From assembly GCA_019096065.1 (NCBI GenBank), contig JAGUCH010000005.1, positions 6,758,001 to 6,822,000 of the forward strand: DNA of 64,000 nucleotides, given 5' to 3'. Within the stretch, counting starts at the first letter, position 1. Each line of letters starts with the position of its first letter. Origin of the DNA: Paracyclopina nana. Lineage: Eukaryota; Arthropoda; Copepoda; Cyclopoida; Cyclopettidae. The notes under the pieces were generated by a model, which had not been told where the DNA came from, did not search any database, and worked only from the letters and a program-made list of their open reading frames with translations. The translations under genes and the position numbers were made by a program. Below, one piece after another: positions 1 to 64,000 of this stretch.

Positions 1-1176
1 ATTGTCAGTGGTCCATTGCCTTGAGGGCATTCTGCCATTCACATTGAACCTTTTGATCTCTGTTTCATCAAAGTACTCAGTGCAGGCCATTTGCCTCACC
101 AGTTGTTGTCTCTTACCACTCGCCATGTTTGGCTCAGTAATTAATTGTTGTTGTTGGTCAAAACTGGAGCTGTTATCACACTGTGAGCACCGCCTTTTAC
201 ACCGACAAGTTTGCTCAGCTGCTGCTGCTGCTACTGTTGGTGGATTAACCTGTCTTCTACGCTGTTGAGGGCTACAGCTGGAATTACATTTCCACTTTTT
301 GCCTTCGCGAAACCCTTGCGAAGTTTGGTTAATCAGATTTATGACAGACTGAAAGTAGGAGAAATTGGGTTACGCACCATAGCTATCCAGCTACTTTCCA
401 GCATCACCAAGGTTACATCATCTTACATTTATACCACCTGCATAGTTAAACACGTCTAATTAGGGTCATTAGAGGACTAATCACAAATGACACTTTGTCG
501 CAAAGCATGAATGAGGGAATTTGATGTCCTCTTGGTAATCTCAAGGCATTGAAGACTGGCATTCTTTGACTCATTCCACAGTTACATTTGTTGAAAATGT
601 ACCTTGATAAAAGCATGTTACGAATGAATTGCAAATTCTGTGGAGCATCCTATATCTAACATATTAATAGCAGTTTCAGTAGGTGTAGAAAAGTTGAGAC
701 TAACCATGGCATGTGCAGACTCTTCCCATCAACTTTATTGAAACTTTTAAACCAGAGCTCTCTTCGACAAATGAAACTGTTTTGCATCTCACAAAATCCA
801 GCCACTGGGTGACTTGGATTATCTAGCACGCCAAAAATTGGCCCCTTTCAGCCAATGCGACAAAGTGTCATTAGTGATTAAGCGTTAAACGACATATAAC
901 CTTGACGATGTCATGGTATATCATACGTACTTTGTAGCTTTGAGCCAGAGGATCTAGTGGCTGTTGCCTAAGTTGTTGATGTTCCACTTGGTGGCTTTTC
1001 ACAGCAGTGATGACTGCAGACTTGTCCTCGTCATCGTCGAAGACATTGTCCTCAATGATGTCATCGATGAAGACTGCAGTGGAGTCGTCCTCAACAATGT
1101 CTGGCTTGAAGATGGAACTGGACACATCGGCTGTGGTAGAGCAATCCTCTGCTATGAATTGGGCCATTTTCACCAT
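1..1176 (-). CDS. Unrecognised gene, first two exons, runs off the left edge
   Basis: Two exons: 1176..931 (82 codons, ATG at 1176 or 1167) and 348..1 (116 codons, open to the window edge). The donor is AAA|GTACGT and the acceptor CTTTCAG|TCTGTC; both are phase 0, so the frame closes. The N-terminal exon is very acidic (runs of D/E). The second exon holds a Cys-rich stretch with the pattern C-x3-C near its start, then C-x-C-x3-C-x2-C (residues TCRCKRRCSQC) after an alanine run, then a glutamine run. The Cys pattern recalls CXC/tesmin-type zinc-binding modules, but spacing and length do not match well enough to name a family. A nuclear, metal-binding protein is possible. The 3' end is outside the window. 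Confidence 0.5.
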
Positions 1177-4100
1177 TTATTGGGGAAATAACAGCAGGAC
1201 AAAGAGGGAAAAGGGGGGAAAATGGGACAGTGTGGAAAAGTACCATTGAGGGTATATGTTGGTGTACTGAAAATTGCCACACCTACGTTATTACAGTAGT
1301 ATTCTGTACATGGTGTAGCCATGCTTTGATGACAGTATATTTGAGCCGATCATATACCAGTATACCAACAGTTTGAATAGTATACCACCTGCCTACTCCA
1401 TCATTATGATTATATTAAGATGCAGTGATGGCAGATACCCAGCTTTCACCCTAATTACTTACTTCAACATCTGTCATGACCATAATGTTATCAAGATACC
1501 AAATTGGTATACATGGTATACTACCAAAGTTGGCAGCTATAACTTTTCTTACACATACAGATAAATGATGAGAGATGGCTAATTACATTAATGATGCTGA
1601 GCCGCTGGGCTTCTACAAAATGTAATCTTGCAGCTGCTGCAAGCAGAGTGCCAGTTTTATATACCATGTTATAAATGTATACCAGCTCTAGACATCAAAG
1701 GGATATAGAAGATGACGACAGCGGAGTACAGTGCAAAATATAGCAGGAAATTACACGCTCTAACTTTGCTTTTGTCTAAAGCTACATAGTATGCTACTAG
1801 AAAAGATGGAGTGTACCAATGGTGTATTATTGTACCAAGCTACGTTTGGTACATATATACCATACAGTTGCAATTTTTTCTCTCAATAAGTTGTATGATA
1901 TCACTTTGCACACTGGTATATGCAGCAACTATGAAATTGTAGTACTATTTCCATTTCTGATGATGGTATTTCTCCATAATGGCCGGAAATTGGTATATCA
2001 AATATACCCACTATGATATTTGGTTCTGTAAGAGGATTTGCACCAAAATCCTCATTGCAACATAATTTTGTTTCGAAAAAGGCAAAATGAGGTGTATACT
2101 TTTATCTTATTAATGCTCTTTGGTAAACCATCATGCAAAGTAAAAGTCTTTTTTACCATTACGTTAATAATGTAATTGGCCTAATTGCGCAAGAAAAATA
2201 CCGAACTCGGTACACTGCACCTTAAAATATGGGAATAATGAAAAAATATACGACTGAGGGTATTAATTGGTAATCCCCAATGAAGAAAGGGATGAAGTAA
2301 ATCCACCACCTCATGCTGGTATAGTAATAAGATACCAGGTATAATCTGGAATTGTTTTTCCTAGCAGTTGTTGTTGTTTTATGCCACCTCAGAGTCGATA
2401 TACCAAAGCTGAATGAAGGTTACATGCAATACCATTGATAACAACAGGCAGTCACATTTTCAGATTTTATACTCCAAGTTAAATACCAAATGAGTAGCTT
2501 CATGTGAAAGATTAATTAATCCCGGTTATCTCTATCCAACTTTGCATTAGTGATAAATAGTATACCATGAGACACATTTTAGAGGAGGATAAACTTTGGC
2601 TGGCTTAAATACTAGCTACGTCTGCTAGTATAGCCTATAACTCATCATTAGCGGTATGCTCTCGCAGGAAGAAGCAAATTTTGATGCCCTAAAGGAATTA
2701 TGAATCATGATCAGATCATGATAAATGAACTGATGATATATACCACGAATCTCTCATAAAACTTTGAGATGTGGAAGATGATGGTATATATGGATTATTT
2801 AGACCAGAGATGAGAGAAGCTTAATTGGTGGTATAGCATTGCTAATATGCCATTCCTCCAACTATAGGGTGTGCACTTGCCAATTGATCAATGCTATACC
2901 AATGTATACCAGTTATACAAACTGCATGAATGTTAACCCAAAAATTTCAATATCAGTATACCGGTATATGAAAGTCATCATGCTTGCCAATTAGGTAGAC
3001 AACATGTATAGGTAAAGAATGCATAAGAATGGGTGCTTACCTTGGAATATGACCAGTTATACTTGGTATATCTTGGTATCCCGGTTTTCAACCTGAAACT
3101 GTGAACTCGTCTCTAAAGCTCTCGCAATGTTATACCAGCAGTATACCAAGCGAGCGAGAGAGAGAGTTACTCTCTGTCTGTTTAGTATACCATGGTATAC
3201 TGCTAGTATACCACCGCTCTCGCTTCAACATCGCGAGGCCACACGGCCTCGCAGCAGCCTCTTTCGCTCCAGAGAGCCTGCTTACCTTCATTTCTACACC
3301 TTTTTTAAAGTCGTCATCATGGTATCCTAAGGATATACCAGGTTTTTGAGCTATGAAATGTAGGTGAAGATACCGTAAACGCACTCTTGAGAACAATTAA
3401 TGGAAAATTTTTTTGTTAATCCCGCTTAAAATTAAGACCTCTTGACATTAAGCCATCATAAACTGAAAATTGCTTAAAATTTAGTGACTGTTGACTGGTA
3501 CGAATTTTAATATATCGACTGTGAGCAATCAATGTAAATACACGCGTGTAAGCAGTATTTTTGAAGTGAAGCATTGAGTTACGGTAGCTGCCAATCAAAT
3601 ACATCGGAAATCCCCAGATACTCATCAACATCTTCCGTAATCGCATTATGCGAGCGGTATTGTCAATTGAATACTGCTCACACCATTCACGAAGAAAAAT
3701 CTACATTTGTTGTTTGCTTTTTTCTCTCAAACGTATTCACCGGCATTATCTGTAATCTGCTTACTTTTGTCATCAAGTTTTGTTGTGCAACAAGAGCAAC
3801 TTCTTGTAAGGTTTTTAAGGTGTCCTATCTAATGTAACCTAGTTATACCAGGAAAAAAGCAAGAGTTGACTCTCATCACTCTTTTGTTTGATTAGCTAAA
3901 AATCCAAGAAAAAAGTTTGCTCAATTTTCTGGGGATTTCAAGTCTGTTATAACCGTGCAAAGATCTTTGGTAAATCAAATGTACCCTCGCAAAATGAGGC
4001 AAAAACGAGGAAAATCTCAGTTTATAATCTATCAACTAAAAATCCACGAAATCACTTTAAACGTCTACATAATTCAGATTTTTAACTATTCTTGGTACCA

Positions 4101-4724
4101 GAGGAAAAAGATGAAAATAATGGTATCTTCAAATTAGTTCAATGGAACACAAAATCAATAAAGATCAAGAGTTGATACCAATAAAGATCGACTAAATTCA
4201 ATTATGGCCTATAGTATTCAATTATGCAAAAACTTGCCCATAATTACGTTAGTCCTGAGAGCTGAAAATAGATGGCGCTTTAGCTAGCCTAAACTCAAAG
4301 CTTTCTTTTGTCAACAGTGCCACCTAGCGGTGAACTAGGGAAGGTGAGATTTGCTCAACTCAAATGCATCATAAGGTACACAAAAATATGCTAAGACATA
4401 ATCTAATAATACCTTCCTATTGTGTCGCAACGCTCACATACCATCTCTATTTTGTGGTGGTTATTCAAGCATAACTGTGTACCTCATAACTAGTTTATAT
4501 ACCAACTAGCTGTGTTTTGCTATACACATATAAGTACAGAGTTATAAAACGGCATAAAAGGTACAAATCTTCACAATGCATCGCAAAGCTTTGTTAATCC
4601 ATAGTCGTAAAAATTGGAATATCCTCTCATTCATTTTCTTAATACGAATCAAATATGGTAAAATGGCATCATTTCAAGGCAGTATAGAATGGTTTATAAG
4701 GTTTAAAATTACATGTAAAACTAA

Positions 4725-4946
4725 GGCCTGGTTCACCTGCGATATTATGATCAAAATATCGAGCGATATTATGCTGATATTTGCAAATATGAGGTACTTC
4801 CAAAATCATTTTTCAGATTTTTTCTTCGGATTCGGTCTTTTGGTACCAAAAGCCATCCTACTACAGTATCTAAATTCTCAGTGTCTCAGTATTTCGCTCT
4901 GATATTTTGACAAAATATCAGATATTATAAGCAGGTGAACCATGCC
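4725..4946. mobile_element. 222-bp non-autonomous TIR element (PIF/Harbinger-like MITE), copy 1
   Basis: The ends are inverted repeats: left GGCCTGGTTCACCTGC and right, read in complement, GGCATGGTTCACCTGC (15 of 16 identical). The element is flanked on both sides by TAA (4722-4724 and 4947-4949), fitting a 3-bp target duplication. The interior has the words GATATTATG and TGATATTTGCAAATAT, also found in copy 2 at 10011-10224. There is no coding capacity. A TIR with a TAA/TTA target duplication is typical of PIF/Harbinger MITEs; the superfamily assignment is inference. Confidence 0.8.
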
Positions 4947-5180
4947 TAAGTGTGTCCAAAGTTTTAGCAAATACCTTCCATATATTGTACATAGTAAATG
5001 GTTTAACTTTTAGGTGGTATAAATTGGTACACACAGCATGTCAAAAGTACATAAAAGAGCTTGTTAAATCAATTGTTAAGATAATTGGTTTACTCTCATT
5101 AAATCTTATTCGAAATGCCAACAAAATGGAAATATGTGGTATAACATGGCATTATTAAAGGGTGGTATAAATTGACTTAC

Positions 5181-5461
5181 GTGTAACGGTTTGGTCTAAC
5201 ACGTGCGAAAGTCCCAAGGTGATACCAACCATGATTGCAGCGAGGAATGTCATGGTTAACCCAATACAGGATATAACCAATACCAGCCGTTTTCGCTCCT
5301 TTTCAGGTGGTACCACAAAGTCCTCAAAGTCTTCAGTGTCAGTTATGTCCTTGTCGGCCTTCAGCATCTCGGCCACGGCCTCGAGGTCGCCCGAGGCTGC
5401 GTAGGCCGCGACGGCCTCAGAACAGCGTCGACTTGTGGTTGGGTATAAACTGCTACGTCGA
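5181..5461 (-). CDS. Exon of a single-pass membrane protein (module 2, TM exon)
   Basis: GC-rich open exon of 93 codons between a possible acceptor (CTCAAG|T, 5461) and a strong donor (C|GTAAGT at 5181); an alternative acceptor lies slightly upstream at CAACAG/CAGCAG. It encodes a Ser/Arg-rich and acidic cytoplasmic part, then KERKR, then one hydrophobic helix (LVLVISCIGLTMTFLAAIMV) and the start of an ectodomain. The helix, the preceding basic residues and the phase-1 donor match the exon at 16310-16437, so the two look related. The exon at 11618-11975 ends in phase 2 and could splice here (this start has one leading base). Type II topology is inferred. I do not recognise the family. A small candidate next exon (about 3290-3330, TTAG|GA...AAG|GTAAGC) fits the phase but is weak. 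Confidence 0.45.
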
Positions 5462-7540
5462 CTTGAGCCAGGCGTTGAGTTGTCTGCTGTTGCATGGTAT
5501 ACCCCAAAAGTTATAGCCATGAGAAGTACCACTTTTCTTGTGGTATATACGCCACTACATCAAGTTTGGCCCGCTTGGTATATGGCAAGATTGCCCTACA
5601 GGGTATATACCCTTTTATTGACCATTTCAGCATACACTGCAACTTTCAGCTAGATTACGCTCCTTATCTGGTAGAACGGGTATACTACTGGTATAAATGT
5701 GCCAGAACACTATGATGGTATATTTTTGCAAAGCCGAAAATATAGCTAATAGGTATTTTTCCCATAATTTCGGTGACCTGACTTTGAAAGGTAGCAATAA
5801 AAAGTAAATAATTTTTATGATTTAAATTGGTATTTCTTTGTTGGTATTTATTTATACCTTGCTGTTAGAATTATGAAATATGGCTCTTATGCACGCCAAA
5901 AAGTATCAAACATGAGCGCGGTATATATCTCCATGAATATGCAATCTTGTGCTCTGATATACCTTGGTATGCTGCCTATTTTACAAGTGGTATTTTTCTC
6001 TTGTGAATACACGATGATTTGCAGGTGTGCACAGTGTACCAGAAAAGTTTTGGTGGTCATGACTTTGTAACTAAAGACCACCGCGCGCCAAGTTTACCTC
6101 CGTGGTATGGAAAGTTTCTAATGGCGGGAAAAGTTTCGGTCAGAGTAGTGTATGTATGCAGAAGAAGCATATACCAAAATATACCATCAAGCAGAGATCC
6201 TTGACACACACACACAAGTTCTAGATGCATTTGAATTATTAATAACACGAAGAAGTGACATGGTTAAACACTTGGTATGTTTTTGGTACTTTATCACCTT
6301 CAAATAAAGTCACAGGTGATACTCACGAGTTAAGGATACTGTATAACCTGAATATTGCCATAATTTTCTTGGCTCAAACTCAAAAAAAAGTTGATATGGC
6401 TGACAACATATGGGAAAATGGGTTGAAAGTCTCCCGAGAGATTTGTGTTCTTTGAGTCCATGATGGATGGAACTGGGATAGGTTCATTGGGGCATCATTT
6501 TCACTCTATGGTAGAATGTTAGACACGGCAAAACAATCTTGGGAGTAAACCAAGACAAATGGTTCACTTTGTTGCTCTGAGAAAGCTGTCTAACTCCCGT
6601 ACTTCTCCTCATGGCGACAAATGTTTTGCAAACAAAAGCTGGTGGAATTTCATCATCTGCTGAGCCCCTAACACTCGCTGAGCCCTGAGCTGAGAAAAGT
6701 ATTTAGCTCGTCAGCGACCGTAGATCCAATTATTCTATGGCTGCTCATTGGTGTAATTACATTTGCATCTCCCTGACATGTTATAGTACAACCGTAGACG
6801 AGTGCTGCGCACCACAATTTTCATACTACTGAAACATGTTACTGTGTTTTCCCAAAAATTCTTTAAGTGGCGCCTCTTGAGAAAACCGTTAAAATCTGTC
6901 TAGACTGACTGGCGCCCAGTTTTTGTTGGTGCAAATTGGATGGATTCACTAAAGCGAATAAAAGAAAGCAATTTGGGGTGAAAGGCGTGAAGGAAAGGCC
7001 ACAAACGAAATCACTCTTCTTTTTCCAGTAAATACTCAGCCAAAGTTGGGCTAAAAATTACGCTCAGAGAGCGGAGGAAAGTAAAGAGAGAAGATAAAAA
7101 AGTGTCTTTCAACTTCAAATTGAATTTAGTCAGTTGGTTGTTGAGAGCCCCAGGGAAATCATTTCAGCTCTGGAACAAAAATGAGGAGATAAAAGGCCCT
7201 TTTTGAAACTTTTCATGTTTCTCATGAATGATGGAGCAAATGTTGACTTTTAAACCAGAGAAAAAGCCACCTAATCAAACTTTGTTCAAGCAAAAGCTTG
7301 AGCAGCTAGAAAAGATTTAAAATTGGGCAAAACCCAAGCAAAACTTTTCACGCACGAACGAAGCGAGTGCGTTAAAAAACAAAATTGATGACCTAAGTTA
7401 TTACCTTAAACATTAACGTGACATTAGTTAAACTAATACTGAACTAAACCAAGTCCCTTTTCCAATTTTCATGCAATTCCCCTTAAAGCCAATTTTAATG
7501 AGATAGAACTCTGTGGATTTCCCCAATAATAAAGTTTTGT

Positions 7541-7820
7541 TCATAGGCTATAACTTTTGTGACCATGCGACGTTCTTTTTAATGGAGGAAGCAGGATTGG
7601 AACCTCGCCCTGGTGACTAAGAGCCCGCGTAATTCTGCCCTGGTTGGGCAGCTCCAGGCGCTCCGCGCCTTGTTGGCTGTGCGCGCGGAAAATGCGCGGC
7701 ATCTCCGAGCCCGCGCGCCGAAATTGCAGGTTTTCCGGCGTGTCAAGAAACTCCGCCACAGCTGACTTCCGCCGTAGCTGGTTATTCCGAACCTGAAGCT
7801 CGCGCTTCCACTCACCCAAC
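7541..7820 (-). CDS. Possible 3'-terminal exon, GC-rich
   Basis: An abrupt GC-rich island in AT-rich DNA. It starts after a reasonable acceptor (CTCGTTCAG|G, 7820), stays open with one leading base for about 92 codons and ends in TGA. The peptide is rich in E, R, Q and L with heptad-like spacing (WKRELQVRNNQLRRKS), suggesting a helical or coiled segment, and has no known domain. The start phase would fit the upstream exon at 11618-11975 (phase-2 end), so it could be an alternative last exon. A second frame is also open, and the stretch GGTTCCAATCC resembles a tRNA B box, so a decayed SINE is an alternative explanation. Confidence 0.25.
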
Positions 7821-7849
7821 CTGAACGAGTTAAACACTTCTTGAATTCT

Positions 7850-8350
7850 ATTAGACTTGGTAACTTATGAGACTTGGTAACTCATGAGACTTGATAACTC
7901 ATGAGACTTGGTAGCTTATGAGACCTTGTAACTTATGAAAATTTGTAACTTATGAGGCTCGGTAACATATGAGACTTGGTAGCTTAATTATGAGACCTTG
8001 AAACTAGCGACTGTGTCATGTATGAGACTGTGAAGTATATGAGACTTGATAAAATATGAGGCTTGGTAGCATAGGAGATTTGGTAACTTATGATTATTAA
8101 AAACTTATGAGACTATGTAAGGTATGAGCATTTGTAAGCTATGAGGCTTTGTAAGTTATGAGACTTTGCCGGTTACAAGACTTCGTTTTAATGACACTTT
8201 TTTGCTCATGAGTTATTTCAACTGAAAAGATGGCAGCTTTTAAGACTTTGTAACTAGACTAGAAACCTGCTCGACTTAGTGAAGCTTAAAAGACTTTGTA
8301 GCAGATATGAGACTTTGCACCAAATGAGACTTTGAATCTTAACTCCTGTA
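7850..8350. repeat. Degenerate tandem array, unit about 18-20 nt (ATGAGACTTGGTAACTT)
   Basis: Roughly two dozen imperfect units of the form ATGAGACTTGGTAACTT or variants (ACTTTG, CCTTGTAAC) follow each other with irregular spacing. Decay increases toward 8350. No coding potential is seen. Confidence 0.75.
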
Positions 8351-8744
8351 AGATTTTGCATTTTCTGACAATATACCCGTAGATACTTTTCTACTTCTGA
8401 GATCTTCTAACCACAGAAACAATATGCATTGCTGAGACCGTCAGCTAAGATATAGCTAAGATCATTTGAGAAAAATTAAGATCCTCCACGGACTTGCGAC
8501 TTTGCCAGTAGCCTTCACCTCGAAACTGAAATTGAGTTTTCCGAGCATATTCCAACTATGGTAATTTTATTTGCTGTGGATCGAGGAGCCATCAAAGGCC
8601 CTCAACCTTCTATGGTTTGATTTGCATCTCAAGACCTTTTAGCTCCCGAATAAGTTGACAGTTCAAATGACAAATTAAAAGACATCTGACCTCTCATTTT
8701 TCCTCAAAGGAATTCAGAGCAAAGCTAAGCAAGTCATTTTTGAA

Positions 8745-9470
8745 GCTAATAGGCCGATTTCAAATAATCGAAGCCAATCTAAGGCAAGCTAAGCTAGGCT
8801 CTTTGAAGGCTAATATCTCAGCAAATACTGATTGTATTGGCACCAAAATTGGTACGGTTCATCAAAATGTCAACCTACAGCTGTGTTTCCAATTTAAGTT
8901 CCGAGGCCGTATAGTCGAGGCCATTTTATAACCAAAGCTAAGCATCTAGCTTGTCTTTTTGGGCAGGGAAAGTCAGCCAATAGGCCGATTTCATATAAGC
9001 AAGCTCAAATAAGCAAGGTACTTTGGAGGCTTATAGCTCAGCAACTACTGAATCGATTGGCACATATGATAAGGCCGATTTCATATATTATCGAAGCCAG
9101 GCTAAGGCAAGCTAAGCTAGGTTCTTTGGAGGCTTATAGCTCAGCAAATACTGAATGTTTTGGCACCAAATTTGGTATGGTTCATCAAAATGTCAACATA
9201 CAGCTGTGTTTCCAATTTGGTTAAGTTCCGAGGCCGTATAGTTGAGGCCATTTTATAAGCAAAGCTACCTAGCTTGTCTTTTTGGGCAGGTAAAGTCAGC
9301 CTATGGAGGGGATCATCAGATCCAGTTGAAATTTGGCATGGTAGCTTATTATGCTCTTCTAATGAATCCTACCAAATTTGGTGCCAATCGATTCAGTAGT
9401 TACTGAGTTATGAGCCTCCAAAGAACCTAGCTTAGCTTTCCTTAGCTTGGCTTCGATTATAGTTACTACA
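8745..9470. repeat. Dispersed repeat family, several adjacent copies in both orientations
   Basis: Two long direct copies, about 8748-8975 and 9068-9303, share the order GGCCGATTTCA, AAGGCAAGCTAAGCTAGG, CTCAGCAAATACTGA, TTGGCACCAAA, TTCATCAAAATGTCAAC and GAGGCCATTTTATAA. A shorter copy lies at 8978-9060 and an inverted piece at about 9340-9460 (CCAAATTTGGTGCCAATCG ... GAACCTAGCTTAGC). Related fragments occur at 11212-11500, 14020-14110 and 24905-25190. There is no ORF of note; it is probably a non-autonomous element whose ends I cannot define. Confidence 0.75.
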
Positions 9471-9673
9471 CTAACCCAAAATTTGGCTAGTTTCATAGAT
9501 ATGACATTTCAAATATCTTAGCTAAATTTGGATGAGATGCTAATGTGCTGACTTTTAGATTTTGTGAAAATATAGCTTCTTGGATAACAAGCTAGTATTT
9601 TAGTGAAGTTGCAAGCTAAAGCAGCTTGTAGACTAAAAAGCCCGTTCACAAATTTTTCTAGCTAGGCACGTAC

Positions 9674-11205
9674 CCCCACAGGAATTTCCCAGATTGGTAA
9701 TGTTCAAATCTTACCTTAATCTCTCATTTTTGCATTATGGGCAGATAATGTATGGATAATAACAATTATCTGGATAGTTACCATACGTTGATTTAATGAG
9801 CGAAATGTCCCATTATTTTTGTCAATTATCCCCATAGTTATTGTCAATAAATTAATGGGCATTAGTAAATTGGTTATTAAGATTTGAATAATGGAATTTT
9901 TTTTCTTTTTCTAGAGCCTCAATGATAGAAGTTTAACAACAATTTGTTATTCTACTGGTGATGTAGCATTATTCCATAATATTGTTATTATGTAAAACTA
10001 AAAGAACTTAGGCCCTGTTCACCTGCAATATTATCAGCAAAATAACGTGCGATATTATGCTGATATTTGCAAATATCCGGTATTTCTGAAATCATTTTTC
10101 AGATTTGGATTTTGGAATCGATATATTGGAACCAAAAGCCATTCTACTCCAATAATAAAATTCTCAGTATTTCTTTTCAATATTTTGCCAAAATAACGGC
10201 TATAATAAGCACATGAACATGCCCTTACAATTATCATTTTTTGTCTTAACGTCACAATGCTATGTATTATTATTATTCTTTGCATGTGATTAATTTGCTC
10301 ATTAATCTCTGCTTAATTATTCATTATAAACTCCTTTTTATCAGTATTTTATGCAAATTTTTTAGCTTTACTTAGTAAGTTGTTAAAAGATGGCTCTGCT
10401 TACAAATCAATTATTGGTGAAACTTTTCTTGTAAATAACTTCTGATTGCTTAAAGATTCTGAAAAAAATTACAAATAACAATTAACCAGAATTACATTAG
10501 CAATGAATTGAGAATAATGTATGATTCTAATTTTTAATAAATAAATGAAATTTAGACAAAAAATCAAGTGTAAATGTTGACAGGTTTCTAAGGCTTAAAT
10601 TGACTTGCAGTAAAAGTCAATGACATTGAATGAGTCTTTGGCTGACAATCATATGCAAAGCAAATTGAATCTATGCTAATTAAGCTTGAGCTGTAGCTGA
10701 AACATGTTGTTATTGATAGAGATCAATGATTGTTGTAAATCTTGAATAATCAATTTATTAATCTTTAACATAGGCAATTATAATGTCAATTAGACAATTA
10801 ATTTATGAGAATATATACTTTAAATTCATGCATTATAATCTTACAGCAATGGAAACAAACATGGCTGTTACACATTTTTAATTAGAAATAATGTCCATTA
10901 TAATCCAATTATTCATTAGATGTAATGGTGCCATCTTACACTGCTTATCTAAAAATAATGCATAATTATAATGAATATATAATGGCCAAATAATGTGCAC
11001 TAATCACAAATTATAATTAGAAAAATAATTGACATTAGCTGGATGTTAACTGTACATAAGAGTTTTCATGATGAAAATATCGCTCATTAAAATCCCCATT
11101 TAACCTTACAGTAGGCGTTACGGCATTTGAAGCAAAATACGTAGGATTAATGACCATTATTAAGGGGTTAATCTAACATTATCTGACTTCAAAATTCCTG
11201 TGGGG
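9674..11205. mobile_element. 1.5-kb AT-rich element with 14-bp perfect terminal inverted repeats
   Basis: The left end CCCCACAGGAATTT (9674-9687) is perfectly repeated in complement at the right end (11192-11205). Similarity continues imperfectly inward (TAATGTT..AGATT-type words on both sides), suggesting longer decayed TIRs. The ~1.5-kb interior is strongly AT-rich, full of ATTAAT/TAATTA words, without a transposase ORF. No convincing target duplication is visible, so the superfamily is open. The element at 10011-10224 is inserted inside it and is therefore younger. Confidence 0.65.
10011..10224. mobile_element. 214-bp TIR element (PIF/Harbinger-like MITE), copy 2, nested
   Basis: Same family as 4725-4946: left end GGCCCTGTTCACCTGC, right end in complement GGGCATGTTCATGTGC, flanked by TTA at 10008-10010 and 10225-10227. 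The interior shares GATATTATGCTGATATTTGC and the TTTTCAGATT segment with copy 1. The ends are more diverged than in copy 1. It lies within the 9674-11205 element. Confidence 0.75.
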
Positions 11206-11209
11206 ACAA

Positions 11210-11560
11210 TGTTAAGCAAGGCTTTTTGGAGGCGCATATCTCAACAACTACTGAGCCGATCGGCACCAAACTTGGTAGGATTCGTAAGTAGACCCTAATA
11301 ATTAATAGTTCATTAGTTCAATAGCCAAAATTCAACCGGACTGAAGGCTAATTAGTAGAGGCCATTTAAAACGGCCTCCAGTTGGGGGCCTCGGATCTCA
11401 ATCAAATTTGGCGCAAAGCCATAGATAGTCTCACTGAAGAATCCTACCAAGCTTGGTTCCAATCAGTAATTGCTGAGGTATCAAAGAGCTTTGCTTTACT
11501 TCATAGAGCTTTGCTTAACTAACATGAGAACGGGCTATAAGCTCACATCCTCTGTATTGC
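11210..11560. repeat. Two further fragments of the dispersed AAGCTAAGC-type repeat
   Basis: The stretch 11212-11400 carries AAGCAAGGCTTTTTGGAGG, CTCAACAACTACTGAGCCG and GGCACCAAACTTGGTAGG. From about 11440 the complement order appears (CCTACCAAGCTTGGTTCCAATC ... GCTTTGCTTAACT). The two halves form an inverted pair beside the right end of the 1.5-kb TIR element. No gene is seen here. Confidence 0.6.
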
Positions 11561-11617
11561 TTAGCTTAGCTTTGCTCTGCTTTGCTAATTGACTTGATGA
11601 GATCTAGCTTTGCGTAC

Positions 11618-11975
11618 CTGGGCGTGGTTGGAGCTATTGGGTCATCCTCAGTGCTGTCACATTTGGAGGCTTGTCTTCTGAGGTTGCGTACCAATTTCTC
11701 CATCCTTTTGGCCTCGAGGGCCTCAGGGCTGACTTGGAGGTCATTGTTGCTAGCACAATTGCTGAGGCTGCCCGACAAAGAGCTCTTTTTCACTATTGTG
11801 ACCGGATGGACGCTTTTGGCCACCAGAGTGACCAGAGTGGCTTCTTCGCCGCTTCTTTGGCGGATCAGAAAGGCCCTGGATGGCCTTCTTTGCTGCTGCT
11901 GTTGGTGATACCCAACAACAAGGCCATCAGACACACAGTAGCTGTTTGACCTTTTGTCCTTGCCTAGCCTCACAC
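11618..11975 (-). CDS. Exon of a Ser/Arg/Gln-rich cytoplasmic region (module 2)
   Basis: GC-rich exon bounded by acceptor TTTGTAG|GT (11975) and donor CCCAG|GTACGC (11618): two leading bases, 118 codons, phase 2 at the end. It encodes a hydrophilic segment with a Gln run (QQQQQ), basic clusters and candidate phosphorylation sites (RRQAS, KKSSLSGS), without a hydrophobic helix. The frame extends upstream past the acceptor to an ATG at about 11989, so it could instead be a first exon. Its end phase fits either the TM exon at 5181-5461 or the exon at 7541-7820. Unrecognised protein. Confidence 0.45.
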
Positions 11976-12439
11976 CTACAAAGTTCATGATGTGTTTGAA
12001 GGCTTGAAAATTGGCGTTTTTCAGGAATTCCATTCTTTGAAAGCAAGTTGGACCTTTTCCACTTATACTATTATTTTTTTATGTCCAATTCAGGGCTTAG
12101 TTTTGCGTAAAAGGCTTTTTCCAAGCTCTCAGTTTTGGAGTGCAATTTTAATTGTATTTAAGTTTTATGGAAGTTTTTTTCTTAGTTTTGAGAAAAAGTG
12201 ACCAAATACTTCATTTTGTTGGCTAATTTTGTTGGTCAGCGCCTAATTTTGACAGACTGCATAATGCAGAATCTCGTGCGCTACATTTGGAGAAAAATTG
12301 CCCTTGGACATTTAAAAATAAGTGCTTAATTTTGATAAATAAGTGGTGAGGCAGCTGCTCATAAATTGTGCTTTTTTTTTTATCTCGAAAGCTCTGTGGA
12401 ATGTCCATTAATTAAGGCAAAGTAGAGGTAACTCAAAAA

Positions 12440-13600
12440 AGGAGGAGAAAACTAGTACAGTGCTGTATTCAGAATACATTTTATCCTCTACAGAATACAT
12501 AATTTGGAAGGAGTAATTTGGTGAAAGCTTTGAGATTTGCAATTGAAATTGGCTAGCAAACTTTCGAGAGATGAAATGCAATTCTCCAATCAGGAAAGTT
12601 CACAATTATTAGCCTGAATCAGATCTATCTGGTTGTGCATGCACCATTATGTACCAAAAATATTGTACCCGCCACTTGTCTTTTCTTTGTGTGTATGTCA
12701 TCGTGAATGTAAGCCGGGCTTTCCTTTGATCCCAACTTCTAAAGCTCAATACAAAATGCTGTATTGCTCATTGTTTCCCACAGAATTCGCAGAAAAATGT
12801 ATTTAGCTGTATCCTCCGTATTTTCAGGGGATCCAGTATTTTTACTCATAATAGAAGGGGAAAAGTTTTTGAGCAATGTCTATCATTTGTTGAGAGTTTA
12901 ACTATCGGTATTTCAGCTGTATTTCACAGAAAATACATGCGTGCATTCTACCTTACATCTGCAAATCACTCAGAGCTACTAAGGCGCTTATGCTAGCAAT
13001 TTTCTTGATGTATTTCTGCACCATTACAGAATACATACACAGCTAAGCTTACTAAAGTAATTTTGTGCTTAAACGCTCTGTATTACCTTGTATGAGAATG
13101 TAATGAAGTTGATGTATTGTGCTAAGAAAAGGCAGCAGAGGGGCGATATGTATCGGATTTACCCTGACAAGTTAATCAAATAAGCTACATTGCACTGACT
13201 GAAAAATATATCCACGATCCAAAATACACTTCTATCCCAGTTCATAAGATGCTGCTAAGCATCCACAATACCAATGACTGTATTAGCCTTAAAAAAAAAC
13301 TAATTCTGAATAAATCAAAATCAGCACCATTAGTATTTTACTGTCTCAGTCTAATGTTCATTACTGATCTTTAATAACTAAATTCTCATTCATGGAAATG
13401 TATTCAGTAAAAATACTAGTTTAAAGTATCTTAGTTAATTAATTAGCCTAAGACCTCAAGTGAGTCAAAATGTATTTAATGTTGTCAATACACTTCGAAA
13501 AAACTGACTTCTTTCAAAGTCATGTATTCTGTAAACTATAGCTACTTCAAGATGCAAATGTGTTCTGAATACAGCCCAAATGTGCATTTTCAGCTCAAAA
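12440..13600. repeat. Zone rich in GTATTC/GAATAC words
   Basis: The words GTATTC, AGAATACAT and TGTATT recur many times in both orientations, scattered rather than tandem. The same vocabulary returns at 22590-22990. I see no gene between 11976 and 16309; 13600-14870 holds only a repeat fragment (14020-14110), and 14870-16260 is another GGTATA/TATACC zone. Confidence 0.55.
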
Positions 13601-16309
13601 TGTCCCACCTGTATCCTCGAGCTCGTCCTCATGATCCAAGGAAGTCGAGTGAAGCAAGATGGGCGGCGGTGGAGCCAACATTTTGTTTATGAACAGCACA
13701 ACATTAACATGTATATCAGGATCAGCTGATGATGTTTAAAAATGTTGTTTTTCCATGAGAATCCAGGGCATAACTGAAAATGGTGAAAGCAGAAGCGAAG
13801 CGGCTTCTTCCATGAAGAAGAAGCAGAGAAGTTTCTCTGTTTTGTAATAAAACATGAGGGCTTTCACCATCAGCCTTCTTCTCCCATAGCGACGGTGACA
13901 GCCTCTATTATGGAGGCCAAAACGAAGGCCCAACATCAACTCCTCAGCCCAAAATCGAACCCCATTAAGAGATATCGAAAATTAGCCCAATCTCAGAGTG
14001 AATGATGCAAGCAAGGAGGTGGAAAGAAGCTGAGCAAGGCACTTTGAAGGCTATAGCTCAATAACTACCATATCATTTGGACACAAATTTGCTCAGTTTC
14101 ATAAAGAATGCTTATACCAAATGTCGATACAAAGATGCGATACTTTTTAACTATATATTTTGAAAAAAAGCATATTTTTTTAGGTTTACTTAGACATTCA
14201 AGGCCTAATTACATGTTGGTTTTTTCAACTGACAAAAGCCTTTTTACAGCTACCCTTTTAAGCAAATAAAAATCAGGCTTATGAAGCCAGACTTTGATCT
14301 GAACCAATGTGTTTTAATTAGACATTTAACCATCTTCCATTTAACAAGAATTTCTCAATATAGAAAGCAATGGAAGTTGTCATTGTTTGTGTTTGGACTT
14401 GAGGGCTCTTGTGAAAAGCAAGCTTCTCCACAAATACAGATTCGTGCCCCATTACAATTTGTATCCCAACACAGGAATTTGCAGATGAAAAGTTGATTGA
14501 TTGGCATGGCCTCCATTTTCCCCTAAGCATTTCTTAATTTTCCACCTTGTAAAAGCAAAATTGAATCTACCGCACAAAATACACTTTTCCTTGAATTTCC
14601 ATGAAATAATCAAAGTTCTAATTCTAATTAAAATCCAAGTTTTGTGCCAGCATGCACGAGCATAATTTTTCTGTTTGTAATTGGAAGAGTTGTTTGTGTA
14701 GCATACCACCATAATTAAATGTATTTGAGCGGAAATTGTAGGTTGGCAAATACAGAAAGCCTTGCGCTACAACTACTATTTTCTGTATTTTACAACTTTT
14801 ATAGCAATTCTGCAAGTAGCATGTGTTATGATTGAACTGTCAAAAGAGTTGCAAAATGCTGGTAGTTTCATTTATACCACGAAAACACAATATATACCAC
14901 TGCTCTGGAAAACCTCTGTGTATTCTCGGATACGCTTGTGTATTCCAACTGAAACTATTTAATGGTATTCATTACGCGTGCAGCTTTTTGAACCGTCAAA
15001 ATACATGAGGGGAATCCGCAAGTAGTGTACCAGAATGTACCACAAGTTTACCTTCAGACCCAAGTTCCAAAATCCTGATATAAACCACTTATCATACTTT
15101 TACGGTATTCTCGTAATTACTAGTCAGGAATGCAATATTTCTGGTATTTCACACTCATACAAAAATAAACCAGTATAGCAGTAAATGATTAATAACCGAA
15201 AAGTAATGTACCATTATGCTATACCAGATGTAGTATTGTGTTGCTTCATCAAATTTACCCTTTATTCAATCCGGCAGCGGACGGAAACTGGCCAGTCTGG
15301 TAATTGGGTATAGCAATATACCAAGGTATATATCAGATTCTCTTTGAAGTCAATAAAGAAGAAGGACCCAATATAGTATACCGCGCTGTGGATCACAACT
15401 TTTATACCAAGTTTCCACAAAGACTGACAGAATATACCATCATAGCCGGGTATGGTATATTTTTTCTGATCCACTAAAAGCGCAAGATGATCTATAGTAA
15501 TAAGGTGAGTTCTTGTCGCTGCTTTACTATAGCACACAGTCTGACTGAGCTGTGGTAGGCTTCAAGACAAAATTTCAATAGAATTCTGTGGATTTCACTT
15601 TCAAAAATTTCCATAACCAGCCTTAAATTATCAAAAAGTGCCCAAATTGCATACTTTTTTAAAAAAGACAGAACTTATCTAGGAGCTCTGTTGAAGACGC
15701 GTGAGATTAGCCTGCTTGCCTCCATGACTGACACGTCACTTGAGCTCACGCGCTATGTAGTAAGAACTACTAGCGCCACCTAGGCTAAGACAAACAGATT
15801 TGGTGATTTTAGCATGCAAAACTTGCGTCAAGAACTCACTTACGAGACCCCCCTGTAAAAGCGAAGCTTTCGTTGGTATAATATACCGTTTGGTTCATAA
15901 AGAGGGCGCTGTGATCGTTGCAGAGTTGGCTAAAGCGACACCTATTTGAACTTTGAGTAACTAAGTTTGAATGATATTAATACAAAAATAACCAATGTAT
16001 ACCACATAATCAATAACAGAAAGAAGTTTTTGTTAATGGTGCGCAACTTAAGATACCATTTTATACCATAGTTACATGCCTACGTATTTTTGGTAATTCT
16101 CTACATTTCGCAATGCCTTTATACCAATTTATACCACAAAAGATTATAAATTAGGAACTTACGAGTTTATATAAATAATCTTAGATCGATGCAAGCATTA
16201 CCATCAATGAAAGAAGATAACTCTGCTTGCTAAATTGTATAGTCTATGCGACTGGTATATAGAAAGGGTTTTAAAATTCAGTAAAACTAAAAAATTTGAA
16301 TTGACTTAC

Positions 16310-17134
16310 TTGCAAATCTGTTCATGACTGGAGTAAAGTGTAATGTCACAGCCACCATGGCGACGCACAGGAGGAAAATTACTGTTGCTATTACACCAAT
16401 TACCACACTGGCTCTTTTCAGGTGTTTTTGTTCCTCCCTGCAAAAAATGTAATCATGGTTATACCCGTTCTCTCCATTTCCAGGCCACAGTGGATTATTT
16501 AGCCTTTTATTTTCTACAAGCGCAGATTCTTCTAAAGCATTTGCCTTTTTCGCAATAAATGTGAAGTGTTTCTACAGTTTTAGTGCATATTTTCAAGTCT
16601 TTTAGAGTAAACTTTTAATATTGGAAATATAAACTGCAAGTACTTCAAAGCTATAACATTGAACGCAATTTATCGTTTCAGTTCGTAAAAACATAACAAA
16701 TAATGAAATCTAAAAATATTCGCATATTTTAAATGATATGTATTAAAATACGTACTCTAATGTATTTTTTGTTATTAAGCTTAAAAAATTATATTTTCTT
16801 TAAAATGCCTAAGAAGTCGATTAAAATGGCTACGCGTCAAAAAGTCAAAATAATCCACTGTGCAAACGCCTAAAAAAAGTTGAACGTACATGAGATAGGA
16901 ATCAGCCTCGGCACAGCCTGCAATGAAGGATCGACTCGAGCCCCGTCTCAATTCCAGCGTTTGAGGTCGCCGTCGATCGAAGCGAACGCTGCGAGTTTGG
17001 GCAGACTGGTTGGCCGTTGAGGGCGCTGGACCTGAATTCGATCCGTTGCTGTCACTCCTCGCCGGCTTGAGAGGCGTGTTGCTTTTCGGGGGCGTGAATC
17101 TGGCCTCATCCAAAGGCAATATCACATGAACACG
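16310..17134 (-). CDS. Two exons of a single-pass membrane protein (module 1)
   Basis: Exon 17134..16890 (acceptor TTTTTATAG|CGT, donor CTCAT|GTACGT) gives 81 codons of Pro/Ser/Arg-rich sequence (SVRFDRRRP, LRRGSSRSF). Exon 16437..16310 (acceptor CTGCAG|G, donor GCAA|GTAAGT) continues in phase with EEQKHLKR, a hydrophobic helix (VVIGVIATVIFLLCVAMVAV) and the beginning of an outside part. Phases agree (2 then 1). The exon at 20203-20449 ends in phase 0 and could precede it. Basic residues before the helix suggest a type II protein with a cytoplasmic N-terminus. The helix exon resembles the one at 5181-5461, with the same end phase. The extracellular exons are not seen in the window. Family unknown. 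Confidence 0.55.
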
Positions 17135-19130
17135 CTATAAAAACAAATACAGAAACAAATTAGGCGTCCAGGGCGCAATTGCCGACTCGGATCATTCGAG
17201 CGCACAGTTGTTAAAAATGCCGCTTTCACGCTCATCCCAAAAAAGTCGCGAAATCGACATAGCACCTTTTTCCTATAGCCGTAAGCTAAATATATAAACA
17301 TATAGCTCCGCATTCAGTGAATTTCCGCGCCCAATTTTAATTGATTATACTAAAATGGCGTCTTAGTCATCTACTATTTTTCCAAAAATAGACTTTATCC
17401 AAGACAAATTGATTTCTAAGGCAAATTGCCATCTTTATCTGTCAATGCACACTCATTTGGATACTTTTGAGGGCCTTGAAGTCATTCAAATAAGAAGCCG
17501 AAAATTGGTCTTGAAATGAGAATGTGGCGATTCGACGGAATTTCTTGAGAGCGCGAAAACGGCTGTTACTGCGGAGCATTTTCGTGCGCTAGCTGAATAA
17601 ATCTGTGTTTTGGGCACATTGTGGGATACGTGGTACGAAAAATCATAATATCTCGGTAACAAAAAAAAAGATTAAAAATGGGTCGATTTTGACGAGACAC
17701 TTAATTCGCTCCGCTCGATTTAGTTGAAGAGGCAAAAAATATTTGGATCATTTGGAACTCAAACTTGCTAAAATTATTGGAAAACTCCTACTTACATCAT
17801 AGTTATGGACTTAGGCGTAGGTAATTGATGTAGTGTAAGTTTAGTGCCATTTTTCAACTTTTTTGTTTTGACGGTCAGTCGGCAACTGACTTTGTTTACT
17901 AATTGCAGCGCTACCAGACGAATTCGAACTTGCCAAAATTTGGCTTTTTTGTTTCACTGTAATGCTTGATTCCTTTTTGAAAAAGAGGCCTTTTTCTAGT
18001 TTCTAGGTTCCAAAAGTACTATTGTAACGCACCATATTCATTGCATGAGAGTTAAGAAGCAAATCAGGTTAAAGTATCACAATTATCATTGCCAGAACAG
18101 GAAATTATGCCACATACTCAATTGCTTGGTGGCTCCAAATGTGATTTGCAGCAGGAAATTAATTTAAACTAAATGGAGTCCTTTCTTCGGACTTTGGGGA
18201 ATCCAAGTGAAAGCTCTAGAGATTGGACCTTTTCTGTTTCTTCTATAACTACAACTTTTTGCTTCTGCTTTGATGCAGCTTCACTTCCTTTTTGCAGCAG
18301 GACAAATGTTTGCTTTACATCAACTTTTTCAAAGAGGCTGTTATTCACATTAGGTACTGCTCAATTTGCTCTTTTGCAAAAAAGGCAACAAAAATAGAAA
18401 AGTGAAGAAAAAATAAGGAAAACGACTGAAAAAAATTAAGAAGTCTTTTTCAGTAGAATTGAAAAGTAAAAGTCAATCAAAATGTGGGTAAATATCTAGC
18501 ATTACTTTAAAAAAGGTTTTTTCCTCTTCTGCTCTCTAATTTACTATGTAGCTCTCAGATCAATACTATGATTAAGATGGGCATAAGCAAGATGCACATT
18601 TGTTGCTATATACTACATTTCCTCCCACAATAGCAACTATTGGAGAATTGGGTACTCTACTTGGCTGCTGTAGGCACAACAAGACTAAATAAAGATCTCA
18701 TATGTCCTTGTCCTTTTGTCTCTCTTTTACTTAGGATTGTGAAATTATGGACTTTTAGTTCAGCCAGCAGCTGCAAATTTGATTTCTGCTCAAAGAGAGA
18801 AAATAGAAAAACTATGAGAAAGCAGGGATAATTGGAGAAAGCAAACTTTTTTTCTCTAGGGAAATGAAACATTCAAAAGGACTTTAAAATGTCACAACAA
18901 AAGCAGCTTGAGAAGCAAAAGAGAATTGTAAAGATGATTCTTCTGGCCAAATTGTGCCAAGTCATCACCAAATGAGAAGTAGTGTTTACTCAGCAAATAC
19001 ATGCAAAAAGAACATTTGACAGATAATGACATGTGTTGATCAAAATACACGAAATATGTTTGATTTCTAGAATAAACCTGGACCATTGACTTAACTTCTA
19101 GAGACTATTAAACTAGGTCAAGATTCTGGA
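17135..19130. other. No gene recognised
   Basis: AT-rich sequence with short open frames only and no splice-bounded coding exon that I can support. If the module-1 exons at 16.3-17.1 and 20.2-20.4 kb belong together, this is part of their intron. Confidence 0.4.
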
Positions 19131-19179
19131 ACTAAATATGCTTGTCAATGAAACCAGGAGTAAAAAACCAGGACCAGGA

Positions 19180-20060
19180 AACCAGGTTCAGCAGGAAAAA
19201 AGGTCCAAGAAACGAGAAGCTAGAAACTCGGCCCAAAAAACTTTGGCTTATTTACCAAAACTAAGTATTGGTCCAAGAAGCTTGGTCCAAGAAGCTTGGA
19301 TTGGTCCAAGAAGTTTGGATTGGTCCAAGAAACTTGGTCCAAGAAGTTTGGAATGGTCCAAGAAACTTGGTCCAAGAAACCTGGTCCAAGAAACTTGGTC
19401 CAAGAAACCTGGTCCAAGAAATTTGGTCCAAGAAACTTGGCCCAAGAAATTTGGTCCAAGAAACCTGGTCCAAGAAACTTGGTCCAAGAAATTTGGTCCA
19501 AGAAACTTGGTCCAAGAAATTTGGTCCAAGAAACTTGGTCCAAGAAACCTGGTCCAAGAAACTTGGTCCAAGAAACCTGGTCCTAGAAACTTGGTCCAAG
19601 AAACTTGGTCCAAGAAACTTGGTCCAAGAAATTTGGTCCAAGAAACTAGGTCCAAGAAACTTGGTCCAAGAAACCTGGTCCAAGAAACCTGGTCCAAGAA
19701 ACTTGGTCCAAGAAACCTGGTCTAAGAAACTTGGTCCAAGAAACCTGTTCCAAGAAACTTGGTCCAAGAATATTGATCCAAGAAACTTGGTCCAAGAAAC
19801 TAGGTCCAAGAAACCTGGTCCAAAAATCTTAGTCTTGTTGACCAAAAATATGGACCAAGAAAATGTCAATTAAATCTGGTCCCAGAATCAACGTTCAAGA
19901 ATCAAATCTTAGAAACCTAGTCCAAGAAACTAAGGTACAAAGTTGGAGAATTTTGGTTCAAATAACAAAAAGTAGCCACTTCCAAGAAATCAGGTCCAAG
20001 AGTGTAAGTCTGATAAAACAGGGTCTTAAAACCAAGTCCAAGAGCCTAGGTTAAAGGAAT
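19180..20060. repeat. 14-nt tandem array (GGTCCAAGAAACTT / GGTCCAAGAAACCT)
   Basis: About 40 well-conserved units of 14 nt alternate AACTT, AACCT and AATTT endings between 19270 and 19830, with decayed copies on both sides. Because 14 is not a multiple of 3 and the unit lacks stops in most frames, several overlapping ORFs of 100-200 codons appear on both strands, all encoding cycles of the same peptide. These are not regarded as genes. Confidence 0.9.
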
Positions 20061-20202
20061 CCAGGTTCAAGGAACCATGCCAGGTAAACCAGATACTGTG
20101 ACCAGTGACCTCTTAGTGACCTCTTATCAGGCCCAAGAAATTATGATAGAATCAAACTTCAGGTGAGGTTCAAAGTGAGTGCGTTTTTGTCTATTTGCCT
20201 AC

Positions 20203-20449
20203 CTCGCTGAATCTTCTGAAGGAAGTTCCAGAGGGCACTATGAGAGGTAATGAACCTGTTCTGGACCACTTTACCAATGACTCGGCGCCTTGCATGTCAC
20301 AGCCGCTTATAGAGGACCTGGTCAAAACATAGGCTGCTCGGCCACTGTGGGCAGATGGGGAGGACAATGTGGACAGTACCACTTTTTGTCCTCCAATGCT
20401 CCATTCTGGTGATTGTTTAACTTGTTCAATGTCTTTATTGGAGGCCCGA
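20203..20449 (-). CDS. Probable coding exon, Ser-rich (module 1?)
   Basis: Flanked by acceptor TTTTTCAG|T (20449) and donor AGCGAG|GTAGGC (20203): one leading base, then 82 open codons, ending in phase 0. It is GC-rich relative to its surroundings. The peptide is hydrophilic and Ser-rich (LSTLSSPSAHSG, LIVPSGTSFRRFSE) with no membrane helix. The end phase fits the exon starting at 17134, supporting one transcript with the membrane exon at 16310-16437. A further small candidate exon at 21640-21567 has good splice sites but its phase does not join directly. Unrecognised protein. Confidence 0.4.
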
Positions 20450-20699
20450 CTGAAAAATGATAAAAACCAAAATTGCATTGCATGCTTCTTGTTAACTCTT
20501 TTAAATAGTGAAATTAGTCCTTTGTTGTCAGGTCTAAGGTCATCAATACATGATAAATGTCAAACCCTAAGGTCGTCAAAGCAAGGGTAGTCGAGTCTTA
20601 GTATAGTCATGCCTAAGAGTGTAAGTCAGAGGCTTTGATGTCCGAGGTTATGAAGTCTCCTCAAGTCCCTCACTTGAGTTCCTTGCTTGTCACTATAAT

Positions 20700-21345
20700 C
20701 TAGCTAATTAAGTTACATTATCACAAGTCCAAAGTTGTCAAGTCCAAGGTTCAAAATAATTACGTTACATGATGAAAAGTACAAGGTTCAAAGTAATTCA
20801 GTTACATGATGACCTAGGTTGTCACGTCCAAGGTTGTCGAGTCCAAGGTTGTCAAGTCCAAGGTTCAAAATATTTACGTTACATGATGACAAGTACAAGG
20901 TTCAAAGTAATTCAGTTACATGATGACCTAGGTTGTCACGTCCAAGGTTGTCAACTCCAAGGTTGTCGAGTCCAAGGTTGTCGAGTCCAAGGTTGTCAAG
21001 TCCAAGGTTGTCAACTACAAGGTTGTCGAGTCCAAGGTTGTCAAGTCCAAGGTTGTCAAGTCCAAGGTTGTCAACTCCAAAGTTGTCGAGTCCTAGGCTG
21101 TCAACTCCAAGGTTGTCAAGTCCAAGGTTTTCAAGTCCAAGGATGTCAAGTCCAATTTGACAAGTCCAAGGTTTTCAAGTATGAGATATGCTAGTGAAGT
21201 TCAAAGTTGTGAAGTCTAAGGATGTCAAGTCCAAGGTCATCAACTCCAATGTTGTCAACTCCATGGTTGTCAAGTGCAAGGTTGTCAAGTCCAAGATTGA
21301 AAGGTCCAAGGATGTCTTGCCTAAGGTTGTCTTACTCAAGGATGT
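20700..21345. repeat. 15-nt tandem array (AAGTCCAAGGTTGTC)
   Basis: About 30 units of AAGTCCAAGGTTGTC with variants (AACTCC, GAGTCC, GGATGTC), clearest at 20930-21150, plus an older layer that includes GTTACATGATGA. Since 15 is a multiple of 3, one frame encodes a 5-residue cycle, giving a 141-codon ORF that I treat as an artefact. The unit shares the core GTCCAAG with the 14-nt array at 19180-20060, so the two arrays may be related. Confidence 0.88.
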
Positions 21346-21640
21346 TAATTCTGAGATAAAAATGTCACTTTTACTTAAGTCTTTAGGTGCACTGGTCAAA
21401 TGTTTTGGCGGCAGGATTCCTTTTGTCCAATATCCTTCATCAACCTCAAGTCCCAAATTTGAATCCCAAGTCGCACTTAAATCTTTTCTTCTTACCTTTG
21501 TTCTACAATGTCTTGAAATGTGACACTTTTTGTGGAAGAATTTAGGCTTGATCTGGATCGTTTCACCTCTGAATGAGACAGAATGCTGCACGTGCTCTTC
21601 AATGAGCCTCTCGGGCTGGAGGAATTATGCTGCATTGTAC

Positions 21641-23559
21641 CTGCAATGAAAAAAGGCCTTAGTTTATCATATCCTGGCTTTGCAGCTTTTAAGGGATCAT
21701 TTTGGCTTTCTGAAGATTACTTTTACTGCTTCTGCTAGTGAGAATAGTGTATTAAATGTATCTTTTGCCATACAACTTTTATTTTGCTCATGTTTCACTT
21801 TAAGATTGAGCTCAAAAAATGTTTGGCTCACAAAAAATATAATGCACTTGTAATGCAAGCTGTTATGTTGTTGTGTCCAAAATACTGCTATAATATGATA
21901 ACAAAACATTCTATCCCCTTACATCTGAACATCTGATAATTTGAAAACTTTTGTTTGAATACAGTTGAAAACTGTAGCTGGTACAATTTCACATTTCCTG
22001 CATTTTACATGGCTTTGAAATTGCTTTGCTGACACCACCACCTTTTTTGGTGCCAAAAAGAAGGATCTTTTTTCCTGCTGTGAAGAAAAGGAGGAATTTT
22101 CTTTTCAGAGTGGGATTACTGGCTGCCAAGAGAAAATTGAGAGCTTGACACTTTCTTCAGAAAAAGGAATTCAATTTGTATGAATTTCATCTTTATTTGC
22201 ATTCTATGATATTTAACAATTCTAGCTTTGAATTAACATTATTTCATGGTGAAATGCAACTTTCTAGTTTATTTTTTAGTTTTGAATAACAAACATCGTA
22301 ATTTTTGTTTTTGAACTTAATTCAAAATTATTTAGTGGTATTTTATCTAAGAACATAATTTGATATGTATTTTGGAGGTTTTTTTGGGGAAAGCAATTTT
22401 GTGAAGTGCAAAAAATGACAAAAAAGTTTTTTTTAAAAAATTCATGAACATTCATATTTTGATGCAGTTTAATTCCAAATAACACTTCGATTTCATTCTG
22501 ATTGCAAAATATTCTACATGGGCATTGTTTGCTTTTTTAAAAAGGCTGAAGGCTAAAAATCGATCCCAAAAACCGAACCAACACATTCTGGTATGAATTA
22601 GTTCTTACCGAAACACGCTTCTGTATTTTGAGCTTTTAGCTACAGTCCGCAAAAGTGTAAGTTACTTGATAGTTGAGTGCACTTTTAAAATACATTCATT
22701 GCAGTGAATGTATCCACTTCAGAATACAGATGTATCCATGCTGGTTGTATTTGCTCAACTAGTGAATTTTGGACGACGACGTTTGTTGCACCTGCTCTAC
22801 TTTCCACTAATACACGTGTGTAAGGCACAACTATAAGGAATAGTACAACCTTTCTGTATCCTGAGTATTCTGACAGAGTATCGATTATTCTTACTCTCTC
22901 TGATTAGCTATGCAAAATGTATTCAGTCATGGAATATTACACTGAAATGTAATGAAAACACTGCTAGTGTATTTTAGGTGTATTTTTTGTTCTGGACACT
23001 TGCTCAGTATCCGCGAGCGCGCTCTGCTCTCCTCATTCAAGAGAAAAAAGCTAAATACTTGAGTAATATACCCTTTTTTTCGGTATACCATTGGTACACC
23101 AGCATAACCCATTCACCTGCTTCAATTTCCTAACTGCCAAAATCTTGTTAGGAGAATCATTACTGTGTCTGGTGCGCTAGTGCAACTTGATACTTGAAGT
23201 GTACCATGGTATACTTTTTGTAACCGTGGGTCATCAGAGAAGCCTTCACTAACATAAACTCAAGAAGTAAGTTTTGAGGTATACCAACTAAAATAACCCT
23301 GTAAAACTTGACAACAAAAAGAAAGAAAAAAAAACTGGTCTCAACTTAAGGCCATTTTTTATTTTCACAATGCACATTGCATGTATTCCTCACATCACCA
23401 ATTGGCTATCTTCAGTTTTTAATTGCTTCTTCCTGCCAAGGAAAAATAATTTTTGGTTAAATTGTTGATTGTGATTGATTCCGCCTCTGTGCTAAAGGTA
23501 AAAGTTACTTCTGTATCTAGTAACCTAATACATGCTAAGCCATATTGTGTGTATGGTAT
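21641..23559. other. Intergenic, no gene seen; word zones at its right end
   Basis: AT-rich DNA without supported exons. From 22590 to 22990 the GTATTC/GAATAC words return and from 23060 to 23290 the GGTATA/TATACC words return. Confidence 0.45.
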
Positions 23560-26500
23560 TTATAGAGCAGTACTATGACTTTTGATTACATCTGTGTTAT
23601 TTGTAGTGCTAACTTTGGTCCTTGTGTGCCAGTCATAAGCTTGCTTCTCAGGATAGCTCGTATCTTCCACTCTGTATAAAATCCCTCTTGAGTCTGATAC
23701 ATTCACGAGTACCAAAGTGGCTAGGGTCATTGGCATGGAAAAAACTGGGATTTTATCCTGTAAGCAGGGGAAAACACCTCTTTGCGTACATCTTTTTGGA
23801 TGAAGGAGGAGAAAGTTCTTCCAATAATTGCTCATCTTGTTTCCCCTCCTGTCCAACAATAATACAAATGATATGATAATATCTCACCTCGATGGTCATA
23901 TTAGCTCTGAGAGCAAATTGAACACAAACAGAAGCTACCACATTTAGTAAACCGAGCAGGAATGAGAGTGATCCAAAGGCAAAATAGACACAGCCTAATG
24001 AGGTCATCGCAACAATGCCATTAAATCCCCATAATCCATCATACACCTCAGGTAATTCTTCATAATTTAGCAGAGCAACACCTAATGAAAAATAGTTATG
24101 AGATGCCTCAAAACCATGGAGATATGATGGTATAAAATGCGGCTTGATGCCTCAAAAAGTGTCGTTCAATTGCAGGTAAAAAAGCTACAAACATCAACAA
24201 CCAATAACTTGTTTTACCTCCCAAAGAGCCTAGGGCAGCCCCGATAGCACTAAGGGAAAAAAGGAGTGGAGAAGCCAGAAAGACTGCAATATTGATTAAG
24301 GAAGAGCATGGAATATCATTGATGGCATACAGCTGACCCATCGACACAGCGATTCCTCTGCCAACCATGGTCCAATCCACATCATTTGTCGTCAAATTGC
24401 CTCCAGCATAGGAGTCAAGCTCTTGATCATGGTTAAAGTCCTCCTCCATTTTATGGCTGTTATTAGGCCTCAATGTCAGGAATGCACAGACAGCTATCAA
24501 ATTGTAGGGTAAAGCCAAGTATGGAATGTTGGCCCTTCCAAGCGTATTGTAAAAACTGGCACTGATGAAAATGCTGGAAAAAAGGGGGAAAAGAGCTCCT
24601 TTACTACCAGCTGTCAAACTTCTCATACATTGGCCCAGAAAGTTGGTTGTCCTGGGCTTGTGGTGGAAAAAGGAAGAGAGCTCACCTTGCAAAGGAGCCA
24701 ATACAGATGAATACAATCAGCCTTGTATCCATTTCACAGCCTGTATGAGATGGATACAGGGCAGCAAATACAACACCCACCAAAATTCCGCTACAGGGAG
24801 CCACTCCAGTCCTCATCAGAGTCCAGGGCTGAATTTTCAGAACCTGCAGATGTAAGCAAACAAATGTAGAGAATTCAATTAGAATAATTGTTTACCCTCA
24901 TCTTGTCTTTTGTTTAATGTGTGGCTTTCCACCAAAGTCAACAGCAAGCCAAGCTTGCTTTCATATTCCTGAATAAGGCAGGTTAAGCAAAGCGAAGCAT
25001 AAGGTTAGCTTTTTAAAGCTAAATATTTAGTTTTAAAGTAAATAATTTGACATTTTTGATACACAAAGTGAGCTGAAAGGTAATGAAAATTTCATTAACT
25101 ATTTTGTCAGCTTTTGGGATAAATCTTGGCTTTGGTGCCAATCTACTCTGGTACCATGCTTAGCTTTGCTTAACATACCTACACCAAAAATTGTGGAAAC
25201 TAGACTTCAACGTTGCATTAGGTCTGAAAGGCTTCAGTTTTCCAAATGGAATCATCCATTGAGGACGAAGAGGATGAAGCCAAATGGACTAGCAATAGAT
25301 CATTTCATTTTTCTGAAACAACATTTTTCAGCCTCATGATTGGAGGCCTGAAAAGTCTTTCTTTTGTGGGGGGATTTCCACTCCGCATTTCAAGGCCAAA
25401 AAAGTGCACAGAGGATGGCATAGCACTCAAAGAATTAAGGCTGAAATTTTCATCCAGCTTTGCAGCATGCACAGTGGCAATGGTGATGCTTTTGGTGCCT
25501 GGTGTTACAGTGCTGACCATTTTAATGACCTTGTCCATCAGATGGTCTGATTTCCAAAAAGTCCTCTCTGCTGGAAATTTCACATTTTGGGACTCCCTTA
25601 GTTTGGTAAAAGAAAAAAAAATGTGGACTACAGCAATCCTAGCTATTTTTTTCTGTGAATTAGGTCCTGGCCAATTTTTTTGCTCTAATTGCCAAGTGGC
25701 CTGAGGTAATTTATCTGTCAAGGTCAGGCCCTTGTATCAATGTTTTATATGGAAAAATGGGCAGGCTCTGGCACAGCATCAATCCCACTGGGTCTGGTAA
25801 TAATGGAAGGCCAAAAACCAATCCACAGTGGGCCAAAAAGCCATTTTCACGCGCACGAGAAAATCCGCCAAATCGCCCGAATTCTCATTTAACCACCAAT
25901 TTAAAACTTCTAATTGGGTTGACTTCTAGGCAATGAAAAGAGCCAAAAATGGTTTGAATTGACAGATACATATTCAAATTTGACTTCAAAATCAAACTTT
26001 GCTTGAAAAAGTGTTCAGCAAGAAAAGTGGTAGAATAGCCATTTTTGCCCCTTTTTGGACATCCATAACTTTTGATTGGAATCGAATTGAATTGCTCTTT
26101 TATGACTGAGAGGTCAATCAGACCCCATTTAATGATTATTCATCAAAATTGGCTGCGGAAATTTGCGGACTTGGGAGCCCTGAATGTTAGTTTTTAGCTT
26201 ACGGCCCTATGAAAATTGACTCCTACGATTTCGCGAGTTTTTTTCCCGTGCGCGTCCAGAAGGCATTTTGAGCCACTGTGCAATCCTTTCTTTCTTAAAT
26301 TTTTCTTTTCAGAGGCAAAATTTGCTTGCCAGGCCAATTGGAGGTATTCCCTTATGTGTTTTTGCTTTAACATGCTTGTGTCCATTGTGAGTGGCTACTT
26401 TGTGTATTTCTTGTCGAAAGCTTTTGGGAATACATTTCTTGAATGCTCTTTGCCTGTCATCTATGGGATTTATTGCATGTACATTTGGTACTCTCCTGTC

Positions 26501-28127
26501 TGCCTCAGTGTGAACTTGCTTTTCACTCACTACTTCAATGCCATGACAACCTTGGTGGCAAAGTGGTCAGAGAGCATAGAAAAGAGGGACATCGATACTC
26601 AAGTTGATCTTGGCTTTGATATCATCGATTGTGTAGCTTACTATGATCATGCCATGGGCCACATTTTGTGCTTGGAGTTTTTTGAGGCATACTCAACACT
26701 GATTTTCGCCACCTTCTTTGGCACTTCATCAGCTTATCAGGCTTTGACGACAACCTCAAATAATTTTATCTTGCAGGTGACACTTTCATCACCTACCTGG
26801 CAATTTTTGACACACTAATGGCAAATTTCAAACCTTTGAACCAGTTCGCAGAATGCACTCTTTGACAAAAAGGTGTGAAATCTTCAAACAAAGTGTGAAA
26901 ATTGCCATTTGTGTTTGACCGAGCAGCATCCATTGTCAAACTTTTATTGTTGGCAGATCTTTGGTAGCTCTATTTTTCCTCCTTTTTCTTTTTGCAGCCA
27001 AAAGAAGCTTTATTCTTCATTACAAATTCCCTACATGTGATGACGTGCATTGTGAAAATCTTCAGCTTGACATCATCAGCTCAAAGATTGACAAACTCTT
27101 TGAAGAAAGCCAGCTACTGTTTGCAAAAATGGAATAGAAAATGTAACTTAAGGGAAATTGAGACACTGGCAAATCTTCTGGATGTGCATGCAGATATCAA
27201 GCCTCACAATTGCTTTACTTTGGGATATGCAAGCCAAATGTCGGGTTTTTCTGTCCTTCTAACTTTTGCTATTGTTTTGTTTCAATTCAAATCAAGCGAA
27301 TCAATCAATGCCTCTGTACCAATACTTAATGAAACTATGTGTCCTTCATATTAGATTCATTTGGGGTACATGAAAAAAGCAACAGTAGACCTGCTCTAGA
27401 ATAAACATTTTTCTCATTTACTATTAGCAGCTGTGCTGAATTAACAAAGTGTCGATTTGACGACAAACAATCAAGAGACCCCAAATATTGTCAAAACTAA
27501 GTGGGACACCTGGGTGTCAATTATAGCCAGAAGATGTTAGAAAGTTATGAAAGGTGCGAAATTTGACATGGCCAATCTTCTTAATAGAAGGGCCCCAGGT
27601 GTGACTTTTTGCTGAAATATGTGAAATTGCTCACCATTTCACTCAGGGTTGCAACTGAGCCACCCAAAATCATTCCACCTCCAATCCTCCAATCAGGCAG
27701 CATAAAAAGTGCAATGCAAATGATCAATCCAGATATTGGATTGTTGACAAATGCAGGCTGAAATGATTTAATTACATACTTTTTTGGTATTAAGCAGGCA
27801 AATTACCTGGCCCACAGCCCTCAATAGTACATTGAGAAAATGTGGAATGAACCATTTCACAGAGTTGACAGGTTTATCCAACAAATATTGGTCCACAATG
27901 CTGCAATCTCCTAAGTAAGAATTCCAAGGGTTCTGCAGCAAAAAATTAAAAGTCTTAATAGCTATGAGAGAAAACAAGTTATTTAGAAACTTGATTCCTC
28001 TTTAATTGATTTCTGTGAAACACTCATTGTGGAATAAAATGATTTCACAAAGTGTTAGCATAATTTTACAGATTGGTTCATTGTATCTTTTTATTGAGTG
28101 CCCTACCTTGCAGAATTTGGGCATCAT
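23560..28127 (-). CDS. Urea transporter, SLC14 family (complete, 7 exons)
   Basis: Exons: 28127..28107, 27932..27807, 27757..27635, 24843..24686, 24573..24218, 24081..23888 and 23757..23560. All splice sites are GT-AG, phases agree, and the total is 391 aa, close to vertebrate UT-A/UT-B (about 390). The protein would carry urea passively across the plasma membrane. Family marks: the first-half signature Q-PAFVNNPISGLII spanning the exon 2/3 junction, ANIPYLALPYNLIA, the second-half MGQLYAINDI, YDGLWGFNGIVAM, and VFSMPMTLATLVL near the end. Both pore-type glutamines are present. Odd points: the motif usually reading like GYNG in the first half is PCSGILVG, and the first exon has only 7 codons (MMPKFCK). 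Intron 3 contains a gene on the other strand (25246-27354). Confidence 0.9.
25246..27354 (+). CDS. Gustatory-receptor-like 7TM protein, nested in the urea transporter intron
   Basis: Exons 25246..25605, 26333..26776 and 26998..27354 give 386 aa with all junctions in phase 0. An alternative first junction (donor after 25663, acceptor before 26313) is also in phase and adds a hydrophobic stretch, so that border is uncertain. Multiple membrane helices are visible: TVAMVMLLVPGVTVLTILM, CFNMLVSIVSGYFVYF, VIYGIYCMYIWY, STLIFATFFGTSSAYQAL, and a last helix GFSVLLTFAIVLFQF. That C-terminal helix has the arthropod GR/GRL pattern T-hydrophobics-QF, and the preceding QRLTNSLKKASYCLQKW resembles the GR cytoplasmic loop. 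The role would be a ligand-gated chemosensory channel. Subfamily and ligand cannot be read from the sequence. Confidence 0.72.
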
Positions 28128-28326
28128 TAAAGCTAGCTTTAGATGTCAACTCGATGAAGGCCAATCTCAAATTAAATCAGGACTTCTCAAAACAAGAATA
28201 GCTACAGTGAATTTAAGCGTCCCAAGTCTGGATTGAGGAGGCGGACAGTCGAGCAGTAATTTCACTGCCGAATAATAATCAAAGCAATTCACAAGCAGAT
28301 TTTGTATGTTTGTGGTATATCAATAG

Positions 28327-28332
28327 TTTATT
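28327..28332 (-). terminator. Polyadenylation signal AATAAA of the Der p 7-like gene
   Basis: TTTATT on the plus strand (AATAAA on the minus) lies 15 nt beyond the stop codon at 28347. Confidence 0.55.
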
Positions 28333-28346
28333 TTAGAGTAGTTTCT

Positions 28347-31300
28347 TCAATTAATATCAGCTGATGATCCCACGACTAGACGAGCAACATTTTTCAAACT
28401 CACAGCAGCGCGATTGGCTAATTCCAGCCTGAAAAAAAGACAAATGACACATTCACACAATTTTCAGATGAATGAGATGCTCAGAATGCTGAGACAGTAT
28501 TTAAAATAACTCTAACTAAACTCTATACACATTTAGCTGAGAGGTTTTGCAAAACTTTAGGCTTTTTGCTTAGCTTTGACATTGCAATTTTTTTATTTAA
28601 ACTGGAAGTGAGACAATTTGCTGAAGACTGACAGCACTTTGCTTAGAAGGTTAGCAAATTGCTGAGACATAAACCACTTTGCTGAGACAGACTTTACCGA
28701 GGACTAAAACAATTTGCTTATGAAAATGCCAATTTGTGCAGAAAAATGAGACTCTTTGCTGAGATGAAAATGGCTCCAAGTTGCTAATGAACTTTCATGA
28801 TAATTGGTGTGTGTTGTTATACCTGTAAGGAGTGTATCCGTTTGTGTAATGCTTGACATGAGCTCTTCTTCTTAGGTTCCCTGACACATCCACGCCGCCA
28901 GGCTCGTCAAAGTAGACATCTGTGATCTGAGCTCTTTGGCCTTTCTCATCCATTCTCAAGTCCATAAGGCCCAACATGATATCTGTGACAGCCTTTGCAG
29001 TCTTCATTGTCCCCTTGGACCTTTTCACCACTCGCAATTCTAGCGGCCCTAGGGCAAACCTAAAAAGTGAAACAAACTTCATTTTCCTTTTTCTAAAAAT
29101 AAAGTTCATTCAAAATTGGCTACTTCAAGTCAAAGTACTCATTTTTAAGTATCAGTGCTGTTTAGTTGAAATTGAGCATTTAAGTCTAAGCGCTCAATTG
29201 AGTTAAATTTGAGTATTCAATTTGAGGCAAAATGCTCAATTCGAGGCAAAGGCAAAGTGCTCAATTGAGTTAAAGTTGAGGCAAAGTGCTCAATTTGAGA
29301 CAGTGCTCAATTTGAGACAGTGCTCAATTTGAGACAGTGCTCAATTTGAGACAGTGCTCAATTTGAGACAGTGCTCAATTTGAGACAGTGCTCAATTTGA
29401 GACAGTGCTCAATTTGAGACAGTGCTCAATTTGAGACAGTGCTCAATTTGAGACAGTGCTCAATTTGAGACAGTGCTCAATTTGAGACAGTGCTCAATTT
29501 GAGACAGTGATCAATTTGAGACAGTGCTCAATTTGAGGCAAAATGCTTCATTTGAGGCAAAGTGCTCAATATGATGGCGAAGTGCTCAATTTGAGGCAAA
29601 GTGCTCAATTTGAGGCAAAGTACTCAATTTGAGGCAAAGTGCTCAATTTGAGGCAAAGTGCTCAATTTGAGGCAAAGTGCTCAATTTGAGGCAAAGTGCT
29701 CAATTTGAGGCAAAGTGCTCAATTTGAGGCAAAGTGCTCAATTTGAGGCAAAGTGCTCAAATTGAGGCAAAGTGATCATTTGAGTACTAATTGAAATATA
29801 TGCTCAGTTGCACATTGTAGGCATCATCCTCAGATTTAGGCTTTGTTTGGTAAAAATTCCACTTACGGGCATTGAACTGTTTTGTAGTCTGAATGAAAGA
29901 ATATGGAAACATCACCAGTTCGCTTCAGGGAAGACATCCCATGCAGCCAAGCTTTGACCTGTAAACAAAAGTATGCAAAATTTAATTGCGGAGCATAGCA
30001 AGGAAAACAGCTGTGTGATATATATTTGTGCATGTGAGTTAAGCTGCTAATTGACGGAAAATGCATTTTTGTGCAATTCTCCAGCATTTATCATGGTCAG
30101 ATGATTTGCATATTTTAATGGCCTCAAAAAGCTTAATTTCATTTTTCTTCCTATTTTTTTTTTGCTGAATATTGTCAAAGTTGGAACAATCTTTTGAAAA
30201 CGTTCACAGTTGGATCATTTTTTTTCATTGTGTGCTTTGCCAAAATACAAAAAAAATTACACAATTGAAGCCAATTTTGTTTATGTGTGATGCAACCGCG
30301 CGCCGCGCAAATTGATGAGAGTGAAATTAATGGCAATAAAAATAAGCAAGTGGCTTCAATTGTAGAAAGTTTTGTCAATTTTGCTGCATCCATTCACAAA
30401 AATTGAAAGCTGAGACCAAGAACTGAGACAAAAGAATTGAGACATATCCAAGAAATGAGACTAATTGAATAGCCTTAAGCTTTTTGAAAGCTGAGACAGT
30501 TCTTTAGGCTGAGGCTCAATGAAGAAGCGCGAATAATTGTTGAATTTTGAGGGTAGATCCCAATTTGAGAACCTGAGACAATTTTGATAACTGAGACTTT
30601 TGCTGAGAATGGAGTCTACATTGAGAGCTGAGAAGCTGACAGAGCTGAGACTCTTGTTTTTTGATAACTGAGACTATTTCATAGAACTGATATTATTTTA
30701 ATTTTGTTTTGATAACTGAGAACTAAAAAAGGTATGAAAATTGAGACCTAAATTTCCGGGTCTTTATAGCTGAGAATGAAAATGGAGGCACTGAGCCTTG
30801 ACTGAGAAAGTGCTGAGAATTGAAAGCCATTTCCCCCCTAATTGAAATTGAGCAAAATGGGATGTCTCACATCAGTGATGTCGTAGAAAGTTGTTGTCTG
30901 CCTCGGCGTTTTGTCACTGTTTGGCAATAGTTTTAGGTCCATTGGGTCCAAATTTTTGGCTTTGATAGCTGAGTTCATTCGACTGAAGATTTCATCCATG
31001 AAGCGATTGTACTTGGCAATTTCTTGTCGACCATCCAAACTAGGATCAAAATCTGGAACAGCGAAAAAATCTCAAAATTTTTCAGAGCAAGAAAAATCAT
31101 TTCATAAAACCATGCTATCACCTTTGATCTATTGCCCCATGCTCAAATGTTTAAACTGATTTAAAAACAAGATCCTAATTATGAAGATAGTAGCCCTCAA
31201 ACTTCAAATTAGATCAAAACGCTATTAGCATCCTTAAGTCCAAAAATGTAACTTTTCTAGCAAATTGGGTTAAAACTAATTTAAGATTTACCGGTCTGTT

Positions 31301-32033
31301 TCACCTTTTCTTAAATTAGCTTTAACCTAATTTGCTACAAAGTGCTAAAAATTGATCTTTGGTCTTAAAAATCCTAACATATTAATTAAATCTGAAATAT
31401 GTGAGAATGATATCTCAAATCCTTAAATTATCTCTCAAATCCTTAAATTAGATCTCAAATCCTGAAATTAGATCTCATATCCTGAAATTAGATCTGGAAT
31501 TCCAAAATTAGATTATAAAACCTAAAATTATATCTAAAACCTTAAATTAGATCTAAAACCCTTACATTAAATCGAAACCCTTAGATTAGATCTTAACCCT
31601 TAAATTAGATCTAAAACCCTACAATTAGATCTAAAACAATATAATTAGACCGAAAACCCTTAATTAAATTAGATCTAAAACCCTTAAATTAGATCTAAAA
31701 CCCTAAATTAAGACCACAAATCATAAAGTAGATCTAAAATTCTGAAGGTCTTTTATTAGGTCTAAAACCCATGTATTAGGCCTAAAATCATGATATTGAG
31801 TCAAAAATCATTATGGTAGGTAAAAATACTCATAATAGGTCTTCAATTCAACTTTAGACCAATATGCACAAGTGATTGCTTTCATGAAAAAAAAAGTTTC
31901 ATCGAAGCACGTTTTAGATCAAAGAATAAAAAATTTAGATCTTCTCTTTTAGGTTTTGCTTACCTTGAGCTCTGAGTACAGCAGCACTCATGATTGTCAG
32001 CAGAGTGAGCCTCATTTGTGCACCACAGCTCAT
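28347..32033 (-). CDS. Secreted Der p 7-like (group 7 allergen, TULIP-fold) protein, 5 exons
   Basis: Exons 32033..31964, 31052..30871, 29958..29867, 29059..28823 and 28428..28347 join in phase to 220 aa. The first exon is a signal peptide (hydrophobic RLTLLTIMSAAVL). The mature part has KYNRFMDEIFSRMNSAIKAK followed by NLDPMDL, which matches the opening of the group 7 allergen domain. Further on come the strand-like VKAWLHGMSSLKRTGDVSI and the ITDVYFDEPGGVDVSG segment. Family members are ~200-aa extracellular lipid-binding-type proteins of mites, insects and crustaceans; the ligand is unknown. Introns 2 and 3 hold extensive tandem repeats. The family call rests on motif order and length, not a search. 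Confidence 0.68.
29240..29790. repeat. Two abutting tandem arrays, 17-nt then 19-nt unit, in intron 3
   Basis: From about 29298 to 29535 some 14 nearly identical 17-nt units GAGACAGTGCTCAATTT occur. From about 29536 to 29790 the unit becomes 19 nt, GGCAAAGTGCTCAATTTGA (about 13 units). Both share GTGCTCAATTTGAG. The array sits inside the intron between exons 3 and 4 of the Der p 7-like gene. Confidence 0.92.
30400..30830. repeat. Word zone AACTGAGAC/GCTGAGA in intron 2
   Basis: Scattered copies of CTGAGAC, GCTGAGA and AACTGAGA at irregular spacing. It belongs to the intron between exons 2 and 3 of the Der p 7-like gene. A similar GAGACAATTTGCTGA vocabulary appears at 28480-28790 in its last intron. 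Confidence 0.6.
31380..31880. repeat. Degenerate tandem array, about 20-nt unit (TTAAATTAGATCTAAAACCC)
   Basis: Twenty or more decayed units with AGATCTAAAACCCTTAAATT words fill the first intron of the Der p 7-like gene. The left part uses the variant ATCTCAAATCCTTAAATT. Confidence 0.8.
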
Positions 32034-33069
32034 GCTGAACTGAAAAAACTGAGCATGGTTTTTTTCCCGTCTTGAGGTCACATGATCATCACTTTGGCTG
32101 CTAAATCTACTTTATGGCAGTGCCACGATTTGGAAATGATTTCATCTGAAACGAGAGACCACAACTGAATGCCACGAAGTCTACCTGCACACTGACCCAC
32201 ATTTCACTGCACGTTAAAACTGCGTACAGCACACTGGTCCCATTGATCAAGATGACATCTGGTTCCCCTGCTATTTTCACAATTTTTTTCACTAGTTGTT
32301 CCATTGATGTGGCAGCAATTGTCCAATTTCAAAATATCTATGTTTATCATTATTATTTAGATCTAAGCTAAAAATGTTAATTTCCTAAAAATGTTTTAAA
32401 TTATAATAATATAAAGGCTCAAGACAATTTGGAGGTAATTGGTAATTATAAGCTCATATAATTCATTTAAGTTAACTTTCAAGCCTTATTTTCTAGCAAC
32501 TAAGATCATGTAATTTGTACAAGTATTTCATAAATTTCAATTGCCAAGATGTAATTTTTTTGTCAAATTCACCAGGGATCTTAGTCCCAAAACTGGAATT
32601 TTAGTATGGCTTGGAATTTCAGCAGACCAGTGTGGTTTGTCTGACATTTTGTAGAGATACCCAGAGAATACTACTACATAATGTTAGACTGCATGACCAT
32701 GATGTACATTTATCAGAGCAAACTGTGTGTCTCGATTTTTTTTTAGAAAGTGCAGCTGATCCACGAAAAAGATGCCAGTTTTCATGGTCAACTTTTGTGG
32801 AGCAAACTAAGAAAAAATGCCAAAAAGAAACGCACTTTTCACAGCACAAACTTTGTAGAGCAGCAAATATGTTGCCTCGAACATGAAAATACCTTTATTT
32901 TCCACTCGGTTGCGTACCAATAATAATCTCAAGTAAAAATGCGAAAAAAAGATTTTTCCAAAGTGTGAATACCAAAAATGCATGAGGTGCGCGCTACACC
33001 AAAAAAAGAATAAGTGAACAAGGGCATCTCTTCTGGAGTAACGCCTACGGAAAAGCAGCGCTACCAGAC
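32034..33069. other. Intergenic between IRE1 and the Der p 7-like gene
   Basis: About 1 kb with no supported exon. It should contain the promoter of the Der p 7-like gene and the 3' end of IRE1 (same strand). A 65-codon open frame at 32107-32304 (minus) lacks splice or family support. Confidence 0.5.
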
Positions 33070-37258
<4,189 letters not shown>

Positions 37259-37916
37259 CTTTCTCTTCTTTCACATGAATATTCAATCGATTTCAATCGA
37301 TTCGTCAACAACAAAAATTAGAGCACACTTTCGATGAGAAATATTCTGCATTTCTGTAAAACAAAAAAGCAAAACAATTGCCATCCGTCATAAATCAGAA
37401 AAGAGCCAAAAAGCGTGCGAAATAGCCAAAAGCTAAAGGTATTACAAAAAGCCAAATTAGTAACGCTGTTAGCCCTTACGCTTCACTGCGTTTGCATTTG
37501 ATGTGTTGGATGAAAACAAATAAGTGCCAGATTACTGAAAATAGTAATTCGCCATTTTTTGCTCAAAAACGCCAATTACGCCTATTTTTTGCTTCACTCT
37601 GCACATTCCTCGAAAAGTTCGTAGAAAAGCCAAAAGTATCATAATTGACAGCTTTTTAATCAAGAATTCAAATACTTTTGACATTTTCTCGACAAGAAAG
37701 ATTTTCCGTCAAATGGCAACGCGCTGACAGCTGATTGGCTGGCAGCTTTTCTAGTTTCGCGGAAAACACGCCATTTGTTTTTTAACGAGCGTAGCTGCCT
37801 TTGTTTGTTATGAAACAGCAGCTGCCAATTGCCAAAATACAGTGCAATTCACATGAAGGGCCAAGAAAAGGCCAAAACATCCACCTTTTACGGCCTTTGA
37901 AGGCTTCCAAGGAAAC
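37259..37916. promoter_or_regulatory. Shared head-to-head promoter region of IRE1 and TEX2
   Basis: The 658 bp between the two start codons must hold both promoters. No TATA box stands out. Words of the type AGCCAAAA are frequent. A GC-containing patch near 37720-37760 (GCGCTGACAGCTGATTGGCT) includes an inverted CCAAT box (ATTGG). Bidirectional activity is inferred from spacing. Confidence 0.5.
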
Positions 37917-40900
37917 ATGAGCAAACTCACGGAAAAACTGCAGCAAAAGTTCAAAGGTAATAAAAAACCCGAAAGTTCTTACAAATAACAGGAATTTCAA
38001 GTATGGCAAAGTAGCTCAACTTTAAACCTTGCTCATCTAAACTGACAAAAGTGCCTTGCTTTGCTAGACCGTCGAAGTCGAACAGCTTCTCCGTCGGGTT
38101 CGTCGGGTTCGCCGTCTCGTTCGGGTGGAGGATTACCCAGTTTCAGGTTCTCTGCAGCTGATGAGGAGCTCATTGAGATTCCAAACGAAGAGCACCGCCA
38201 ACACCAGCTGATTAAAGTTGGTCTCAAAGGTGTGTGCGTGAGCTATTGAGCACATCCTTGTGCTCAGTTGTGTGATGATCCTTGATAAGTTTTATTTTGA
38301 GGTCAAAAAATTTGTGAAAACTTTGCTGTTTTTTGTGCGTTGTGCTCACTGTGGACAATTTTGTGCTCAAATTAGAGGTAATTGAATTTTGTCCTCAATT
38401 AGCTCTTAATTTGGGCTCATTTTTATGACTGGTTTGTGTTCAATCTTGTGCTGGAAGTTCATGAATTGTGTGCTCAATGCTATGCTCAGTTGGGAATGCA
38501 TATTTTTTTCCCTTCGCTCCTTTGTTTCAACTCCCTTGTTTTAATTGGTTTTATATCTCGCTGCTTTGTTTTAGTTAATTCTTTACTCTAACTCAAAAAA
38601 ATTTCCAGATGATGATGATGAGGTCGGCCAAGGCCTGGATACTGAAAATTCAAGTGCTGGCAAAAGCCAAGGTTCCAGCCCGGTGAGGGAGACTTTGCTT
38701 AACAAAATATCGACAAAATTCAGCTCATCCAGCATTGCTTCCAATGACAACTCCAACATGCCACAGCCGCAAGCAATGCATGCTGTGACCAATGAGAGCA
38801 ATCATGACCACAGCAGAAAAGAGTCTTGGCTCCACACTGTGAAGGGGAAAATTGCACAAAAAGTGGAGGAAAAGTACACTGAGTACAAGAATGAAAAGGA
38901 ATTGCGAAAGCTCATCAACACCTCATCTGGATCAGCACATATCTTCAATATTGATGATGACTTCTTTTTCGAGTCACCAGAAATTGAGGACGAGGATGAG
39001 GAAAATAAGCAACAGATCCTCCCACATTCCTACAGCGAAGATTCAGTTTTGGACTCTTCAAATATGTCGCTAAGTCTGCGAAGATCATCAACTCCTGTTA
39101 TCAGTGATGACGTTCAAGCTGGACAACGCTCTGGTCCTCAGTCTCCAAAAGAGAGGAGAAAATTCACCTTCTCATTCCTCGACAGATCCGGTCACAATGC
39201 TAAGCCTGCTAATGAAAGTGAGGCAAGTGCAGTATTGTCGACAAGCTCTACTAGTCCCACTCCCAATGCTGGCTCAGTGACAACTCCCACAAAGTCTTCG
39301 CTAAGGTTCAGAGTCATGGAAAAGTTCATGGGCAAGACTCCAGTTGATGAGCCCAAGGTGGGTGTGAAAAATGTATCCTCTAACATGTCAGCTTTGGATA
39401 AGAGTTTGGATGATCCAGAAGCAACTGAAAAGGTGCCTGAAGACTCTGATATTGAAACTGCTGTGGAGGCAGATGAGTTGTTGACATTTGAATCTGGCAA
39501 TGACAACAATGAAACAATGATCAACAAAAGTGAACATGTGCCTGATGAACATGTTCAGGTTGAGCACTTCTCACAGACATTGACTCAATGGATACAAGGC
39601 TATTGGTGGTCATTGGGCTTGCCTGCTTGCTTTTTGCTATTTCTGCAAATATTGCCACTTCCCACCTGGATAATTGGCTTTGTCACTGGCATCCTTATTG
39701 CAATCCCAACTGCTGTCTATGTCACATATACACTTATGGATGACAAAACACCTAGGACTCCATTTGTTGAGAATGTGGAAAGGAAGCAAGCCGAAAGGCC
39801 AGCCATCATTGTTCAAGAAGAATTGAATAGAATCTATGTAAGCTTAGAAAACAGCGTTTTTGATTTCCTTACTTTCATATTCCGTTTTTCAGACTTGGAT
39901 GAACTTGTGGCCTTTGAAGAAAGGCCCCTATGACCCTTTGACTTATGATGTTCGAAGAACCATTAGTGTTCGCATTATGTTGCATGGGCCTTGGCTTGAA
40001 ATGAGATTTCCAAAGCGAAACCTGGCTCTAAGGAGAATGCATAATGACATTGAGCCTACCAATGTTCAATTTCATGAACATGTTGAAGTCATCGACTTGT
40101 CCACCTGTTCTATTGATATCCAGCCTGACAACTTACCAACTAAACGGATATGGAGCAAGAAGTATCCTATCAGGATAAGAGCCAACACAAGGAAGCCATT
40201 TTCAACTGAAGAGGCAACTCAAAAGATGGCAGCTCATGCTGACATCAAGGATGAAGCGGAAATGGATGATGATGAAGAGATGCAGGATGCCAAGGAGAGT
40301 TTGGATGATGACGAAGAAGTGAACTTTGACAAAGCAGCAATTGAGATTGGTGAAGACAAGATCTTCTATCTTTTTGCTAGAACTGCAAGGGAGAAGGAAG
40401 AATGGTTCAACCATTTGCTCATCGCTGCCAAATTCATGGAGGATTGGGAGCATCAGAATCCCAAAGAAGGGGCAAAATATGATCCGGACTATGAGACTTA
40501 TAAGGTACTTGGTTGATGTAAAGATGATATTTGCCATTTGTATGTTTTCATTGCAGGTGAAGGAGCAGAAATACAAAATGTTCATGGAAGACTATCCTCA
40601 GGCAAAGAATGCTGAAGAGGCTCGAAAGCGACATGAAGAGATCAAGACAAGTCCTGAGCTACTTGGATGTGCCAAAGATCAGACAGCTTTTCTCAACATT
40701 TTCTTTGCAAGAATGTGGCATGATCTCCACAATAACAAGGCCTTTACTGAGTTTCTCAGGGAGAAGCTTACTCGAAAGCTTCTCAAAGTGAAAGTAAATC
40801 ATATCCCTCTCCAATTGGGCTTTGCTTACGGAGGCTCTGGTAGTAATAATTTTTGCCGCTAGGAGGAGCTAATGATAGCACAGCTAATAGCAGCGTAGGC

Positions 40901-42626
40901 TAAGCGGGCTGAAAATTGAATTTCGATCTGTTTCTGTTTGCACCTGCTCCGCTGCTAGCCCCGATCTAAAAAAATTGAACCTCCGATCAATTTTTAAAGT
41001 CAACAGATATGGTATATTTCAACTAATTCACTAATATTTCAGTCTTCTAATTTTTTAAAAGCAAGATTTAATCCAGTTTTGTTGCCATTTTATGGGTACA
41101 TTGAGTAATAATTGTGTGCTTTGCAGGACAATTTGCCCAAGAAAAGCAAGCTTAATGCACAGAGGAGCTTTCTGGAAAAGGCAGAAAATCTCTTGTTTTT
41201 TGACCAGAACGCCAAATATTTTGTTTTGAAAAGTCAAAAAGCCAAATGATAACGATTATGCGACGAACTAGTTGAAAGGACGCCGAAATAGAATCGGAGG
41301 TTACTCCTAATGCCATCTTTTTTACCTTATTCGGAAAAATGTAACTACACCGTGAGCAAAGCCCAATTCCAATGAGTCATTTTACACATGATTATCAACA
41401 TTTCAGATCTCACAATATTTTGAGGAAGTCAAAGTGACCACTCTTGATTTGGGTCCAAAATTGCCACAAATCCTAAGCTGCTCCACACCTTGGCAAGACG
41501 AGCTTGGCATCTGGTTTGATCTAGACATTGATTACCAATGCATTTGCCAAGCCACTGTGCAAACCCAAGGCATTCGACTTCCAGCCAAAGATGAACCTGA
41601 TCGTGAAGCTGCTGAACTCCTCAGGTATTTAGTACCCTGTGTTGGTATTGGGAATAATTGCATCCTCTCCTATTTTAAAAATATAATGTTGTGGTGGTGC
41701 GACCCGGGACACTTCATATTGCATTGAGCTAACCTCTTTTCTATCTTCTAGCATCTCATCACTAACAGGGGATCTATATTATTTAAATATTTCAAGGATG
41801 TATCTAAATTGTATGCTTTTCTTTTTTTTAGTCGACAAGCTGCCGTCCTGGACAGCGATGAGGAGGATTCAGCAGAGGTACATTCTAGTTCATGGCACAG
41901 TTACCTCAACACCACCACTACTACTACTACTAAACACCACAACAATCATTCCTCTTCTTCTGGTCGGCAGAATTTGCATTTGTCTTATCCTAATCTTTCT
42001 CTATTGAAGGAGGATGATGAGGTTCCGGAAAGCGATAGTAATCCTGGATCCGGACCCAATACACCTGGATCTCATGAACTTCCACCATTGCCAGGGTTCA
42101 AAGCGAGGCTAGTCGAAGGCATTTTAAGATCTGATTTTGTGGCCAAAATGGCTGAAAGCGAATGGGTGAAGAAGAACATCACAAGCAAAAACATCACTTT
42201 GCAACTGCAGTTGCACAGTGTCAAAGGCACTCTTAGTGTCAACTTCCCTCCAGCTCCATCTGACAGAATATGGTATCTCAAACACTATCAATGTTAAGGA
42301 TAAACTTAAGACTTTGTAAATATTGTAGGTATGGATTTCGAGAACCACCTCAGTTGGATTTGGCCTTAAGGCCATGTTTTGGAGGCCATAGCCTTGGGAA
42401 ATACGAAGGGACCATTGCAACTGTGATGAAACACCTTGAAAAGCGGCTTAAAGTAGAATTTATCAAAGTTCTTGTCTGTCCCAATATGGACGATGAAGTG
42501 TTGCCCTTTTTGCACCATGTCCCATATTCACTAAGTAGTGGCAAAGATTCACAATGTCAACCCACCTCAATTTATGTGCCCAAAATCAAGCCCAGCCAAA
42601 GCTTGCAGAACTTTAACCGAAATTAG
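37917..42626 (+). CDS. TEX2: TEX2-like SMP-domain lipid-transfer protein (complete, 8 exons)
   Basis: Exons: 37917..37956, 38068..38229, 38609..39837, 39893..40504, 40557..40793, 41407..41624, 41832..42272 and 42329..42626. Phases all agree; 1078 aa (human TEX2 about 1130). Order: Ser-rich disordered N-terminus with an acidic DDDDE stretch; two adjacent hydrophobic segments at about 400-442 (ACFLLFLQILPLP, WIIGFVTGILIAIPTAVYV) that anchor it in the ER; a PH-like domain beginning RTISVRIMLHGPWLEMRFPK; then an SMP domain with FFARMWHDL, TTLDLGPKLPQIL, GIWFDLDIDYQC and WYGFREPPQ. SMP domains shuttle lipids at ER contact sites. A species-specific poly-Thr/His stretch (TTTTTTTKHHNNH) sits inside the SMP linker in exon 7. 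The start is chosen as the first ATG in phase with exon 2. Confidence 0.93.
38230..38500. repeat. Word zone TGTGCTCAATT in TEX2 intron 2
   Basis: Loose repeats of GTGCTCA, TTGTGCTCAA and TCAATTAG fill the intron, with no fixed period. Note that GTGCTCAATT is also the core of the 17/19-nt arrays at 29.2-29.8 kb. Confidence 0.55.
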
Positions 42627-45079
42627 CTTACAACTACTTGTCAGACATATTTAGATGACCTAGAGCATTGTGACGTGTCCCATTGGATGTTATTTAATGT
42701 GTGATATCAACCTACTACAAAGACTACTGAGATTCTTACAGCAAAAGCAAAAACAGCTTCTCTCTCCTCTTGGCCAACAACAAAAAAGCTTTATCTGTGT
42801 CACTCCTTTTTCTAACATTCTGATGCACTTATTCTGACTGTTCATGAAATACAAGCAGCATTTGACCATAGCCCGACCATTACAGCTTACTTTCAGCTCA
42901 CAAGTCTACAAATTCCAAGCATAATTCAGACAGTTATACTAAGTTATAGCTATGTATTAATGAAATCAAACTTTTGACTTTTTTGACAAACTTTTGCAAA
43001 GCAAAATCTTGTAAGATGTCTCAGGCATGACAAACAGCCAATTGTACTTTACAACATAAATGCACCAATTATGCATAAGCAAACTTAGGATATATTTGTT
43101 GCTGTTCGTAATCCATACAGTTCATTTTTGATTTGCAACAACATCGACATAAACCTTTTTTTTATGTCTATGCATACATTGCATTCTAAGCAAGTAGTAC
43201 ATTGATTTGATATTAAGAAGATGTCGAAAGCAGAGCGTACTTTTCACCAGAAGTGAAATGTAAACTGACTTGAGCAAATTTTGTCACCGTTTCCTCTCCG
43301 AACAGTGTTTATTGGCTGCTAGGAAGTTGTAGCCAATGGGAAATGATCCTTGCTGGGCCTAGAAAGTGTCGGTGTTTCGACTGATCTGGCATTGACGTAG
43401 CAGAAGAAGAAGAAGCTATTGGCCAAAGAGTGAGAGCGGAATGGAGGCACAGAGACCAATGATGGTCCGACTGTGACCAGGAAAGCAAGACAGGCCCAGA
43501 GGTGTGGTGCAAAGTCTGCCAAAATGACAAGCTGGCATCGACCGCAGTGAAAAGCTATCACGGAGTGTGACAAACCTGCAGAACACTCTAAGAGCTCACG
43601 CACTGCAACAGCTGGCTGCGCATGTCTGCTAGACACACATTCCAAATACACATGCAGGGCTACCAGAGAGGATCTATTTGATGAATATTGGCATTTCTGG
43701 CCCATTTTCTGGTGACTTTCAGACGTACAACTTCAGTATAGCAATATTATCTTATGGAGACACCATCAATGAATTTGGCCTTTCTAGCCCACTTTTGGCC
43801 TCTTTTGTGAGTTTCTAGATGTATCAATACTGCGGTGCTACCAGAAGTACACATTCTCATATTTTTGGCTTCTTCAAGGCTCTTTTGGCCCTTTTCGGTG
43901 TGGCACTACACAGAACTGCGTAGTTATACTTACATTTCAACAGGACACTTTCGCGCCACTTGAGGCTGTTTTGGGCCATTTTTGGCTCCTTTCAGCTGGC
44001 TGCCGAGCAGAAAATGCAGTGCTGCCAGCGAAGAATCCGCGAACTAGAGCCTGCGTGTTTCAAACAAAGGCCTCGGATCGCAAGGAGCTGAGACGTTGAC
44101 AGGCGGGCAGAACACGGGAGGGGGCGGGGCATAGTTTGTAGGGAAAATGCAAAAATGCATCCAGATCGAGGTAACGCCGGCGCTAAACCGGCGTCCGGCG
44201 CGCAGAACACGGTTGGAGGTGGGTGATATTGGCAATCCATCGATTGCGGCCATCGGTGATCGGTTTCCCACACTGGGATCACTCGCCCGTTGGCCAATGC
44301 TCTGACAGGAGCGGAGAAAACGCACAGAGCCGCGCGCGCCCCAACAACAGCAACGACTCTCCTTACTTACTTCTGCTGCTGCTCTAGCGCTATAAGAGCT
44401 GCCTTAGAGCCTTGCTACAACCGCCTTTCCTCCCTCCACTTTTCCTCCTGGAGCCAATTTATCCTTGCTGAGTAGGTCTCTAACCTCTTTGCTTGACAAT
44501 AGAGACTTATTTATGATTTTTGAATTAGCAAATACCTTATGTTTTTAAGGGCTTTTCAAAGTATATGAAAAAACCAGCTTTCTTGGAAGTAGGGACCCAA
44601 ATCTTTTTTGTTTGTAAAAAACCCTTACTTTTTATGATTAAAGTCCGTTATTGGCTAATTATGTTAATAATCTATTTTTCCTCCTTGAGACAATTCAGTT
44701 TCTGAGGGGCTATTTTGGCCATTATTTGGCTACTAAACCACTTTTCCTCCTTCCAGATTTTCCTCCATTGGTTAATTAAGGGCTAATATGAGCTAGTGTA
44801 AGCCGCTTTATATTTTGCTTAGTCTTTCCTCCGTCTTTTGCTACTTAAGTATTTTTAGGTCATGAAGCTTCAAAAGTAAGCCAATTCAATTTGAGATTTT
44901 TTTTAAAGTGATTGTAATGTTTACAAAGTCACTCTGGGATAAAATAAGAATTACCAAGCTGATACGTGGGCAAACAGATTTGTCATTTACAATGTCTATA
45001 GACATTTAGCTCAGCTATTCAAATGTGCATAAGAAAAAAAACCAATTTCAAAGTAGAAGCCAAATGTTTTAAGGTTTAT
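42627..45079. other. Intergenic, 2.45 kb, no gene recognised
   Basis: TEX2 and the fatty acid-binding gene converge on this stretch. The part 43300-44470 is GC-rich compared with its surroundings and contains words GCTACCAG, GCAGAACACGG and TTTTGGCC, but no splice-bounded exon. Similar words recur at 48550-49110. Confidence 0.5.
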
Positions 45080-46009
45080 TTAGATCCTCTTAAAGAATTG
45101 GACCGAGGTGACGTCTTCACAAATCATTTGCACATTGATGCCGTCATCAGTGAACTCACGGATGACCTTTACGTCCTTTTGACCGTCCTTCACGGCCTTT
45201 TGACACGTGACCATTTTGTTGTCGCCCTCCATTGTCACAGTGGTCTTGCATTTGCGCCCATCAGCAGTATCCTCGTCAAATTCAACTCCCTTTAAAAACA
45301 TAAACAAATCAATTTCTATTTATCATCTATTTTTTTGTAATAACGGCCAAGTCATAGACTTATACTCATAGAAAAATTATGAAAAATCATTATGGATTTT
45401 AAAAACTCAACATAGATCTTAAAAAATCGACATAGATTTCAAAATATCTTAATAGATTTGGAAAAATCATTATAAAATTGAAATAAATTCTTAAAATTAT
45501 AATAGATTTGGAAAAACATCATAGATTTGGAAAAACATCATAGATTTTGAAAAACATCATAGATTTTGAAATACATCATAGATTTTGAAAAACATCATAG
45601 TTTTAGAAAAACATCATAGATTTAGAAAAACATCATAGATTTTGAAACACATCATAGATTTTGAAACACATCATAGATTTTGAAAAACCATCATAGATTT
45701 TAAAAAAATTCATATATTTTAAAAAGTTATCATAGATTTTGAAAAATCATAATAGATTTCGAAAAACCATCATAGATTTTGAAAAATCTTCTTTGATTTC
45801 AGTAAGTTTACCAGCTCGAATTCCAGAGTCATGCTCTTGAGGGTGGTGGAAGTGACGAATTTCCACTTTCCTCCCGTCTCGGAGATTTCCATGGTTGGAG
45901 TCGAGGCCATGGCAGCCTTCCTCATCATGAGGCCGACGCCCAATTTGTTGAGGAAGTCCTCGTACTTCTCCTCAGAGGCTCTCTTGTATTTGCCAGTGAT
46001 TTGCACCAT
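45080..46009 (-). CDS. Fatty acid-binding protein (intracellular lipid-binding family), 2 exons
   Basis: Exons 46009..45812 (66 codons) and 45289..45080 (69 codons plus stop), phase 0, 135 aa, the normal family length. The N-terminus GKYKRASEEKYEDFLNKLGV and the centre FDEDTADGRKCKTTVTMEGD are typical of arthropod FABPs; the end closely parallels mite Der f 13-type proteins. It would be a cytosolic beta-barrel carrying fatty acids or retinoids. Odd: the usual ligand-carboxylate motif R-x-Y near the C-terminus reads Q-F-F here (SVQFFKRI), while the other internal arginine (VIREF) is kept, so ligand preference may differ. The start was chosen for family length; the frame stays open upstream. 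The intron holds a 19-nt array. Confidence 0.92.
45370..45800. repeat. 19-nt degenerate tandem array in the FABP intron (ATCATAGATTTTGAAAAAC)
   Basis: About 20 units with small changes (AAACACATC, GGAAAAACATC) fill almost the whole intron up to the exon border. Confidence 0.9.
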
Positions 46010-46319
46010 GATCAAGCTGTTGACTCTATGAAAGTCAGGATGTGAGTGACATAATGCTGCTTTTATCTTGTCTGGATTCCAAATACGAACCTGGACTTTG
46101 GGCATGTTTACACATTTGTCACTTGGCTGCCACGCTGTGCAGAACATGATAACTTGTATCCTAGCTGGTGCTGTAATCCCTCATTTAAAATTAGCTAAGC
46201 AAAGCCAAGTTTAATGCATTTCTTATGATGGCTACTAAAAATATGGCCATATAATAAACTATATTGAACTTTTGATAAGATTTCAATGGTAGCCTTATTT
46301 AATATTAGCTATTTTCTAT

Positions 46320-47345
46320 CTTTACTTCTCAGCTTCGCTCCTTGAAATGCTCAGCTTCACAGCTTATAATACTTAGCTTCGCCTTAAAATACTCAGCTTC
46401 GCTCCTTATCACGTTTAGTGTTCCTCTGTTTAAAAATCAGCTTCGCTCAAAAATACTCAGCTTCGCTCAACAATATTCAGCTTCGCTCAAAAACTATCAA
46501 CTTCGCTCCTGAAAAAAGCTCTATTTCACTTATATAATATGATAAATTACTAAAAAATAAATGGCTTCTCTCATAGAAAATTTCAGCTTTGGTGAATAAT
46601 AATGTCAGGCTCGGCTCCCTTATCAGTAACCGCTTCGCTCTTTTTAGAAACCTCCCCTTTTACCGCAACAACACTAGACTATTTGAACAAGAAAAGCCAG
46701 TTTTTTTCGCCACATTTTGACAACCGAGATATTAAAAAAATATCCCACGCTCTTTTACCCCATTTTTTCTGGATCATTCTGACTGATAATGTTTCACTTC
46801 AAGGAAGGCCAAAGTTCACCAAATGCAGAGCAGCCTTTTTTGGCAATCTTTGTGTAATCAAACTCTCATACTCGATATAAACATTTTACTTCATGCTTTA
46901 TTGTAAGTACAGATTAATGTGTATATAGTCATTTAATTTGTGTAGCACCTTTGTTTGCATAGTTGGACTGGTTAAACTTTTGAAATTAATACAAGTTGCT
47001 TTATCGGAGCAAAAATCATGATCTTTGCTCACTCGAAAAAAATCAAGCTTCTTTCTCTTGGCTCAGTTTTGTTAATGAGCGAAGAGCAGAAGTTTGGCAC
47101 TTAAGTTCGAGTGAGCGAAGAACGTGACTTTAAGGACATAAAATGTCAGTCTCTTCGCTCATGTTAGTCATTTGAGCGAAGAGCAAAGAATGTGCGTTTC
47201 CAAGAGTGAGCGAAGAATATATATGACCTCTTCGCTCATTCTCAAGAAATGTGTTAAGCATGTGACGCTTCGCTCATCTTAGCCGTTGAGCGAAGCTCTT
47301 GAGTTCTTCCTTGAGAGGCTTCGCTTGTTGATCTTTTCGCTTCGC
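46320..47345. repeat. CTTCGCTC/GAGCGAAG word zone between FABP and RSU1, entering the RSU1 coding end
   Basis: The octamer CTTCGCTC occurs repeatedly (CAGCTTCGCTC at 46330-46520), and from 47020 in both orientations (TTGAGCGAAGAG, CTTCGCTCAT), making many small palindromes. The zone does not stop at the RSU1 stop codon (47279) but continues to about 47345 within the last exon. No other gene is seen in 46010-47278. Confidence 0.8.
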
Positions 47346-48512
47346 TCAGGTGGCGGAACGTTGGCTTGAATATGGCGGCTGTACAAGTACTTGTACGTCT
47401 CAGTGCGGATGTACTCGATCACGTGACTCACGCCCAAAATCAGCTGATCTTCAATGGGCGGAACCCAAGGATTGTTGTCCAGCTTCAAGATCCTCCTCGA
47501 GCTCAGGAAATCCAGCTGTCCAATCTGTGGCGGGAGAACAGTCAACCTGTTTCCCTGAAGGTGAAGTTCCCTAAGGTTGCTTAGCTGGCCAATCTCCTCA
47601 GGGATGTCCACAAGTTCGTTGTCCCTCAAGGCCAGAATCCGAAGGTTCACAAGGTTCTTCACCTTTGGCGAGAGTAGCTCGAAATCATTGTCACTGAAAA
47701 ATAAAATGGAACTTAAACGGTTCTGCAAGGATAATCATGTAATAATAATTCAACAAAATCAGGTCCCATGAGAATTACAAAAGGTTTATTTGTAAGTTTC
47801 GCAAATAACTTAAGAAGGTTCCATGAAATTAGCAAGGTTTTCATAGAATCTATAAAGGTTCCAATGGAATTTGAAAAGATTCTCACGGAATCAAGGAATT
47901 TAGCGAACCTGAAAAGGTTCTTAAAGAGAAAGTACCTAACCAGGTTCTCATAGATGCTTACAGGGTTATCATGGAACCCAACAAGGTTCTCATAGAACCC
48001 AGCTAGATTCTCATGGAAACTAACAAGATTCTCATGGAACTTAATCAAGACCAATAGTTAGACAAGTGGAAGTATTCAAATTACCTCAGGTAGAGAGCCC
48101 TAAGTGTATGAAGCATGAAAAAGTTTTCAGGTAAGCTGTCTTCATTAAGCATGTTGTAGGACAAGTCAAGCACCTCCAGAATGGAGAATGATCCAAAGCC
48201 TCTTGGGAGCGACTTTAAGCGGTTCATACCCAAGTTCAAGATCCTCAATTTGGACATGCCAGACAAGGAGACAGGCACTTCAGTCAGGGCATTGTTGAAG
48301 AGGTTCAAAATCTCCATGTTCTCCAGGTTGGCAATAGCTGGTGGCAGCTCAGAGATCTTGTTGTGGCTCAGGGTGAGTCGAGTGATGTTTCGCATGGTCC
48401 AGAGCCTGGACATGTCGTCCATATGGACCAGGCTCTTGTCACTGAAGTCTATCTCAGCATTGGGAACGCCCTGGGCCTCCTCCAGAGTCTTCCTAACAAT
48501 TTTGGAAGACAT
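47279..48512 (-). CDS. RSU1: Ras suppressor protein 1 (leucine-rich repeats), 2 exons
   Basis: Exons 48512..48085 and 47693..47279, phase 2, 280 aa (human 277). About seven LRRs run from residue 40 to 200, for example ITRLTLSHNKISELPPAI, MSKLRILNLGMNRLKSLPRG and LRELHLQGNRLTVLPPQIG, followed by the family-specific LGVSHVIEYIRTETYKYLYS. RSU1 binds PINCH in the ILK-PINCH-parvin complex at integrin adhesions and dampens Ras signalling. The C-terminal tail after PPPERSEK is Lys/Arg/Ser-rich as in other species, but here its codons consist of the GAGCGAAG/CTTCGCTC word of the flanking repeat zone. The intron contains an AAGGTTCTCATAGAA word array at 47760-48050. Confidence 0.96.
47760..48050. repeat. 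Degenerate tandem words in the RSU1 intron (AAGGTTCTCATAGAA)
   Basis: About 15 loose units containing AAGGTTCTCATGGAA or variants at intervals of roughly 20-30 nt fill the intron between the two exons. Confidence 0.75.
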
Positions 48513-49810
48513 TTTGTCCCACAGATGTCTTTTTGAGGCTCAACAGCTGACTTATTTTGAGTGCTCAAGGTTACAGCTCCATAGGCTGCAGTCATGCACA
48601 AGTCTGCAGTGATTGCCAGAATGTGGCACTTTTGAGCAGTGCAGCCAGGTTGGCTGTTCCTAGGATCAAATGTGGACACAGACCCCGAGTTCATCTGGTA
48701 ACACTGAAGCTGAGAAAAGTAAAACCTGGCACAACATGGAGCAGCATGGGAGGCGCACCCACAGTGACTCAGCCCGCCAGGAGTGCAGAACAGGGGCGGA
48801 GAAAAGCCACTCTGGTAACACCTTTTTAAGCATCAGCTGCAGAGCAGAAATGTGACACAACAAATTGATGCTGAGAGCATCCCACGAGATGAGAAAATGC
48901 CACAGCTTGGTGCCTTTTCTGCCAGGCAAGCAGAACAAGGGAAGAGGCGGGAAAATATGGAAAATATGATTTATGAAGGCGCTTCTTTAGCGCCTTTGCA
49001 TGACTTTTGACAGGAGTGCAAAACAGGAGGCGGAGCTTACCAAGGGTGCAATAACACATCCCCCCTAAAGCTGAGAGCTGTTCGAGTGGGCGGTGCTTGA
49101 AGCACTCAATATTTCGAAAGGGTTGCTGCTCATGATTTAAAAGTTGATAATGATATGATGATTTATTAGCCAAATTGAAAAGCAATTTAGTTAGTGGTCA
49201 AGCTCCTAAATTCTTTAGCAGACTTACTTACTTTTTAAAGTTGCCAGTTATTCAATATTGAAAATGTTGATGGCCTGCAGAAGGTTCTTTTTATTGCTAC
49301 TACCTAGTTATTAACTTTCACCCATTAAAACATGAGAAGTGATATTCTAGAAAAGCACTGTTTTTTTCTCGCTTGATCTTGTTCCTCTCTTACTTTGATT
49401 GTCAGACTCTAATGCTGAAATGTCAAACCTAATGTTGTAAGAGCTTGTTTGGCATCCTTTCAATTTTGAAAAGTGAATTTGCTCTTGTCACTGAATCTAA
49501 CAATTTTGTTACCATGCCTAAATCATCTTTTATTGCTCTTGAGAATATTCTAGAAATGGAGCCAATTCTCGTGATTATTTTTTTTATTCACCATGGCTAA
49601 TCACAAATGATTGGCACAGGACACTTAAAAGTAATTCATGATATCCTCTAAACTTTTCCGTTGCTTTTAACCTAAAAAGGAATAATTAGAAGAAGAATAT
49701 GATAATAAACCTACCATAGAGCTCTCTTCTAACGGAAAAAGTTAGAGAAGGTGGGAGCTCTGGAGTTGGAAGTGAGCCACAGTTTCCTCTCAACAGCTCA
49801 TGAGAAAAGT
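48513..49810. other. Intergenic upstream of RSU1 and of the GPCR gene
   Basis: This is a head-to-head interval. 48550-49110 contains the word family GCAGAACAGGGGCGGAG (48782, 48927, 49014) and TCTGGTAACAC, also seen at 43.6-44.3 kb. No exon is supported. Confidence 0.45.
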
Positions 49811-51416
49811 ATGGATGGAATAACATGGATTGAAACCCTCAATGGAGACTTTGAACATGACATTGCCACCAAAGTGGTATTCACTATCATTTCCCTAGCT
49901 TCTGCCATCCTGGGATTTGCTGTGGCCAAAAACATATTTGTCATGCTCAGGCGCAAAAGTGAACGTGGAATAAATAGTATGATTAAATATCATACAGTTA
50001 TCAGTATCTTGTCGATACCACTTTTATACGGCTACTTCATTTTAACCACTTGGACACAGACACCAGGAGATTACTTAACTTCAAATGGATGTTATGTCAA
50101 CTTTTACCTCATTGGATTTGCCACTGTGACCATGAACTGTGGCAACTTCTACATGTCACTGTATCGATACATTTGTGTGAAGCATGGAGATATCATGACC
50201 AGGTTGGGCATCACTCACAAGGTACATTTAGAAATTATGCACCTAAATTTTTTGAAAAGTTCAGCTACTTATGCCACAAGGAAAACTCAATGAAATACAT
50301 TACTGAGATACTTCCATCTTTCAAAGCTTCTTTGGTGTCACACCAAGAAGGCTCTGAATTTACTTACCTGAATTTCTTAAGAATAAGTTACAAATATTTT
50401 GGCAAAAGATGCTTTCAGAACCTAGAGTTTCATCTGAGGATTAAGGGAGGAAATAAATCGTAGAATCTCTTCCTGATGAAGGTTAAGAATTTTCTTTTTC
50501 TAAAATACTAAATATGTCTCTTTCTCCAAATCATCTAGAATCTTGCTCGAGGAATATTTGCTATTGAAATTTTGGTTGGCATATCACATTCATTAGCATT
50601 GTGGGCTCCGTCAGCCAAACCAGACAGCTCCATTTCTAACTGTCAAGGAAGAAATGAGGTCTTCTTTGAATTTGACTACTTCACACCAGGAGGATTTTCT
50701 AGAAGCAAAGACTTTTGCACCATGGACAATGTTGTGCATCGGATCCTTTGTAGAGTTGGATTCTATGTAGGCATCATTCTTGGCAGCAACCTCATTGAAG
50801 TCATACTCCTTGGAAGCATCCTGTTCACTGTGAGAAAACAAACTCAAAGAGTGGCTCATTTACTGAGCAGGAAAACTCTGGAGATGAGACTAAGGTAACA
50901 TTTAGTAATTTAGTATTGTACTATACTTTATCATTACAAATTACCTTTCATGGTTGAATCACTCAAGTACTTTCTTGAGCATGCCATGTGAATCTAAGAA
51001 AAAACCATGCTCTCTTGAATCATTAAGCCTGATGATTTCAGCAGAATTATTTAAAAAAATGTTTCTCTTCACTAGGTACCACTCAGTCTAATTATAAAGG
51101 CATTTAATTGGGTAGCAGTCATTGTCATTAGAACATAATTGTGACTTTTTATTTCAGGGATGATGGAGCTGTAATCTCGATAACATTCTGGCAATGGTTG
51201 GTAGAGTTTGTGGGAACCTTAATTGTCCTTGGCATATTCATGACCTTGGGAAGCAACCGAATGATTGACCATGCCTTGTCTCTGCTGATTTTGGCCATGT
51301 TTTTTATCATTTTGCCATCATTGAATTTCTTTGCAGATAGCTCTTTCAGATCAGTATTGCACAGTCATGGCTTCCTGTTAGCTTTTTACAAAGCTCTGGC
51401 ACAAAATTATGACTGA
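49811..51416 (+). CDS. Divergent rhodopsin-like 7TM receptor, 3 exons
   Basis: Exons 49811..50221, 50539..50894 and 51158..51416 close in phase, 341 aa. Seven hydrophobic segments are visible: VVFTIISLASAILGFAVA (1), TVISILSIPLLYGYFIL (2), YVNFYLIGFATVTMNCGNFY (3), FAIEILVGISHSLALW (4), VGIILGSNLIEVILLGSILF (5), FWQWLVEFVGTLIVLGIF (6) and LLILAMFFIILPSLNFFA (7). Helix 3 begins with a Cys (NGCYV) and ends in SLYRYICV, in the DRY position; helix 7 has LPSLNFF instead of NPxxY. A class A-derived receptor is the best reading; the ligand is unknown. The first ATG in frame was taken as the start; the frame is open upstream without an ATG. Confidence 0.7.
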
Positions 51417-51450
51417 AATTCTGTGTAACAAATTAACTCTTATGTTTTGA

Positions 51451-51456
51451 AATAAA
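51451..51456 (+). terminator. Polyadenylation signal AATAAA of the GPCR gene
   Basis: AATAAA lies 35 nt after the TGA at 51414-51416. Confidence 0.6.
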
Positions 51457-51633
51457 AATTGTTAAAGTTCATTTCTTAATAATGGTTAATAGGTTATTTA
51501 CAGTCTTTTTTTTGTATCCAATTCTAAATTATAGTGATTAAAATTTGTCACATTTAATTGACGCAAATTGATGATTACATAGCAATTTAGTCAATGTGGT
51601 CACAACCTTTATTCAATCTGTTAGTATACAAAA

Positions 51634-54293
51634 ATGGCTTTTACAGTTAAGGCAGAGTTTAACAAGTTTTGTCAGACATCATCAATACATGGGATTCAAT
51701 ACCTTAATGCTGAAAGTGGTCAGATTTTAAGGATCTTTTTATGGTCTGTCATCATCATTTTCTCCTTTGTTACTGCTGGTATTTTTTTGGGGAATTTAGC
51801 AACTTCATGGCATGAAAATCCAATTGTGACAACAATTGCCTCTGCTTCTTTACCCATTCAAAGAATCCCATTTCCTGCAATCACCATCTGCAATGAAGGA
51901 TTTGACCATTTGGCTTTTGCACAAAAGTACTCTTATAGATAAAAGTCATTGATAACTTATACTGGATGTACTTTTAGGACTCTTAATGCTATTGAAATCA
52001 ATGACAAAGTCAGGCAGGATTTTCATTACTTGTTTGAACCATGGATTAAACATGTGAAATCAGCCGTTAAAGAGTCAGTTGGCAAGAAGGATTGGATTGC
52101 ACTGAGGAATAACTCTGTGTTTCAGTGCCATGAAACTATTCAAATCTATACATGCATGGCTTTCCTGATCATGCATGATATTTTCCAACATAACGCAACC
52201 CTTGGAATGAGCCTGAAATCAGAGCTGGTTGAAAACTACACAAGAAATGCTTTTCATACCCAAAACACCTTTGTCAAGTTCATACAAGATGCAATTTTGC
52301 CTCCATTGAGGGAAATTGTGAGGAGTAGAAATATCCCCTGTGACCAGTGCTTGGTTGAAAGTTTTGGAATGATGAGAGTTGCTCGAGAACTAGATGACTT
52401 AATTTGCAATGACTCTTCTAAAGAGTGTCAAAAGAGCATAAAAGAAGCAGAAGAGTTCAGACTGATCATTCAAAACTTTTATAACCAAAGTGTTTTCTAC
52501 TTAGGAACATTGGCTGTTAACAAAGCTTTTAGAGCTCCAATACCATATGTAAGTATTCTTACATTTGATTTTTAATATGAATTTTTTTATCTCTGTTCAC
52601 TTGAAGGCATTCTTCGATGCAATGGTGCAGAAATTAATGCAAACCAATGGCAGCACAAAATACTTGGAATTGTCAGTTGGTCTCAACATGAATGTTGACA
52701 CCAATTTGGGCATGTTGCAATATTCCAATGATATTCTATTCATATGTGACCGGCCTGATCACAAATGCTTTAATGGCACTTTTGAAGGAATCTTCACTCT
52801 TATGAAGGAGATCAAATTTCAGCCACACATTGTAGACTTGAACTCTAGATTTAACCAAAGCATTCAAAGCCTATATGGCTCACTCAAAGAGGATACTGTC
52901 AAGGTCTTAACTGGCTATGAACCTAGGACAATATCAAGGATGGAGCATGCTACAAATATGGAGCCTTTTATACCTTATTGCGCAATAGGAAATGCATGGT
53001 CTGGCTTACCAACATGGGGATCTTTGAGTGGATTTGTGACCAAGGAGTTGGATGAGTTTTGCACCCTTTTCAGGCCCTCATTTACTGACCAAGGAATTTG
53101 CTACTCCTTCAACTCTCAAGGATATGAGAGCCTTCTGCATGAATCTGATAATTTAAGGGCTTTCAATAGAGTTTATGGACAAGGTTACAATCATTTCATA
53201 CACCATGCTCAAGGAAGCGGAAACACTAATGGCATTCAGATCATCTTGGATGCTAATAAATTAAAGCCTCAATACAAAGCAACAAAAACATATAAGAGCA
53301 CCTTCAGAATGTCAATTCAACATCTTGAAGACTTTCCTTTGCCATTTCTTGAAGGAATTGATCTTGAGGGTGGCTACAAAATTAGCATTGTCATAAGTCC
53401 TAAGGTTCTGGTATCATCTGCTAGTGTAAAAAGTCTGGAAATTGCCCAAAGAGATTGTAAGTTCCAGGATGAAATAGAGGACATGACACTATTTAAAAAG
53501 TACAATCAGAAAGCCTGCTACTTTGACTGCATGTGGCAATTAGCTTTCAAATTATGCGAGTGTGTTCCTTGGAAATATCCAAATCCTGGAAGAGCAAACA
53601 CTATATGCAGTAGTGGTGGAAATTTTTGCTGGAGAAATAGCTTCAAAAGTGCCAATTCTGCATTACACTGCACCTCAGCATGCCCCTATGATTGCAATGT
53701 CATAACTTATCCATACTATGTTGTGAAACAAGAAATCAAACCATGGCATTGCGTAAGTCATATTGAGCCTTAGTATATGGCAAGCACTCATTTGTATTTT
53801 AGGATAGAGAAGAGCAAACATATGTGAAAATCAAGGAATTTATTGAACACTACCAAACAGAACAGCATTTGGCAGAATTTTGGAGAATGATGGACAAGCA
53901 ATTAAATTTTACCTAATTTTATAAGGATGCTTTTTTAAGCCTATTTTACATTGCAGGGTAGAAAATAAGTATGATAATTATGCTCCAAATTACAACTGCA
54001 GTCAGAGGATTGTTGAGGATATTGTTATACTTGAAATTTTCTATGGTGGTCCATTTGCAGAAAAGTTATCCAAGGATATTCGAGCCAGTTTTTCAGATAA
54101 ACTTGCTTCAATTGGTAAGAATACTCAATAGCCAAGATAAATTTGAATGCCAATTTCACAAACCATTTTGTTTTCAGGTGGAACTTTGGGACTGTTTTGT
54201 GGAATGAGCTTTATGAGCTTTTTTGAGCTATTTCTTTGGATGGCAAAGTTTTGCTGTTCATTCATTGCATCAGTTTTCTTCAGAAGAAAGTAG
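51634..54293 (+). CDS. DEG/ENaC (amiloride-sensitive-type) sodium channel subunit A, 6 exons
   Basis: Exons 51634..51926, 51978..52548, 52607..53752, 53803..53897, 53957..54114 and 54178..54293 give 792 aa in phase. The fourth intron must use a GC donor (ACAA|GCAATT); without it a TAA follows within 13 nt. Layout: cytoplasmic start; helix 1 at about 30-57 (IFLWSVIIIFSFVTAGIFLG); post-helix FPAITICNEG; a very large ectodomain with the Cys-rich part QKACYFDCMWQLAFKLCECV, FCWRN and CTSACPYDCNVITY; helix 2 with GGTLGLFCGMSFMSFFELFL, where GMS is the G-x-S selectivity filter. These channels are trimeric and cation-selective, and may be gated by peptides, acid, mechanical force or chemicals. AATAAA follows at 54345. 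It is clearly more distant from B and C than they are from each other. Confidence 0.85.
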
Positions 54294-54982
54294 GATGATG
54301 GCCTTGATGTAATTGTAATTTAATTCTTATCAGGCAAATACGTCAATAAATTCATGGGAGCCTTCTGAAAACTTTCTTCTACATCAATAGAAGTTATATG
54401 AATAGAAAGCATAAAAAGCTGATTTTATCTATATGTGGTAATACATTAATGATATCTAGTTCTTGTAATCAAACCAAAAAAAGTGGTCACTGAAGGCTTT
54501 TTTGCAGACCTTGCAGTTCAACAATCAAAGTTTTGTGAAACTATTTACACATGTGGCAACTTTTGGGCTGGCTTTTCCCAATTGTTCTAAGCTTTTCCAT
54601 GCCAGTGCATGAACTACAGCATTGCATTGGAGACATCATTGCAAGAGAGTACTTTTTGCTCTATTTCTTTCACAAAGAATTTATTTTTTGTCTAATTCCT
54701 AGCAATTTTTGACCATCCTTTCAAGTTGAACTTGTTTGTTTTGAACTCAAAGAGTATTTAGCGAGAAAATGGCTATTTTTTCTTAATTCCATCCATGATG
54801 CTCAGTATGTGATGTGAATAAGTATCCAAAATTTCTTGACTTTTAATGAAAATTACTCAGAAGTGTACCATACAGTTCATTATTTCAATCTATCTGTTAC
54901 AAGCACTATCTGAGCACTTTCATTGCCATTTTACTCGCTAAAATTCCAAAAAAGTTGTGTTGAAACTATGTGTTGTTATGTT
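54294..54982. other. Intergenic between channel A and copy B
   Basis: Contains the AATAAA of channel A (54345-54350). I see no first-exon homologue for copy B here. Confidence 0.5.
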
Positions 54983-57130
54983 AGCTGATTATTCAGGCCA
55001 GACATCATATTCATTGAAAAAAAGGGTTTTTGTGTTAGCAATCTTCAAACTTGTTAAGTGAGTTGCTGAGAAAAAGCAGAGAGAATTTCTAAAACTGCCA
55101 TCTTTTTTTAATGAATATGATGAGAGTAATATTGCTGATTTGAAGAGTGTGATTTATTTTGTGCTGCACCAGAATGCAACAAAGCTTGTGCGGGTCAGAG
55201 AACAGTTACTACATCATTCATTGATGTGTCTGAACTCTTACTCAGTAGCCAATATGACATTCCCTTGGGTGTATACTTGTCCAACTTTGCCAATTTGACT
55301 GGAAATCCACTTTGGAGTTCTCTAGATGAGAGCAAAGTTTTCTCCGTAAAATTTGATTGCTCCATGATAACTTCAAATGAAAAAGAGCTGCACAAGATTT
55401 TTGCTCTCCTTGGTCAAGCTCTTGGTTTTGAGCAGTCAGAACTTGCTTCACTATTTGACATTCCTGCCATTTTTGGAGGCAAAAAAGAGGAATACTTGCA
55501 GGGAAAGGCAATGCAAATGTTCATCAATTCACAGTGTGAAACTATTACAAGGAACTCTTCGTTCCTTAGCTTCAATACTAATTGCTTCTCTGGCATTTGG
55601 GACTTAAATTTACCCCACTACAATTGTAAGCCAGGAGAACAGGTGGACATTTGTTGCAACTACTGGTCCAAATGGATTGGACACAAGCTGGAGCCTTTAA
55701 TGAAGATAATGAGAATGGCAGTTGGAAGAGGCCAGAGCCATTTCAATACCACCGACTTTCTGGCTCCATTCAAAAACAATTCATTGTATTAGTATTTATA
55801 GCTTCTAATGTTTGCATAACCATGAGAAAAATTTCTTACAGCCTCAAGAAATATTCAATGATTAATTACACCAATGATTTCCAATTGGACATGACTTCAT
55901 ACTTGCCTTATTGTTCTTTCATTGAGTCCCCAAACAAACCCTTTGAATGCAATATTTTCCAGCCAGTCCCCACTGATCTTGGCATGTGCTATGCCTTCAA
56001 TGGAGAGTCAGCATTGAACTTTCTGAAAGAGAGTACATACAAGAAGGCTTTCCATGAAGCTTATGGATCTGAGCTTCAAGATAATTTGATTCTCAACTGT
56101 CAAGGCTCTGGACCCAAGAATGCTCTACATTTCTTTATTGATAACTCCAAGCTGAAAAAGAAGACTCCAACCAAAGATTTTCTTGTAGGCATTACATCTG
56201 CCAATCAGTATTTTGACATGAACTCAATTGCAAAAACTGCCAGACCTGGATACATAAAAATATTTGATCTAGCTCCTGTGGAGGTGGCAGCAACTGATGC
56301 TCTGAAAGAGTTGCCATTGAATCAAAGAAAGTGCAAATTCCCACATGAAGCCGAAGAGAGTCAATTGTTTGGCAAGTACAGTCAAAGTTCTTGTGAGTTT
56401 GAGTGTCGTATTCAAGTTGAGTTTCATTAGACCAATGTGACTGCATTCCTTGGGACATTCCCAGATATGAGGGCATCCAACCCATTTGCGACATATTTGG
56501 TAGCACTTGCTTCTACTCAGCATTAAACCTGAATGAGGGTCATGACTGCCATTGCCCACCTGATTGTAATGACATAAGATTTACAGTGAATGAGAAGGAG
56601 TTCAAGACTGATTTTGCAGACTACTGTAGTGATGAAAATGGAATTGGACACACACTCACTTCAATCAAGCTGAATTATGGGTAAACCAATTTTGATTGGC
56701 TCACAATTTTTAATTATTGTTTTTTTGGTAATTCCAAATGAATTCATAGGTATGATGGACTCATTGATAGGTATAATTCATATTATGAATCAGGAAATTC
56801 ATCTCGAATTGAAGGCAGCAGTGGTACATTTAGTCCCAGAAAGACAAAGTTGTGTAAACAATTGTTTGAGACAAACATTGCAATTGTTTCTGTACGGTTT
56901 GAAACCAAAAAGTATTTTAAAAGCTTAATGGATAGGAAAGTGTCCTTTGTTGACAAACTCGCAATGTTTGGTAAATTTTAGCATGAAGAAAAATTGTTCT
57001 TTTGAAGCATATTTCTTCTTTTCCTAGGGGGTATTAAGGACTTTTTACTGGAATGAGTATCCTCAGCATGGCCGAAGTTATGTTCTGGATATTGAAACTG
57101 GTTCCTGGATTGTTTTTAAGGCCAAATCAA
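54983..57130 (+). pseudogene. DEG/ENaC copy B, 5'-truncated and frameshifted duplicate of channel C
   Basis: From about 54983 the sequence matches channel C in inverted orientation with few differences, introns included. Missing are the first exons with helix 1. Within the Cys-rich region, the stretch at about 56409-56430 is 5 nt longer than in C, which shifts the frame and brings a TAG just before the segment equal to QCDCIPWDIP. In the last exon (from about 57029) B is 2 nt shorter than C, so the helix-2 segment is out of frame. A long open stretch remains (55226-55792 and 55807-56430). Best read as a recent pseudogene, unless the reference has errors at both sites. Confidence 0.78.
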
Positions 57131-57605
57131 ACTCGTTAAAATTGGAGAGTTAAAGCTTTCTCCAGAACAATATTGCATAGAATATTCAAGGCTTTACTTT
57201 CAAAACTATGAATTAGGTGGTGATTGTTAATGTTATGAGTAAGTACAATTACAGCCCTCGCAGGCTCGGGCTAGTAAAGCTGTACTCGAGTTTTCCCATT
57301 TGAAAATCCTCGCTCAGCTATTTAATGACCCTACTTTACATGCCCCAGCTCGAAATAAATAACTATTATCTCAGTATTCATCTATCATATTGCGTGATTT
57401 CATACCCAGGCAATACAGCCATTGCCTTCAAGAATTTTTCCATTTCACGTAGACTTTCTAGCTTTGCAGAAATCTAGTACTACTACACAAAGTCTTAACA
57501 TTCAAGTACAAGTGGATATTTTTGTTCTCTTTTGCTTACAATCTTAAAAAGTATGAAGGTAATTTAAAAAAAAAACATTTGCACCATCGCACCACCCTTG
57601 TCACA

Positions 57606-57683
57606 CCCTCAGCCCATTTTTACCCTAGTAGGGACATTTTCTGCAGTGTTCAGATGAATTTGCTTCGCAAAATGGGCTGAGGG
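57606..57683. other. Perfect 15-bp inverted repeat with a 48-nt loop
   Basis: CCCTCAGCCCATTTT (57606-57620) and AAAATGGGCTGAGGG (57669-57683) are exact complements. It lies between copy B and the 3' end of the PAN/kelch-like gene, outside any exon. The function is unknown; it could be a transcript hairpin or the remains of a small element. Confidence 0.8.
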
Positions 57684-57984
57684 CATTAACTAGTCACCTA
57701 AAAGCAAAATTTTTTTTTAAAGAATAGTCGTGAAAAACGCGTTGTAACAGGAGCAAAACTGTAAAATTGTACAAATAACTGGTTGCTGATTTTAGTAGAT
57801 CCCGTTCAGAGGTTTTGTGAAATGAACTAACCAAAGCTATTGAAAGTTAATTCATCGATATCATATTATTTATTGTACAGAATGACAGCAGTAATTTTGT
57901 TTTGATAGGATGTGTTAGCCTTGTTCTAAGAGGGAAAAGTCATATAGATCACAATTTGCTCAAGCTTGAATGCAAAAGGATCAG

Positions 57985-59363
57985 TTAGTCATAGGGTATG
58001 AGGTAAACATTGGCTCTCCTCACTACAGCTTCCAAATCACGGAAATGAGTCCACTGGAGGGGGGATCTCAAATCCAGTGTGTACACTTTCAAAACTTCAG
58101 CGCCGACCCCAGTAATTCCCCCAAAGGAGTAAAGAATGCCATCTTTTTCCACCACAGCTGAGCTGTAGATAGTTAAAGGGTATTCAGGCAAGGAGGTCCA
58201 CCCTGGAGACTCACAGTTGATGCAAAACATTCGCACCACATTGAGTGGACCCAATCCCTCATGAGCTCCTCCAACCTGAACGTAGTACTGATTGCCTCCA
58301 GCATCTCTGTAGCCAGTGCATGAGAGATAGTTCAATTTGAATGACTCGTCCAAGTGAAGAGTTGAATAGGCGTTTTGTTTGAAGGAGTATTTGTACAAGC
58401 TTGAATCCCCAATACCACCCATGAAGTACACAGAGTCTTTATCTGTACCTGGTATGAAGGCAGCACATGTGTTTTTGATGGCTTTGCCAAAAGACCTAAG
58501 CTGCTTCCATTTCCCTTCTACATATCCCCAAGCCTCGGTGACAGTAGCTGTAACATTGAGTGCTTGAGTTAGCTGTATACAATAGTGCTGATTGTTACTT
58601 ACATCCTGCTCCAATTATGAACATGGCTTCATCCATAGAAGTCCATCCTGTTACATCTCGAAAAGCGATTGATGAGATGTCAGAGCTCCTCTGCTGCATG
58701 TTAGGCTCTCCTATGTTCCATTCAACAGAGTTTTTGCTGCCAATAAACACTGGCCATGCTCTCAGCATCCCATTGGAGCTGAGCATATATGGGCCACCCT
58801 TACTTGGCCTGGGCCAGGTCGCACTGAACTTGGCAGGCAAACTCACCTGCTCTGATGAGCTGAAGTCATAAATTTTTCCATTTCCAGTCGATCCTGCATC
58901 TATCAACAGGAAATGGTGAGCTAAAAAGCGATTTGTTTTTTTCCCTTGGCTTTTGAGCTTGGTTTGTAAGCTATTTCAAACCTGGAGTGGCTTTAGAGGA
59001 GAGCCATAAATCCACTCTATTCACTGAGCTCTGAATGGCTTTGGCAGGCATGTAATTGGTGAAGTTACATAGGGCATCTTGCTGCTTAAAGCCTTTACAG
59101 TTGGAGTTTTTCAGGCAAGCAATGGCACAAGTCATTAAGCCCCTTTAAAGAAATAATGCATCATGAACCCTTGTGTCATTTTTTAGAGTGACTTACTTAT
59201 GTTGGTGGACTTGAGGCATGTACATCATAGTTGTGATGTCATAGGATCCCTTCATAAATAATGTATCAGTGGTTTTTCCTGTAAGCATTGATGCAGTCAG
59301 CAGCAATGTTAAGACCCAAGCAAGTAATGACCATCTCATCATTATTTTGTTTTTGCGAAGCAT
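57985..59363 (-). CDS. Secreted PAN-like plus kelch-like protein, 4 exons
   Basis: Exons 59363..59197, 59142..58982, 58899..58603 and 58562..57985 give 400 aa in phase (an acceptor 15 nt later in exon 4 also fits). Residues 1-30 are a signal peptide (LLAWVLTLLLTASML). Residues ~45-105 look like a PAN/apple module (CAIACLKNSNCKGF ... LCNF). The rest has kelch-like blade motifs with double glycines: VYFMGGIGDSSLYKYSF, YYVQVGGAHEGLG and ILYSFGGITGVGAEVLKVY. It is likely an extracellular or surface beta-propeller protein. It lies in the spacer of the DEG/ENaC inverted duplication but is not duplicated itself. AATAAA on the minus strand is at 57869-57874. Confidence 0.68.
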
Positions 59364-59812
59364 TTTTCAAGACAAAATAAGTTTAGGAGTGTCTCAACAC
59401 GTGGAGCCTTGAGGATACTGAATGTGGGCTTTGAAGCAAGTAGAGCAAATGTATTATTTGGCACTATGGAAACTGTGTAGCAACTTTGGTATCAACCAGA
59501 TCATACTTTCATAACTATTTTTGTGCGGATGCAGTTTAATCCAGCATACTTTGAGCAAGTCTAGATTCATGTTTCTCATTTTGCAATTGTTGCAAAACAA
59601 TGCAACTATTGGAATGATAACAGGAGCAAAATTGGATTATGTTAGGTTTCTTTAGGGATTTAAATTATAGACATCATTTGATGAGCTTCATAAGTTAAAA
59701 CACAGAAAATGTACTTTAAAAAACACTTTCTTGCTTCAATCTGAGAGCACAACAGATAGAAAAATGGTAGTCTTAAGCAAAAATCATTTAACTGAACAGA
59801 TTTCCTCACAGT

Positions 59813-59818
59813 TTTATT
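59813..59818 (-). terminator. Polyadenylation signal AATAAA of channel C
   Basis: TTTATT on the plus strand, 19 nt beyond the stop codon at 59837. Confidence 0.6.
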
Positions 59819-59836
59819 TCAAGAGTATTCAGCTTT

Positions 59837-62740
59837 CTATTTATCCTTGAGAAATATTGTTGGCACCAATTTGATGGTCCAGAAAACCATTTCCACCATG
59901 CTGAGAATGCTCATGCCAGTAAAAAGTCCAAGAGTCCCACCTGCAAACCCAAAACAATTTGATATCTGCTATGAAAGCATTATTGTATGAGTTACATACC
60001 AAATGCAGCCAGTTTGTCGCCAAATGAGACTTTTTTGTCCTTGATGCTTCTCATGTACTTTTTGGTTTCAAACCGTACAGAAACAATTGCAATGTTTGTC
60101 TCAAACAGTTGCTTACACAATTTTTTCTTTCTGGGACTAAATAATGTACCACTGCTACCTTCGATACGAGATGAATTTCCTGATTCATAATATGAATTAT
60201 ACCTATCAATAAGTCCATCATACCTATGAATTCAATTTGAATTAGCAAAAAATAAATAACCTATAACTAAAAATTGTGAGCCAATCAAAATTAGTTTACC
60301 CATAATTCAGCTTGATTGAAGTGAGTTTGTGTCCAATTCCATTTTCTTCACTGCAATAGTCTGCAACATCAGTCTTGAACTCCTTCTCATTCACTGTAAA
60401 TCTTATGTCATTACAGTCAGGTGGGCAATGGCAGTCATGACCCTCATTCAGGTTTAATGCTGAGTAGAAGCAAGTGCTACCAAATAAGTCGCAAATGGGT
60501 TGGACACCCTCAAATCTGGGAATGTCCCAAGGAATACAGTCACATTGGTCCAATGCAAATTGAATACGACACTCCAACTCACAAGAACTTTGACTGTACT
60601 TGGCAAACAATTGACTCTCTTCAGCTTCATGTGGGAATTTGCACTTTCTTTGACTCAATGGCAACTCTTTCAGAGCTTCAGTTGCTGCCACCTCCACAGG
60701 AGCTAGATCAAATATTTTTATGTATCCAGGCCTCGCAGTTTTTGCAATTGAGTTCATATCAAAATACTGATTGGCAGATGTAATGCCTACAAGAAAATCT
60801 TTGGTTGGAGTCTTTTTTTTCAGCTTGGAGTTATCAATAAAGAAATCTAGAGCATTTTTGGGTCCAGAGCCTTGACCCTTGAGAATCAAGTTATCTTGAA
60901 GCTCAGATCCATAAGCTTCATGGAAAGCCTTCTTGTATGTACTCTCTTTCAGAAAGTTCAATGCCAACTCTCCATTGAAGGCATAGCACATGCCAAGATC
61001 AGTGGGGACTGGCTGGAAAATATTGCATTCAAAGGGTTTGTTTGGGGACTCAATGAAAGAACAATAAGGCAAGTATGAAGTCATGTCAAATTGGAAATCA
61101 TTGGTGTAATTAATCATTGAATATTTCTTGAGGCTGTAAGAAATTTTTCTTATGGTTATGCAAACATTAGAAACTATAAATACTAATACAATGAATTGTT
61201 TTTGAATGGAGCAAGAAAGTCGGTGGTGTTGAAATGGCTTTGGCCTCTTCCAACTGCCATTCTCATTATCTTCATTAAAGGCTCCAGCTTGTGTCCAATC
61301 CATTTTGACCAGTAATTGCAACAAATGTCCACCTGTTCTCCTGGCTTACAATTGTAGTGGGATAAAACAAATCCCCAAATGCCAGAGAAGCAATTAGAAT
61401 TGAAGCCAAGGAACGATGAGTTCCTTGCAATAGTTTCACACTGTGAATTGATGAACATTTGCATTGCCTTCTTTTGCTCATATTCCTCTTTTTTGCCTCC
61501 AAAAATGGAAGGAATGTCAAATAGTGAGGCAAGTTCTGACTGCTCAAAACCAAGAGCTTGACCAAGGAGAGCAAAAATCTTATGCAGCTCTTTTTCATTT
61601 GAAGTTATCTTGGAGCAATCAAATTTAATGGAGCTAACTTTGCTCTCATCTAGAGAGCTCCAAAGTGGATTTCCAGTCAAATTGGCAAAGTTGGACAAGT
61701 ATACTCCCAAGGGAATGTCATATTGGCTACTCAGTAAGAGTTCAGACACATCAATATATGATGTAGTAACTGTTCTCTGACCCTCACAAGCTTTGTTGCA
61801 TTCTGGTGCAGCACAAAATAAATCACACTCTTCAAATCAGCAATATTACTCTCATCATATTCATTAAAAAAAGATGGCAGTTTTAGAAATTCTCTCTGCT
61901 TTTTCTCAGCAACTCACTTAACAAGTTTGAAGATTGCTAACACAAAAACCCTTTTTTTCAATGAATATGATGTCTGGCCTGAATAATCAGCTAGCTCTTC
62001 AAGAACATGATTGAAACTTTTTCCTTTGAGGACATTTTGCACTGTACTCTCTGAAATGGTGCCAAGTGAAAACTTCTTGTTGATCAAATGATTGATAGTT
62101 TCAACAATGACCATGGAGTACCAAATGACATTGTTGGCGCCATTTTCTTGGTTGCTGTACCAAATTGGTGAGAGGGGATTGTCAAATCTCATTTTCAGGA
62201 CTTTTTTGAATAGTCCACTTGTAACACCTTCAGCAATGTCTTTTCTGACCTTTACTCCAATTTGAGTTTGATATTGAAAAGTAATTAGTTCTGAATGGAG
62301 TTACCTTTGAGGTCCTCTGACAAGCCTCATCTCCAAAACATGTGAATTCCACAGCGTTCAAGAGTTTCTCCAAATATCCCCAATTGTCTGCTGGTTGCTT
62401 TGGGTCTGGACAAACTGTCACGGTTGGAAATTGGACCAACTTGATTGGAGCCGAGATTGAATCGATGGTTGTGATGACCGGACTCTCAGACCAGCTAATC
62501 ATGACATTGTGTATCATCATAGCTGCTGTAGAAAAGCCTCCACAAATGATCAAGACCTGATAAAATAAAATCATACTGTTGCCATAAATATATTTCAAAA
62601 GGTTTTTTTACCCAAATGACTCTTTGGCAAATGTTACTGCTTGAGTGGACATATCGAAAGCCATGCACAGTTGTTGCTTCTAAGTACTGATCCATGATTG
62701 TGGTGGCCAAAGTATTCAGAGCTGAATGCTTGGACTTCAT
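59837..62740 (-). CDS. DEG/ENaC sodium channel subunit C, 7 exons
   Basis: Exons: 62740..62612, 62556..62305, 62249..61918, about 61774..61190, 61133..60300, 60223..60000 and 59940..59837. Total 819 aa, phases consistent. Helix 1 is split by intron 1 (W | VLIICGGFSTAAMMIHNVMI) and followed by LVQFPTVTVCPDP. The Cys-rich domain carries QSSCELECRIQFALDQCDCI and DCHCPPDCNDIRF. Helix 2 is GGTLGLFTGMSILSMVEMVF with the GMS filter. The weak point is the exon 3/4 border: the exon 4 acceptor (GTCAGAG|A) is poor, while unspliced reading meets an in-frame TGA and then needs a frame change to reach the Cys-containing CDLFCAAPECNKACEG stretch. Start: first ATG in frame. Confidence 0.82.
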
Positions 62741-63065
62741 CGCAGAATTTAATTGGACCAATACTGTATTGGACCATTACTGTCATCTTGACAACCCTAG
62801 ATAAGCGAAGCCTTTGAACCCTTTGTGACCTTTTTATTGCTTTCTTACCATTAACTCAAGCCCAGTTTTTGAATGCTCCAATTACTAAAAATGCTTCATT
62901 TACTGAATGACCCTATAAGCTTAAAAATTATTTTTAAAATTAGACCCTTCACATTTGGTTGTAACTTATGTGCTGCAAAAATTGTTAATTTAAGTTGCAT
63001 GATTAAAATGAAATTTAAATAAGTAAAAATGGAATATTCATGTTGAGAGGTTGTGTGAGTTTTGG

Positions 63066-63072
63066 TATAAAA
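63066..63072 (+). promoter_or_regulatory. TATA box of the NATD1-like gene
   Basis: TATAAAA, 37 bp before the start codon at 63109, implying a very short 5' leader. Confidence 0.6.
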
Positions 63073-63108
63073 GTTGCGCGTCTAAAACTAAAGAAAACAT
63101 AAACAAAA

Positions 63109-63420
63109 ATGGAACAACAATTGGCAAAAGTTGAGCATGATAGAACAGCTCACAAATTCAATGGCTTCAACCAAAATGGAGAAATTGTTGCCTTCTTGCA
63201 GTACTCAATTGAAGGCAATGATTTCAATTGTTGGCACACAGAAGTTCCCGAAAATCTAAGAGGTCAAGGCTTGGCTGGAAAATTGGCGGAAAAAGCAATT
63301 CTGGAATTGGCTCAACTTGATGACTCCAGTCACACTGTGGTATTAACCTGTGATTATTTGAAGCATTTTTATGCAAAAAATCCCCAACTTTTCAAAAAGT
63401 TGAGCAATATTCAAGCCTGA
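63109..63420 (+). CDS. NATD1-like small GNAT acetyltransferase, single exon
   Basis: 103 aa, intronless. The core CWHTEVPENLRGQGLAGKLA contains the acetyl-CoA pyrophosphate-binding motif R-G-Q-G-L-A, and the order HTEVP-RGxGxA-TCxYxxxxxxxNP matches the N-acetyltransferase domain-containing protein 1 (YjdJ-type) family, which is about 100-113 aa. The substrate is not established for the family. It has its own TATA box and an AATAAA 20 nt after the stop. Confidence 0.88.
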   Translation: MEQQLAKVEHDRTAHKFNGFNQNGEIVAFLQYSIEGNDFNCWHTEVPENLRGQGLAGKLAEKAILELAQLDDSSHTVVLTCDYLKHFYAKNPQLFKKLSNIQA

Positions 63421-63440
63421 ATTTCCCGCTCATGAACATG

Positions 63441-63446
63441 AATAAA
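63441..63446 (+). terminator. Polyadenylation signal AATAAA of the NATD1-like gene
   Basis: AATAAA 20 nt past the TGA ending at 63420. Confidence 0.6.
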
Positions 63447-63844
63447 GTATTACACAATCTGCATAAGTTCACAAGAAAATCCTCAATTTTGACCCGTTTC
63501 CTAACTTTTTGACTATTTCTATACAGAGTTAGTAATCTGGCAACAGAATTGTTGCTAAAACAAGAGCTGTCAAGTTTGGCTTTCATCTTGATGTTTAGAC
63601 AGGATAAAAAAGGTAAGAAATTCAAGCCAGATTGGGGACACAATTTCAGGTCTGAATTCTAGCCTAAAGGCAAAATAAAATAGAAAAGATGTTGTAATCC
63701 GGATTTATAAATTATCTTAGGTAGAAATAACTTTTGTGTTTCTACTTCATTTTTAATCAAGTAAGTCTCTTTAGAAAGCTGCACTTTTTGGAATTTCTTG
63801 TGAGTAATTTTAATCATTAAAATAAAACTTTGTTATGACTTTCC

Positions 63845-64000
63845 AATACATACTTCACAATTCATTTGGATTTCTAGTGTGTTTGGATTTCTAGCATGAT
63901 TGACTTTCCAGCGTGATTGACTATCCAATTGCTTAACTTTCCTGCATGACACATTTTCCAGGATAATTGACTTTCCAATGTTTGATTATCCAGCATGATT
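63845..64000. repeat. Word zone TTGACTTTCCAGCATGAT at the right edge
   Basis: About eight loose units of ATTGACTTTCCAGCATG or variants (GATTTCTAGCATG, GACTATCCAATT) continue to the window edge. 63447-63845 contains no supported gene. Confidence 0.75.

What the first reader, a model, noticed from the sequence alone, without database searches (positions are those of the whole stretch)
1..64000. Each non-coding interval has its own private repeated word, changing at gene borders
Introns and intergenic stretches are saturated with short, interval-specific words: GGTATA (1-6 kb), ATGAGACTTGGTAA (7.9 kb), GTATTC (12.4-13.6 kb), GGTCCAAGAAACTT (19 kb), AAGTCCAAGGTTGTC (21 kb), CTGAGAC (30 kb), TTAGATCTAAAACCC (31.5 kb), GTGCTCAATT (38 kb), a 19-mer (45.5 kb), CTTCGCTC (46-47 kb), AAGGTTCTCATAGAA (48 kb) and GACTTTCCAGCATG (63.9 kb). 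They range from clean arrays to scattered words, as if intron DNA were produced by local copying of a short seed and then decayed. I know no standard repeat class that behaves this way across a whole locus.
Basis: seen in the sequence. Interest (0 to 1): 0.75.

Follow-up and report, generated by a model that had tools for sequence, protein, structure and literature searches.

The report
Chromosome-end minisatellites sharing short cores
The repeated words in this stretch of a probable arthropod genome are mostly minisatellites, local tandem copies of short DNA words, and several are not private to their place but share short core words with arrays near other chromosome ends, much as human DNA-fingerprint repeats do.

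Summary
Real, but partly misread. The window (C5 of a 92-Mb genome, probably an arthropod) is rich in local repeated words: 31 of 64 1-kb blocks pass a shuffle test, against 83 of 240 blocks elsewhere. Two things are mixed. (1) Nine minisatellite arrays; six profiled arrays decay towards at least one edge. Words of six arrays were searched genome-wide: two occur only here (21, 31 kb), four recur elsewhere. TTTGAGGCAAA is repeated at 13 places with mostly different spacers; 15 arrays read show no common flank. TGAGAC triples: 2213 hits against 151 for the reversed word. Of 11 exact-core places on C1-C9, 10 lie within 1.5 Mb of a contig end. (2) Scattered words such as TATACC, on both strands and crossing ORFs; away from two regular arrays they show no clear genome-wide excess. 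So 'a private word per interval' holds only in part; 'local copying, then decay' fits the arrays. Closest known: Jeffreys-type minisatellites with shared cores near chromosome ends. The driver is inferred.

The parts
29217..29784 (+). Minisatellite, units CAATTTGAGGCAAAGTGCT (19 bp) and CAATTTGAGACAGTGCT (17 bp), carrying the core TTTGAGGCAAA / TGAGAC found elsewhere in the genome
   Evidence: TRF; core elsewhere; other half of the unit at only 2 other places; profile; its left half is the 17-bp variant, so the measure is mixed
7849..8166 (+). Minisatellite, 17-bp unit TATGAGACTTGGTAACT; word TGAGACTTGG shared with places on C2, C6 and C7
19268..19834 (+). Minisatellite, 14-bp unit TTGGTCCAAGAAAC; TTGGTCCAAG pair elsewhere only at C9:138673 with another spacer
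20724..21345 (+). Minisatellite, 15-bp unit AGGTTGTCAAGTCCA, with a 114-bp higher-order period at its start; word pair found nowhere else
31412..31739 (+). Minisatellite, about 20-bp unit with palindrome TTAGATCTAA; word pair found nowhere else
45382..45788 (+). Minisatellite, 19-bp unit ATAGATTTTGAAAAACATC, between two exons (read by eye) of a fatty-acid-binding-protein-like gene on the minus strand; one other place, C6:7083121
46328..46515 (+). Degenerate array with the CTTCGCTC word
47030..47350 (.). Scattered CTTCGCTC / GAGCGAAG words on both strands
47934..48040 (+). Minisatellite, 21-bp unit with AAGGTTCTCATAGA, beside an LRR-coding ORF (48081-48539, minus strand)
63888..64000 (+). Degenerate 17-bp array TTTCCAGCATGATTGAC, cut by the window edge
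1001..6300 (.). Scattered cluster of TATACC(A) words, both strands, only one conserved flanking base
14701..16300 (.). Second block of TATACC(A) words
22901..23400 (.). Third, small block of TATACC(A) words
12301..15000 (.). Scattered TGTATT(C) / GAATACA words, both strands (a second small block at 22501-23000)
28300..30900 (+). One-stranded CTGAGA(C) words (18 of 18 on +, array itself left out) around the 29.2-29.8 kb array and on both sides of an ORF
38100..38550 (+). Weak cluster of GTGCTCA words (5 copies, 4 on +)

Best explanation
The arrays are minisatellites: short seed words that expanded locally and head to tail, stay alike inside the array, and decay at one or both edges into scattered copies. 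Many seeds hold one of a small set of shared cores (TGAGAC, TTTGAGNCAAA, TGAGACTTGG); the rest of each unit is the accident of the local seed, which is why units look private. Core-bearing arrays gather in the last 1-2 Mb of the chromosomes. The most likely driver, inferred and not shown, is break repair and gene conversion, or slippage, in recombination-active chromosome ends, with the core favouring instability. Scattered strand-symmetric words (TATACC, TGTATTC) are a second, separate phenomenon: clusters of short sites, better explained by repeated use of a short binding site, or by cryptic simplicity, than by decay of tandem arrays.
For: Nine arrays by TRF; decay towards at least one edge in six of six profiled. 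Core pair TTTGAGGCAAA: 90 hits at 13 places (hits within 3 kb grouped; two places are single pairs), 0 for the reversed pattern, spacers mostly different. Variants TTTGAGCCAAA and TTTGAGTCAAA in arrays, 188 hits against 4. The other half of the same window unit recurs at only 2 other places, so the core is the more widely shared part. TGAGAC triples 2213 hits against 151 (hits, not places), although both words are equally common outside arrays, 4.64 and 5.09 per 10 kb. TGAGACTTGG pairs at 4 places. Units from different loci share 8-mers more than chance (9 against 1.76 in shuffles, p=0.003, and 2.51 in random segments, p=0.01; 19 arrays). Flanks of 15 core arrays: one 57-bp match, otherwise only array-to-array hits. 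End bias: 10 of 11 exact-core places on C1-C9 within 1.5 Mb of an end, expected 29%, p=4e-5; Spearman -0.47, p=0.019, between distance to end and array fraction over 25 loci. Ends: TTAGG at 6 of 8 sampled, 1 other repeat, 1 withheld.
Against: Two of six arrays tested share no word with any other place and two others with only one place, so the core is not universal. At k=6 and 7 sharing between loci does not exceed random genomic segments (p=0.13 and 0.083); the larger figure (21 shared 8-mers) came in 12 of 21 cases from two neighbouring arrays of one locus. On relative distance the end trend is p=0.065, and for TGAGAC triples on C1 it is 5 of 8, p=0.054. Places of the control hits are not listed by the tool, so whether repeats in general are equally end-biased was not separated from a core effect. 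Searching with the core makes the core look conserved; one search is the only test of the other half. Four core arrays (L039, L040, L043, L044) have related spacers ending in TAGA and three places have almost the same unit, so part of the sharing is probably common descent. No recombination map, polymorphism or relative species was available. Hairpin tendency of units is weak (mean z -0.50, s.e. 0.27, n=19; stem excess 0.57, s.e. 0.19, n=27, looked for after seeing it).
Confidence: 0.7

Rival explanations
1. One reading: every interval copies its own random seed; the word is private and its limits follow gene borders.
For: Two of six arrays are found nowhere else; the other half of the 29-kb unit is nearly private; edge decay.
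Against: Four of six arrays share a word with other places; TGAGAC and TTTGAGNCAAA recur genome-wide; TATACC and TGAGAC fields run across ORFs and recur in several blocks.
Confidence: 0.1
2. The arrays are copies of one dispersed satellite or of a transposon with internal tandem repeats; spacers differ through divergence.
For: Four core arrays have similar spacers; places at C4:8007510, C6:6976871 and C10:90219 have almost the same unit.
Against: Flanks of 15 core arrays share one 57-bp match and otherwise only array sequence (flanks of about 0.1-1.2 kb); the same TGAGAC core occurs with periods 11 to 19 on C1 alone.
Confidence: 0.1
3. The core is kept by selection as the binding site of a chromosome-end or chromatin protein (as a CENP-B box in satellites), and arrays are multimers of that site.
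For: Core kept while spacers differ; palindromic form TTTGA-G-TCAAA; end bias.
Against: Core base N varies between arrays and is not chromosome-specific; some arrays lack the core; no protein was sought or identified; the core was used to find the arrays.
Confidence: 0.12
4. The scattered TATACC and TGTATT words are decayed tandem arrays like the rest.
For: Local clustering, and regular TATACCA arrays exist elsewhere (C2:725638, C8:1132314).
Against: In the window both strands are used alike (41/32, 20/14), flanks are little shared and spacing is irregular (cv 1.39); local word sharing outside arrays is nearly as strong inverted as direct.
Confidence: 0.15

Closest known systems
Jeffreys-type minisatellites (VNTRs) with a shared core sequence
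   Same: Units of 9-100 bp with a short core shared by many loci; most human ones map to chromosome ends (core: passages of PMC3909909; ends and recombination: passages of PMC2599865).
   Different: The core here is AT-rich (TTTGAGNCAAA, TGAGAC); the human core is G-rich (recalled). Length polymorphism and germline instability were not testable. Probable arthropod, not vertebrate.
Different satellite DNAs sharing conserved motifs, including a CENP-B-box-like one (Meloidogyne)
   Same: Otherwise different tandem repeats share short motifs, proposed to promote array rearrangement (abstract of PMC3694981).
   Different: There six satDNA families and motifs at monomer junctions; here many short-unit arrays (11-28 bp), a different motif, and no junction analysis.
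Cryptic simplicity (Tautz and co-workers, recalled)
   Same: Scrambled local enrichment of short motifs without clean tandem arrays, as for TATACC and TGTATT.
   Different: Slippage predicts direct copies; here inverted sharing outside arrays is nearly as strong as direct.
Homotypic clusters of transcription-factor binding sites (recalled)
   Same: Short words on both strands, irregular spacing, hardly any shared flank, kb-scale.
   Different: No factor, expression or conservation evidence; genome-wide, dense TATACCA triples outside two regular arrays are no commoner than the control (18 against 16 hits).

Membership tests
Minisatellite | Head-to-tail units of about 10-100 bp, in moderate arrays | tested here: met
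   TRF: units of about 14-22 bp, 5 to 36 copies, arrays of about 0.1-0.6 kb
Minisatellite | Allele length polymorphism | not testable with these tools
   One assembly only, no reads
Jeffreys-type core minisatellites | Different loci share a short core inside locus-specific units | tested here: met
   TTTGAGGCAAA pairs at 13 places, 90 hits against 0; TGAGACTTGG at 4 places; TGAGAC triples 2213 against 151 hits. Not met by 2 of 6 window arrays; cross-locus k-mer sharing of 19 units is modest
Jeffreys-type core minisatellites | Clustering near chromosome ends | tested here: met
   10 of 11 exact-core places on C1-C9 within 1.5 Mb, p=4e-5; 25-locus trend p=0.019, but p=0.065 on relative distance
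Jeffreys-type core minisatellites | Association with meiotic recombination hotspots | not testable with these tools
   No map or crosses
Transposon-borne tandem repeats | Shared flanking or terminal sequence between copies | tested here: not met
   15 core arrays, flanks all against all: one 57-bp match and array-to-array hits only
Homotypic binding-site cluster (TATACC words) | Orientation-free short words without shared flanks, irregular spacing | tested here: met
   73 sites, 41/32 strands, spacing cv 1.39, one flanking base conserved in 53 of 73
Homotypic binding-site cluster (TATACC words) | A factor binds the word and controls the gene | not testable with these tools
   No expression or binding data
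CENP-B-box-type satellites | Core matches a known protein-bound box | not tested
   No protein or box was searched

The most novel reading that the evidence does not exclude
A single chromosome-end system marks this genome: a protein that recognises TGAGAC / TTTGAGNCAAA acts (in meiotic pairing, break formation or end chromatin) in the last 1-2 Mb of the chromosomes, and its sites seed and maintain minisatellites of many periods from 11 to 28 bp, comparable in logic to pairing-centre motif arrays of Caenorhabditis (recalled) or to the human minisatellite core.
Probability: 0.12. Interest if true: 0.75.

Novelty: new member of a known kind. Interest (0 to 1): 0.4.

Why it matters
It turns 'a private word per intron' into a testable statement: in a compact, probably arthropod, genome many minisatellites of different period share a short AT-rich core, and the core-bearing ones sit near chromosome ends, a pattern described for human minisatellites. 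If the core proves to be protein-bound or break-prone, the old question of why minisatellite cores exist could be tested outside vertebrates.

Tried and rejected
Palindromic units as the rule: stems exceed shuffles by 0.57 bp (s.e. 0.19, n=27, post hoc), and single-strand folding of units is only mean z -0.50 (s.e. 0.27, n=19; nine core-family units, not independent, mean z -1.04); not used as a main claim. GGTATACC pairs genome-wide: 21+21 hits against 26+26 in the control (the word is palindromic, so each place counts twice), so the full palindrome is not enriched, and its 21 places show no clear end bias (9 of 21, p=0.13). TATACCA triples: 39 against 16 hits, but 21 of the 39 lie in two regular arrays (C2:725638, C8:1132314), which leaves 18 against 16; 16 of 18 places are within 1.5 Mb of an end (p=2.6e-7), but the places of the control hits are not listed, so this end bias has no matched control. 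One common transposon: flanks of 15 core arrays not shared. Chromosome-specific cores: rejected, N of TTTGAGNCAAA varies within C4, C6 and C8. Naming the species by SSU rRNA: not completed. Other eukaryotic genomes as controls for intron words: none were on hand. Pfam found no family for the ORFs tried at 5.2, 11.6, 16.8 and 20.2 kb, so gene borders there stay uncertain.

Selections to know: L016 read all N and was dropped. One search used 23 places picked by hand (20 of 23 within 1.6 Mb, p=2e-8); the list was cut after about 100 rows, so that set is incomplete and I rest. Searches left out the places on the 268-kb contig C10 (two after grouping; the printout says 3). One search listed only part of C1. 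Strand counts typed wrongly were corrected. The cross-array sharing was recounted without same-locus pairs.
Full report
What was checked. The window is C5:6758001-6822000 of a genome of 91,952,342 bases in 10 contigs. Sampled contig ends carry TTAGG telomere repeats at 6 of 8 places, one end carries another repeat and one is withheld. TTAGG and a fatty-acid-binding protein whose best solved relative is mite Der f 13 (E 3.5e-27) point to an arthropod.

The observation. Against 40 dinucleotide shuffles per block, 31 of 64 1-kb blocks of the window have more repeated 7-mers at p<=0.025, against 83 of 240 blocks from 24 other loci. So the excess is real and general in this genome, and somewhat higher here. 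With tandem arrays masked, word sharing at less than 120 bp is still about 1.3 to 1.9 times the level of three shuffles and fades with distance; inverted copies are nearly as common as direct ones. In masked DNA 26 of 152 2-kb segments hold a 7-mer at p<1e-5, against 1, 3 and 6 in three shuffles. Arrays cover 3.3% of the first 20 sampled loci (TRF score 50 or more), in the range of the 2.7-4.5% tandem repeats tabulated for animal genomes (passages of PMC2871265; other thresholds), so the amount is ordinary.

Not one word per interval. TATACC sites form three blocks, 1-6.3, 14.7-16.3 and 22.9-23.4 kb, through ORF-bearing DNA. TGTATT(C) forms two blocks. TGAGAC lies in the 7.9-kb array, in the 29-kb array and in a one-stranded field from 28.3 to 30.9 kb on both sides of an ORF; CTGAGA there is 18 of 18 on one strand. 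None of the 12 1-kb blocks between 50 and 62 kb passes the test. Gene models were not built; borders are judged from ORFs and Pfam hits (kinase plus ribonuclease 2-5A as in IRE1, urea transporter, ASC channels, LRR, SMP-associated PH, GNAT, and Kelch below its cut-off).

Arrays: anatomy. For six profiled arrays the match to the own unit reaches 0.85-1.0 at its best inside and the background of about 0.47 outside. The fall is gradual over 200-400 bp on both sides for the 19- and 21-kb arrays, mainly rightward for the 7.9-kb array and mainly leftward for the 45-kb array, which stops abruptly on its right.

Arrays: are the words private? Pairs of window words were searched in the whole genome, with the reversed word as control. 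AAGGTTGTCA (21 kb): 4 of 4 hits in the window, control 0. TTAGATCTAA (31 kb): two places, both in the window array; the control has one place (each counted on both strands). ATAGATTTTGA (45 kb): 5 of 6 hits in the window, one at C6:7083121, control 0. TTGGTCCAAG (19 kb): 22 of 24 in the window, 2 at C9:138673 with another spacer, control 0. TGAGACTTGG (7.9 kb): 12 hits at 4 places, control 0; copies lie 15 apart on C2 and C7, 17 in the window, 21 in a single pair on C6. TTTGAGGCAAA (29 kb): 90 hits at 13 places (hits within 3 kb grouped; two places are single pairs), control 0. By eye these 13 places have about 11 spacers, three of them with almost the same unit. The other half of the 29-kb unit, AGTGCTCAATT: 21 of 23 in the window, two other places with copies 14 and 16 apart, control 0. 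So two of six arrays look private, four share a word, and in the 29-kb array the widely shared part is the core. Three arrays (46, 48, 63.9 kb) were not searched.

The core. Allowing mismatches shows arrays with TTTGAGCCAAA or TTTGAGTCAAA; 188 hits against 4. In 15 core arrays read in full the period is mostly 18-20 bp (the window's also 17, that of L005 also 28), and N is dominated by one base, G, T or C, in 12 of 15, mixed in three. Four have related spacers ending in TAGA. Flanks are not shared apart from one 57-bp match. TGAGAC in triples with gaps of 5-25 has 2213 hits against 151 for CAGAGT (hits overlap within arrays and are not places), although both words are equally common outside arrays (4.64 and 5.09 per 10 kb). 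In the 304 kb at hand TGAGAC ties with nine other words for first of 618 non-simple 6-mers by separate triple places, with only 4 places, found in L013, L014 and the window. Between loci, units of 19 arrays share 9 8-mers, against 1.76 in shuffled units (p=0.003) and 2.51 in random segments (p=0.01); for 6- and 7-mers the excess over random segments is not significant (p=0.13, 0.083). An earlier count of 21 included 12 from two neighbouring arrays of L025.

Chromosome ends. Of 11 exact-core places on C1-C9, 10 lie within 1.5 Mb of an end, expected 29%, p=4e-5 (places on the small contig C10 left out). All 4 TGAGACTTGG places do (p=0.0075), and 5 of 8 listed TGAGAC-triple places on C1 (p=0.054). 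Over 25 loci the array fraction falls with distance to the end (Spearman -0.47, p=0.019; on relative distance p=0.065). TATACCA triples: 39 hits against 16, at 18 places, 16 of them within 1.5 Mb; but 21 of the 39 hits are in two regular arrays, so the scattered form shows no clear excess genome-wide, and the places of the control hits are not known. Whether all repeats, or only core-bearing ones, prefer the ends was not separated. GGTATACC pairs are neither enriched (42 against 52 hits) nor clearly end-biased (9 of 21).

Scattered words. The 73 TATACC sites of the three blocks are on both strands (41/32), share one further base (A after CC, 53 of 73), and have irregular spacing. In this sample TATACC is rare outside the window, 2.38 per 10 kb in 24 loci against 13.75 here. 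A decayed tandem array would keep one orientation and share flanks. A cluster of short sites, or cryptic simplicity with inversion, fits better. Function is not shown.

Mechanism, with steps marked. Shown: local tandem arrays with decaying edges, shared cores with mostly differing spacers, end bias of core-bearing places, no common flank in 15. Inferred: expansion by break repair or slippage, higher activity near ends, and a role of the core in instability. In human minisatellites the mapping to recombinationally active chromosome ends and gene conversion are reported (passages of PMC2599865), and conserved cores inside minisatellite repeats are described (passages of PMC3909909). Shared motifs in otherwise different satellites have been proposed to promote array rearrangement (abstract of PMC3694981). 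A survey of Daphnia pulex found repeats with units above 8 bp much rarer in introns than elsewhere (passages of PMC3152781), so intronic minisatellites are not a rule of arthropods.

In print? A full-text search for four array words gave 106 papers holding at least one; by title the 10 listed look like chance matches in primers or sequences, the other 96 were not seen. Searches on cores, satellites, cryptic simplicity and genome papers listed nothing that by title describes such arrays in an arthropod; only the papers cited above were opened, and those in passages or abstract.

Verdict. Ordinary in kind, with a notable twist: minisatellites with shared AT-rich cores near chromosome ends, plus strand-symmetric word clusters. 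New member of a known kind.

Noticed in passing
54982-57105 and 59862-61993: Inverted duplication of about 2.1 kb, 92% identical, with ASC-type sodium channel ORFs; in both copies the channel is split over several ORFs, introns or breaks not told apart.
   Followed up: no
4719-4946 and 10005-10223: Two 78% identical elements; the first has imperfect terminal inverted repeats (19 of 22 matched; second copy 14 of 22), like a MITE.
   Followed up: partly
17202-17567 and 25836-26281: Inverted pair of a diverged dispersed repeat, 70-74% identical.
   Followed up: no
8744-9470 and 11213-11301: Nest of direct and inverted copies of an AGCTAAG-rich sequence, 75-91% identical.
   Followed up: no
5155-5559 and about 16300-16440: Minus-strand ORFs with similar single membrane spans, each beside a TATACC block; perhaps alternative exons or tandem paralogues (judged by eye; no Pfam hit for 5155-5559).
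   Followed up: no
L026-L029 (C1:7400373 and 7412020; C2:16929259 and 16940955; C2:74117): Exact GGTATACC-CTGA-GGTATACC sites occur as two inverted pairs 11.6-11.7 kb apart and once singly, as the ends of a large element would.
   Followed up: no
L030 (C1:1-500): The left end of C1 is a GGCCT-type pentamer repeat instead of TTAGG.
   Followed up: no
G000 C8:1132314-1132580 and C2:725638-725919: TATACCA also occurs in regular arrays with steps of 20 bp and of 11/22/33 bp.
   Followed up: no
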